From Tetradesmus obliquus (taxonomy: Eukaryota; Chlorophyta; Chlorophyceae; Sphaeropleales; Scenedesmaceae), in the NCBI GenBank assembly GCA_030272155.1, contig CP126191.1, forward strand, positions 8,206,501 to 8,270,500: DNA of 64,000 bases, written 5' to 3'. Below, piece by piece: positions 1-64,000 of the stretch (position 1 is its first letter; every line of letters starts with the position of its first letter). The translations under genes and the position numbers were made by a program. The notes beneath the pieces were generated by a model, which searched no databases, had not been told where the DNA came from, and worked only from the letters and a program-made list of their open reading frames with translations.

Positions 1-1389
1 TCAAGCGTGCAGCTGCGATGCTTTTTTTTTGGGGGGGGGGGGGGTACCAAGGGGGGCCCATCTCAATAGCTGGTCACAAACGTCATGTAGGCAAGCCTAT
101 TTGACGAGAACCTGGAGGCACTCAGTACCTCACCAATGAGACACGTGTAACACCCTTGTTATAGGGGGGGCCCAGTCCCAGACCAAAAAAGCAATGCAGT
201 TGCGATGCTTGCAGCTACCAGACTCGTATTTGCTCCATTTTTGGCTGTGTTGCACTGCGTTAAACCCATCATATGGTCGAATGGTCATAATACATGGCTA
301 CCTGTCTGTGTTGGGCATGGTGAAGCGCCTGGAGTAGACGGCTGTGCTAGTGTCATTACAGCAGTGATCAATTCTGTGCACGTGCCAGATGTCCTTGAAC
401 CAGGCAGTGGAAGCCGGTACTACTTGCCTTCCAACTTGGAATATTGAATGTTACCACTAGGTGCGTTGGGTGCTGCAGCACAAGCTTAGCAGGCACAACT
501 CACACCCACACTCAGGGCCCAACATGAAACTGTTATACTATTAGTAGTGCAACAGGCATACAGCGAATCAATCAGGAATCGTGACAGAGCCATGCTGATT
601 CTGTGCTGCCGGACAAATCAATGTGGCAGCGCAGTGCATTGGCACAGCCCAAACATGGGGGTGATGCTGCTGCTAGTAGCTGGAATGATATTTGTGTCTT
701 TAACAACCAGGCTGACAGGGGTGTGCAACTTACACCATAGGGCAGGCGGCTGAGGACACAGGGGGCGGGAACTTGATGGGTGACACAAGCCCTCCCTGAA
801 AGGGAGACCTGATGATCACCATCAAAGCACTGAACCTAGGGGCGTTGGATGCAGTTCTGCTGAAAATAGTAAGGGCCAGCAGCCCTTGGCTTCAGAGTGC
901 TGGAGGAGATGCAGCGTGCACCATCACTAGCACGATTGCTGGCATGTGTGATGGTCAGCACAGCACACAGCTTCACCTGAAGAAAGCAAGCATAAATGGA
1001 TGCCTAAGGATATCGAGCAAACCAATCAATCAATCCAAAGAATCACACTGCAGAGGATGCAAACAGAGCCTGGTGACACCAGAGCCACACAACATACAAT
1101 GTCATAGCCGCTGTAAGCTCTATGTCACAATCTGTACGCCACAATCTGTGTGAAACGCACTTGCTGGCAAGTAACAATATTGGATATGGGCTGCTGTACT
1201 CTTGTGCATGCAGCGCATTGCCGCATCACCCTCAACAATGGGTAACAAGCAATGGTAGCATCAGTCTCATGACATTACAGGCACTACCCGCTGTGCATGG
1301 ACGGGAAGTACAGGGCTCAAGCTGCCAACTTCTCACAGCCACAACAGGCAACACCTGTGGGGTGTCGGACAGTGTCATGCCACAACCCT
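1..1389. other. Non-coding region downstream of gene A
   Basis: No convincing gene is visible. From about 555 to 1170 the sequence is recognisably similar to 7035-7660, the region downstream of gene B, so it is part of a tandem duplication. Shared stretches include GCAGTGCATTGGCA and AGCAAGCATAAATGGATG. A poly-T/poly-G run lies near the left edge. The short open frames here show no known motif. Confidence 0.6.
1275..1279 (-). terminator. Putative poly(A) signal TGTAA of gene A
   Basis: TGTAA on the minus strand lies about 110 bases after the gene A stop codon. TGTAA is the usual chlorophycean poly(A) signal. A five-base motif also occurs by chance, so this is suggestive only. Confidence 0.3.
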
Positions 1390-4300
1390 CTACACTGGCG
1401 GTTGGCAGTCGGACAACCGTTTGCAAGTAATGCCTGTGCACGTCGTGCCAGCGACGGTACATGGGGACGCTCCCTGCTCGTCGCCGTCAATATCGAACGC
1501 GCCAGCGGCTACTCCTGGGCAGAAGTAGCCTGGCTTGCACGGCTGAATGGTGTTGTCGTTGAGCACACTCCCAATGCCGGTGTAGTAGTAGCCCTCCTCC
1601 ACGGTACAGTCTTCTGCTGTTTTGCTGCCTGCCACTGATGTGGAGCCGAGTGTTGGGCAGGTGCCGGAGATGCCTGTGGTGGTGGAGAAGAGAGTGATCT
1701 TTGTGCCCGCGCACCAGTTGTCAGGTTCGCATGGCTTGATGGTGGTACCTTCGATTGGCTCCTTCTGAGTAGCTAAGGCGCCAGGGAGGTAGAACCACCC
1801 AGGATCCAGTCTGTCGCAGCCGGTGGGTGCTGACTGGCCTGCGCTGCTGGTCCCGGAGCCGCCGTTGGGTGTTGTAGTCTGTGCGGCACAAGCAGCGGCG
1901 GCAACTGGCGTCGCTGTCGCCGCGGTGCAGTCGTAGCCAGGGCAATCGCGCACACCAGATAGAGCAGTGGTGTAGGTCTCTGTCGTACACGTGCCTCCAG
2001 GACATGAGCCTGGGCAGTAAGCATTGGCTAGGCACGTCTTGATGGTCGATCCATCCACGGCGGTGGAGAGACCATTGTGGAAATAGCCAGGCAGCAGAAT
2101 ATTGCAGTCTGCGGCTTCGTTGTTGACGGTCGCTACGAGGGCGGCATCCGCGGTGAGGGTGCCAATGGCGCTTGCAGTGGATGCAGCCTCAGTGGTGGTG
2201 CCAGTTTGGCACGCAGTTCTGCCCTGTACGTTTGTGTTTGCAACGACAGTGGCCCCACCAGGGCAGAAGTATCCTTTAGTGCAGACGAGCACGTTGGTGG
2301 TATCGAGCTGGTGGGGTGGCGCGCCTGCCACCCCGGTGTAGTAGTAGCCTGCGATGAGCTTGCATGACAATGCGTTCACTGCGGCGGTAGTGCCTAGGCC
2401 TGCGGTGCCGGCTGGGCAGGTCCGGCTGCCTCCGTTGCTCTTGTAGCCTCCCACCACGGAGCCAGGACTGCAGCAAGGTAAGTAGCAAGGCAGCACATCA
2501 AAAGCAGCACAGGGGGTGTTAGTGACCCAAACAAAGCACCGACATCAGCCGCACTTTGTACTCTTTGACATGTGGCAAATCTACTTGTAGTTACCGCAGG
2601 GCATCACACTGCACAGGTTGGTTCTGGCAGCAGCAAGCACCGACAATGCTTGATGGCTCACCAGTATGTGTTGACTGCACACTCAGCAGCGGTGTTGGTG
2701 GCACTGAAGTAGTAACCAGGCATCAGCAGGCTCCAGCAGTCCGTAGCAGCAGCAGCATCAGGCGGTGTGTACACGCCAACGGTGGCGGTGCCAGCAGCAG
2801 CAGTGCAAGTCTTGCGAGGGGCCGCGCCAATCAGGCCGCCTTCGCAGTAGTAGGACACAGGTCCTGCGGATGCCACGTCCACATCATCATTGCACAGCTT
2901 GATGGTGTTGCTTCCTGGGTCGGTGTAGTAGCCGGGGGGGACGGTCAGGCTCTGTGTGAAGCTGTTGAAGTCAGCCTTGATCAGCGAACGCCTGCTGTTG
3001 CCGGGCTGCACAGCAAGACAAAAGAGCGGCAAGAACAGGCGGTATGGCGTGAGGGAGGCGGGTGAAGCGCCAGGCGTGCGCAATGCCTTGGCCGCAGTGC
3101 TAGGCCTAGTACGTGGTGTTGCATGATGGACGGGACTGATACCGTTTGACACATGCTGGGCGGTTTGGTCACTGCTGATCATATGGTCAGTTGTTGTAGC
3201 CTGATCTCGGGAGGTGTGCTGCTGTGATACCGCGCGCACCACTGTCCTCCCTCCTACTTGTGCCAGCAGCAGTGCATGCAGATTGGAATGCAGGTTAGCC
3301 TCTGCCAGGACTAGCAACCCACCTGCACTTTGGCCATGATCAACCTGCAAGAGTCAGAAGTAATGCTGTCATCTGTCAGGTCATATGCGCCAAAGGCAGC
3401 TCCCACGCACAGGTTGCTGTTGGTGCAGGCGTCCAGGCAAGCTTGCAGCTTGTCCTCCGCGGCCAATAATGGAGCTGCTGGATTTGTGTAGTATGTGTTG
3501 CCGGTTTTGTCAATGGCAGCTGGGACACCAGTGGCACTGCCATCCATCCAGAAGGTGTACTGCCCGTTGCCCATGGCCTTGCTCTTTAGGGACAGTGCCA
3601 GGTTCTGGGAGGGGAACACCTTGACGGCCACACTGCAAGCAGCAGCAGCATCACAACACACAGCTGTTAAGGTGCGGCCCATGGTTCTGTGTGGGCGGAC
3701 TGACGTGCAGACTGCGCACACAGGGGTTGTGGCAGAGGAAATCACACAGCAACAAAGAAGGGCCAGGAGCAGAAAATGCATGCAAAACCGAGCAGGCTCA
3801 CCCGCCGGCTGCCTTGAAAGGCGCGTCAGTCACTGGCTTCCACATGTAGCACGCCACCTCCATGTAGTCAAAGGTGACAGCAGCACAGTCGGGTTGGTTC
3901 CTGCAGGCCTGGGCACACGACTTCAGGTTGTCTGCGTCGTCCAGCTTGGTAACAGCAGGCTTGCTGAGATCAAGGGGCAGCTCAAACGCGCCATCCACTG
4001 TCTGTGCCATGTCAGCCACGCTGCAGGGCAAAACAACATTGGGACAGCAGGCGGCAAGCATGTCAGCAGTAGCTTTTGCGCGACGCCCGTCAGCGGTGAC
4101 AACCCCTGGCAACTCCCTGCAATTCCTTGCAACTCCCTGCAACATGGCATGCTGGGCTGTTGCTGGCATGTGAGCACGTGGCAGCCGGTGCAGGTGAGGC
4201 ACATTCGTCTTGGAACCATGACGAATGGACCAGAACCAGCAACAAATGCCTGATACAGTTCTGGCTGCCCTGCGCACTGTTCTTGGTTGCCAGCCACAAT

Positions 4301-6629
4301 GCAGCACATCTCAGCACGGGCTGCACCCGTATAGCACTCACCAGTCGTTGATGTCCTTGGCTCCCACAGGGCTGGTGGCCAGGGGGCTGAACACATCGTC
4401 GGTGCCATCCCAGGAGTAGGTGTAGGTGCGGCCAGTGGGGCAGGACAGGCAGGGCGTGGACGTGCGGGAGGCAGGGCCGTAGTAGCCGGAAGGGCAGAGC
4501 TGGCAGGTGAGGAAGGGGACGTTGGGATTTGACGCGGTATCGCCGCTGAGGGGATCAAAGTCACCGTAGCCAGCAGCGCAGACTGCAAGCGTACAACAGG
4601 CAGCGCATGACATGGTTGGCGAGGTGTGATGTGTGACTAAATGAGCTCTCAGCAACTGCCGACACTGCTGGCAAATGCAGTGGCCCACCTGGCGGGCAAG
4701 GCTGTTGCATATGTATGGCACAGGTGGCTTACTAAAGCTGGCCTACTGCAAGGAAATGACCTGACATGCTCTGCCATGCTTCACTCTGTTGCAGCACTGC
4801 TGCATGTCCTTCAAAGCAGCAGTCCAACATGCACTCACGTGAGCAGTTTTTCGGAGAGATTGACCCCAAATCCCCGGAGGTGTAGCCGACCATGCAGGTG
4901 CTGCAGGCCTCTCCATCAACGTCCTTGGTCACACCAAGCGTTTGGTACGTGCCCACAGCACACATGGCGGTGGCGCCGTTGACCAGGCCATAGCCCTGGA
5001 TGTACTTTGAGCAGTAGCCGGCATCCACGTTGATGGTCACACCGCTGCCGGTGGTGGTGCCAAAAGGACACCAGCATGAACAAGACAGGTGTGTCAGCAC
5101 CGCAATATTGCCATTAACGCACACGCCGGCAGCATGGGTGGTTTGGAAAACACATGGCCACGTGCTTCATGCGGCATTGCTGCTAACAGCAGAGGGCACT
5201 TGATGCTGGACGTATTTGGCCCTGCACGCCAGACACCAAGCCTTTTTGCCGAACATCCACACTGAACCGTTTGCAGCGCCTCACAGGCCACTCACTGTGT
5301 GCAGGGGTTCTTGTTGCCCCTGCCATTGTAGGTGCCAGCCGGGCAGATCTGGGAGGAACCGGAGTAGTAGCCATAGCCGTCCTGCGAGGGTGCAGGCATC
5401 GAGTGCAACAGTGCAGGAAGACACATATGTCAATCACATGCACAGGCGCAGAAGCAGGTGTCGCGCCACAGCACAATGGTGCAGCATGGTTGGGACTGGC
5501 GGACTTATGAAGTATGCAGATTGCCGCAGCACAAGCATGCGCTGCTTACCTGAGTGGCGCAGGCATCCACAGAGAAGTAGCCGCCAGCGCCGGAGTTGGT
5601 TGCGGACTGGGTCTCAAGGCCTACTGGATTAGTCTTCTCTAGGTAGCCAGTGATCTTGTTCTCTGCATTTGCCTCAGGTGTAGCGTACTGCCCTGTCTTC
5701 ATGTTGGTGGGGCAGGCTGTGCAGGGTGTGATGGTGCGGCCGTACTTCTTGAACACACCAGTAGCGGGGTCTGGCCCGTTGATGCCGTATGAGTCAGCGG
5801 TACACACCACTGCCTTTAAGTATGTGGTGCCGGTCTTGATGTCCCTCATGGACACGACCCCCATGCCGCGCTGGATGTCTGCAGCCGTCAGCAGCACACA
5901 CAGGACCATTGGCTTGTGAGAACAAGCATGGCAGAAAAACAGCTAGTGCCAGCATCGTTGCTGCTGCTGACAAGACCTGCTGCAAACAAGACCTGCATTC
6001 CAGTGCATGACTGGCAGCACACCCAGGCAGCAGCAGGCACTCATGTTGCAGCTGCAGGCTGTTGTGTTTGTGACTGCACAAGCTGTGACTGCATAACATG
6101 GGGAGAGCTGTTGCAGGCACTCACAGCAGTTCTCAGGGCTGCCGCGCACGGCAACCTGCTGCATGGTGATGCCTGTGTTGGGGTCGAGCTTGTTGATGAA
6201 GGTGGTGGGGTCTGACAGCCACAGGTCACCAGTCAGCAGGTTGCTGATGGAGGTGCCGGCACAGTTGTCGCAGGTGGTGAGCCTGTTCAAGCCCTGCAGG
6301 GAAACCAGCCAGCAGCAGCAGGCCCAGCTTGCTGTGTTGATGCACTTTTTTTTGGGTCTGTCGCTTTCTAGCAGAAGGTGCGCGATAGACTGCACGAAGA
6401 TGAGAGCACTCTGGTGTGTGCTCGAGCTCAGGTGTGTCAGCAACATACATTACAAAGCCTACATAGCCACCTACATAGCCACATAAACTAGACAAGAGCT
6501 GAGGGACTTCCCGCTTAAGCTATCAAAGACAGCAAGCAGAGAAGCAGCAGCCGCACCCTCCTCCTTGTACTGGCCCTGCGTGCATGAGCTCTCTGTGTTG
6601 TTACTTGATGACATGTGTTGGGTTGCCAT
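1390..6629 (-). CDS. Gene A: 5'-truncated tandem copy of the secreted cysteine-rich/PAN gene B, possibly decaying
   Basis: Exons homologous to B exons 9-17 lie at 6293-6125, 5878-5550, 5381-5296, 5071-4839, 4582-4342, 4020-3802, 3632-3323, 3005-2662 and 2467-1390 (stop TAG). They total 3009 nt in one consistent frame, about 1002 codons without an internal stop. They encode the later GCC2/GCC3-like modules, two PAN/Apple-like modules (for example DACTNSNLCVGAAFGAYD) and the C-terminal repeats with GYYYTG and C-x-G-x-x-C-x-G motifs. The copy lacks B exons 1-7, so it has no signal peptide. Homology starts inside the exon 8 equivalent, where an ATG at 6629 opens a short frame (6629-6561) ending GQYKE. 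Two splice signals differ from B: the donor after 6561 reads GA instead of GT, and the acceptor before 5071 reads TG instead of AG. The intact frames argue for recent function; the truncation and splice losses argue for decay. Confidence 0.6.
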
Positions 6630-7931
6630 GGGTTGCCATGCTACGCTGTTTGTACTTGTGCCTCAGACCACTTACATCTCAGTATAACTGTCGAGGGCAA
6701 GATCACTGCTGGGACACTGTAGTCAGCAATGTTGAGTGGCTGTAAGTTGCAGGGGCCAGCAGCTGTGGAAGCATAGATGTCACTGTATCTAAACACAGTT
6801 ACATATGATATGAATGCCTGGTGCAACATCCGAGCGCGTGCCAGTGCGCGTGCCAGTGCACGGCAGCAGCTGCTGCAGCCCAGTCTTCAGATTGGGCATT
6901 GTGCAATCGAGAAAGTTTGGTGTGTTACATATATTACCTCGTGGGAGGGTCTGGCCTGTCATAACCTTCCAAACAGATATGCCCCAGCACACATGCGCTG
7001 CAGAAACAACTAGACTTGCGACTGTATGGCAGACAAAGTGAATGAATCGTGACTCATGATACAGCCATGCTTGGTCTGTGCCACAGGAAATCAATGCGGC
7101 AGCACAGTGCATTGGCAAAGACTAAGCAGGGGGGGGGGGGGGGCTGATGTTGCTGCCAGTGACTAGCACAACCAGTATGTCCATGGCACGGGCAGTGAGG
7201 TGTGTGTGCGTGTGCAACTTGCACCAGTGGGTTGAAACAGCGGCCGAGGCCACAGGGAAACAATTGGCTGGTGCCACATACCTTCTATGTAATACATTCC
7301 CACTGAACACCATCAGATGTGCCGATCTCATCTGGTGCATTTGATGCTGTTCACGTGACAATAATATTGTGAACCAACCCTCCGCATTGGTGGTCGCAGA
7401 AGAGCAGGATCAATGGGCCAGAGCATGAGCAGAGCAGATGCTGCGCCGCCAATGATCATCATTACGTGATGCAGGTGCGGCCACGAGGGCGTTCAGCACA
7501 GCTATTCACGAACCAACCTAGCAAGCATAAATGGATGACAAGCAAATCAAGCAAACCAGGCAAACCAAGATATCACACTGCAGGCATGCACACACTGCTG
7601 GTGGGCGCATGATGATTTCACCTGATGCCAGAGGCACAGGCAGCTATGTCGCAGCCATAAACTGCACAAACAGTACTTGATGGGGTACATATCTACTCCA
7701 CTTCATGCGCATGCTGCAGATCGCCGCATCACTGCCTCCTTCCGGTATCCAGTCTGTGTGACAACCACATTGCAACACATGTGTTGCATCACTGGCAGAA
7801 CACTCCGTGCGAGGTGGGCTTCTTCCACCAGAGTTGATATCTCGCAGCCATGCAGTATGATGCCAAGCTGTGGGTGTCAGAGCCAGACAGTACGTATGGG
7901 CCATGCCATGCTTGGGCCATTGGGATTGAAT
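6630..7931. other. Non-coding spacer between genes A and B
   Basis: This is the 3' flank of gene B. From about 7035 to 7660 it is similar to the 3' flank of gene A (555-1170). The stretch 6630-7035 has no counterpart that I can see and marks the duplication junction. A run of 14 or more G lies at about 7130-7143. No gene is supported. Confidence 0.6.
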
Positions 7932-10900
7932 TTATGCACAAACCTTTGTAGTTCCGTCACAAAGAATACCTGCCGTGCAGGTCAGTCCACCAGTACATGC
8001 GGTTAGCCCGCCCTCGCTGGTGGCAAGAGAAAAGTCGCCTCCTGAACACACATTGCCTGGCTTGCAGGGCTGGATGGTGCTGGCAGTGAGGTCAGGTGGG
8101 CTACTCCCGGTGTAGTAGTAGCCTTTCACCAGCGTACAGTCCTCGGCCTCGTTGCTGCCAGCAACTGATGTGGAACCGGGTTTTGGGCAGGTACCAGTGA
8201 TGCCGGTCACCGCAGAGAAAACTGTGATCTGCACACCACTGATGTCTGTGCCGGCGCACCAGTCGCCTTCCTCGCAGGGCTTGACGGTGGTGACGTCCGG
8301 CCTGCTGCTGGCAACAGTGGGTTTGTAGTAGAATCCAACGTCCAGCTTGTTGCAGCTGGCTGCTGACACAGCGGTGGTACCGGCAGTGGTGGTACCGGCA
8401 CCGCCGGTGAGGGTGGTGGTGCCCCTCAAACTATTGTCGGGATCGCACACAGCATTGTTGCCAGCTGTTCCCGATTTTGCGCACGCATAACCAGGGCATG
8501 CAATGACGCCTGCTGGGGCGGTGGCGGTGTAGGGACCTGGACCACCCGGGCAGAACCCATTGGCGGGGCACGCCCTGACAGTGGTCGTTGTGACAGTCAA
8601 ATCGTCACCATTATGGTGATAGCCCGGCAGCAGAACTGTGCAGTCTGTGGCGAGGGTGACCCCAGTGCCTGGAGTTGTGGTGCCAATGGGGCATGTTGTA
8701 TTGCCGACTGCTGTACTTAAACTGCCAGTGTCAATGTTGACGGTACCAAGGCAGAAGGAGCCCTTGGGGCACAGGAGCACATTGCTGGTGGTGATCTGGA
8801 CAGGGGCAGCACCTGTCTCTCCCGTGTAGTAGTAGCCGGGTTGCAGGTCAATGCATGCTGTAGAGTCTCTGGCGTCGGTGTCGTCCGTGGCGGTTGTGGT
8901 TTTGGTGCCAGTTGGGCAGCGCTCACGGCCTGCTCCAACGCCTGTGAATGTGTAGCCTCCCACAACAGAGCCAGGGCTGCAGGCAGCAGGGCAGGAAGAC
9001 GGTAGAGCGGCACAATGAGTGGTCAGGAGGCGCCATGCATAACACCAATCAGCTGCACGATGTGCGCATGTGGCTTGAGTTTCAGTGCGGACGACCCTTC
9101 ACAACAATTGTACTACCAACAATTACCCAGAATATATTGCTGTCAGACAACGCTGCCAACACAATCGCAGCAACAGCCAGCGACAGCAACAAACCAGGTG
9201 CAGCACATAGCGCGCTTTCTGCCTCACCAGAAATAGTCGGCGTCACACCCTTTAGCTTCCCTGGCGGCTACGGACTGGTAACCAGGCTTCAGCAGGCTCC
9301 AGCAGTCAGCCCCCTTGGCGGCATCCGGCGGTGTGTAGACGCCAACACTTACTGCAGCAGGACAGACAGTGCGGTTGGCCACACCAACCAGGCCACCAAG
9401 GCAGTAGTATGACACCGCGTTTGCAGTGTTAGTGATGTCCTCCACGTCGTCATTGCATAGCTGGATGGTGTTGCTTCCTGGGTCCGTGTAGTAGCCCGGG
9501 GGCACCACCAGGCTCTGTGTGAAGCTGTTGAAGTCAGCCTTGATCAGCGAGCGCCTGCTGTTGCCGGGCTGCAGCAGCAGACACAAGAGCGGCAAGTGAA
9601 GGCAAGCAAGGTAGAATTGAGTGTGGCTAGGTGAGTACCAGGGTCGTGTCACAAAGGAGATACGAATGGCGACTGTCTCCGCGTGGGAGGAATGGCTCTT
9701 TGAATGCTGCGGCAAGCTCAGGACACTCCATATGGATGACGGCACCACACCATGAGCACCAAAACCGTGACTGCTGCCTGCCTATGTTGGCCTCGAGTAC
9801 AGCAGGACGAGATGGCAGAGATATGCAGGTGTGGCCTCTGCTACTCACCTGCACTTTGGCCATGATCAGGCGGCAGGAGTAGGGTGAGTTGTTGTCGATG
9901 GTCCCTGTTGTCAGGTCGTACGCGCCGAAGCGGGCGCCCACGCAGAGGTTGCTGTTGGTGCAGAAGTCAAGGCAGTTCTGCAGCGTGGATGCTGACACTG
10001 CGTCCGCGTAGTACTTGTTGCCTGACTGGTCAACACCTGTGCTGTCGAGCGCAGCTGGGACACCCGCCAATTCATCCCCATCCATCCAGAAGGTGTACTG
10101 TCCGTTGCCCATGGCCTTGCCGGTCACCTTGGTGGACAGCGCAAGGTTCTGGGAGGGGAAGACCTTGACGGCCACACTGCAAGCAGCGACAGGACAGCAC
10201 AAAACTGTTGGTGACCCGTGAAGGTGCTGCATACATGCGCTGCTGTTTTTGGGTGACGTGCAATCAGAACATGCTGTCAGCACCACGGTGCAATATAAGC
10301 GGCAGAGGAAGCCACGCAGCAACACAGACCAAGAGCAGACCGAGCAAGCTGTGCTCACCCGCCTGCCAGGTTGAAGGGCTTGTCAGTCACTGGCTGCCAC
10401 ATGTAACAGGCCACCTCCAGGTAATCAAACGTCACGGCAGCGCAGGTGGCATTATCCCTGCAGCGCTGGGCGCATGTCTTCAGGTTGTCTGCGTCGGGGA
10501 GCTTGGTGACAGCGCGGTGGCTCAGAACCAGAGGCAGCTCAAAGGCGCCATCAACCGTCTGAGCCATGTCGGCCACGCTGCAGGCGCAGCGATAGGCAGC
10601 ATACAAGACAAAGGGCATGTTGCTTAGTGATAGCTGTTGTTTGCTGCATATTGATGGTCATGCCAGCAGCAGCCATGGGACTCTGCAACTTCCTGTGAGC
10701 ACTTACATTCTAATTTGGGCAGCGCATTGAAGCTAATCGCCAGTAAAGCTGAGCCGATCACTTGCAGCATGTCACACAAGCGTGCTTCCATCTCCTTTAT
10801 ACCGGCCACGCCACAGCCACATCGTGGCATGAACATCGCACAGGCTTGCGCCTCACCAGTCGTTGATGTCCTTGGAACCCACAGGGCTGGTGGCCAGGGG

Positions 10901-13060
10901 GCTGAACACATCATCGGTGCCATCCCAGGAGTAGGTGTAGGTGCGGCCGGTGGGGCAGGACAGGCAGGGCGTGGACGTGCGGGCGGCAGGGCCGTAGTAG
11001 CCGGCCGGGCAGAACTGGCAGGTGAGGCCCGCGAGGTCCGTGTGTGCAGCTTTGTCGCCGGTCAGGGGGTCGAAGTCGCCATAGCCAGCGGCACACACTG
11101 CAATTGCACACAGAAACATCATGATGATGCACACCAGTTGTAAATTATTGATGCATGTCAGTGAAAGCCTGAGATGAGCAGCAGATGCACTGCCAGCGGT
11201 GCTAAACCTCTCGACTGGGTGTTGACCTGGCAGGCAAGCAGTACTTGCATGTGGCTCTGGCACCTGAGCCACTACTGCTGCAGCAGAATGTCAAGGCATA
11301 AACTCACGTGAGCAGTTGGCTGCACGGATCGATCCTACGTCTCCGGTGACGTAGCCGACTGGGCAGGTTGTGCAGGCCTTGCCATCAGAGTCCTTGGGCT
11401 TATTGACACCCTGCCATGTGCCCACAGCACACATGGCAGTGGCCCCGTTGACCAGGCCATAGCCCTGGATGTACACTGAGCAGAAGCCGATATCCACGTT
11501 GATGGCCACACCGCTGTTGGTGGTGGTGCCGAAAGGACACCTGCATGAACAACAGGGGCAAGTCAGCACAGCGCAGCACCACCAGGCAGCTTGTGCGCAG
11601 GGTATGTGGCAACATTGCTGGCAGCAGCTGGGGTTCGTTGGTGGGGAACTATCGCCCTGCACTTTGGAACCTGCCTTGTGCCAAACATCTCCAACACTGC
11701 GAAACAATTGCCGGCTGCATCACAGCCCACTCACTGTGTGCAGGGGTTCTTGTTGCCCTTGCCATTGTAGGTGCCAGCAGGGCAGATCTGGGAGGATCCT
11801 GAGTAGTAGCCATAGCCGTCCTGTGGAGGGGGGGGGGGGGAGCAAAGGTGTGCAGCAAAGCGGAAGGAACACAGATGTCAAGCACTCGGTACTTGGAAGC
11901 TGCTTTCAGGCTGCTTGCAGCTGCTGGCACTGCAGCGACTGAGCCGCAGCTGATTGCTGCAGCAATGCTCTGCTGTCGGCGCCATGCACAGCAAGTAGGC
12001 TAAGCACAGGTCCAGCCGGATTCTGCAGGAGGGCTGGCAGCCAGCCTTTTCACAAGCTGGCCCCTCTTACCTGAGTGGCGCAGGCATCCACGGAGAAGTA
12101 GCCGCCAGTGCCGGAGTAGGTTGTGGTCTGTGTCGTCAGCGGTGTCGGTGTGACCTTGGTGAGGTAGCTGGTGATCTGGCTGGCTGCGTTGTCCTCAGGC
12201 GTAGCATACTGCCCTGTCTGCATGTTGGTGGGGCAGGCCGTGCAAGGTGTGATGGTGCGGCCGTACTTCTTGAACACACCGGTTGCGGGATTTGGCCCGT
12301 TGATGCCGTATGAGTCGGCGGGACACACAACGGCCTTGAAGTATGTGGTGCCAGTCTTGATGTCCCTCATGGACATGACACCCATGCCGCGCTGAATGTC
12401 TGCAGCAGGTCAGCCCAATAACAGAGGAGACGCTTGCTTGTCAGCACGGTCCCTGCTGTGAAGGCATTGGGCATGCTGTTAGGGGGCGCCAATCACTGCA
12501 GCAATGCAGATCCAGGCAGTCAAGAGGTACGCATGTCGCGGCTGCTAGCTGTTGTGGAATCGGCCGCACACAACATCGCACTGCAGAGCTGTTGCAACCA
12601 CTCACAGCAGTTCTCAGGGCTGCCGCGCACGGCAAACTGCTGCATGGTGATGCCAGTGCTGGGGTCGAGCTTGTTGATGAAGGTGGTGGGGTCTGACAGC
12701 CATAGGTCATCATCAACAGCGGCCAGCACGGCGGTGTTGGAGGTGCCGGAGCAGTAGTCGCAGGTGGTGAGCCTGTTCCAGCCCTGCAGAGGAACCGGCC
12801 AGCAGCAACAGGCCAGCTTGTTGGTTACACGCACAGGACAATGTGTCGCTTGCTGTGGTGCAAGGTGCACACGCTGCACGGCAGACTGCGTAGGCGAGTC
12901 ACCGTTCGTGTGTGCTGAGGCAGAGGTGTGTTAGTTGCTCGTTGGTTCATTGCCCCACACAGCCAACATAAAAACAGGAGCTAAGACATCCAAGCAAGGG
13001 CATAGCAGCAAGCCAAGCAAGACAGAAGCAGCAGCACCCACCTCCTTGTACTGGCCCTGT
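7035..13060. repeat. Tandem duplication unit 2 (3' two thirds of gene B and its 3' flank)
   Basis: This partner of unit 1 is in the same orientation and immediately adjacent. It covers B exons 8 (part) to 17 and the downstream flank. The remaining 5' part of B (13.1-16.2 kb) was not duplicated, which explains why A is truncated. Confidence 0.8.
7130..7143. repeat. Poly-G run
   Basis: A homopolymer of at least 14 G sits in the flank of gene B. The matching place in unit 1 (about 657-661) has only five G, so the run expanded after the duplication. Confidence 0.8.
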
Positions 13061-16000
13061 GAGCATGGAGTGGCTTGGTTACCACCGGAGTCATACACGA
13101 AACCAGGTGGTGCAACTGCAGCAGCAGCAATGCAAGTAGCGACACAACACACAAGCAATTGGCTGTCAGCCATGTAGCATGTCACGCTGGTTAAAGCAAT
13201 GCCATTCAGAAGGGCCTCGAGATGTCACACTCCAGCTACCTTGACATCCCCCTCGACACACTGCACATCAGCGCACGAAGTCTGATAAACAATATAATCC
13301 TGGAGCAACAGTGCAGCATTGCGTCGCAAGAGCTTGGCACGTGGTGTCACAGGTAGCCGTATCTTCGGCCCAGCAGGTCACAAGCCACAGTTGTGTGAGC
13401 TTGTCAGATTAGTCCCCGCTGCAGCAGTGGTTATCAAATCATTACAGAGTAGTGATGCAAGCTCCACTGCACATCACACCATCAGCTGCTGGCGTCACTC
13501 ACCGCACTCATCCACAGCAATAGCACCCTCGCCCTCCGTCCACAGCTGGTTGTTGCCGGTTCCGGGGCATACCAGGGGCTGACCACCAGCATCAGGGTTG
13601 CCACCAGGGCTGCAGCATGATGAGGAAGCACACAAGAATCAGTACTACTCGCACTTTGTAGACTGCAGCACTCAACAAAGGATTGTTCTGCAGTGCTGCA
13701 ACAGAGCTGCCCTCAGTGGCGCAAAGAGTATGCCAAATGGCACCATTGCAGAGAGGTGTTACTCAGTAGCCACTGTAAAGTTACAGTCTAGTAAGCAGCC
13801 AGGGTGTGCGCAGCTGCGCAGTGCGTGGGTTGCTGCTACATGGTGCAGGAAGACGACTCACCAGTAGGAGTTCTGAGGGCAGGGCTTAGCTCCAAGCCAC
13901 TGGCGGTTGAGGGCCAGCAGAGATGCCAGTGTTGTGGTGACAACCTTCTTCCTGTCATCCACCAGGGCATAACCGCGCTCCAGCCCTGCGGGTCAACACA
14001 ACCACAAATACAGCCATCAGCATCATGCTGCATGATGGGGCAAAGAACATGTGTGCACCTGGCGCAATACTGTCACAGTTGTGTGAACCCTGCTCACACA
14101 GATTGCCCATAGAAAACCTGGTGCATTGGCATGTACCGCAGCAGGGCTAGGGTGTGCTAACCAGTCCGGTGCATTGCTATCACCCGTGGGCAGTGGGCTG
14201 GTGACCAGCCAGCCAGGTTCCTAGGGTCTGACAGTGCACTTGCATGCAGACCACCCAACATGATGTAGCGATGCAGCCACCAGCTACTGGCACATGCCAC
14301 TCACACTTGCAGTCGCTCCTGGAGGTGGAGTTGGCCTTCTCAGTGGTGATGCCCTCTCCAAACTCATCCAGGCAGGTTGTGCAGGATGTGGAGGAGTCGT
14401 AGCTGTCGGAGTACTCGCCCTTGGGGCTGCAAACAGAATCAGGCAGAGCAGCAGCAGCATGTGAGTGGCGGCGGAGAGGAGAGTGCTGTGATGCAGTGTA
14501 TGCATTGCAGTTAGCCATGCATGGGGCAGCAGCTGGGAGATCGTGTGCCGAGCCCACAACATCGCAACATGCGGCCTGGGCATAGGCAGAGAAGCAGGTG
14601 CTGCGCTGGCAAAGTAACATGACTGTGCATAGCATGTGAGGTGTCGGCTCACCAGGGTACCACGGAGTCACCAGCCACGAAAGAGCCAGGTGGGGCCACT
14701 GCAGACAGCACAGCAAGGCAGCAGCACAGCAGCAGCGTTAACAACTGCCAGAGTCATGCTGCCAGCAGTCCATGCGCAGCTTCATGGCGCTTGTGAGTGA
14801 CACACAGCATGCTGTGGACAGCAGTAAGCTGCAGCAGTAAAATATGTTCTTAAACAGCTCAAACTGCTTCACCTGCTACATGTGGCAGCTGTCCTGCCAG
14901 GACCAATCATTGCAGGCAGCATGCAGCGTGCTAGAGGTACCGCCACTCACCGCACACAGCTGAGGAGGTGTGGATGCCAGGGGGGTTGGCAGGGTCTGTC
15001 TTGAAGCCTGGCATGCACCTGGTGCAGGTGGTCTGCTTCTTCAGGCCGACAGTGTACTCATCATCGCCGCAGGCAATGGCGCGGACACCGGATGAGGTCC
15101 TGAAGTAGCGGTAGCCGGGCTTGTTGAAGCAGTCGTTCACTGACCTGGCGCCCGTCTTCAGGGTGACGGTGTTGGGCGGGCAGTTCTTGGCCGTGGTGGT
15201 GGTGGCGCTCTGGCCCAGGGGGCAGAACTGGTTCATCTTGCAGGGAGCGCAGCCGCCGTTGGCCATGGGGTACATGCCAGCAGGGCACTGCAGCGCAGGA
15301 GGGCAGCAGCAGCGCAGAAGTGGGTGAGTGAGGCCGCACACTGGTGTTGCAATGGTAATTGATGCTGGGTGAGGGGGTGTATGGTGGCTCATGCATGTGC
15401 ACGCTGCTGCTGCATTACTGCATGGAGCTGCTGTTGCTGTGGAATGAGTGGCTGCACAGGGTGAGGCAAGAAGAGGGGCTGCCTGGCAACCATAATACGC
15501 GTAAGCGTGTATTGCAGCAGCGAGGGCCTGGCCAGCTGGCAGATGTACTGCTGCAGCACAACATGCCTGAAACAGCTGTCATAAACCACAGTCGGAATAG
15601 CACCGTCTCGTCTGTGCACCTGGTAGCATGTTTTATCCAAGCACTTGCATGCGCAAAATGCTCACCACACACTCGGTCTGCCTGGTGTTGGGGATTCTCG
15701 GGAAGTTGCAGGCCTTGCACTGCCATGCCTTCGTCCTGGAGCTGTACACGCAAGCGGATGCTTCTTTGCAGTATTGGATAGGGCAGGTCTGCTGGCCTGG
15801 GTCGCCGAAGCCTTGCTGCAGCTTGCGACCACCTGGCAGGCGAAGGGCACAGCGCGGGCAGCAGCAGGGGCACGGGCCAGTCAGACGCTGCACAAAAAGG
15901 CAGTTCTGCCTTTGCTGCTATATGCGTGAAGCCTGTTGTCAGCCGGCTGCGACAAAAGGCGCAACCGACGTCGTGCTTCACCAGTGAAAGAGCTCAACCC

Positions 16001-16156
16001 GGATTCCTCGATCGAACATTATGCTGTTCGCAAAGTTCGCAAGTAAGGGCAATGGCGTTGCTGAACGTAGAGCAGCCCCTCACCTAGCGAGTCAGCCTGA
16101 CATACGGCCAGAGCTGCTGCTGCTAAAAGCAGCAGCCGCACAGACATCCCTGTCAT
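7932..16156 (-). CDS. Gene B: large secreted cysteine-rich protein with GCC2/GCC3-like and PAN/Apple-like modules
   Basis: Seventeen exons: 16156-16084, 15832-15666, 15287-14951, 14698-14653, 14426-14305, 13985-13862, 13609-13503, 13115-13042, 12783-12606, 12399-12071, 11820-11735, 11540-11308, 11097-10857, 10577-10359, 10176-9849, 9568-9228 and 8976-7932. They total 4050 nt and 1349 aa with no frame conflict. Exon 1 encodes a clear signal peptide (MTGMSVRLLLLAAAALAVCQ), which fixes the start. Residues 25-705 are cysteine-rich modules of the ephrin-receptor-like GCC2/GCC3 type (CPKGEY, then CTTC, then TTEKANS, then DCK). Residues 706-888 hold two PAN/Apple-like modules (NLKTCAQRCRDNATCAAVTF, then CLDFCTNSNLCVGARF). 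Residues 889-1349 carry a repeated unit, GYYYTG followed by C-x-x-G-x-x-C-x-G. No membrane segment or GPI signal is evident, so the protein is probably secreted. Function is unknown; a wall, matrix or adhesion role is inferred. Paralogues are A, C and D. Confidence 0.85.
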
Positions 16157-17269
16157 GGGCTTCAGCAGTAACCAAAGGAGTGAAGAAGCGCTGCTATGTC
16201 AAGACTGGAGTTGTAGGTGTGTGTTGGGTGCAAGTGATCGTGTGATTTGCTGGAGTGAGAAAAGTATCAGGCACGGAAGTCCTTGATGAAAGTTGCAGGT
16301 GCTCCAGCTCTTTATGAAGGGCAACGCGATGCCGGGCGTGGTGGATGCGTGCTTTAGGTCAGCGTGAACTTGACAGCGAATCTGCTTCTCACTGTTTTTT
16401 TCCAGTGAGCAAAACAGTGACGGACTTCTGACATCAGTGTTCACACCGAAACACTTTGTGAAGCTTTTCAGGTCGCCATATGTCGTTGCTTTGTTTCCTT
16501 CTAATGCACCACAGAAGCATCGTTCGAGCTTAAGCATACTCGGTGTAGCAGGCTGTTATCAGCACTGACTCCACGGAGTGCGCCCGTAGTTGGATATAGT
16601 CTATGTAAAACATTATTGTTTGATGCATTACTGCAGTTCAGACTATTGCCGCGTCTGTGGGCACCACTGCGAGCACAGCAGTGCTTTTGGATCCCCATGC
16701 CCTGTTGAACGGCAAACTTGATGTCAAGATCATAACATACATACAAAGTTGGTGCTTAGGTGAAATGCCGTGCAGTTGGCTTGAAAGACCGATAGTGTGA
16801 ACTTTGGCAGAAGTGCCAACCAACCTCCTGCGAACTTTGAAGTTCTCGCTCGGGTCCCTCACTGTCTGGAAAAAGTGAGATTTTTTTGAACGGATCGAGG
16901 AGGAGTCGGACAGTCTTTAACAAATCAAAACCTACTTTATGTGTTTTTCGGCATCACGAACAGCCATCGAGTGCGCAGTGCAGCAGACAGGAGCCCGACA
17001 TAGACACACCACAACACCCTTTTCGTCGCAACATGCTGCACGTTCTCCGGTGCATTGGGAAAGATGCGCAGAAGAATGTCATTACGATCTCTCCGGCTGT
17101 GCAGGGAGTGCCGACACCACGCAGGGCACGCGTGTCGGCCACAAATTCAGTATCTTGAACAGCTGTGCAGTGTGCACCCTGCATTTACAAGGAGTCTTTG
17201 CATTTCAGAGATGCAGCACCCACAAGGAGACGGCACGACCACAGCACCCTTCGAAAACCGAATACGTCA
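16157..17269. other. Intergenic: gene B promoter side and SCYL2-like 3' side
   Basis: No gene is supported. The region lies between the B start codon and the stop codon of the SCYL2-like gene. Both genes are on the minus strand, so it should hold the B promoter and the SCYL2-like 3' UTR. Minus-strand open frames of 112 and 81 codons show no motif. Confidence 0.5.
17185..17189 (-). terminator. Putative poly(A) signal TGTAA of the SCYL2-like gene
   Basis: TGTAA on the minus strand, 81 bases after the TAA stop at 17270, fits the usual distance for chlorophycean 3' ends. Confidence 0.35.
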
Positions 17270-20200
17270 TTACAGCAGCAAGTCCGAGCCCCACTGCTGC
17301 CCTGCAGTAACTCTCTGTGCACCAGCATTCATGCCAGCAGTGGGGCGCCCACCTCCAGCCAAAGCAGCAAAAGGGTCCCCTGTGCTGCCACTACTGGTGG
17401 GTGCTGCTGCCAAGCTGCTAAAAGGGTCTGACCCGGCTGCCCTGTGTGGCGCTGCAGCCATGCTGCTGCTGCTGCTGCTGCCCCCTAGCAGTCCAGCAAA
17501 TGGATCTGCGCTGCTGCTGCTGCTGCTGCTGGTGCCAGCCATAGCAGTGCCTCGGCTACCAGCGTTGATCTGCGTCGATGCAGAAGGCGGGGGTGCAAGT
17601 GACATGGCTGGCTGGTGCTGCTGTGCACCAACACCTGCTCCAGGCATTGCAAGCCCGCCAAACAAGTCAACATTGCCGCTGGTGCCTAAGTGAGTAGTAC
17701 TGGTGCCGAGGCTGTTCAGAGACATGCCTGATAGCATGCCGCCGACACCAGCTGCCGCAGAGCTGCTAAAGATGTCTGGGGCAGGCATGCCAGAGCCAAC
17801 CCCAGCACCTGCAGTTGCTTGCATCCGCTGCTGCTGCTGCTGCTGCTGGCTGCTTATGCTACTGCTCCACCCTGCTGCACTGCTGCTGCTGCTTGGTATG
17901 CTGCTGCCACCGATCGACCCAGCGGTGCTGCTGCTCCATGCAGCAGAACTCCAGGAGCTTGCTGCTGTTGGTGCTATGCTGCTGCTGTATGTGCTGCTGC
18001 TGCCCATCGGCGTGCTGCTACTGCTGCTGCCAGGGCCTATTGCCACATCCCAGGAAGCAGCAGCCATCGAGTTCCTGCCGCTGCCACCTGCACTGCTTGG
18101 CTGGGAGCTTACGCCACCCAGGCTGCTGTTGCTGCCGCCCAGCCCCGACCCTGCTAAACCCCCGGCGCTGCCTAAACCTGAACCTGCAGGCTTGGAGCCA
18201 GCTGCTGCAGCGGCATTCGCCGTGCCTGCTGCCTCTGCTGCTGCTGCCAGGGCGCTGCCTGTCTTCTCTGCAACTGTATCCAGCAGCGAGCGCACAGTGC
18301 TGATGTGGCTGCCAAACAGCTGCGGGTTGAGGCCTGGTGACACTAGCAGCGGGCACAGCAGCGGCAGCACCTTTATGCAGGTGAGCTCCGGCCCATAGTG
18401 CTTGCCTATGGCGTCACCCAGCCGCAGCACAGCCATCGCGGTGCCTGCTGAGCGGTCCACTGCCACAATCTGCAGGCAGGGCAGCATGAGAAGCAGCAGG
18501 TGCAGCAGTGCAAAGCCGACGACGTGAGATCAAACCGCATGGGGGTAGCAGGGTCGCCATACGCACGCAGCAACAGCGCCTGAAAAGGAAAGAACTGGCT
18601 TACCGGACAGCGTTGCAACTGCAACCCCTCCGCAGAACAGCCGCTAGCACACAGCACGTGCATGCTTTTGGTCTGATCCAGCTCTGCAATCACACATCAT
18701 GATGGCCAGGCCCGCTCCTCACCTGGCTGCACACGTCCAGCATTGCGCCTGCAGCCTCCTTATCAAGCCTGTGTGCTGCTTGGGCCATGAGCGCCAGTGC
18801 ACTGGTGCGCACCACCAGGCTGGTCGTGCGCAGGCACAGGCCCACCACGCGCGGCATCAGCTGCTCCCGCAGCAGGGCATACGGCATGTCTGGGGCCAGC
18901 CGCTGCAGGCAGCAGCACACAGCAGCAGCAGCAGTAAGGAAGCCGGTGCAGCGCACGGCACGTGGTTGCGCGGAAACAAGCACCGTGACATACATGCACA
19001 GGCCCGCCCCACGAAGTATGCTATGCGGTGTAAACACCACAGCGTTGATTTTTTTTTTACCAGGGGGGACGAAATCCTACTGGCTAGTCACACGCAGCAG
19101 CCAGGCGAACCACAGCGTTGATTGCCGTCTCCCAACACACCACACCGCCCGCTCACGCAAACGTACAGCTGCAGCAGCGCACCTGCAGCGCCTTGAGCGT
19201 CTCCTCCTGTGCGCGTGTGCTGTTGGAGTCAAACGCGCGCAGCATCAGCGGCACCAGCACGCTGGCGTGCGCGTCACTGCAGGAACACACAGGGCAGCAG
19301 AAACACGCGCAACACGCCACAGCGTCGCACCATTGGTAAAGCATACCGCCAAGCAGCCCCATGCAAAAGCTCACTGGCAAGTGCACACGCACCGATGCAG
19401 CAACAGGAGACAAGTTTCACAGGGAGCTTCGCAACAGCACCAGCACTTAACTGCTCGATCGCTGCCGCAGCTGCCTCTGAAAGCCGCACTGCAAGCAGGC
19501 GTGCTAGCCCAGCCAGCAACCCACATGCAGCCAGCTGCAACCCCCGCGCGCCCGCACCCCACCTGGGCATCAGGTTGTAGAACACAGACAGATGCCGCAC
19601 CAGCGCCAGCAGCACCTCCCCGTCCGCATGCTCAAAGATCGGCTTCAGCACCGGCAAGATGCCACTCGCAGCAAAGCCCTGCGGCTTCATGCGGCCCATG
19701 ATGGCCAGCACGACTGGCAGCGCTGCCAGTGCGACTGCGTCGCTGCGCATCTCCTGCACGATGGGCGGCAGCACGCGGTGCTGCAGCAGCCGGTCGTCAA
19801 ACTGCTGCCAGCAGCTGGACAGGTCACGCAGGAAGGCCACCTGCGAGGACAGCAAAGCAGCGTGTGCGCAAACCGTCCGCCATGTTAGAGAAGGAGTGTT
19901 GGGGGATGGAGGCTTGTCGGCGATGGGCAATGGCAGGAGGCGGGACGAGAGACAGTACCCGCAGTAGGGCTTGACTGGGGATGCATGCACCCCAGCAGGA
20001 GGTGGCTGCACAGCACGTTGCAGGCTGAGCAAGCGGCTGCACGTGCACAGCGCTGTGCAGAGCGCTGCGCGCAGCACATTGCGCGCGACTTATGTCTGTG
20101 CATGCATTGCTGGTGTGCCTCAGGATGATACTTAACCTCGAGTAATGTGATCAACCAAGTGTCTGCAGCGGCAAGCGCCTACAACTGCAGTGCCTGCTTG

Positions 20201-23040
20201 CTGCTGCAACGCGCACCTTCTGCCCGCTGTCGCGCTGCAGGATGCTGTCCAGGAACTTGAGGCAGCGCAGAAGCATGTCCTCGGCAAACCACTGGCAGCC
20301 AGCAAACGCAGCGGCGTTTGGCCGCGCAGCTGCAGACTGCGACAGCATCGCCCGTAGCAGCGGCTGCAGCACAAATGCAGGCGTGTGCACAGCAGCAGTA
20401 GGCACGTGAGTGTCACGCGAGCGCGGCAATGCATGCAAATGGGCAGCAGTCACAGTCAGGAGTCAAGCTTGTGGAGCACATTCACACCTCATCCATGCAG
20501 CAGACACGCACAGCAGCACAGGTAGGCACGCTTGCAACAACTTCAATGTGCACAATATACCCGCACATCCGCATGGCCCTTCCTATTTGCACACTACTCC
20601 TCACACATCACAGCCCCACCTGCAAGCTGCCAGTCACGCCGCTCATGTCTGCACTGCCCAGCCCACTCAGCCTGCTGCGGTAATCGCCAGTGCTGCTGCC
20701 AACTGGCAACAGCTGCCTGCCTGCCAGCAGCTGGTAGCACAGCGCTGCCAGGCTGAAGCAGTCGGCTGCGCCAGACAGGCTGGCTGCACTGCTGGCCATG
20801 CAGCCGCCCACAAGCTCAGGCGCGGTGTATGGCAGGGGCGGCTGCAGCAGACAGAGCAGCACATGCGGCAGCCCCCCAGGGCGTCACAGGAGGCAGAGGC
20901 AAAAACACACGCTGTCAGTGCAGCACCAGGGCACGAACAGACGCAACACACTGGTCAGCGGCGAAGGCAGCCCACCAATGCACATCCACGTCCATTCGCT
21001 GTACAAAGCACAGAAAAGCACAGAGGCAGCGCACCGCTATACACAAAAGCCAGGTTACTCAGCCCTCAAGCATGGTCCTAGCTCGCCGCCACAACGCCAT
21101 TACCGCTCCCCAACTCACCGCGCAGTACTCCTCCCATGGAGAGGGGTGTGCGCTCGTGTACTCAAACGCCACAGCAGCGCCACTCGGGCCTCCAAAGTCC
21201 GCAATGCCGCCGGCAAACTCAAAGCCTGCCAGCTTCCAGCCGCCGTCCTTTGTAACATTGACACTTCCAGGGTTCAGGTTGCAGTGCGCCAGCCGCGCCT
21301 CGCTGTGCAGGAAGTGCAGCGTGTCTGCGATGTGGCACAGCCCATACTTGACCTCCAAAGTGCTGAGAACAGCACCCGATCTGTCTTCTGGGGCTGCCGG
21401 CACGTCCCTGAATTGCGTAAGCATGTTGGCGAGGCTGCCAAAGATGGGCTCTGTTACAAATACCATCTGGCCGCCGGTCTCCTCAAGCGGCTCGATGACC
21501 TTGATTACGCCAGGGTGCTTGATCTGCGCGACGCAGAGCAGAGCAGAGAAGTTGGATCGATGATCAAGCAGCTGCGGAACTGCACAGGGCAGCTGCCGGA
21601 CTGCAGCGCGCAGCTGCACTCAGGAAGCCGGTGCGCCAAACAGAACCTGGCACCTTTGATGCATCAAGTGCACTACGATGTTCACGTGCTGTTGCTGCAG
21701 CTTCAAGGCACAATCGTACGCTGGTGCCAGCATAGCTGGGGCGCGCAACTCTGAACAGCTCTTTGATGTGACCTGCCAAGCTGCTTGACAGCAATGCACT
21801 GCCAGCACAAGCTGCAGCATGCAGTACACAACAGGCTCACGCTGATTCCTGCGACTTCAAGCCAAACCTGCCTAACTGCTGCTGCTGCTGCTGCTGCGGT
21901 CATGCCTGATGCCGTCCACTCTGCTGCTGTCAGAATTTGCTGAAGCCGGCAGGCACCTCCACACACGACCACCGCTGCCACCTGATGCTGCGATGGCTGT
22001 TGCTGCTGTGGCCGCACCTTGACCAGCTGGTTGCAGCTGCGCCGCTGCAGCTCAAAGAAGCTGTCAAAGCCCCGCGCCCGCCCAGCCCTGCAAATGCACC
22101 GCATGGGCACGTGATACAGCAGACAGTGATCGGTAGGATTGAACGCGTTAAACAAATGCGCGCACGCCGTGCATGTACTCATGCAGCGCCGTCAACTGCT
22201 GGCAGTAGCTTGCAACACTGCGAGGGGCAAGACAGCAATGTACCTTCACGTCATCAGCGTTCCTGCTGCTGCTGCTGCTGCTGCTGCTGCAGCTTCAGGC
22301 ACAAATCACTGCACACACCTGCTGGCCTGATCAATGAGGCCCTTCTTGTCCAAGATCCACACAGATGCCTCCGGAAACACAGCACCTGTGAAGTGAAGCA
22401 AACATATGCAGCATGTTACCCATGCGCAGCACGAGCACGCGTTAACGAAGCCCTGTCTATGACTGGCACAGTGCCACGCGTGCCTCACTACTGTGGAAAG
22501 CGAAAGGAGGTGTAGCAGGAATGTACACACATGATGCCTGGCTGTGCTGAGCAACCTCGTTGAACATGCAGCATGCACAGGCCAGGCTGCTGTGCTCACA
22601 GCACTGCGCAAGCTCAGCATGGCTGCGTGCTGGAAGCAAATGCGCCGCGTGGCCGCAGACACTGTCAATCAGCTGTGGCTGCTGCTGCCATGCGGCTGAC
22701 GCTGTGGGTTGGGCTTACCAGGTTTCTTGTTCACTGCTGCAAATATCTTCCAGCTGTTGCCTGGCCCTGCTGTGGCCACATGGCCAGCAAGCTGTGTGTG
22801 CGCCACAAGGTGAAGCATGCCAGCAAAGAGCACGTCAGAAGCACTGCCGCCCTCAGCACACAGAACTCATGCGTGTCCGAGGCAGGCACGTACCTTGTAG
22901 TCTTTCAGGCACTTCAGTGTCAGGACATCTTCTGCCAGGTCCTTGGCAACCTCTGCTGCACGGCTCACTGCCCCAGCAGCTACTGTTAGAGATGTAGTAA
23001 GCCCTTTCTTGAGCTTCTCGTAGTAGTTGCTGTAGCCCAT
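17270..23040 (-). CDS. SCYL2: SCYL2-like pseudokinase with HEAT repeats and adaptor-binding tail
   Basis: Eleven exons: 23040-22894, 22791-22719, 22385-22319, 22087-22018, 21523-21119, 20841-20620, 20363-20217, 19840-19563, 19276-19183, 18902-18723 and 18469-17270 (960 aa). Residues about 50-340 form a kinase-like domain: GPGNSWKIFAAV, IKHPGVIKVIEPLEETGG, and VFVTEPIFGSLANML, typical of SCYL2. The catalytic loop reads HCNLN instead of HRDLK..N and the metal-binding motif reads GFEF instead of DFG, so it is probably catalytically dead. Residues 345-650 are helical HEAT-like repeats, with IVAVDRSAGTAMAVLRLGDA close to plant SCYL2. The Ser/Gln-rich tail contains three DPF motifs (about residues 883, 909 and 926) and a DLF motif. 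DPF binds the AP-2 appendage, matching the known role of SCYL2 in clathrin-coated vesicle traffic at the trans-Golgi and endosomes. The gene is divergent from gamma-tubulin. Confidence 0.88.
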
Positions 23041-23810
23041 GTTTGGGAGGAGCAGGGGACGGTTAGCACTGCCTCATACAGGCCTGTAGTTTGCTCCCCC
23101 CGGCACGTAGTTGTGAATATGTGCAGTTATGACAACGTGACATTATATATTAACATCACACTGGCAACCATGAAGGTGCTGTGGGACGATCAGTTGCAGG
23201 ACAGAGTGTTCAGGAAGAAATGGGCACTGGGGTAGACTCTACAAGTTATAAACCAAACGCATAGCTGAGTAAAGTGTTTTAAACGACGTGCACCTAGCCC
23301 AGGACTACGTACTCTGGTTCAGGGCTTGTCGTGTTCAAGTCTGGGTGGTGGGCTGCTGTGCATGGCCGATCAATTGTAGCCTGTTGTTTTGTACAGACAA
23401 TCAAAGAAGTTCGGAGTAAGTCATCACCCCAAACCTGCCCCCGCCACGGACCGCTTGATTTGAACTTTTGCCTCATCGTTCTCTTTTGTCGATGACCGCA
23501 ACGCAGCACGGCCAAGTGGAACCTCACACCAACCTACACATGGACGTGATTAGCGGCCGTTGAGAGCCTAGGTTGCAATCTTTGTGTCAGCAGACGCAGC
23601 AGAGGCACTGAAGAGAGGTGCCTTACAGCTCAGGCCACCATCGTTGGCAAAAGCACCGACATAAAGGAGTAACACACGCAACAGGTGCACTGCTGCAGTA
23701 GCGGTTGCAAGCCCCTTGGTGCCCTGCAAGGCGTAGGCGGGCAGCACTGGAGAGCACAGCAACAGCAACAGCTGCTTCACTCACACACCACCACATAGAC
23801 CTGCGGCACA
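23041..23810. promoter_or_regulatory. Divergent promoter region between the SCYL2-like gene and gamma-tubulin
   Basis: These 770 bases separate two start codons on opposite strands, so both promoters and 5' UTRs must lie here. No TATA box or other element can be assigned with confidence. Confidence 0.5.
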
Positions 23811-26800
23811 ATGCCTAGGGAGATCATCAATATTCAAGTTGGGCAGTGTGGAAACCAAGTGGGCAGTGAGTTCTGGCGGAAGGTGGGTGCACAGTAGGCA
23901 TGTACAGCACAAAGCATGTATTTGTCTGCGCAGCATGCAGCAGTGCTGACCTACAAGCATGCCGATAGGCCAAAGCATGTGCTTAAGAAGGTCTTTTTTC
24001 TTGCTGGCTGCCTTTTCTGCAGCTCTGCTCAGAGCACGGAATCAGCAAAGATGGCATGCTGGAAGACTTTGCAACACAGGTGAGTTTGATGCTGAGATCC
24101 ACATATGTGCAGCTACAAACATCATGTTCTTGTCAAGAACGCATCTTTCATCATGCTTGCATCAGCAGTCAGAAGAGCTGCCCAAGCAACAAGCGCCACC
24201 ACGCAGCAGCAGCAGCAGCAGCACCACTACTATGGCAGCTGCTGACTCTGCAGCGGGTTGCTCTGCGCTGCCTGTTGCAGGGTGGCGACAGGAAGGACGT
24301 GTTCTTTTATCAGGCAGATGACGAGCACTACGTGCCCCGCGCTATACTGCTCGACCTGGAGCCACGGTGCGTGCAGCGCACATGTGTGTTGGCAGACGCG
24401 TCTCTGCAGGCAGTGCCAGGCATGAGCTCCTCTGCGACGCTTGCAGGAGAGAGCAGCGTTGCCATGGCAGGGGCTGCAGATTACATCCATGCAACACCAG
24501 CAAGTGCACTTGGTGATCAGCAAGTTGCTTGCAGTGGCTGATGCGCTGCATGTGTTGCTCAAGGTACCCTTCCTCGCATCCTCCACGTGGCTCCTAGTTA
24601 ACTTATGTGCACCTTGCCGCCTGTGCGTTTGTTGGTTTTGATTGTCTGCTGCAGCGTGATCAACGGCATCCAGACCTCCGACATCGCCAACCTGTTCAAC
24701 CCGGAGAACATCTTCATCTCCAAGGAGGGTGGCGGCGCAGGCAACAACTGGGCCAGCGGCTTCACGCAGGGCGAGCAGGTGCAGGAGACGCTGCTGGACA
24801 TGATAGGTGCGGCTGCAGACATGATGTCGGAAAGGCTGGTTGTTGGTGTTGTTTTGCGGAAGGGCGTTGCTTTGTCCTTTGTCAGCAGTGGCAGCGGCAT
24901 AGTCGGCACGTTGCTATGGCGGCCAGACCAGGTGGCAAGCTCCGTCCGCAACTGATTCAGAACGCCTGCAGGCGCGTTGAGTGCGCTATGCACTGCCATG
25001 CTTGTCCCGTGGTGTTCTGTCCCGCTCTGCACACAACGCACCCAGCCCAACCGTTCTATTGCCTGCTTCTGTGGCATGCTGTTGCCGCCGCCGCCGCTGC
25101 TGCTGCTGCTGCTGCTGCCGGCCACAGACCGCGAGGCGGAGTACTGTGACAGCCTTGAGGGCTTCACGCTGTGCCACAGCATTGCGGGAGGCACCGGCAG
25201 CGGCATGGGCAGCTACCTGCTGGAGCTGCTCAGCGACAGGTGGAACAAGAAGCTCATACAGACCTACAGGTGAGTGACGCGCGGGATAGGGCTTGGTGTG
25301 GCACTCCCTGACGTGGGCGGCGCAGCGCTGCAGGGACAGGGTATGTTTGGTGTAACAGCGGGTGCGCCAGGCGCCTGTGCTGCTGCGTGTGGTAACTGGC
25401 GGGAGCAGTGCAGGTGGCATGTGTGCTACGGAGCGGGTTTGGTGTCAGCGCAGCCCTGCTTGCATCACAAGCGCTGCGTGGCGTGGGCCACAGTGTGGTG
25501 CGCGGCGCTGCCACCAAACAACACCGCATCAACAACACTCTTCACTCAGACACACACTTGATCGCCTTGCTGCCGTGCAGCGTGTTCCCCAACCAGAGTG
25601 AGTCCAGCGACGTGGTGGTGCAGCCCTACAACTCGCTGCTAACGCTGAAGCGGCTGACGCAGAATGCAGATGCAGTGGTGGTGCTGGACAACACGGCGCT
25701 GGACCGCATTGCTGTGGAGCGGCTGCACGTAGAGAACCCCACGTTTGCGCAGATCAACAGCCTGGTGTCCACAGTCATGGCAGCTTCCACCACTACGCTG
25801 CGCTACCCAGGTGCGTTGGTGATAATGAGGCTACAGCATGGGCGTTTTGCGCATGTCTCTGCAATGTTGGGCATTCTCTAATGTTGCAGGGTGGCAGTGT
25901 GAGGGTCGGCAGCAAGGTGAAGTACCAGCGCAACAGGGTGGTGGACTGCCAGGCGGCATGTTAGGCGGGTGCTGCAACAACTCGCACATGCTTGTTGCAT
26001 GTGCTCTCCTTGATGCATGGTGTCCTGCGCCGCGCGGCACTCACCAGGCCTATCATCCTTGCATCTGCACATGACCCTGCACCTGGTCAAACCCGGTCAA
26101 ACTCAATATCAAACTGCCCCGCGCTGCTGCCTTCTCCTGCAGGCTACATGAACAACGACCTGGTGGGGCTCATCGCCTCCCTCATCCCCACGCCACGCTG
26201 CCACTTCCTGCAGACCGGCTACACGCCGCTGACCGTTGAGAACGAGTCAGGGCTGGTCAACAGCAGCATCCGCAAGACCACGGTGCTGGACGTGATGCGG
26301 CGCCTGCTGCAGCCCAAGAACCTCATGGTGAGGTTGGCAGGCTTTGAGTTTGTGTGGTCCACGCTAGAGTGTGGGCTGTGGCGTTGCGGCACCGTGGTGG
26401 GTGGGGTGTGTGTGGCGGTATGGCATGAGTGCGCATGCTAGGCCGGGCACATTGGTGGGTGCCAAGTGTGTGACTTGCGGAAATGCATGTGAGTTGTAAC
26501 CTGCCCTGAGAGTATCTGCTTCTGTACCCCAAGGGTTGTTAGGCAGCTGTTGCTTGTAAGACGCACAGGGATTATGCGCATGCCTTAGCATGTATGCGGC
26601 TCACATGCGCATGCGGCACTCTTCGAATCCCACCGCACAACAGCCGCAATCCACCCAACTCACCAGCCCGGCATCTGTCATCCCGTCCTGTGCATGCCAC
26701 GCTTACCTACGCTTGAATGGCCTGATTTGCAGGTGTCGCCGCACGCGCGCGCCAAGGACCTGGCCAGCAGCCGCTACATCAGCATCCTGAACATCATCCA

Positions 26801-27880
26801 GGGAGAGGTGGACCCCAGCCAGGTGCACAAGAGCCTCACACGCATCCGCGAGCGCAAGACAGCCAACTTCATCGAATGGGGGCCAGCCAGCATCCAGGTG
26901 CGCGCAGGAGCCCACGCTGCTGCGCAGCAAGCGCCAGCAGCTGGCTTTGCCGGCTGGCACCTTGTGCTGTTGCCGTCACAGCTGAGCTTGCAGCCGCCGC
27001 AACCAGCCACGCCGCCCTTGCTTCCTTGTAGGTGGTGTTCTGCTTGCTTGCTTGCTTGCTTGCCGCTGTTGCTACGTGACGAACAACCCACACACTTAGT
27101 GGTGGCTACAAAGACACCACCTGCGGCCTTGTATCCAAAGCACACTGCCTGCCACCTGCTCTGCCTGCATCACCTGCCCTGCCTGCCCCCTGCGCTGCCA
27201 GGTGGCGCTGAGCAAGAAGTCTCCCTACGTGCAGTCTGCGCACCGCGTGTCGGGCCTCATGCTGGCCAACAACACCTCCATCAGGCACCTGTTCAACAAG
27301 ATCATGCGCGACTACGACAAGCTCATGGGGCCCAACAACAGCAGGAGGTGCGCATGCAGCGCTGCATTGATGACAGCATGAACAGCGCAACTGAATGATT
27401 CACAAGCACTGGGATATACGGATGATGTGGCGAGCGTTGGCCTCAGCAGCATACTTGCATGGCAGACAGCAGTAGCCTTGGGCACGTAACTGTGCAGCGC
27501 AACTGCCTGTGCAATCAGCAACCGGCCGCCTGCTGCGTTGCATTCCATCTAACGCTCTTTTTTTTGTTACCGCAGGGCGTTCCTGGACCCGTACGCGCAG
27601 TTTGCGCGCTTCAGCGATGGCAACGGGGCCCTGGACCTGGAGGAGTTCATGGACGCGAAGGATGTGGTCACCAGCCTCAGCAAGGAGTATGAGGCCTGCG
27701 AGCGCGCCGACTACGTGAGTGGCGCAGCATGCGTTTCCTCACAATACGTTGGTTGTGGTTCATTTGTGACGTGCTTTGTGCCGGTTGCTGGCACCTGTGC
27801 AGGTATCTTTGCAATTGCAGCTCCTCACATTGTCTTGTGTGCATATCTATGCTTGCTTGCAGATCCAGTCAGAGTTCTGA
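23811..27880 (+). CDS. TUBG: Gamma-tubulin
   Basis: Eleven exons: 23811-23882, 24023-24079, 24281-24366, 24655-24806, 25128-25269, 25581-25810, 26143-26327, 26733-26897, 27202-27347, 27576-27714 and 27863-27880. They total 1392 nt and 463 aa, the usual length for the family. The start [18 protein letters not shown] and the gamma-specific stretches [52 protein letters not shown] and [12 protein letters not shown] leave no doubt. The tubulin GTP-binding signature GGTGSG is in exon 5. The protein nucleates microtubules as part of the gamma-tubulin complex at basal bodies and spindle poles. The last exon holds only five codons (IQSEF) and a stop. The 3' acceptor of exon 5 follows a GCC/CTG repeat. 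Confidence 0.98.
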
Positions 27881-30436
27881 GCAGCGGCGGTTGTCATGGG
27901 AGCGCTGCTGGGCTGCAGCACACCTGGCAGAGGCGCAGGCTGCAGCTTCAACAGCACCCACGCACTGCTTGCAGCGCCAGCAAGGGCATGCGCTGAAGTG
28001 CGGCCCAGCAAGCAGCACCAGCGTGCCGTGCATGGTGTGCTGCTGGCGGCTAGACTGGGGAGACGCTGGCGTGGCTGTAGCCGGCTGCACTTCGACGGGC
28101 ACTGCGAGGCGCCAGGTTGCACAGTGGCTGTAGCTGTGGCTACCATCTGGTGGCGGCAGCTCCTCAAGCTGTAGCAGCAAGGCAGGAAGAGGGGAAGGCG
28201 CAGCACGGCACTGTGACGTACTGCACTGCAACGCAGCTCAGAGTGCGTCGAGCCACTCTTTCATGCCGCCACTGACATGTGAGCCTGCTCTGGCGGCTTT
28301 GGCTGTCTTAGAAGCACAGGTAGTCCCCGCCAGCAGCCATACAGATGCACCCTCTGGTACAGCGGGAGAGTATCCGCGCCAGAGGTGGCATCAAGACAGG
28401 CTAGTAGCAGGGTTTGCTCGGCATGGGAAGCACACTTGCATTGGCTGTGTACTCGCGCACTCGCGCTGGCCGGACAGATCACCTTTGCAGAGAAGATGTG
28501 GCAGGGTGTGTGCTTTGACAGAAAGGTTGTTGCGGGGTTGCTGCATGTTAGCAATGCCAGTGTTGGTGCAGCAGTTTGAAGGAGTAGAGCACCGCGCGCA
28601 TGGTCGACACATGCGCAGCATGCCAGCAGTAACTGTGCGCAGGGCATCGCCTGCTCAAACAGAAGACAGACTTGGCCTTTGAGACTGGCTGGCCATAGAA
28701 GTCAATAGACGCCACATTGCTGCATGTTGACAGAGAATTCCCATAAATGTCAGCAGTGGACTGTGGACTGCTTGTACATATGGTAATGTTTCGGCTTTTG
28801 TTGGCTCTTATTTGAGTTCCCCGTTCACTTGATTAGTGGAGCTTGTAAACGTATTGTTCACTAGCGCATGTGATCTTTGCTCCGGCTTCTGTAGCAGCAG
28901 CGTGTCCACATCAGGCGGCACTTGCTAACAGCCTGACCAGAGTCAACGGTGGTTGTAGATGCTGACATAGCCTCCAGGTTGGAGGCCTGCAACCTGCAAC
29001 TTGAAGGCTTTTCACTGCAAGTCCCTTGTCTGGCCTGCGAGAAACACATTGAGTGCAACAGCAAGGTGTTGCAGCAGCTGACGACTTCAGCGCAGGAGTT
29101 GCTTGAAGGCAGCAGCCCCTTGCATGCAGGGCCTGCGCTGCGCTGTGGTACATCAGATGTTGCCAGCTGCCAAGCTTTCAGCGTATGCATGCTTGGACAT
29201 ATGCCTGCTCAGCCACTTGTAACCTTCTACCGCTGCGACAGCTGCTGATGCGGCATCCAATACTCGCTAGCGCTGGTCAAGTAGATACAGAAGCTACAAC
29301 GAGAGCAGCCCAAGACCGCTTTCGGCCTTGCTCAAGGGCCGCTCCAGGTGGTCATTAGTTTGAAATGTTTAGAACATTGCGCATGATATGCTGGGAGGAT
29401 GCATCCTCCCTGCAGTCGTCACGTTGGCCCAACACCCCCGGGGGGTGTTGCATTACATCGCCAGGCACCTGGCAGGTGCCTTCAATGCCATCTAGCAGTG
29501 CCAGAAGCGTGGTGAGCCATCGGCAGCATTTACACTAGTGCAATGCCTCTAGTTCTCCGCCCCTGGTAACCCAAAATGGCCACCATGGTGCACCCCGCCC
29601 CTGTAACCAAAAGAGTTTCTGGTGAACGGTACCACCGGTGCACCCAATTCTAGGTTCTGCATGGCCTCTGCAGCAGGCCGCTGCAGCCCGTACGCATGTG
29701 AACAACAACGCAGCCATCTGTGTTGCTGTGACAGCGGCAGCGACGCCTGCAGCTGCCCAGCAGCCGCGCTGCTACGTGCCGTGCACGGCATGTGATGCAC
29801 GTGCATCACATTTGTTGCAATGCAACATTTTTGTACACAGCCCAACATGCATCACGAGTGATGGTGCACCATATTCTGGGTCTCCAGCAGCTTATGAACA
29901 GCTTAAATGAAAAGATGATCAAACAAGAGTGTGTGACTCAAGGATCGCACGGGACCAACGTCGCTTGAGTACAACGGAACGTACATGTACTTCCGCTATC
30001 CGCATCCCAGATATTCGTATCCGCTACTTAAGTACTTAAGCTTCCACATCCGCATCCGATAGACCACCCGGTTCCCGCTGCTGATCAGCATCATGATGTA
30101 CGCTTGCTGCAGCAAGTGCACTCCCCACAACCTGAAAACCACATCTTTGCTATATAACTACAAATGCATTGGACAACAGCTGTGCCAGCCATGTTTCCGC
30201 TCGTTTGCCAGTTTTGCTCATTCAATGAAAGTTCACAGTTCAATGAATGTTCCTACCGGGCAGATTAGCTGCAGTATTAGCAAAGCAGCCCGGCAGCCCG
30301 GTAAGCACAGCTGTTACTTACACACCCGGCCCATAAAACAGGAAACTCCTGCCGGCGATAGCAAGCCATCCAGCCAGCGTTCCGTCTTGTTGCCGTTTCG
30401 GTCGCAGTAGCGTCGCGTTCGACCAGTCAAGCCACC
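27881..30436. other. Intergenic region between gamma-tubulin and gene C
   Basis: The left part should contain the gamma-tubulin 3' UTR. Open frames at 28261-28647 (minus) and 28949-29248 (plus) have no ATG-supported exon structure that I can defend. The stretch 29441-29800 is one copy of a dispersed repeat. The right end holds the promoter and 5' UTR of gene C. Confidence 0.5.
29441..29800. repeat. Dispersed repeat, copy 1 (left of gene C)
   Basis: This copy is similar, in the same orientation, to 36996-37262. Shared blocks include TGTTGCAT then CATCGCCAGGCA, GCAGTGCCA, CGCCCCTGGTA, CCTCTGCAGCAGGC and CCTGCAGCTGCCCAGCAGCC. The copies differ by short insertions. No coding capacity or terminal repeat was recognised. 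Confidence 0.7.
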
Positions 30437-31139
30437 ATGGCCAACACCATGGTGCTCAAGGCCCTCCTTCTGTCCTGTGCAGCAATTTCAGTGTTCGGTG
30501 AGTCTGCAGCAGTGCGCTTCTCGTGGATGGTGGCGGTGACCGGGCCGGTCTTGCCCGGTTCGAACCACATCCTTTGGCGGTGTTGCCTGTCAGCGACATC
30601 GCCTGCCGTAAGATCATTAACGGCTGCCTTGATTCATAATCATGTCAATGGCATCACCTTTCCATGTGGCAGCATGCACGTTGAAGGCAGCAGCAGCAAT
30701 CCCGCAATGCCGGTTCAGCTTAACACGCAACGACTTACTATTCCGATCCAGCTGATATTATGGTACCTTTCTGCGCCATACTGTGCTGCCTGCTTACAGG
30801 TCACCGACAGCTGCTGCAGCAGACCAGCTGCCCTGCTGGCTGTGACACCACTGTTGGGGCCTGCGTCTTTGACAGCACATCTGCCTTCTACAGGTGCACC
30901 AAGTGCCTCAACAACAGGGTGCCTGCTGCTGATGGCAGCTGCGGTGAGTGAAGCAGTGTCGTGCTACGGACTAGTACGGTAGCCAATATTGCGTAGTACA
31001 GCTTGCTGTAAACAGCCGCAGCAGCAGCAACAACATCAGCTCTGCTGTGGAGAGCATTGCAGAGCAGTGCATGGCTATCATCTGGCTGGAAACTACAGCA
31101 CCTATGCTTGGCCGCAACTGTACTATAATGCTGCTCCTC

Positions 31140-31181
<42 letters not shown>

Positions 31182-31200
31182 CGAAATTGCTATTCAACGG

Positions 31201-31268
<68 letters not shown>

Positions 31269-32871
31269 TGCTACTTGTTTGGCTATCATCACCGCAGGCT
31301 GTGCTACCGGCTTCTACCTGGTGAACAATCCTGCCACCTGCACAAAGTGCCCAGTGGGCTCATACTGCCCTGGAGGCATCGCCACAAAGTCTGTCATCTA
31401 CAGCTGCAACTGGGCCAGCAACGACACCACTGTTGGCCTTACCACCAAGGATGAGCGCTCCACATCACGCGCCGCGTGCGGTGAGACCATCGCAGCAACA
31501 GCATCAGCGGTTGATGCTATGCCCCAGAGTTGCGTGTCACTAGTGGCCTGAGTTGTGTATGGCTCTGTGCGCGTGTGCTCCTTCAAATACGCCTTACACA
31601 TCATCATGTTGCGCCACAGCATGCGGCATATGCTATATGGCATGCTGGCTCATTGCACTGCCGTTCCTTTACACCATGCACCTCACACCATGTGTGCTGT
31701 CGCACCCGTTTATCCCCTGCAGTGAACAAGCCCGGCTACAAGTATGTGCCCAGCACTGTCGGCAAGCCCTCTGCCGCGCTGTGTGGCCCCAACACCTACG
31801 CGCCTGGCTTCAACAAGCAGAAGGCCTGCACCCCCTGCCAGAGTGGCCTGAAGACCGACCCCTCAGTCGGCGGCCTGCAGATTACTGCTGCTGTGTGCAG
31901 TGAGTGCCCGGCTGCTGCCTACTACTGCAGCAGCCGCATTCTGAGCACGTTGTTGTCCACAGTCTGCAGTTACAATGCTGCATGCATGCAGCTTCAGCTC
32001 CTGCAGTGATCTGCCTGGTGCACAACCCTTGTGCTTCCGCATGCGCTCTGCACCTTGCTGAAATATACTTGCCGCTGCTGCTGCTGCTGCTGCTGCGAGC
32101 AGAGGTGCCCCCTGGCTGGTTCTACACCGGCACTGCTGCTGTGCGCTGCCCCAAGGGCGAGTACAGGGGCGGGTATGCTGTGAGCAGTGCCGCCACCAAG
32201 TGCGACAGCTGCCCTGGTGGCTCAACCACCGAGCACTCCAACAGCACGCTCCTCACTGACTGCAAGGGTGAGCACGCACTTGCGGGCATGTGGTGCCCAT
32301 TTGATGCAATGAAACATGATGCAGCTGGCAGCACTGCTGTCCCAAAAGTCAGCCCGGTGCCTGCAGACACTGCTAGGATCAAGGCAGCTCCTGCAAGCAT
32401 GGTGTTCTGCTACATGCTGCAGCGCTGACTGTTGTGTGTGTGCTGTGCTGCAGTCCTCAAGCCTGGCCGCTTCTGGCTCAACCAAAACACCCAGATGCAG
32501 CAGCCAGAGCCCACCACCTCCATCTGCCTGCAGAACAGCTGGTGCCCTGGAGGTGTCCACCCCAACGGTGATGGCCGCAAGCCATGCGACAGGATTGCCT
32601 CTGGCCTCTGGACCAAGGGCTTGGGGGCTGTGGCTCCTTCCCAGTGCGGTGAGTGCCTGCGCAGCCAGCCACTGCCCTGTTAACATCGGTGCTGGCAACA
32701 CACTGAGTGCAGGCAGTGCAGTTGTGCATCTAACATGCCTAAAACTGCATTTTCACACGCTGAGCCAGGCAAGTCCAGCAACACCAATGACACGTTAGTG
32801 CTGCGTAGCCGCCAAGATTCCACATCACCTTCATTTGAGACAGGTAACCATACTATTCTGCATTGCACCAA

Positions 32872-32931
<60 letters not shown>

Positions 32932-35631
32932 CAGCTATTCCCCCTGGCCACTACTTCTCAGCTGCCGCCAACACCACCGTCAAGTGCGCCAACGGTGACG
33001 CTGCCAACCCCAACGGCTTCTACCAGCCCAACTGGGTGCAGTACACCGGTGTGGCCACAGCATGCACTGCATGCGGTGCTGGCATCCTGTCTGCTGATTT
33101 GGAGTCTCTGAACATCTTCAGGCCGAGCGATGTGGGCAGCACCACTGGGTCACCTTCTGAGACACTGTTGGTGCCTATGACCTCGGACTCTTGCTGTGAG
33201 TGACGTCTCATAAACACTTCCCTGCTTGCTTGAAGTAAGCGAGCACTTTGTAGCAGTACCAACATACAGTAGCTCAACCGCAGTGTTGCTGGCAGGTTGT
33301 TACAGGCAGGTGCCTACGATGCTGACTGGCAGCGCCAGCATGTTGTGCCGCACTGTCGCAGTACGCTGCTGTTGCAAGGCCTCACCACTGTTGAACACGG
33401 CTGCCTGCTGCTGCTGCTGCTGCTGCTGCTGCAGACATCCGCCGCGGCCAGGGCATGGTGCTGGCTCCTGGCTCCAATGTCAGCAAGCCCATCTACATGG
33501 CCGTCACCTGCGACACCAACAACTACGGCACAAACGGCACCGACCAGGGCATCCTGATGAAGCTGACCGTGACTGAGTGCAAGACCTGCCCCAAATACAC
33601 CACCACCATGGACCGTACCACTGCTACAAACTTCCCCACCCGTTACTTTTATGACACGACCACCGGCGGATTTTATGACCCTCTGGCCTGCCTGACTCAG
33701 CCCGGCTATAGCTTTGATGGGTACCAGGCCACGCCCTGCCCTAAGGGCGAGTACAATGACGCAATCGGCGACGACGCCAACAAGTGCTCGGTCTGCCCAA
33801 TTGACGGCACCACAACATACAGCGAGGGCAGCCAGAGCGCAGCCGACTGCAAGTATGTGCTGCCCGGCTGGCAGTTCCCCAACGCTGCCAACCCTGCCGC
33901 CAGCCTGAGCAAGTGCGACTATGGTGAGTCGTGCCTCGCCAAAGCAGATACAAGTTACACAAGTTGGTATGCAACTAAGAGTTCTACAGCCAGAACTTAT
34001 TCCTATCCTGTTACATAGACCTTGAGCAGAGCAATCCCAGCAGCCCTGCCAGCAGGGCTTCACCAGTCAGGTCTGATGCACCACAACTATAATGCTGCGC
34101 TGCTGGTGCATGTCTAGCCACCCGCACTGCCACATCGCGTGCGCATGCATGCTTTACATCTTTTGCTGCTGCTGCTGCTGCTGCTGCTGCTGTGGTTGTG
34201 TTGCTGTCACTATTCTGCAGGCTTCTTCTCGCCCATTGACAGGGAGATCAGGGCCAACAATGCATCAGGTGCATGCACAGCCTGCCCTAACGGCAAGACC
34301 ACCAGGGAGATTGGCTCACCATCTGACGACCGCTGCGACAGTGAGTGCCGCACGTTGCTTGCGCGCTGGGTGCTTCTCACTGTCTTGCTCCAGTATCGTA
34401 CTTGTGCAGTCCAGTGCATCAGCAGCATTAGGCGCAGCAGTACCCTGGCATTCGCTGCCACCATGTGACGAGCTGCCTCCCATAGCCGACTTGCTTGCGG
34501 CATCACCCACGCCACAACTTTAGTGTTGAACACCAACCTGCTGCTGCTGTCATCTGTCACTGCCTGCATGTGTGCAGTTTGCCCAGCTGGCCAGGGCATT
34601 GCTGAGGGTGGCAGCAGCTGCCAGCTGTGCCCCTCCGGCTTCTACGGTGATGAAGCCCGCACTGCCGGCAACTTCACATGCGAACGCTGCCCTGCCGGCT
34701 CCAACATCTACCGCTTCCGCTTCCAGAGTGGACCCAGCAGCACCAGCGACAACCTGTTCACCTCTGCCGTGGTCACAAAGCCCGGTGCCAGCAGCGTGGG
34801 CCAGTGCAGCGTGGAGTTTGGCCAGGTGGAGGATGGCAACTGGAAGCTCACCAGCAGCGGCAGCAATGTGGCAGGCAACAGCGCAGACCTGGACGCCTGC
34901 GTGGCCTCCTGCAAGGCCAATCCAGAGTGCCAGTTCCTGAACTATGACTATGCTGGTGACACCGCCACCAGGTGCCAGCTGCGCGTGTCTACCGCGCGCA
35001 CCATTGGAACGTGAGTGTCGGCAGTGGCGGATGAGTTGCTGCAGTGGCCGCTACGATGTGCCTCTAGTGCATGATTCCATCTCCAGTGCATGGTTCCACT
35101 TTGTGCTGGGCATCTGTTGCCATGCAGGACATGATCTTCGATGCTGTCAGCTGCATTCTGGCTTGCAGACAGCCAGGCAGCCACTGCAGCGGTCAGCCAC
35201 TTGCAGACGGCTGGGATACAAGTTACAGCCGCTGACGCTCTCCCCCCGCTCTGCCGCTGCTGCCGCTGCTGCTGTGCTGGTGGGTCTGCAGCACGCTGCT
35301 TGCCTACAAGGTGGTGCCCAACTCCAACCTGCTGGCAGCCAGCATGGGCTCTGGCCTGTTCTCCTGGTGGGTGGATGATGCTGCAGCAGAGGTGGGCATC
35401 TACGTCAACACCATTGCCACCAGCAGCATGGCAGACTGTGTGAGCACCTGCACGCTGAAGTCTGAGTGCGCTGCAGTGCGCATGGACGGCTACAGCAGCT
35501 CCGCCAAGACCATCACCAGCTGCACGCTGCTCAAGGGGGCTGTGACGATGACCGAGACTGTGCGCACGCTGGTGCGCACCCGCATCGACAATGACATCTC
35601 AATCACAGCAGGCCCTGCACCAGCGCCATAA
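30437..35631 (+). CDS. Gene C: secreted cysteine-rich protein with GCC2/GCC3-like modules and two PAN/Apple-like modules
   Basis: Eleven exons: 30437-30497, 30800-30943, 31298-31480, 31723-31899, 32103-32267, 32454-32648, 32935-33195, 33435-33923, 34221-34340, 34578-35010 and 35292-35631. They total 2568 nt and 855 aa. The ATG sits in a perfect GCCACCATGG context and opens a signal peptide (MANTMVLKALLLSCAAISVF). Exons 2-7 each carry one cysteine-rich module bounded by phase-1 introns. Exon 5 is a clear GCC2/GCC3 match (RCPKGEYRGGY, then CDSCPGGSTTEHSNSTLL). Exon 8 starts with the family signature DIRRGQGM. PAN/Apple-like module 1 is at about residues 670-745 (DACVASCKANPECQFLNYDY), module 2 at 745-850 (DCVSTCTLKSECAAVRMD). 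The protein ends PAPAP with no membrane anchor. It aligns along its full length with D and lacks the C-terminal repeats of B. Role unknown; extracellular matrix or recognition is inferred. Confidence 0.88.
31143..31178 (+). repeat. CTG microsatellite in intron 2 of gene C
   Basis: About twelve CTG units on the coding strand, within the intron that ends at 31297. Confidence 0.9.
31204..31266 (+). repeat. CTG microsatellite in intron 2 of gene C, second array
   Basis: About twenty CTG units lie some 30 bases upstream of the exon 3 acceptor, near the place of the branch point and pyrimidine tract. Confidence 0.9.
32872..32931 (+). repeat. CCTG tetranucleotide microsatellite abutting the exon 7 acceptor of gene C
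   Basis: About fifteen CCTG units run directly into the CAG of the 3' splice site at 32934. Confidence 0.9.
33405..33434 (+). repeat. CTG microsatellite forming the exon 8 acceptor of gene C
   Basis: Nine or so CTG units end in CTGCAG, which is itself the splice acceptor of exon 8. Confidence 0.85.
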
Positions 35632-36345
35632 ACACCTACGCTTTGCCAGGTCACCAACAGCTGCTGAGCTGGAAGTGCACCAGCTGGCCAGTTTCAAAAT
35701 ACCAGTTCTACGCGTAAGAAGCAGGCAAGCTTGTTTGAGCGTATGCTCTTCTGTGCGTAAATTCGAGAAGGACAAGGACAGGCCTGGTATGGGCCTAAGA
35801 GTTTAGCTGGCCAGACCTGGCGTAGCTGCAGCATGCGGGGTGCGTATCATCTGAGCACGCTGTGACAGCTCACAGGCCCCTGTGTTCGTTGTTGGCGGGG
35901 CCCGTATGCGCTACTGTATGTGACGATTGCGGAAGTCGAACCGGCATGCTCACGTTTACTGTTCTACTGCTGTCGATGTATGTTGACCGCATGCGCCATT
36001 CGCAACAATACAAATGTGATCGTTGTTTTTACCCTCTGTATGCTTGTTTGCTGCTAGAAGCACAGATTAAAGCTGATCAAAACAATGTGCTTGCAGCCGC
36101 ATGATAGTGTAGCTCTCCTTTGGTTATTATTTATGGCCCCGCCTCCGCTGGTGCCTGCATATCTGTTAGATCATACCATTGCAGCAGCTCATTGATTGCA
36201 GCTGCCTAATATTGCAGGCAATCCTGAATTTTGTTGATAAATGCAGCCAGTTAATTGACGGGGCATCTTGATGACGTCATTTTTTGATATCTAAAAGGGA
36301 TTTATTGATTCAGTTCACTTCAAGCGTTTGAATTTCACATACTAG

Positions 36346-36369
36346 CTAGTACTACTATAGTAGTACTAG
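36346..36369. repeat. Perfect 24-bp palindrome
   Basis: The half site CTAGTACTACTA is followed directly by its reverse complement with no spacer. It lies in AT-rich intergenic DNA. Confidence 0.9.
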
Positions 36370-36995
36370 ACATGATACCAATGCCACTCATGCACACTGT
36401 GCGCACATCACTACTGCAGTGGCTGTAATTTCTACTGCAGCGACTGTGGCATGTGTGTGTATGCTGGCATCCTGCAGGCAGTGCCTCTGCTGCCAGGCAT
36501 GGCACCCAGCACTGCCGCTGCCTGTCGTGCACTGTGCGCACATTGACTGCGCACACTCTTCGACTGTGGCGTGTGTTCTGTCACGTTGTAACCACGGCGA
36601 CACATCGCATATGCAGTATGTGTGCCATGAGCATGCTGTCTAATCTAGAGTCCACATTGTGTGACGATTTACGTTTAAGTTTGCAACCCACGCTGCAAGT
36701 TGACAAGCGCGGTACATGTTGCACCCCATGCTAGATGGGCCTGGAACCTGTAACAACTTGCACAAGACCCTTGTGTTGGCAGCGCGCAAAACAGTGGAAC
36801 GTCACACCAGCCATGCAGGTGCATCATGTCAACAGAAGGGCCATGATGTGTGTCAGGGTGGGGGATTTTGAGCCAAATCAGGCTCATTGGGCAACAACCT
36901 AATCCATCAGCGTTTCGCTGGATTTGGCCAGTGACTCTAGCGCACTGGCAAGCTACACTATGGCAAGCAGCCCCAAATCCTGACTACACCACGCT

Positions 36996-37262
36996 GGGTG
37001 TGTTGCATTGCATCGCCAGGCAGGTGCCTTGGATGCCATTTGGCAGTGCCAAAGTCGGGTTGACTTGATTGTTGCTGTGTGGCGAGCCATTAGAAGCAGT
37101 TGCAATCCGCCCCTGGTATCACAAAAAAATGTGCACACAATTCTAACGCCTGCATAGCCTCTGCAGCAGGCCCGTACCCAGCCATCTATGCTGCTGCGAC
37201 AGCCGCTGCAACACCTGCAGCTGCCCAGCAGCCACGCTGCTACGCGCCGCGCCGTGCATCAC
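36996..37262. repeat. Dispersed repeat, copy 2 (right of gene C)
   Basis: This is the partner of 29441-29800 in the same orientation, so gene C is bracketed by direct repeats about 7.5 kb apart. It is shorter than copy 1. Confidence 0.7.
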
Positions 37263-37770
37263 AAAGTGGCAGGATCCGGCTCTGCAAGTCTCGTCGCCAG
37301 TCCGCCTTTCGGCCAGGCCAGAGTATCTCTTTACCAGGACTTTCAGGCTGGCGCCAGCGGCAGTGGTACTAGCTGGTGAAAGTTACACACAGGTTACCTC
37401 GCCCATCAAGACAGTCATGACAGCAATGGATCAGCCAACTATCCACGCAATGAAATGTAGTACGCAGTGGATGCTGCAGCGCATGCACAATAGTATCCAG
37501 AATGTTACATATCACGGCCCGCTTCAAGCCACTGACAACTCATTAGTAACCCACAGCTACGTCCATCAACCAATCAACCATCAGAACCCTACTGTTTCAC
37601 CGAACGCATCCCAGACGGATCCAATGATATGCAGAAGCCGGTGTTGACACCAGCCTTTATTGTTTACTTACGTATTCCTGAGGCCACATGACGAATCTAC
37701 AAAACGTTCAGCGCCTAGCAAAAGCTGCCTGGGCCAGAACAGCTGATGGTTCTGACGCAGTGCTGTTTCA

Positions 37771-37849
37771 AGCAAACAGTCAACCACAATCAAGTATTTT
37801 TCAAGGCATACACACATACTGTATGCCTTGAGTGGTTGACACTCTTGCT
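37771..37849. repeat. Long imperfect hairpin
   Basis: The inner stem TCAAGGCATAC (37801-37811) pairs perfectly with 37821-37831 across a 9-base loop. The outer stem GTCAACCAC (37779-37787) pairs with 37832-37840 across a 13-base one-sided bulge, and AGCAA pairs with TTGCT outside that. It could be a small-RNA precursor or the remnant of a foldback element. Confidence 0.55.
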
Positions 37850-38654
37850 GAATGTGGGACCATGCGTTATCATCTTTACACCCCACTCAGCCATGTTGTT
37901 GGCGTACATGTGCACCTTTTGTACTGTAAAAGCTCTGGCGCACATGCCAGGCATACATGAACATAAAGAAACATGGAACCAAGCTCATATTCACATGCTG
38001 TATGCGTTGCAGAAACGAAAACGCAAATCGATTAGTTCAGCAGCTAGTTCAGAATATCAACTACTCAGCCCCATGAGAGGTGCATCGTCAACGCTGGCAG
38101 CACAAGACACCATACCTCATGGAACCAAGTTCATATGCTGCATGCGTAGCGTGGTCTGTGCACAGACACGTGCACCGTGTACACTGTGCATGATGGGGTG
38201 ACCCAGCAGCACGCTACATTGCGCAATACAACTGTGCGCTGTTGCAAAACGAGCATGCATGCACCATATGGTAGACACACATAGTATGTATGATCAGTAA
38301 GGTGAGCAGTATACATGCAGGAGCCAGGCCCTGCTGGCAGCATTGGCGCCGGCTGGAATTGTGGCTGCCGCAGGATGTGCAACAAGGACAGGCTATCTAA
38401 TGTTGATAGATGTAGTTTCTCACGCAACAACACATATGAGGCAACGCGGCTGCTGGCTGATGGGGCACCAGCTTATGCACATGCAGGAAACCCCAGGTGC
38501 TGAAGGCAACCTCTGGCGTATGTATGATTCCTAGATGGGCCTGCACACCGACTGATACAGATACCAAGCATGTTTTAGAGCCAATGGCTTTTCTGGCCTG
38601 AGTGCTTACTGTCGGTAGCGGCCCTTGCAGACCCTTAACTGCATGTACATGCAT

Positions 38655-41600
38655 TCAAAACTCATCCCCAGCATCAATGGCAGACCCACTGTATTGGGCA
38701 TCGCTTGTATTTTGGAGGTCGTCATAAAACATCGAGCCGCTGCAGACGCCTTGGTTGCATTCGGTGCTGCTGTCTGAGTCATCGCCACCTCCGTACCCTT
38801 TCGCGCGGCCGGAGCCGAACCCTAGCAGCTGCCTGCCGCGGGTGATGCTGCCGGCTGCCAGGGCATCACCCAGCAGGTGCGCAGCGCTGGCGTGGGGTGC
38901 TGACATAATGGACATGCCCAGGAGGCGGCGGCCGGCTGCTGCTGTTGATGTGGAGTTGGTGCCAGCCCCGGCTGCCTCTGAGGCGTTTGATGCAGCTTGT
39001 GCTGGCAGCAGAACACGGTCGATGCCCTGGACGGTACCCTGGGTGCAGTGACAGGAGCGTTTCAGCAGGGTTGCAGCTGGCTGCTGGCAGCTGACTGTCA
39101 GGCAGCTGGCTGCTGCCCCAGAGCCGGTTGTAGCAGTTGTCAGGCACGTCAGCTGCAACTGCTCCCACAACATCTACAGCAAAACACTACGCCAGGCTAG
39201 CTTTGCCAACATTGCCAATAAAAGGAAGCACAGCAACTCGCGGGAAGCATCACCAGCGCCGGCAAGCTGTGGCTGCAGGGCCCGCTCCAGCAGTGAGGCG
39301 GCATGGCATTGTCATAACTGTCATACTGTTATTTTGGCCACGCACCACGCGAGTGCACCGCGCAGCATGACGTTTCAACTGATCAGCACCCACAGCACTG
39401 CCATCAGCCGCACTCACTCTGCCAGAAAAGAGGTTGGCGGATGTAATGTAGTTACATTTGCTGCACCGCCAGGCGAGTCAGGCCCAGGCACTATAGTGGC
39501 GGTGGTGAAGGACATGTTACGGCTGCTGTTGAAACGCGCTGGAACCGTCACCCTGCATCGATCACGGCAGCACAGCAGCGCAGAAGAATGCCTGAACCAA
39601 TGCACAACCATGCTGGTACTGGCAACCTGAGCAGACACCAGGCAATCACAGCTAGCGTGCTTTACCTTGGCTCTCTGGTGGCACACAGCCTAGTAGCCTG
39701 CTTGTGTACACAGCTGACAACAAGCCTGCAATCAACGGCCCTGGGCCAGAGCGCGGCCTCACCTCCTGTAGCGGATGGTGAGATTGTTGCCTGGCAGTAG
39801 AGTGCTGAGCGGTGCCCCCTGTGTGAAGTTGTCGGGCAGCGTGCCAGGTCGTGCAATGACATGGTACTGCAGCACCCGCGTCAAGCCCTGCACGTCAGAT
39901 GGCACTGAGGCCGATGCAGCCGCCAGCGCATCATTGGTGGGAGCCAACAACGTGTAATTGAATGTGTTGGTACGGAAGCTGCCTGCACAGCACGACGCAG
40001 CGGGGGCAGCAGCCGCAAGCAGTGTGAGGGACAATCAGAGGGGCCGCCAGGGCATGGAAGGCAACTCAGGGTAAGCTGCACTGGCCGGGCACAAGGGTTG
40101 GGCGCTTTCAATGCCCCGCTGTGCTGTGCTGTGCTGTGCTGTGCTTGATCAGCTCTGTGCGCCGCTAGTAGGTTGCCTGGCAGCCTACCAGGCACGGCTG
40201 AATGCTGACCAATGCACACAGCTTGTGGTGCAGTTAAGGCTACACAGACCACGTGTGCTGCTGAGCCTGCGTGCATTGTGTGCGGTTGTGCCTGCGCCAA
40301 GCGCACCTGCTAGGCCAGGCGCCCGAGGCAGTAGGGCAGCCAGTGAGCTGAACTCCGGGTGGACTGCAGCAGGGTTGCGACATTGTTGAAGACATCACCT
40401 GGGGCAGCGGCAGCAGCAGCAGCAGGCAGCAGGAGCTCGACTGTGTCAGTCTGCTGTAGGTGGAAGAGGCCTGGTGTTGAAGAATCGAGCCAGCAAGCAT
40501 CAGCAGGTTGTGGCATGCGTTGGGCACCATGGCAACTGCATGCAGTGTATGCAATGAACCTGCCAAACACCGTGAGCAAAAGCACCATGATCATCGATAA
40601 TGCACTGGGATACAAGGTTCACGTGCACGTCCGACTGAGTAGGTGATGTGCTACTGCCAGTGTTAGGTCAAGTTGAGGCCGCATGCTGGCACTCCTGCCG
40701 TTGCCAGTGCAGCACTAGCTGCTGTGCAGTTGCTTTGCCTTAGTAGGAGAGGTTACATGTGCTTTGGCTGTCACTAGCTGGCAGCCGCTGCCACTGCAGT
40801 GTAAATTCATACTTGGACTGTCAGTCTAAGGCTGTGCAACTGTGAGAGCCTCCAAGTCGCAGCATTTGCAGGCAGCGTACAGGCTCACCATTGAGCAGCA
40901 CCCTGTCCACAGGGAAGATGTTGGCCCTGGGCAGCATGATGGGCTGGCCAGCAACATGTGCTGTATATGTTCTGCACGTCTGTGATTGCGATGGTGCCGT
41001 TGGCCAGGCGCTGGAAGCGCAGCACGTCCTTGGGGTTGCTCATGGCGGTGAGGGGCTTAGCGGTGCGGGGTGGGCCGCCAGTCACTAGGCCTTGACCTGC
41101 ATTCAACATGAGTACAGCAACAGGGAGTGCGGTGAGAGTGCTCTTGCGTGTGCAAGGGCAAGAATGTCATTTGTATGTAATTATTAGGCCCTAATATTGT
41201 CATGCCTGTTTATCAGCTGCCTCAGACGACGGTAATCAGAACCAGCCGTTGCACTGCAAGTGCAGTGTGTGATCCACCAAGGCCTGCGCAGCCACCGCTG
41301 TTTGGCAAAGTTTGCTGGCAGACGTGCAGAGCTCAACAAGTGCATGATATTGGCAGCCTCACACGCATCAGCACACTAGATAAAACTAACAGCAGCAAAG
41401 CTATCAAATATGTGCAGCAGACCGTCACTGGTAGTGTGCGGCTGAAGCAACACGGCGCTGAGTGCAGCTGCAGCAACATAGTACCAACTGTACCAACACA
41501 GACCAAGCCGTGCTTTAGGCCATGCCATTTTGCTAGACGTCGCATGCAGGTCCCCTCACCCGTCAGTTTGCGTCCTGCGATCACATGGTACCTCAGGAGC

Positions 41601-42209
41601 GTATCCACAAGGCGAGGGCGTGAGCGTATCTCCTCGTACGACAGGCCCATCAGCGGCGGCAAAGTCTTGGATGGCCTGCAGCATTGTGTGGCAGATGTGT
41701 GTGTGGAAAAACCGGGGGCCCGTGCATGCCACGTGTCTGCATGCACACGCTTGCAGTGGAAATCATCATGTGCTGGTCATAGACGCAAGTACTCAGGCGC
41801 TGCAGCTGGCAGCGTCAGCAGCTTGCAACTGCTGCAGGGCAGCCAGCTCAGCCAGCTGAGCTGGCTGGCAAGGACAGGCCAAAGCATGGCAGCAGTAACT
41901 ACGCATACCTGGTCCGTTGGTGCCAGTATGGTTAGATTGAGGTTGGCAGGGATATCTGAGTCCTTGATCCTGATGATTCCGAAGAGGCCAGCCAGCTTCC
42001 GGAAGCCATTGGACTCGAGTGCACTGATGAGGGGTGTGTCCGACGCAGGCTGGGCCGGCTGGGCTTTGGTGCCCTGCGGTTTTAATAAATATCATGTTAG
42101 CATCGATTGAACAACGAGGTTTGAATTTGAAGTCTGCACGCGCCGAAGCTCACTTGCAGGATCACCAGGCAGAGCAGTAGCCAGGCCAAACGACAGAGTT
42201 GCACAGCAT
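38655..42209 (-). CDS. Secreted protein with two fasciclin (FAS1) domains; reading frame interrupted
   Basis: Eight exons can be drawn: about 42209-42154, 42073-41909, 41675-41560, 41096-40889, 40470-40307, 39982-39763, 39552-39418 and 39038-38655. Exon 1 encodes a hydrophobic leader (RLAWLLLCLVILQ). The first FAS1 domain spans exons 2-4 (LISALESNGFRKLAGLF, NLTILAPTDQ, RLVDTLLRYHVIAGRKLT, then DRVLLNG). The second spans exons 5-8 (NVATLLQST, NYTLLAPTNDALAAA, RVLQYHVIARPGTLPDNFTQ, then GIDRVLLP). A Ser/Gly/Asp-rich tail ends DAGDEF. FAS1 proteins mediate adhesion in the matrix or cell wall. About five single-base discrepancies break the frame: at the start codon, in exon 3, in exon 4, in exon 5 and at the exon 7-8 junction. 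None of the other complete gene models has any. The gene is either decaying or locally misassembled. Confidence 0.75.
40118..40145. repeat. GCTGT pentanucleotide repeat in a FAS1-gene intron
   Basis: About five GCTGT units (plus strand) lie in the intron between exons 5 and 6. Confidence 0.85.
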
Positions 42210-44799
42210 TGTGACTTCAGTGCATAAATTATGTCGCACTTAGGAGGGCTAGATTGATCTTCTGCCGCGCACGTAAGCTATGTGGTGCTAGCGACAAATG
42301 CCACGGCAATCGCGACGCATACGGTTGCAACTGTCAAAACGTTGGCAGCACGCAAAGGGCGGCCGCGGATCCATCTTCAGTGCTGTGGATCTAGTCACGT
42401 CCTACTCTGCAATTACCCGCTGGCAATTACCCGCTGGCAGCCACATTGCCTCTGGCTGTGTCTGCACAAACCTGCAGTACTGCACTAGTGCAGTAACATC
42501 ATGTTAACTGCATGTATGCATGACCCCCTGGGCCAGGAACTGGTCAAAGATCGACTCAAAAGCAGTAAAGATGTCAACTGCATGCTACGCATCAACTCGA
42601 GGCAGAATAGGATCAATGAGTAGCAAAGGATCAGAGATCGTACATCTCGAGTGCAACCATGATGCATGCAACTGTGAATGGAGCAACTGTGACACACTAC
42701 ACACCGTGGTAACGTAAGTGTCAAGCTGTAGCTCAAGGCTTCTGCCATATCCCCAAACTCAACACAATGAGTATGCAGAGGTGGTCACCCTTCCTGTGCT
42801 GAATACTGCTGCTACGTCCTATCATTCGCAAGTCCCGCGGGCCCTTGAGAATACCAACAACAACTTGTTATATGGTACAAGTTGACAAGCAAGTGGGTTA
42901 ATAACCTTTGCCAGATGCCAGGCACAGCAGTGGCAACTGGCCACCAACAGGCAATGCTATTGCCATACGTGCTGCCACGAGGTGTGCGTCCATAGGGCAC
43001 ACGGTGTTCATCATATTGAGCAGGCCTGCGTTCTGCCAAACCACACCAGCCTGCGCAGGTTGCATGCATGCATGTCAAGCAGCTACTGCTGATGCGACTC
43101 ATGCAGCACCAGATCAGCAACACCCTGTGTGCCGCTGCAATAAACACACCCAGCAGTTGGGCGGCATGCGTGCATGCACAAACTCGCTGCGTACCCTAGA
43201 TACTGCCTGCAGCCTAGTGAGATCGGCTGGGCCACCCAAGGAGAGCCGCCGCGTGCGTGATCCGCTTTTGCCAGGCCGTGAATAGATTTGGCTGCATACA
43301 GCATGCACCCTTGCCAGGAAGCAACATTGCAGCAATACTGGATTAATCCTCCATAAGAGGGTGAGCTTCTGAAAACCGGCCATTGCAAACCTACAAATAA
43401 GCCATGCCCCAGCAAGATACTGCATGCAGTAGCTGCGCAGAGTGCCATTGCTCTACCAGACTGTTGTGCAACACCTGTCATGCGGCAAGCATTGCACGCT
43501 ACCCAACCGCAGCTAGCCAGCACGTGCTTTTCACTACTATGAACTCTTATTTCCACATAAACTTCCATACACTGTCTGCATCTGTCTGCTGCAGCCTGCT
43601 ACATGTAAAGATCGCCTGACCATACTGCTGCAGCTACAGCTGTGACGGAACATACACACCCTTTTATCAGTCAGCCAAACACCAGCCAACTTGCAGTTGG
43701 TTAGCTGAGCTGGAAGCAAGTGGAACTTTTCAAACGAACATTGAAGCTAGATAAGGAAAGGTGCTGTTGCTGGCTGGTGCTACAGCGCTGGCACGCTGCA
43801 TACTCCCCTACAAGCAGGGTACATTGTTGCTGCACAACGATACAGAACCTTGAGCCGCCCGCGCTAGATGCAGTGCACTGCAGCAAGCTCGACCGCTGCC
43901 AGGCCGCACTGCACCAGCAGGATTGCAGCTGCTCCTCTGCAATTCTTCTTCAAGTACAATGTCAGCATGACAGAACCCGTGTGACAGATATCAAAGCAAC
44001 AGCAGGGGAAATCCTGACACCCAAAGCTACTCCACGCACCAGAAGTAGTGCCACCAACACCTAGTCAACATAACAGCTCAACATAACAGCACAACCGCAA
44101 CATAGCAAAAACATACAAAGAGTTATGGGCCACAGCAAGTCCACCCCTCTCTCCGTATCTGCAGCCGTCCAGACACACCCGATGGCATAACAGCAGCAAA
44201 GACACCATCAGCTAACACCTGCTGCGCCCTGTTGCTGCCAGCCACCGTGTCAGCTGGCTTAGCTCTGCACCGCATGGTACAGGGCAGACAGGCAGGAACA
44301 ATGAATGACAGGCTGCACCCCAAACACCCTGTCAGCTGTACGGCTCTGTAATAGCATGCCAGTGCATCCTCCAAAGAGAGTACGGCAGCAGCACCAACTT
44401 CACCAGCTTGATACATAACTTAAGTATATATACATAATGGGGTGCTGCCAAACACGCATGAAAGAACCCATGAGCGGGTGACACCAGGGGAACTGGAATG
44501 CAGGTGACACACCAGCAGCAGCCGTTGTTATGGTCGTAGTCACGAGTCAGACACATACACAGGCATGCACCACATGCACATCTGCAAGTCGTCACCTTCT
44601 GCGCATGAACTTTAAACAAATGCAAGCAACACGTCGAAACATTGACTTCTCAAGTCGGCTGCTCTGCACTGAGCAGTGCCTATGCCTGCATGCTGTGGGC
44701 GCTGGCGTGGATTGCTACACAAACACCCTCGCGCCACGCAACCCAACACCCCTAGACACGGATCGTCAAGCGCTATGTCATGTGTCACGTCATTGTCAC
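42210..44799. other. Intergenic region between the FAS1 and RING-variant genes
   Basis: No gene is supported. It holds the FAS1 promoter side and the RING-variant 3' side. A 161-codon minus-strand open frame (43083-43568) is rich in Cys, His and Ala in the way random frames are here, and no splice-consistent extension was found. Confidence 0.45.
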
Positions 44800-46608
44800 T
44801 CAGCAGAAAGCATCAAGGTCGTCCGGGGCCTGCCAGAGCAAGCGCAGACTGGTGAGCAAGTGTGTAGCAGCAGCCTGCAGCAGGCAGAACCTGCCGAGGG
44901 CGCCACTGCCGGGAATGCTGCTGTAGCTGCCGGCAGCCCACGAGCGCCGCGCAAGGTTACCGCCATCAGCAGCATCACTGCTGCCGTCCTCGCTGCTGCT
45001 GCCGGCAGATGCGACGCTGTCATCGCCGCTGCTACTGCTGCTGCTCAAAGCGGGGGCGGCGGCGCCGCGGCTGTTGGTGCCTCCAGGGGTGTCTGTGCAG
45101 CTGATGCTTCTGCTGTGTCCCCACAGCGAGCTGCTGCTGCCACTGACTGCGCTGCTGCCTGTGCTGTGGCGGCGGCTTTCATCGCCCCTGCTGCCGCCAG
45201 CACGACGAGCAGCACTGAGTGACGCACAGTACACTGCCGCATCATACGCACACAGTCCTTGCAGCTCCATCTTCGACTCGTCTGCGCACGACAGCAGGCA
45301 GCAGCACAGGGGGTATACCAGGCAGCAGCGCAGTGAGCAGAGGTAGCACAGCAGCCTAGCAGTGGCGGCAACAGCACGCTGGCATGCGCAGCAGGGCAGC
45401 TGGCGGCGCTAGCAGGACAAGCTGCCTGCTTCTGAGCATTGTGTATCAGTACGTCATCACCTCCGTGCCTACACCTGCGCTGCCACTGTCATGCACACTT
45501 TAGCCCACCTGCGCCCGGCACCCTGCACTCAAAGGTGATGTCAAAGGCCTGCTCTGCAGTCAGCCCCAGCAGCCGCCGCACATCATCTTTGAACTGCTCC
45601 ACGCCCGGCTGCCCAGGCTTCACTTGCAGCCAGTAGGTGTGGCCGCTGAACTGGATGCTCATCACCGGCGCTGCCTCGCCGCTGAGGTCAGCAAAGGCAG
45701 CCTTCCAGCTGGGCAGCGGCTGCTTGCAGAAGCGGCACTTGCTCTCCTGCAAGCGCCAGGCGCAAGGAGGGTTTGGGAGAGATAACGCAGGGTACAGGCG
45801 GATGCAGGCAGGCAGGCAAGCTGTGCATGCAGGTGATGAGAGTGGCTGGCTTTCCGAGTATGCGGGGTCGTGTTTTTGCTGGTGTTTGTGCTGGTTTGGG
45901 GCCATGCAGCGTAGTTGCTGAGTGTAGGAGGGTGCAGTGTGCTGCGCTGCTGGGTGCAGCACTTGTCGGGAGGCTGCAAGGACTGCTGGCGGGTCTGCCT
46001 GGTAGTTGCAGGTTGATACAGAGCTTACCAAAGCCCTGACACAGCTTTACATGCTAATAACGCTGCAAACTTCCTGTTCACAGCTGCCGCAAAGCTGTGT
46101 TTCTTGGCACCAGCTCTTATGATGTGCAGTACAAGCACTGATGGTGTGGCAGCAGAGCGAGTCATCAGGGGCTGGTCAAACAGGCTGTGAGTATGGCACT
46201 GCTGTGCTAGCACTGCTGCATCACCTTGCAATCATAACACAACCCACAAAAGAGAGATCGACCGAAGCATGGCCGTCTGTATGCTGCTTGCTGCTAGCGG
46301 TGCTTCACAAGAAGCATCTGCTGACGCACGAGAACTCACCTCCTCTTTCCCAGCGGACTGGAGTTGCCTGCAGACGTGATCAGGGTGTTAAACGCTTGCA
46401 ACCAGCAATGCGCCATGATCGGCGATGCACTGTCACGATGTTCCTAAGGGTGCCTCGCTACGCACGTGCTTGGTACCCCATCAGGACCTCTGAAAACTTC
46501 TCACCATCGCGCAAGACATGATTGATGGCACGTCAGGCACCGGCAAGGCTTGATGAGGGGCTCCTCATTTCCCAGGCATATGAAGCAGCACTCGTCGTCG
46601 CCGGACAT
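44800..46608 (-). CDS. RING-variant (C4HC3-like) zinc-finger protein, probable E3 ubiquitin ligase
   Basis: Four exons: 46608-46505, 46367-46340, 45746-45509 and 45281-44800 (852 nt, 283 aa, all phases consistent). The N terminus carries a compact RING-variant finger: CFIC, then PCRC, then CHQSC followed by LARWQ, and closing with CRFC in exon 3. In RINGv/MARCH proteins this finger recruits an E2 enzyme. Here the loop between the second and third ligand pairs is shorter than usual. Residues about 55-125 form a conserved-looking segment (MSIQFSGHTYWLQVKPG, then AEQAFDITFECRVPG) that could be a ubiquitin-like or substrate-binding domain, but I do not recognise it. The tail is Ser/Gly-rich and low in complexity. 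No membrane helix is seen, unlike MARCH ligases. The substrate is unknown. Confidence 0.75.
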
Positions 46609-47576
46609 GATGCGCCCTGCTGCTACCACAACATCATGCTCCCGTACATAAGTGCATCTTGTGGGTGTCCTGACGTGCTGTGGATTCGACCGCCCTTCTT
46701 TGAAGCACCGATGAAGCGCGACCAAAACGCACACGCACTCCAGTGGACATCCAAGATGCACTCAAGCAATTTCAGCTGCAACAAGCTTCTGCAGAAGAAG
46801 CGATCGAGACAATCAAATGGGATGTTACCTTGTCACGAAAGAACCCCTGGAGCTTGAAGCTGAAGCTCGGATGAGCTGCGTGCTGTGAAATGCCAGCTCA
46901 AACGAAAAGGCTGGGTTCTGCAGTATGTGACCATGCTGCTGCCTGGAACAACAGGTCACTCTTGGTCACCACAGGCAGTCGGAGGGCGGGAGCGCTTCAC
47001 GGCCCACATACAAGCCTGTCGACGCCCAAAGTCGATCTCAAATCACTCGAAGTATTCAGTGCTTTACTTTTAACCTGAACAGCTGGATGAACCTCCGCTA
47101 TCGTTTCTTCTGCAGGGGGCAGCAGCAGCAGCAGGAGCAACAGCAGCAGCAGAGCACGGGAGGTGACACCGCATCAAATGCAAAGCAGATTATCACTGTG
47201 CTGCATGTACGACAAAGGCGCATGCTCTATTGGAGTCTGCGTCATGAGAATTGCCAATGCAAACAACAAAGGAAGGGCAACTTGCTGTAGTTTGAATTCA
47301 AACGTTTCGAACGAGAATTTGGATTGCCAGGCTGTGGTGCAAATGTCTCCTGCGCAATGCGTACACATACAGGGCCCTCACAAGGTGCGCCTGCTGTGCT
47401 TGCTATGCGATGCTGTTGGTCAGAGGCTTCAGCATGGCCAGCAACGCACCAAGCCCTCAGCCACACCTGTATGATGCCAGAGAAGCCACTGTCATTGCAA
47501 CACAGTTCACGCTGCCCTCTGACACCTAGTACACACATCTGCCTGTGACTGCTCTGCTGCCGCTGTCCTAGTCAGC
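46609..47576. other. Intergenic region between the RING-variant and LYR genes
   Basis: This is the promoter side of the RING-variant gene and the 3' side of the LYR gene. A short CAG/CAA-rich tract lies at about 47118-47155. No gene is supported. Confidence 0.45.
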
Positions 47577-49166
47577 TCATGCACTCCCAGCTAGCCTGCT
47601 GTTCACACAGAGGACCTGCCCACGCAGTGGGACCAAGCTACACAGATCGCCATGCGGAGTCTGTCTCTGCACACAGCAGCTGTGTCAGCTCACCCGTGCA
47701 AGCCGCTCCGCTTCTTGGAAGTACACATTGCTCAGCGCCCGCATCGCCCTGCGCGCACGACCCACAGACACGGCAGCCCAAACCACAGCAGCAAGCACCA
47801 ACAGAGGTCAGGGCGCAGCGATCACTCGGCAGAACCACCAAAGCAGCCCGCTTGCTATGCACATCCGCGTTGCTGTGACGTCATCACCGCAGCTGCATGA
47901 TGTTCAATGTGTGCTGGCTGATACAGGCAGGCAAAGAAGGAGAAGTGGCCCTGCTGCGGACACGCCTGCTCAGGTCAGCAGCTATCCCCTTACACACCTG
48001 CTGCTTGGCTGCGTACCCCTGACTGGCAAATGAAATTATTGTGCCTGCTGTTGCTGTGCTCAAGCCTTGAGAACAGCAGGCATGCTGGAATGGCATGCAG
48101 GTGTTGACAAGCATTGCGCTGCTCTATGCGATGGCATCAGCTGCAGGATGTGTAATGCTGACGTCTTTTGCAGTTGCTGTTAACTGTGCTGCGGCACTCA
48201 CGCCTCTTTCTGGTCTCGTATCTGCAGCAGCACAGACAGCAGCATCAAGTGAGACCAAGCAATTGTGCCTTGAGCAATCATTGGTAAGGGGTTGCCTCAT
48301 GTCCCTGCTGGTGCTCATACATTCAGTAAAAGCTGTGCTGTGTCGTCCAACATGCTACGCAATGGAGTGCCGCACTAGCGCGGCACTCTGCAGTACTGCA
48401 GACTGTCACACAACGTCAAGTTACGCCGCGGCATGCACATCGCGGCTGTGAAAGACCTGCAGGCTGCTACAGCACAGGTGCATGCTGCATTGCTGTGCTG
48501 TTCCACTGCGTACTGAGCAGATACACCCATCATCCTCGCAGAGCGCACCTTTGCCTCATCTGTTTCGTGCATGTTCATTCGAAACTGCTCCCGCACTTGC
48601 CCAACAAGTGTGGCCTCATTGCCTTGCTGCGCGGCACAATGCACGAAACAGAAAGCACAATAACACAGGTTAGGCGGTAGTCAGAGCACATACAAGCACA
48701 GCTGTATGGCCTGGCCGCACTGCTAGTGAGCGCAGTGAGCATGGTGCACTGTCGTCACAAAAGCGACGCCTGCTTGTACATGATTGTCACTGTCGTACAT
48801 GAGTTCAGCAGGTCAGCTCAATGGCTCAAGACATCAAAGCCCTTTGCTGTGACAGTGCACCAGATAATGCCATGAGCAGCAGCAGCAGCAGCAGGTGCCG
48901 TTGCAGCAGCAGTAGCAGCACCAGCAACAGCAGCAAGCGCAGTGCAGGATACACCAGGCACTAAAGGCTGTGTGAAGCTCACCCGTCTGCCCATGAACCG
49001 CGCTAGCATCATCAGGTCCTTGTATAGCTGCGGTGGGAAATCAGGGGTCTCGTTCAGGCTGCTTGCTCGGGACTGCGGGTCGGCACTGCCGTGCTGAGCT
49101 GCTCTGTCCGACAGCCACTACCTTCTTTACTGGGTACTCCTTGAAGACTTTGTCTAACGACGACAT
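47577..49166 (-). CDS. Small LYR-motif (complex 1 LYR family-like) protein
   Basis: Six small exons: 49166-49122, 49027-48983, 48626-48549, 48221-48202, 47748-47694 and 47666-47577. They total 333 nt and 110 aa in a single frame. The product starts MSSLDKVFKEYPVKK, followed by LYKDLMMLARFMGRR, a LYR-type motif with K in place of R. Next come VREQFRMNMHETDEAK, IRDQKEA and ALSNVYFQEAERLAR, an amphipathic helical pattern like LYR proteins (F, DEAKI.). LYR proteins are mitochondrial factors that assist Fe-S cluster transfer or respiratory-complex assembly together with acyl carrier protein. Exon 4 is only 20 nt. The last exon, which adds about 29 residues with no family similarity, is the least certain part. 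No single open frame exceeds 90 codons, so automatic annotation could easily miss this gene. Confidence 0.7.
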
Positions 49167-49903
49167 GGTGATCTACGTAGGATGAACAGCTACGACGTCT
49201 GCTGCAGCCAAGACAAGGCAGTACTTCAAGTCATCAATCACCAGCAGCTAGCATGTGCGTACGCGACTTGAACAAGCTAATTACAGGTTCTGCGAGCCTA
49301 CCCTGATACCTTGAGCTGAGCATTGCCTCAGATGCCTTGCAGTGCTGGCTATGCATAGCCATATGCCCTGACCCCAAGCCCTAGTGACAGCCTGCAGCAA
49401 GCTGCCACATGCCCGCACAAAGATAAACAGGCCAGCCAGAACACCATCTACATAACATGGGCTTCCCAATCAAAAGGGTAGTTTTTATAAGGTGCCACAG
49501 GGTGGCTGAGGTGCATACAATGCCAGTTCCGCCTAAAAGCCTAAAAGCCTGTCAATCGTCCTGCTCGTTGCAGAGTGTGGGTCAAGCCTAGCACTATAAA
49601 CTGTCCCACTGCCAACTTCTGGCCAGCCGCCCATGCCCCAATCCTTCTGGCATGCCTCATCTGGTCATTGCTGTCCTAAGTAATTGCCTGCCGGTAACCC
49701 TGCTGACAATGAGTCCTTTGCAACTGACGAAGCAGCAGCAGCACACACACACCACACACGCAGTGCTAAACTCTACACAGCATAAAACTACAGCACGCAG
49801 CACTGCGCTAACCAATCAGCAGCACGCAGCACAACACCCAACTAAACAGCACTGACCTGAAAGCCCACACGCAGCACAAAACCACTCCTTGCACGCCTCA
49901 GCA
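49167..49903. other. Intergenic region between the LYR and UXT-like genes
   Basis: This is the LYR promoter side and the UXT-like 3' UTR. It contains CA-rich and CAGCA-rich simple sequence at about 49730-49860. No gene is seen. Confidence 0.5.
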
Positions 49904-50690
49904 TCACTGCACAGCCGGCAGCTGCATCAGCTCATGCACCGCCTGCGCCACAAACTTCAGCTGCGCCTTAATACGTGCTGCCTTGTCAGTGCAGCTCCCC
50001 AACTTTAGCCGCAGCGCTTGCTGCCGCAGGTCTATGGCCCTGCCAGCCTCCTGCAGTGTCACTTCTAGGTGGAACCCCAGGCCTATGCCTATGAAGAGGC
50101 GGGAGGTGTCCGGCACTGCTGCTCTGCAGAATACGCCAGAGCCCAGCTCCACCCGAGTTTTAAGAGTGGTCTGGCATGCCTGCAGGTTTCAAGCCATGCC
50201 TCAGGGTTGATGTTGGTGTGTGCCTTCAGGCGGGATGGGCAGCGCAGAAGTGCATGCAGTTGCAACACACGCGGGCTGCCCTGCAAGTGAAGGGCAGCAC
50301 TGATAGGGTGCTGGTGTGGACACATTTTAGTGCAGGAACAGATGCGGCAGCAGGGTAGCACGCATACCCCCATGCCATGAAATGTGAACCTGCACGGTTG
50401 CTGTGTGCTACATGCAGCAGCGACTGCACGAGCTACAGCGGACAGCGTGTACGTAACCTGGAACTCCAGCATTGCAACAGCGATGCAAACACTTTGCCAG
50501 GCCTGCTTACCTCCTGCTGCTGCTGAAGTTGCTGCACGTTGCGCCGCAGTTCTTCCAGTTCGTCTATTTCAAGCTGGCATCTAGCCCGCTGCTCAACCGT
50601 CTTTTGCAGGTCCACTTTGAGAACATCGTTTGCAAACTGTTCATATTCGCGGACTTTAGCGTTCAGGTCGATTTTGTTGCTGTGGGCCAT
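49904..50690 (-). CDS. UXT: UXT-like alpha-type prefoldin subunit
   Basis: Two exons, 50690-50511 and 50179-49904 (456 nt, 151 aa; human UXT has 157). The first exon is the N-terminal coiled coil (KVREYEQFANDVLKVDLQKT, then ELEELRRNVQQLQQQQE). The second has the beta-hairpin core (VELGSGVFCRAAVPDTSRLF, then GLGFHLEVTLQEA) and the C-terminal helix. VPDTSR and the length are diagnostic for UXT rather than for canonical prefoldin 3 or 5. UXT belongs to the URI/R2TP prefoldin-like complex that helps assemble RNA polymerases and PIKK kinases. The gene is divergent from the orphan secreted-protein gene at 51233. Confidence 0.88.
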
Positions 50691-51232
50691 GCTGCTGCTG
50701 CAGGTGCTGCTGCTGCTGCCACCGCTGCTGCCACTTGCACGGATGCAGCAGGAGCCGATGCAAGCCTACAGTTTCACTTTGCATGTTGCAATTTGTTGCT
50801 GTAAAAACGTCAGACGAGCTGTGCGCCCATAATATGGGAGTTTGGTTACTGCTGCCTGTCATAAAGTGGTGCAACAGCCCCGCCCGCCTACCTTCCGTCT
50901 TCATATACCAGCCACATATGTATTTTGTTTTGTTTTTCAACAAAAGGCATGCAGCGCATCGGCACACGCTTTGCATGTTGGCGGGAGAAATCACAGGAAG
51001 TTCTTGGACGGTGCAACTAGTTCGTCGGGCGAGGTCGCTAAGATGATGCCGATACATTTGCACCAAGCGCTTGCCAGCCGGTGTTTCCGAGCTTTGTTTC
51101 CAAGCAGTGCTGCGCACAGGACGCGACAAAACTGCAGCAGGTGCAGCAGGAACATCGTCAGGTTTCGGACAAGAACGGAAGCTGCCATTAGTAGCGCTGC
51201 GGAACTCCAGCAACAGCAGCTGTCAGTTTTTA
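50691..51232. promoter_or_regulatory. Divergent promoter region between the UXT-like gene and gene E
   Basis: The 542 bases between opposite start codons must contain both promoters and 5' UTRs. A CTG-rich stretch (50691-50745) lies just before the UXT-like start. No specific element is identified. Confidence 0.45.
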
Positions 51233-52279
51233 ATGATGCGCCAGACCCTCGTGGGGCTGGTGCTGGCTAGCCTGGCCTTGCAGGCAGCAGCCATGCACCC
51301 AGACGTGCTGACATTCTTGAGAGGCCCTGCTCCCAGCCTGGAAACAGAGGCAACAGCACAAACCGGCAGGAGGCTGCAGCAGACGTTTGGTGAAGCACCT
51401 CGTGAGTATTGCAGGGCTGCTGAGCGCTGCTGCTGCTGTCATAGCCTTGTCCAGTGTTTACATTTTGGAACGTGAACCCATGCAGTGGCTGCACTGCCGT
51501 GAACAGATGGGCAACTTTGAGCAGAGTTCAACTGTCAGCTGCTGAAGGCAGTTGGCAGGTATTGACACGATACCGCAGAAAGCGTTGATGGTGTCAGCCT
51601 TGCCAGTCATGGAATTATGTGGCATGGTTATGAGCTGGCTGGCTGGCTGGCTGACTGATTGGCTGCAGGCGTCTTGGTTCAGTGCTGGGCAGTGCAGTGA
51701 CACGTCACGAAGCCGCGCTGACCTGCTGCTGCTGCTGCCATTGCTGCCCCGCTGCAAACTCCCCGCAGAGCCCTTCACCTTTGACGGCTTCGGCTTCGGC
51801 ACCGGCGGCTGGTACCCCGGCGGCGGCCTCTTTGATGGCTTTGCCACCAACATCTACAACATCGTGTTCCGCGACATCCTCAACACCGGCCTCACCGAGT
51901 ACGTGGCCAGGGCGCTGCCAAATGACCTGGGCAACCCGCTGAACTTCATCCCGCCGGATGTGGCCGGGTTCCCGCTGGGCACGCGCCTGGGGCGCGACGT
52001 GGTGTCCGTGTTCGGCTTTGACTGGTTCGACAGGTCAGGCTGATGCGGCGTGTGGCGTGTGGTGTGTGGAAATGCGAGTTTCGAGGCGAAGCTGCAGCCT
52101 GACTGATGAGCGCAGAGCGGGCGCAGCATGCGCAGCAGTGGTGTGTATCACAGCCACAGCAAGTGACGCCGATGTGCAGCATGTCTATGCCATAGTGTGA
52201 CGGTGCCTGCAGCAACTCTGGCACAGCTAGCATCCGTACCGGGCAGCGTCGTGGATGTTCTCCGGCAGCAGCACATCCA

Positions 52280-52314
<35 letters not shown>

Positions 52315-53885
52315 GTGTGCAGGTACATTCAGCAGTACTACACCTATGCCACTGCCAGCCAGGGCAAGCTTGTCAATGCAGGCTGCGTGGTGAGTGGCCC
52401 TGGTGCATTCTCACACAGCCGCCACACATGGAGGCAAATCCTTCGCATAGCCTGGTTGAACTGCCTAGTGCTGATTCCTGTGATGCAGAGGAACTGTTTT
52501 GTGGGGTTCAGGTCTGCGAAATGTGCAAATGGCAGGGCTCACACTGTTGCCCAGCCAAGCCGGAGTTGCGCAGGGCGATTGGCGTGCATTGGACAGCTGT
52601 GTGCATCAGACGGGTCACATACACATCCGTAAACCCAGTTTGCAGCAGGGTAGACAGTAGTGTTGCTGTGCGTGCTTGCATATGTATCTTGCTCTGATCT
52701 TTGGCCAGCCCCTGGCGCAGCCAGATCTCCCGCTCCTGCCGCTGCTGCCGCTGTGCTCCAAACACGCCTTCACGGGCTGCCATGCCTGCTGCTTCCACTG
52801 GCGCCTCCCCCTCAATTGCTGCTGCAGGGCCCCAAGTACGGCCTGACGGTCAACGGCGGTGAGTGTGAGATCATGGACGATGGCAGCGTGGAGTGCACCA
52901 ACCCCAGCATTGTGCTCAAGGGCACGCCCCTCACCTGCAACCTGCCCTACAGGGCCGCTGCTGCGCTTGAGGTGGGTGCTGCCGCTGCTGCTGCGCGCCT
53001 GCTGCAGCTGCCTGCCTGCTGCACCTGGCCGATTCAGGGCTGTGTGCATGCATGTGTGCGTGGATGCGTATGTGCAAGTGCTCACTGCACTAAACAGCAG
53101 GTCCCTGCAGACAGCTGCAGGGATGTGGCCCTGTGGAAGAGAGCAGCGCTGCTGGTACTGCGTCCTGCCTTAACACTTCGTATCCTGGTGCTGAGCGCTG
53201 CTGTACAGTGGCGCTGGCACACCCGCGCTGTGCAGCACGCTGTCGAACTGTTGTTGACTGTTGTTGACGGTCGCATGAGTTTGAGTGCGAGCGATGATGC
53301 TGTCTAGCCTGATCGGTGCCAGCACGGTGACGGAGACTGCCTTTTGTATGAAATGTAGCATGATCGCATGCGCACATATGTAGCATCAGTAACAAGCAGC
53401 TTGCAGCATCCGAGTACGGTGGTAGCAAACAACGGGGCGGCACAGCCACATGTCACCCAGCTCCGCCTGCACCTTCTTAAGCACACCCCTGACACCTGTG
53501 CCTGCTGTGCTCCGCCACACTTGTTCCATGTTACGACCCTGCAGGGTGCTGGCTGGCAGTACCGTGCGACGTTTGGCCAGGCGCGGGAGGGCGTCCTGGG
53601 CCCGCCTGCCTCCCAGTACAACTTTGGCGCTGCCGTGAACATCACCAACCCCTACCTGGGCTTCAACGCGCAGCTGAACCGCATCGCCAACGACTTTGGC
53701 GTGCAGCAGTGGTGGCAGTTCACCGGCCAGCTGATCATCAACGAGCTCGTGCGCATCCAGGCGGCACTCGTCAGCGGCGACGTTGACAGGCGCATCTACA
53801 CTCGGGAGCTCAACGACCGCGCAGCAGCACTCGGCTTCCGGCCCGTGCCTGATCCTGGAGCCAGGCGCCACCTGCTGGCTGGCGA

Positions 53886-53917
<32 letters not shown>

Positions 53918-54456
53918 GGTCTGGCATTGCAGCTGGCATTGATGCGCTGCGCAGTGCCGGCAGCACCTTGATGCAGCGGGTGGCGCAGCGCATGGGGCTG
54001 TCTGTTGCTGACTTGATTGATGGGCTGCGCGCAGCAGGCGTACCTGTGCCTGGCAGCGAGCAGTCCCTGACACGCATGAACCTGGCAGCAGCGCCACGGC
54101 AGCAGCAACAGCAGCAGGCAAAGGCGCAGGCTGCTGCTGATGTGAGCCAGGATCTGTCATCGCTGGTTACATTTGCAGAGCTCGCCGATGCTTCAGCGAC
54201 GCCAGATGCTACCGCGCCTGCTGTGGCTCCTGAGGCAGCACTCCGTGAATTTGCTGCAAGCGTGCCGGCCGCTTCCCAGGTCATCTCGCAGACCACCAAT
54301 GAGTCAGAGGGTGATGCTGCAATGCTGGCACAGCTGAACCAGGGCCTTGCTGCTGACAGGGCTGCTGCTGTGGGAGCACGCACTGGCGCTCAGGAGCAGT
54401 TCATGCAGCCTGAGCCCGTGGGTCCTGTCTTGAGCCAGCAGCCTGCCAGCGGTTAA
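51233..54456 (+). CDS. Gene E: secreted orphan protein
   Basis: Five exons: 51233-51401, 51769-52033, 52323-52389, 52828-52971 and 53545-54456 (1557 nt, 518 aa, phases all consistent). The ATG pair at 51233 opens a good signal peptide (MMRQTLVGLVLASLALQAAA). Residues 57-145 form an aromatic, glycine-rich domain (FDGFGFGTGGWYPGGGLFDG, then IYNIVFRDILNTGLTEYVAR). Residues 168-215 hold a small four-cysteine segment (NGGECEIMDDGSVECTNPS). Residues about 216-320 follow (GWQYRATFGQAREG, then QQWWQFTGQLIINELVRIQA), ending at GARRHLLAGE. The last 200 residues are Ala/Gln-rich and low in complexity. RRLQ and RRHLL may be processing sites. I do not recognise the family. Extracellular location is inferred from the signal peptide and from the neighbouring extracellular genes. 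Confidence 0.8.
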
Positions 54457-56520
54457 AATAACTGATCAGTTTGTTGGCTAAGGGGCCTGATGCTTGCGAT
54501 CTCAGGGCGCGTGCGGATGGGGTTTGTGGCGAACGTATGGCATGCAGCCGCACGTAAGGTTGTGGCATTGCATCGAGCTACTTTGCGGTTGTAGGCAGCT
54601 GGGAGTTTAAACTTTGCTCCTGCTGGGTAGCTCGTGCTCAAGCTGCTCAAGTGGTGTCAGTGCCACTAGCCAGTGGCGGGCTTTGCTGCCGTGATCTTTG
54701 TGCTTTCTGGTGTGCCTGGGCATGTATGTGGTATGGAGACAGCCCTACATGCATGCACAACGGTGTATCATACACCGCATGATGCGTATGTAGGCCGAGT
54801 CTTGTAACACGGTTGTGGCGGAGTGGTGGCGGGGTTGGGCAGGCCAGGGTGACAGCTGAGTAGGCTTACAATCAACTGCATGCATGCATGTATACGTGTG
54901 GAGCTTGAGCTGGTGCTCTTTGAGCATGCTCAATATGCTCAGCATGCACATGGAGTTGCTGGTGTTGGGCCCGAGATGCGTGACACAACTCAAGGAGCTC
55001 CTTCGGCCCTTCTGCAGGCCTGGCTCAGCAGCGTCTGCATGCGTGCTGCACTGGCGTTGCGCTGCTGCCTGGCTGCTGCCTGGCTGTAGTGTGTTGCGTC
55101 CAGCAGGTGGCGGGGCACTGGCTGAAGAATAAACAATGTGCGGTCCTGAGCTACTGCTCGGTTGTAAGCAACATATGTATGGCTGCTCCTCAACTGCACT
55201 GCTTGCTGGCAAGGCTGTGTACTCCGCATACAGATGAAGGCATGTATGCTGACACATGTTGCATGCTGTGAGGTTTGTAACAATACAGTTTGCAATTCAA
55301 TGTGCTGCCGCAGCGCTGCACTGAGGAGGAAGCTGATTGGTCCCAGGACATTCAAGTATACTTACGTAAGATCATCCCCTGAAGTATTGTGTAGAGTGAA
55401 ACTGCTAGTTGCCAAGCTAGTAGTGAGAGCATCGCTTGCATAATTGTGTGAGCCTGACGTCATACACCACAATCGCTCATGTTCTGCTGCCACATGATAT
55501 GACAGGCAGCCTGCCGCGCTAGCTTGGAACAATGCCCCCTTGCCAGAGTACTGCCAGCATGCTCACCACGGATGAAGTTAGCCGTGCTGCCCAGCAAGAA
55601 TTGGCAATGTAAAGACCAGATGTAAATCAGTCAATAATTGCCTTGTGGGCACACTACTCACGGGCTGAACCCAACCGACACTATAAAACACCAGCTGTTA
55701 CAGCAGCATCTCTTGTGAACAGTGCAGCATGCAGTACACCCAACTGCAGTTGTAGCAGCACATGCAGATGCGCCGCACCGCAGGCACGTGCTCATTGAGC
55801 TGGCATCTGCACAACCGACTTTACGAATACGCCCACAGAACTGTATCACCAGCAAGCTCTGCATGCGTTTGGCAAGGACATGCGTTTTGTTGCAGCTGCT
55901 GTAGCCAGCAGCTGCAACTGCCGCCGAGGCTTGCACATGGTGCTTTCAGTTGCAATTCAACCAACAAACAACTCAACAAGCCCACATCTCCAAGTGCCTA
56001 CCCAAAGGCCGTCTACGAAACAGTGCCACTTGCCACAAGCAAAGCAAACAGGTGACTGGTAATTAACACACCAACCAACAAACGGCAGTGCAGGGCTGTG
56101 CTCTACAGTGCTTACAGGGCATGGAGCAACAGCAATGACAAAACTCTGGGTCTGTAACAGCGTGAACACAAGCCGCCGTTGTACACGACGAGCTACTCTT
56201 ACACATACACATATCAATAACACAAGCCTCGTGTTGGGGTTAGGTTCCAAAGCCGCACCAACTAAGTGAGGTGTATCAGGCAGCCAACACGTGCAACGCG
56301 CACGCTATTGCGCAACATCTGCTACAGCTGCCGTACACTGTGTTACCCGGCTCACTCGTGCATTACTCAACTGTCTGTCGCAGGTTCAGTTGGGCAAAAC
56401 GGCACGCAGGCTGCGAGCCCGACCTCTTGCAGTTGCACGCACAACACTGCTGCATTCTGCTGCGTGCACAACCACACACAACCATAGCCTGCGTCCGTGC
56501 ACAAACAGAGTTCAACCTGC
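54457..56520. other. Intergenic region between convergent genes E and D
   Basis: The 3' ends of genes E (plus) and D (minus) face each other here. Only short uninformative open frames are present. Confidence 0.5.
54803..54807 (+). terminator. Putative poly(A) signal TGTAA of gene E
   Basis: TGTAA lies about 350 bases after the TAA stop of gene E. The distance is plausible for a chlorophycean 3' UTR, but the motif is short. Confidence 0.3.
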
Positions 56521-59500
56521 TCACGAGGCAAATATCACACTGCTCACGCGTGTGTGCACCAGAGTGCGTTGTGTGTTGGTATTGCTCACCTCCCCTGCCA
56601 ACAGTGAGCAGCTTGCGATGCTCTGCCCTGCCACATCATAAGTGAAGTGGACGGCAGCACATGTGCTAGCAGTGTTGCAGGTGGTCAGGCAGCCCCCGAT
56701 GGTTGGACTGTTCGTTATCACCTGCGTCACGCTACCAACCTCTGCCGCATTGGCATCACCCCACGCAGAGAAGCCACCAAAGCCCATTCCTTGGGCCTGC
56801 ACAATGCCAGATGTAGGCATGATCTTGTAGGCAATTGCAGATCTGCAGCAGAAGGAAGAAGCATGAAGTGTAGCATGATGTCAAGATACAGTATGTGCTG
56901 TGTTGAAATCTGACACTCGGGCACTCGCCTTTTTAAAGGCATGAGCAGCAGGCGTCTAGTTCTCTCAGCAGCCACACAGTGACAAAATCTGACCCGTTGA
57001 CATCACAAGCGTTTGACACTTTGCAGCCTGCACACCACAAGTAACTTGTCGTTTGCTAGCGTCAAATGCAGGTCCTTGCTGCCGACTTACGTTGAGCCAG
57101 TACCGCCGCCCACTCGCAGCATGCACTTGGTTTCATCTGCAGCAGCGTAGTCAAACGTCAGAAACTGGCAAGAGCTCTGGCTCCTGCAAGCCTCAACGCA
57201 TGCCGGCAGGCTGGAAGCACCCACTGCAGCTTCCATTGAGCCACTTGAACTCAGCTTCCAGTTTCCATTCTCGACCTGAGCAAACTCAGGCATGCAAAGA
57301 CTTGCTGATGTGGAGCCTTCTTTGGACACCACAGGGGAGGTGAACACGTTCAGGTCGCCGCCGTAGGCAAAACTGTAAGGGATGGCAGTCGGGCAGGCCT
57401 ACAAGCAGCATGACACCAGCAGGTGGCAATCAGCAGGCAGGGACAGCCGGCGATATATTGCTGCAGCTGCGCTGCTCTAGCAGACAGTGCTACGTCACAC
57501 ACAAGCTACGCAGCCGACGCGCTGTGCTGTCGTGGCTGCAAAAGCAACGCCCCAGGGCTGTCACCCGCTTGCTGCAGACCAAGTTGAGGCGCTGCTGCTA
57601 CATCAGCACACAAGAAGAACAAGACGCATGCTTAAGGCAGCAGCTGCCAACTCACCTGGCAGGAGAGCTGTGAAGGAGCCCTGGAGCTCGATCCATAAGT
57701 GCCGCTAGGGCACTCCACGCATGCGCCGTTGCTGGTGCTTGTTGTTCCCTTGCCCGCAGGGCAAACTGCATTGCAGGGTGATTGTCATCGTCAGTGCCAT
57801 GTGGGAGGCCGGCAACAAACATGCTTGCGGTGTTAGCAGCAACGACACGCAATGTTGCACAGGGCAGCAATCCAACCCTGATAAAATGCAGGCTGCATGG
57901 TGACCACACAGGCTGCTAAGCCGGACGTGAAAGGACGAAATTGTAGCATGTTGCTGTGTGCAGGCATCACCATGCTTTTCTACTCTGCGAGGTCCACCAT
58001 CGTTTTGCAAGGCACTCACCGTCACATTGCGTGATATCAGAAGCTCCAGTTTCGGATGTCATCTTGCCGTCAGGGCAAGGTGTGCACTTCCCTTCCACAC
58101 TGTTTGCCTTGATGTCCCTGTCAGACTTAGCATAGTAGGAGCCTGGAGCGCGAGCGGCAGCAGCAGTTGCAAACGGCGCACCAGGCTGTCAGCTGTTGGT
58201 ACGTGTGTGTGCACAACTAATGGCAGCTGTGCAGCAACTATACTTGACCTGGTGGCCACATAAGTATACTTCAAACGCCAGGGATACTGCACACCTGCTG
58301 TAATAACTAACGCCCGGTGCAGACAGCTCTGCTTATAAACACTCACCTATGTCACACAGCGAGAGGCTTGCATAAGGGTCGGCAGTGTAGGAGTACTGCC
58401 AGCCGGGCAGCAGCAGCGCGCAGTCATCAATGCTCTTCGATGCAGTTCCAGCAGTTGTGGTGCCGTCAGGGCACTCGATGCACTTGCTTGCGCTGTCGCC
58501 GACTGCGGGGTTGTACCAGCCCTTGGGGCAGGGCGTGGCAGAATTGCCGTTATATTGGTAGCCTGGCAGTGTGATGCAGGCGTCTGGGGAGTAGAAAGCT
58601 CCTGATGATGTATCGTAACGATACTTGTCAGGGTTACTGGCGGCTGTGGTGGCATCCACAGTAACAGTGCCGGTCTGCAGAACCGATGGTGGCGCAGGTG
58701 TTTGCAGGTTGCAGTCGCTTGTTGAGCAGAGAAATCCTCGTCAGCGGATCTGTGCTGCGCCTGGCGCAGTCCTGACATGCTGTACTTGAATGCAGCACAC
58801 GCAGGCGTGTAAGCACGAGTATCCGCGGTAGATGCGTGGAGGGCAGAGGAATTTACGTGTCCACTTGCATGACAACCAACTGCACAAACTTGAAGAAGTC
58901 ATATTTCTCTTTCAAGAGAAAGAGAAGCAATGCCCCTGGCACCTCTCACATTAGCTGAAAATGGTAGTGCCAACCACAGCCGTCCTGTGGCTTGTTGCGT
59001 CACGCGGGGCAGTGATCTACGCAGCAAGCAGCTGTATGGCAGCGGCACTCACCGGGCAATCGTGGCAGATCTGCACACCCAAGCCGTAACTGACGTCGTC
59101 CGGGGCATCGCCAGAGGCTCCAAATTGGTTGCTGCCGCAGGTAACTGCCTTGTAAAGGGGCTTGCCCGAATTGGAGACTGCAGCAACCACCATTCCCTGG
59201 CCGCGGAGGATGTCTGCAGGCACATGCATTGCAGCAGTGCGGAGACGACACCAATTACAGCAGTCATTAGTGGAGAAGCACATATGTGGCTGCTGTTGCA
59301 TAGCAGCCTGTTGACAAGTCACTGCTACACAGGGATGCAAGCTTGCAGCATGGTGTGCTGGGAGCTGGCCTGGATGCACATTCAACATGTGTACGTGGCG
59401 TTTTTACTATAGCAGCATGCAGCTTCTGCTCACAGCATGATGTGCTGGGTTGTTCGTGCACTTACAGCAGGACTGATCTGTCTTTGGCACGAGCTTGGCT

Positions 59501-62427
59501 GTAGGCGCGCCAGATCCGTCATCAGACACGTCATAAATGCTGAGGGGCTCTTTGTCATCCGACAGGATGCCAGCACCGCAGGCTGTACAAGTGGTAGCAG
59601 CGCCATTGTACTGCACCCATTCGGGCTGGTAGAGGCCATTTGGGTTATCCGCATCACCGTTGGGGCACTTGGCTACGACGCCTGAGCTGCCAGCAGCTGT
59701 GAAGTAGTGCCCGGGAGGAATCACTGCAGTCAGGTGGAAAGCCACGCAGGAGGGCGTCAGACACAGCACGCAGGAGCCGTGACACAAACCAAGCCTGAAG
59801 GTGGTGGTGGTGGTTGATGCTGATGCAGTTGGCATGTTCTAGGTGTGCATTTGCATGTTTGGCATAGGCAGGGGCACAGGTGCCGCAAATATACAGCAGA
59901 AGTCGCACGCCGTGCACAACAAGCATGGCATGCTGGAAAAACCAACACGACAAGTGGCTGTAAAGGCGCATGCAATGCACGAGTGCATGCATGTGACGGC
60001 GTCCTCAGCAGGCGTGTTGCTTACTGCACTCAGAGGGAGCAGAAGCACCCAGGCCCTTTGTCCACAGGCCAGTGGCGATGGTGCTGCATGACACCATGCC
60101 CGAGTCAGAGTCAGGCGTGGGCCCGCCAGAACAGTAGCTGTTTTGTGGGCAGATCTCTGTCGCTGGGGTTTGCTGCATCTTGTCGGTGGTGCTCAGCCAG
60201 TGGTAGCCACGCAGCAGCACTGCAGAACACACAAGCCAGCAGCAAAATCTATGATGTTATGATCAAGGGGCATGTGAAGTGGCAGCCACGGCTCACGGAT
60301 GCCTGGTTTTGCAAACCATACATTTGTGTGCAAGGCACGCGAAGCAGATGTTGTGCGTCAGGCAAACCCCCAACACACGCGCATCACAGGTACTGTTGAT
60401 GTTGATGGACGTTTGCGATCCATCGCATAATGATGTGCTTGATTAAGCGCGTGCAGGGTTGCCTCACCGTTGCAGTGTGAGAGGCTGGTGCTGTTGGCGT
60501 GCTGTGTTGTCGTGCCAGCAGGGCAGCGCTGGCAGCTGTATGCAGCGGCCGTATCCACATAGCCAACCCTGTACTCTCCTTTGGGGCAACGAGCTACAGC
60601 TGTGCCAGCCCAGAACCACCCTGGAGGCACCTCTGTGGCAGCAGCAGCAGCAGCAGCAGCAGCACGGTGAGCAGTCAACCTCGCAGGGTGCCAGGCACCG
60701 CAGCCGCCAACAAACCCTGCATGCTGACAATTTGCAAGCTACTATTGACTCAACATGTTCAGCATCCACACCCCATACACACATGTATCACAAGCTACAA
60801 TGCATCCTGCAAGCACCAGAGGAGCGCATCCGTCAGCGCCACTCACTGCACACCCCCGCAGAGGTCCTGAGGCCGTTTTCGTCAGGGTCGGTCTTCATGC
60901 CTGCAGGGCAAGGGCTGCAGCGCGCCTGCCGCCCCGTGTAGGCTGAGAAGGTGTTGGCAGGGCAGCGAGCAGCTGTGGGCTGGCCGGCAGTGCTGGGGAT
61001 GTAGCGGTAACCAGGCATGGCCACTGCACACACAAGCAAAAAGAGCAGACAGCTTTGTTTCAGCGTCGTGTCTCTGGAAAATGGCTTGTTCTATTTGTAG
61101 TGCCCAAGCTGCCACATCCCAGAAGACACCTGGCGCGCCACTGAACTGTGGAGGTGCAAGCTGGTGTGAAGCTGGCTGGGTCGGACCATTACACTGCTCA
61201 ACTGGTGACATCCCTGCCTGGAGAACTGGCTCATCGCACCTGCAAGCAATGCTGTTTCTGCCAAGGCATCAGGTTGCATGCTTGCTCACCGCAGTTGGCC
61301 CTGGAGGATGCCCTGAAGATTCTTGTAGTGAGGCCTTCGGTGGTGGAGTTGTTGGCCCAGTTGCAGCTGTACTGCTGCGACGAGGATGCCTTGCCGCCAG
61401 GGCAGTAGAACCCTATCCCACAGTCCTCGCAGGTCGCTGGGTTGTTCACAAGGTACCTGCCAACATCGCAGCCTGGAAGGGAAAGCAGGGTGAAGCGCAA
61501 GTGAGGAGATATGTGTTATACGGGCGCTAAGTCAGGCCCTATTGCTGAGACGGCATGATGACTCAGCCCAGCAGCATGACTTGCACCGCTGCTGACACCA
61601 GTGCACATTGATGTGTTGGACAGCAAGCGCTTGCGTGTCAGGCGGTCAATGTTTGAGGCAAGGCCCTCCCACGATGCATATTTAGAAGGCACGTGATCAT
61701 GTTGTTTTGTTGTGTCACATGCGGGAGCACGGCCCCAGCCGGACTCACCGCAGCTGCCATCACTGCGAGGCACCCTCTTGTTCAAGCACCTGGTGCACCT
61801 GAACAGCCCCAATGTGCTGTCCACAACACAAGCGCCCGGAACAGTGTCACAGCCAGAGGGGCAGGTGGCCTGATCCGCTTGCAGCAAACGCCGGTGGCCT
61901 GCTTGCAGTTGTTGATTGCAGCAGCAGCATTGCAGCAGCAGCAGCAGAAAACATAATTTGGAATGGCTGGACAGGAGCCCATGGCACACACACCCTGTGG
62001 CGAGGTATCATGCGGCCTGTAAAATCATCTAATGCCTACGCATCTGAATGCTGCAAGGTGCTGTGTACCGATGGATATTGTGGGCAGCGCTGGTTGTTCT
62101 TCCCATGCTGCTGCTTGTGCTGCTGTGCACTTGCGATGCCTTTGTATGTGACCAGCAGGTGTTGTGGCCGAGTGCTCGGCAGGTTGGCTGCTTTTGCAAC
62201 AGCTCATCCTATCTTACACCTGTTTATGCACCAGTGTCGCCACTGCACACGTTATAAGCATCCGAAGCGCCCCGCAGGCTGTGCCGGCAGGTCGATGGCT
62301 GTTGTTAACGAGCGGCCTCACCTGCTGTTGCACCCGCGAGTGCAACTGTTGCATCCTGATTTCCTGTTGCAGAGCCTCCGAAACTGCTCAGGCAGACCAG
62401 AACCAGGCAAACTATGCTGAAAGGCAT
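56521..62427 (-). CDS. Gene D: secreted cysteine-rich protein with GCC2/GCC3-like modules and two PAN/Apple-like modules
   Basis: Thirteen exons: 62427-62322, 61898-61749, 61472-61290, 61023-60847, 60632-60468, 60219-60025, 59723-59466, 59213-59053, 58674-58347, 58142-58020, 57765-57656, 57398-57091 and 56842-56521. They total 2586 nt and 861 aa. Exon 1 gives a signal peptide (MPFSIVCLVLVCLSSFGGSA); the longer frame over exon 2 has no ATG, so this upstream exon is needed. Module order and most exon lengths equal those of gene C: exons of 183, 177, 165 and 195 nt are identical, and D exons 8+9 sum to the 489 nt of C exon 8. The GCC2/GCC3 modules include RCPKGEYRVGY, then CQRCPAGTTTQHANST. The two PAN/Apple-like modules (ACVEACRSQSSCQFLTFDY, then GCLTTCNTASTCAAVHFTYD) end the protein with no anchor. 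Function unknown. Confidence 0.87.
60638..60664 (-). repeat. CTG microsatellite (minus strand) abutting the exon 5 acceptor of gene D
   Basis: About nine CTG units on the coding strand run to within a few bases of the CCACAG acceptor of exon 5 (60632). The equivalent intron of gene C has a similar array. Confidence 0.85.
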
Positions 62428-63361
62428 CCTCGAGGATGCCCGGAGCTCCGGGCAATGCTGCCGGCCCGCGCCGCGCTAAAGGTCGCAGAGGTCCCTCTTC
62501 ACCACTAGGTCACTGAAAGTTCGCAAGATGCACTGAAATTTTACTGTGATATCTGCATCTACACAGAATGCATGTGTCGCCGTGATGTCTGGACGGCTTT
62601 CCCCGGGCCGGTCAGACCGCACTTCTGCGCCGGGTGGATGTCTGCATTTTTGTCCTTGATGTATCTTAATAGCCAAACAGTGTTTGAGCACAGAGGTGTT
62701 GTTTGTGCACCTGTCTTTGATACTGAGTAGTCAATACTGGCAGCGGAAAGATCAATTCACTCTTTCAAAATCAAGCATAGCTACGGAATACAGCATCACC
62801 AAGTGATTGCAAACGAGTCCCTGGGCATGCCACCGATTAGCTTTTAAAGGTAACAACCCGGCCGCCCGGTCCTGCAACCAACCTTTTTGATGTATAAGAA
62901 CGAATTGATGTCGCCAGAATATAATCATATTCATAAGCAAGTCACCAAATTGACAAAAACCCTTTTGATGGTTGAAGTCGCTCATACATAATCAATTGCA
63001 AGTTCTACCAGCGTGGGGTTGAGAAATCGGCAAGCTGAGCCAGATAGCAGCTCATGCTCCAGAGCAGCCGGCAGGTAACCTCAAAGCCATGATTAAGCTG
63101 ACAGTGTCATTACATGCGCCCCTACTCACAAGCAGACTGCAGCTTACTACACTGCCTTCAATGAAGCTCATGTGAAGTTCACGCTGCATTCCCACTGGGC
63201 ACCGCAGGCATCCACTCTGCATCCACACTCAGCATCAGCTGCTAACTACGCCATCCTACATCCCTGCTGCATCCATTAACATCCCTGCTGCATTCCAACG
63301 CGCATTTCAGTGAAAACTTTACACACCAAATGCCTTTTCATATGAAACACTGTGTCAGCAG
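62428..63361. other. Intergenic region between gene F and gene D
   Basis: This is the promoter side of gene D and the 3' side of gene F. A run of CATCC-rich sequence lies at about 63210-63290. No gene is supported. Confidence 0.5.
63319..63323 (-). terminator. Putative poly(A) signal TGTAA of gene F
   Basis: TGTAA on the minus strand lies about 40 bases after the gene F stop codon. Confidence 0.35.
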
Positions 63362-63535
63362 CTACGCGATGCCGTCCTTGAAGAAGCTGTCGTAGGTGGT
63401 CTTGCCCTCTTCATCCATCAGCCCCAGCCGCTTCAGCCGCCGCTCCTGGTAGTACTCCAGCGCCGCCAGGTCAGCAGCGCGGCCCTCAAAGAAGCCCAGC
63501 AGGCTGTCCAGCGCCTCCTGCTCGCCCAGCCGCAC
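63362..63535 (-). CDS. Gene F: last exon of an unidentified protein (partial)
   Basis: The exon runs from an acceptor (CTTGCAG before 63535) to TAG at 63362 and encodes 57 residues: VRLGEQEALDSLLGFFEGRA, then DLAALEYYQERRLKRLGLMD, then EEGKTTYDSFFKDGIA. The charged helical character and strong third-position GC suggest a real conserved exon. The rest of the gene lies beyond the window. I do not recognise the family. The intron upstream (63536-64000) contains two further partial copies of the exon start with their acceptors. Confidence 0.65.
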   Translation of the reverse strand: MRLGEQEALDSLLGFFEGRAADLAALEYYQERRLKRLGLMDEEGKTTYDSFFKDGIA

Positions 63536-63790
63536 CTGCAAGGTTAAAACACAGATATGCAAACAGCAGTGAGATGAACACCTCAACACAACAGTAACAG
63601 CACGCCAGGAGAGGGGGTGTGCTGTGAATCGTGTTCGGCGCCTCCTGCTTGCCCAGCCGCACCTGCGAGGTTGAAAACAGATTTACAAATACCAGTGAGG
63701 TGAACACAAAAGTTAAGAGCACGCCAGGAGAGGGGGTGTGCTAACACAATGTCCAGCGCCTCCTGCTCGCCCAGCCGCACCTGACCAGGA
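63514..63790 (-). repeat. Tandem array of three 3' splice sites with exon beginnings
   Basis: CCTCCTGCTCGCCCAGCCGC (plus strand) or its one-base variant recurs starting at 63514, 63641 and 63759, at spacings of 127 and 118 bases. Each copy carries an AG acceptor followed by GTGCGGCTGGG. Between copies, GCACGCCAGGAGAGGGGGTG is also repeated. Only the first copy continues into the full exon. Confidence 0.85.
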
Positions 63791-64000
63791 TCACAAACAT
63801 GAGAGTGAGAAGAACACAACAGCAACGCCACAATAGTTCAATACGAGCAAGAGGCATACAAGCGAGCAGCTGGTGTAGGACAAGGCAAATGATTGGCTGT
63901 TGCGAGCGTGCATGTGATGCGTGTTATATGCACGGTGAGTGTGCGTGCATGGTGCAGCAGCAGCGGCGCAAATGCTGCAGCAGGGTGGCATGACCACGGT

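Follow-up and report, generated by a model that had tools for sequence, protein, structure and literature searches.

A dispersed family of large, probably secreted GCC2/GCC3-PAN proteins in the green alga Tetradesmus obliquus and the intron phases of its module exons

The window, by which the whole stretch of 64,000 nucleotides at C1:8206501-8270500 is meant (GC near 57%; host genome 104.7 Mb in 17 contigs), raises the question of what kind of protein is encoded by its four similar cysteine-rich loci, A to D, and how their repeated modules came about. All-against-all comparison of the open reading frames of the window revealed two homologous pairs, A-B (E down to 1.6e-54) and C-D (3.5e-38), and weaker links joining both pairs. 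Their approximate spans are 1.4-6.5 kb for A and 7.9-13 kb for B (both minus strand), 30-36 kb for C (plus strand), and 56-62 kb for D (minus strand). Gene models were built per locus with a small HMM gene finder for which the conserved pieces served as training set, and exon ends were then adjusted by hand on the basis of the splice consensus and of homology within the pairs A-B and C-D, several of them being paralogue-guided. A first-pass annotation had placed four homologous loci between positions 1390 and 62427, and the models reach exactly these limits, with the stop codon of A at 1390 and the ATG of D at 62427.

Gene models and domain modules of B, C, and D

Complete gene models with open frames were obtained for B (7932..16147, minus strand; 17 exons, 1346 amino acids), C (30437..35631, plus strand; 11 exons, 855 amino acids), and D (56521..62427, minus strand; 13 exons, 861 amino acids), and the exons of C are conserved with a copy at C1:574-580 kb. 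All 38 introns of these models are bounded by GT..AG, and 31 of them carry a GCAG acceptor. C and D are 54% identical with 55/55 of the cysteines of C matched, whereas B and C share 33% identity and 49 matched cysteines. All 10 introns of C are common to D in column and phase, an agreement that is partly built in by the hand-set exon ends. Apart from the signal peptide, the least conserved exons between C and D are the PAN-bearing ones at about 45% identity, a value matched by one small GCC2 exon, and the others reach up to 69%.

Each of the three proteins opens with a signal-peptide-like exon as judged by eye and by hydropathy (B, 16084..16147, minus strand; C, 30437..30497, plus strand; D, 62322..62427, minus strand), followed in 3/3 cases by a phase-1 intron. 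A hydropathy scan found no hydrophobic segment above a mean of 1.3 past the N-terminus; the best 19-residue values beyond residue 40 were 1.29 in B, 1.19 in C, and 0.90 in D. The cysteines following the presumed signal peptides, for which cleavage sites were guessed, number 82, 54, and 54, respectively, all even. Secretion of B, C, and D is plausible from these predicted features.

Just past the signal peptide, an R-x-L-(L)-Q motif occurs in four proteins, three of them mutually related: GGRKLQQ, GHRQLLQQ, and GHRRLLQ are found in the set of B, C, and D, and GRRLQQ in an orphan gene at 51236..54070 (plus strand), where it likewise follows a signal-peptide-like start. The motif might serve in processing or sorting. 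A literature search with RRLLQ matched only a Giardia paper, and the orphan has no Pfam match at E<=0.01.

The assignment of the modules to GCC2/GCC3 and PAN families, previously made by eye, was borne out by Pfam, as both families score above their gathering cut-offs in all three proteins. Ephrin_rec_like (PF07699; cut-off 23.1) reaches 42.7 bits in B, 81.9 in C, and 85.5 in D. The first GCC2/GCC3 array of B occupies exons 2-13 (10857..15832, minus strand; 4.7e-11 for the whole protein, six stretches), that of C lies on phase 1-1 exons and runs on into exon 10 (30800..34340, plus strand), and that of D covers 57656..61898 (minus strand; 2.1e-24 for the whole protein, five stretches). A single-sequence search of D against PDB sequences returned TNFRSF21 as the sole match (E 0.021).

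A segment starting with I-x-RG-x-G, which had been listed as a unit of its own, looks like a diverged GCC2 module instead. It is present as I-Q-RG-M-GV in B (12071..12399, minus strand), as I-R-RG-Q-GM in an exon of C that also holds a canonical GCC2 module (33435..33923, plus strand), and as I-L-RG-Q-GM in an exon of D (59053..59213, minus strand). The idea of a separate domain was rejected, since Pfam gave nothing convincing and hhalign matched part of the segment to GCC2 modules (probability 95, 34 columns).

PAN_1 (PF00024; cut-off 21.4) was detected in the first PAN module of B (10359..10577, minus strand; 3e-6, 27.4 bits), of C, where the exon also carries the last GCC2-like modules (34578..35010, plus strand; 1.7e-7, 31.4 bits), and of D (57091..57398, minus strand; 8.6e-8, 32.4 bits, two stretches at E<=1). 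The second module of B (9849..10176, minus strand) was assigned to PAN as a candidate by alignment with C, D, and A and by the fold of its C homologue; the corresponding exons of C (35292..35631, plus strand) and D (56521..56842, minus strand) include the stop codon. The fold of the C module gave 14 structural-neighbour rows, of which three are PAN/Apple by title and the remaining rows are chains that we take to be PAN/Apple as well. These neighbours form the group of Sarcocystis SML-2, MIC4, HAI-1 MANEC, factor XI, and plant SRK, and MIC4 was the best profile match among PDB sequences (E 0.043).

The PAN pair lies near the end of C and D and in the middle of B, where a second cysteine-rich array of about 400 amino acids follows (7932..9568, minus strand). 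This array is shared with A, is absent in C and D, and has homologues at contigs C4 and C1. The common architecture that had been proposed for all four loci describes B, C, and D up to the PAN pair, but not A, which aligns only from B exon 9 plus part of exon 8 and for which no signal peptide was found. B, C, and D agree in the order of their modules, as had been noticed before, also in comparison with a B-like gene of 1488 amino acids at contig C4 that carries the second array.

Members of the family inside and outside the window

Locus A is, as judged from its sequence, a truncated partial duplicate of B. Its nine exons at 1390..6293 (minus strand) are homologous to B exons 9-17, and part of the B exon-8 homologue is found at 6557..6614 (minus strand), with a one-base shift of the donor; the similarity to B in blastn ends approximately there. 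In the exon at 4839..5071 (minus strand), the acceptor at 5071/5072 ends in TG (atgctg|), in contrast to the AG of B (atgcag|). No signal-peptide exon was found in 6294-7930 by a scan that recovers the one of B, and blastn found no similarity between the upstream region of A and the first exons of B. A model of the whole of A including exon 6557-6614 is out of frame and contains 27 stops. A is probably not a working secreted protein, and its status as a full family member was rejected, as signal peptide and N-terminal modules were not found and two splice sites are altered. In the exons from 6293 down, A and B are 68% identical over 964 aligned codons with a dN/dS of 0.37, a low value that can reflect constraint on B or constraint before the truncation.

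Genome-wide searches showed that the term local family was too narrow. With the PAN pairs of C and B as queries, 23 loci were found at E<=0.01 and 21 at the stricter E<=0.001, the window accounting for four; the 23 loci were counted by hand with same-strand matches less than 5 kb apart merged, and some of them match part of the pair. PAN_1 matches occur at 16 places in the genome, and among the 13 PAN loci outside the window, homology to B, C, or D extends over a longer stretch in ten but not in the remaining three. PF07699 matches at least 140 places. A fifth local member, with an incomplete model, is situated some 10 kb to the left of the window. No relatives were found in viral contigs and prokaryote genomes in a search with only two short peptide patterns per set.

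In a tree of 13 members, in which five rows are less than half filled and two branches are long, A and B group with the contig C4 gene and the fifth local member (99/98), and C with its copy, D, and members from contig C16 stand on the opposite side (100/100). Placing the label "window" on this tree needs three changes, so A-D are not one local clade, and the window members fall into two lineages of the family. Altogether, the first-pass annotation was partly confirmed.

The copy of C on the same contig (within C1:572001-582000, at 574-580 kb) is dispersed and includes introns and flanks. Its exons are 94-98% identical to those of C and its introns 76-91%, dN/dS is 0.15, and 20/20 splice dinucleotides and 55/55 cysteines are kept, a pattern expected from selection on the modelled coding exons. 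This comparison is independent of the paralogue-guided exon ends. Three exons of the copy carry indels (-1, +4, and -1), and its last 8 bases including the stop are unaligned, which indicates that it is either recently broken or mis-assembled.

Further loci were noted elsewhere in the genome. Segment queries identified an inverted pair of B-like members at C3:7703-7705 kb and 7710-7711 kb. At C14:527-547 kb, GCC2 matches of 39.7 or 39.2 bits recur five times every 4.85-4.9 kb, which has the appearance of a gene amplified in tandem very recently, and four equal-scoring pairs of GCC2 matches about 34.5 kb apart at C8:1401-1417 kb and 1436-1451 kb look like a recent segmental duplication.

The neighbourhood of the loci in the window was reassessed as well. 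A predicted gamma-tubulin gene (24056..27880, plus strand; incomplete model, identity by eye) lies between the two halves of the cluster. The FAS1 (fasciclin) neighbour is real: its fragments alone had no Pfam match, and a whole-genome family search found the domain at 39765..39962 (minus strand; 33.2 bits, cut-off 22). However, its clustering with the four loci, which had been taken to strengthen the case for an extracellular locus, is weak evidence, because 30 FAS1 matches, this one included, occur genome-wide. With so many FAS1 and GCC2 matches, their closeness in the window needs no special explanation.

Intron phases and duplication of module exons

In most GCC2 modules of C and D, the last cysteine is directly followed by a phase-1 intron, which marks the end of the module. 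Introns at module boundaries are in phase 1 in 19/20 cases in B, C, and D and in 41/45 cases in 14 models, as compared to 5/18 and 45/111, respectively, for the non-boundary introns of the same genes; the boundary rule was set after the pattern had been seen, and several of the 14 models are incomplete. Exons of class 1-1, in which both bounding introns are in phase 1, thereby encode most modules of C and D.

The clearest case was found on contig C10. At C10:2492118-2494414, 7/7 GCC2 matches are 162-bp phase 1-1 exons with one module each, preceded by ctgcag or ttgcag and followed by gtgagt or gtaagt. The unit recurs in tandem at a spacing of 357-375 bp, and eight direct-repeat copies were found at 190 nt, of which six are 83-94% identical to the reference copy and one is 68% identical. 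A module exon has been duplicated in tandem at this locus. In addition, module exons 83% identical to each other are present on contigs C10 and C2, a comparison that covers these exons of the two genes, and on contig C7 module-exon copies lie about 3.0 kb apart.

Across the genome, the preference is less uniform. Splice sites were scored for 41 of at least 140 GCC2 matches, representing 39 distinct exons at loci that were chosen and not random. Among well-scored exon ends, 35/51 are in phase 1, or 26/42 (a hand recount) if the seven exons of C10 are left out, as compared to 5/21 for the FAS1 control (18/30 matches) and 6/24 for PAN (16/16 matches). With no score filter, 21/39 GCC2 exons are of class 1-1 and 18/39 are not, the latter including 6/7 at contig C3, 6/6 at C5, and 3/3 at C13.

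The phase-1 pattern in the window might be a matter of plain descent, the phase-1 introns having been present in a single ancestral gene that was copied, with no mobility of modules. The members are homologous throughout, and the introns common to C and D, partly built in as they are, fit such an origin, which explains most of what C and D share; tandem duplication of module exons was not seen in the window genes themselves. However, the recent exon-by-exon duplication on contig C10, the similar exons on contigs C10 and C2, and the copies on contig C7 argue against an immobile module, and as a full account plain descent is given somewhat less than an even chance. The window arrays may have grown in the way the C10 array does, as phase-1 exon starts and ends allow modules to be gained or lost without a break of the frame. 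A more far-reaching idea, that animal-style modular assembly on duplicating and moving phase-1 exons built a lineage-specific secreted GCC2/PAN recognition repertoire in this alga, is tentative and at present rather doubtful.

Proposed role and comparison with known systems

We consider it fairly probable that B, C, and D encode large proteins, probably secreted, whose GCC2/GCC3 arrays carry a PAN pair and which grew by duplication. They would work outside the cell, either in soluble form or attached to the matrix: the array would form a stiff, extended, protease-resistant disulfide spacer, and the PAN pair would be the head that binds a glycan or a protein, whether of the cell wall, another cell, or a microbe. 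Expansion of the family would have come from whole-gene duplication, both tandem and dispersed, and the modules would multiply when exons with phase-1 starts and ends are duplicated. PAN modules of solved relatives bind proteins or sugars, and a role in matrix, wall, or surface recognition is therefore the best guess by analogy.

Alternatively, the proteins might be structural wall components without a specific ligand, a disulfide-crosslinked filler in which PAN only dimerises or holds the protein in the matrix. Long cysteine arrays with no anchor seen, few glycosylation sequons (5 in B, 7 in C, and 2 in D), the constrained PAN exons of A and B (dN/dS 0.19 and 0.29), and the FAS1 gene nearby are in line with this. 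However, two PAN modules at a fixed place across paralogues of 33% identity suggest a binding task, and conservation between C and D is close to its minimum in the PAN-bearing exons, unlike in a pure scaffold, which makes a mere filler unlikely. Secreted immune- or mating-type recognition proteins under diversifying selection, with a repertoire widened by module-exon turnover, would agree with the 23 tandem and dispersed loci, the recent C10 exon array, and the divergence of the PAN-bearing exons between C and D, but are quite improbable, as no exon of A and B exceeds a dN/dS of 1 (maximum 0.93 over 56 codons), which speaks against strong diversification, and C and its copy show the low value given above.

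Large GCC2/PAN families such as this one are candidate matrix and adhesion proteins of algae, a group about which little is known. Among the papers listed in a search of the open literature, none appears to describe GCC2/GCC3 together with PAN in green algae. The full text of a review on the green-algal matrix (PMC10762512) contains none of the words 'ephrin', 'PAN', and 'cysteine-rich', that of the Raphidocelis genome paper (PMC5966456) none of 'ephrin', 'GCC2', 'PAN', and 'apple', and that of the Scenedesmus genome paper (PMC7590803) neither 'ephrin' nor 'GCC2' and one word starting with 'pan'.

As in Eph receptors and other animal GCC2 ectodomains, Ephrin_rec_like modules are found in B, C, and D within a predicted extracellular protein. 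Such ectodomains are known in animals from the Eph receptors, SCUBE, ELAPOR1, and SVEP1. In contrast to these, B, C, and D show no ephrin-binding, fn3, kinase, SAM, or CUB domain (Pfam, E<=1), have a PAN pair instead, and contain no later hydrophobic segment that could serve as a transmembrane part. The closest ELAPOR model (PF23091) reached 19 bits in D at a cut-off of 33.2.

Apicomplexan CRMPs are described, in passages of one paper, as very large proteins with cysteine-rich and ephrin-receptor-like modules, an EGF-like core, and 9 transmembrane domains, with a kringle in CRMPA (PMC9815656). As far as that description goes, large size and the cysteine-rich and ephrin-receptor-like modules are common to the window proteins, whereas EGF (Pfam, E<=1), the 9 transmembrane domains, and the kringle are absent from them. 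With the PAN/Apple proteins Sarcocystis SML-2, MIC4, HAI-1 MANEC, factor XI, and plant SRK, B, C, and D share a PAN_1 module above the cut-off. Those proteins carry PAN alone or together with protease, kinase, or transmembrane parts, and to our knowledge PAN is not placed after a GCC2 array in any of them.

For intron phases, brown algae offer one comparison. Exon shuffling was reportedly described by Zambounis et al. in 2012 for LRR/TPR candidate receptors of Ectocarpus, which are said to have one repeat per exon and a rapid turnover of exons. These receptors belong to other repeat families and another lineage; the phase 1-1 module exons reported here are not claimed to be new for an alga.

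Another parallel is with the class 1-1 proteins of animals. A 2021 review raises the question of why only Metazoa show exon shuffling and finds it mysterious that class 1-1 modules predominate (PMC8001218). As far as described there, animal class 1-1 proteins likewise have symmetric phase-1 exons for extracellular modules and a phase-1 intron after the signal peptide; they were made by exon shuffling, whereas tandem duplication of a module exon alone is seen here. Many repeated modules of the family sit on the symmetric exon type that animals use for extracellular proteins, and one-module phase 1-1 exons with a recent tandem array so far from animals make the claim of a restriction to Metazoa directly testable. 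If animal-style assembly in an alga were true, the view of class 1-1 exon shuffling as animal-only would be broken.
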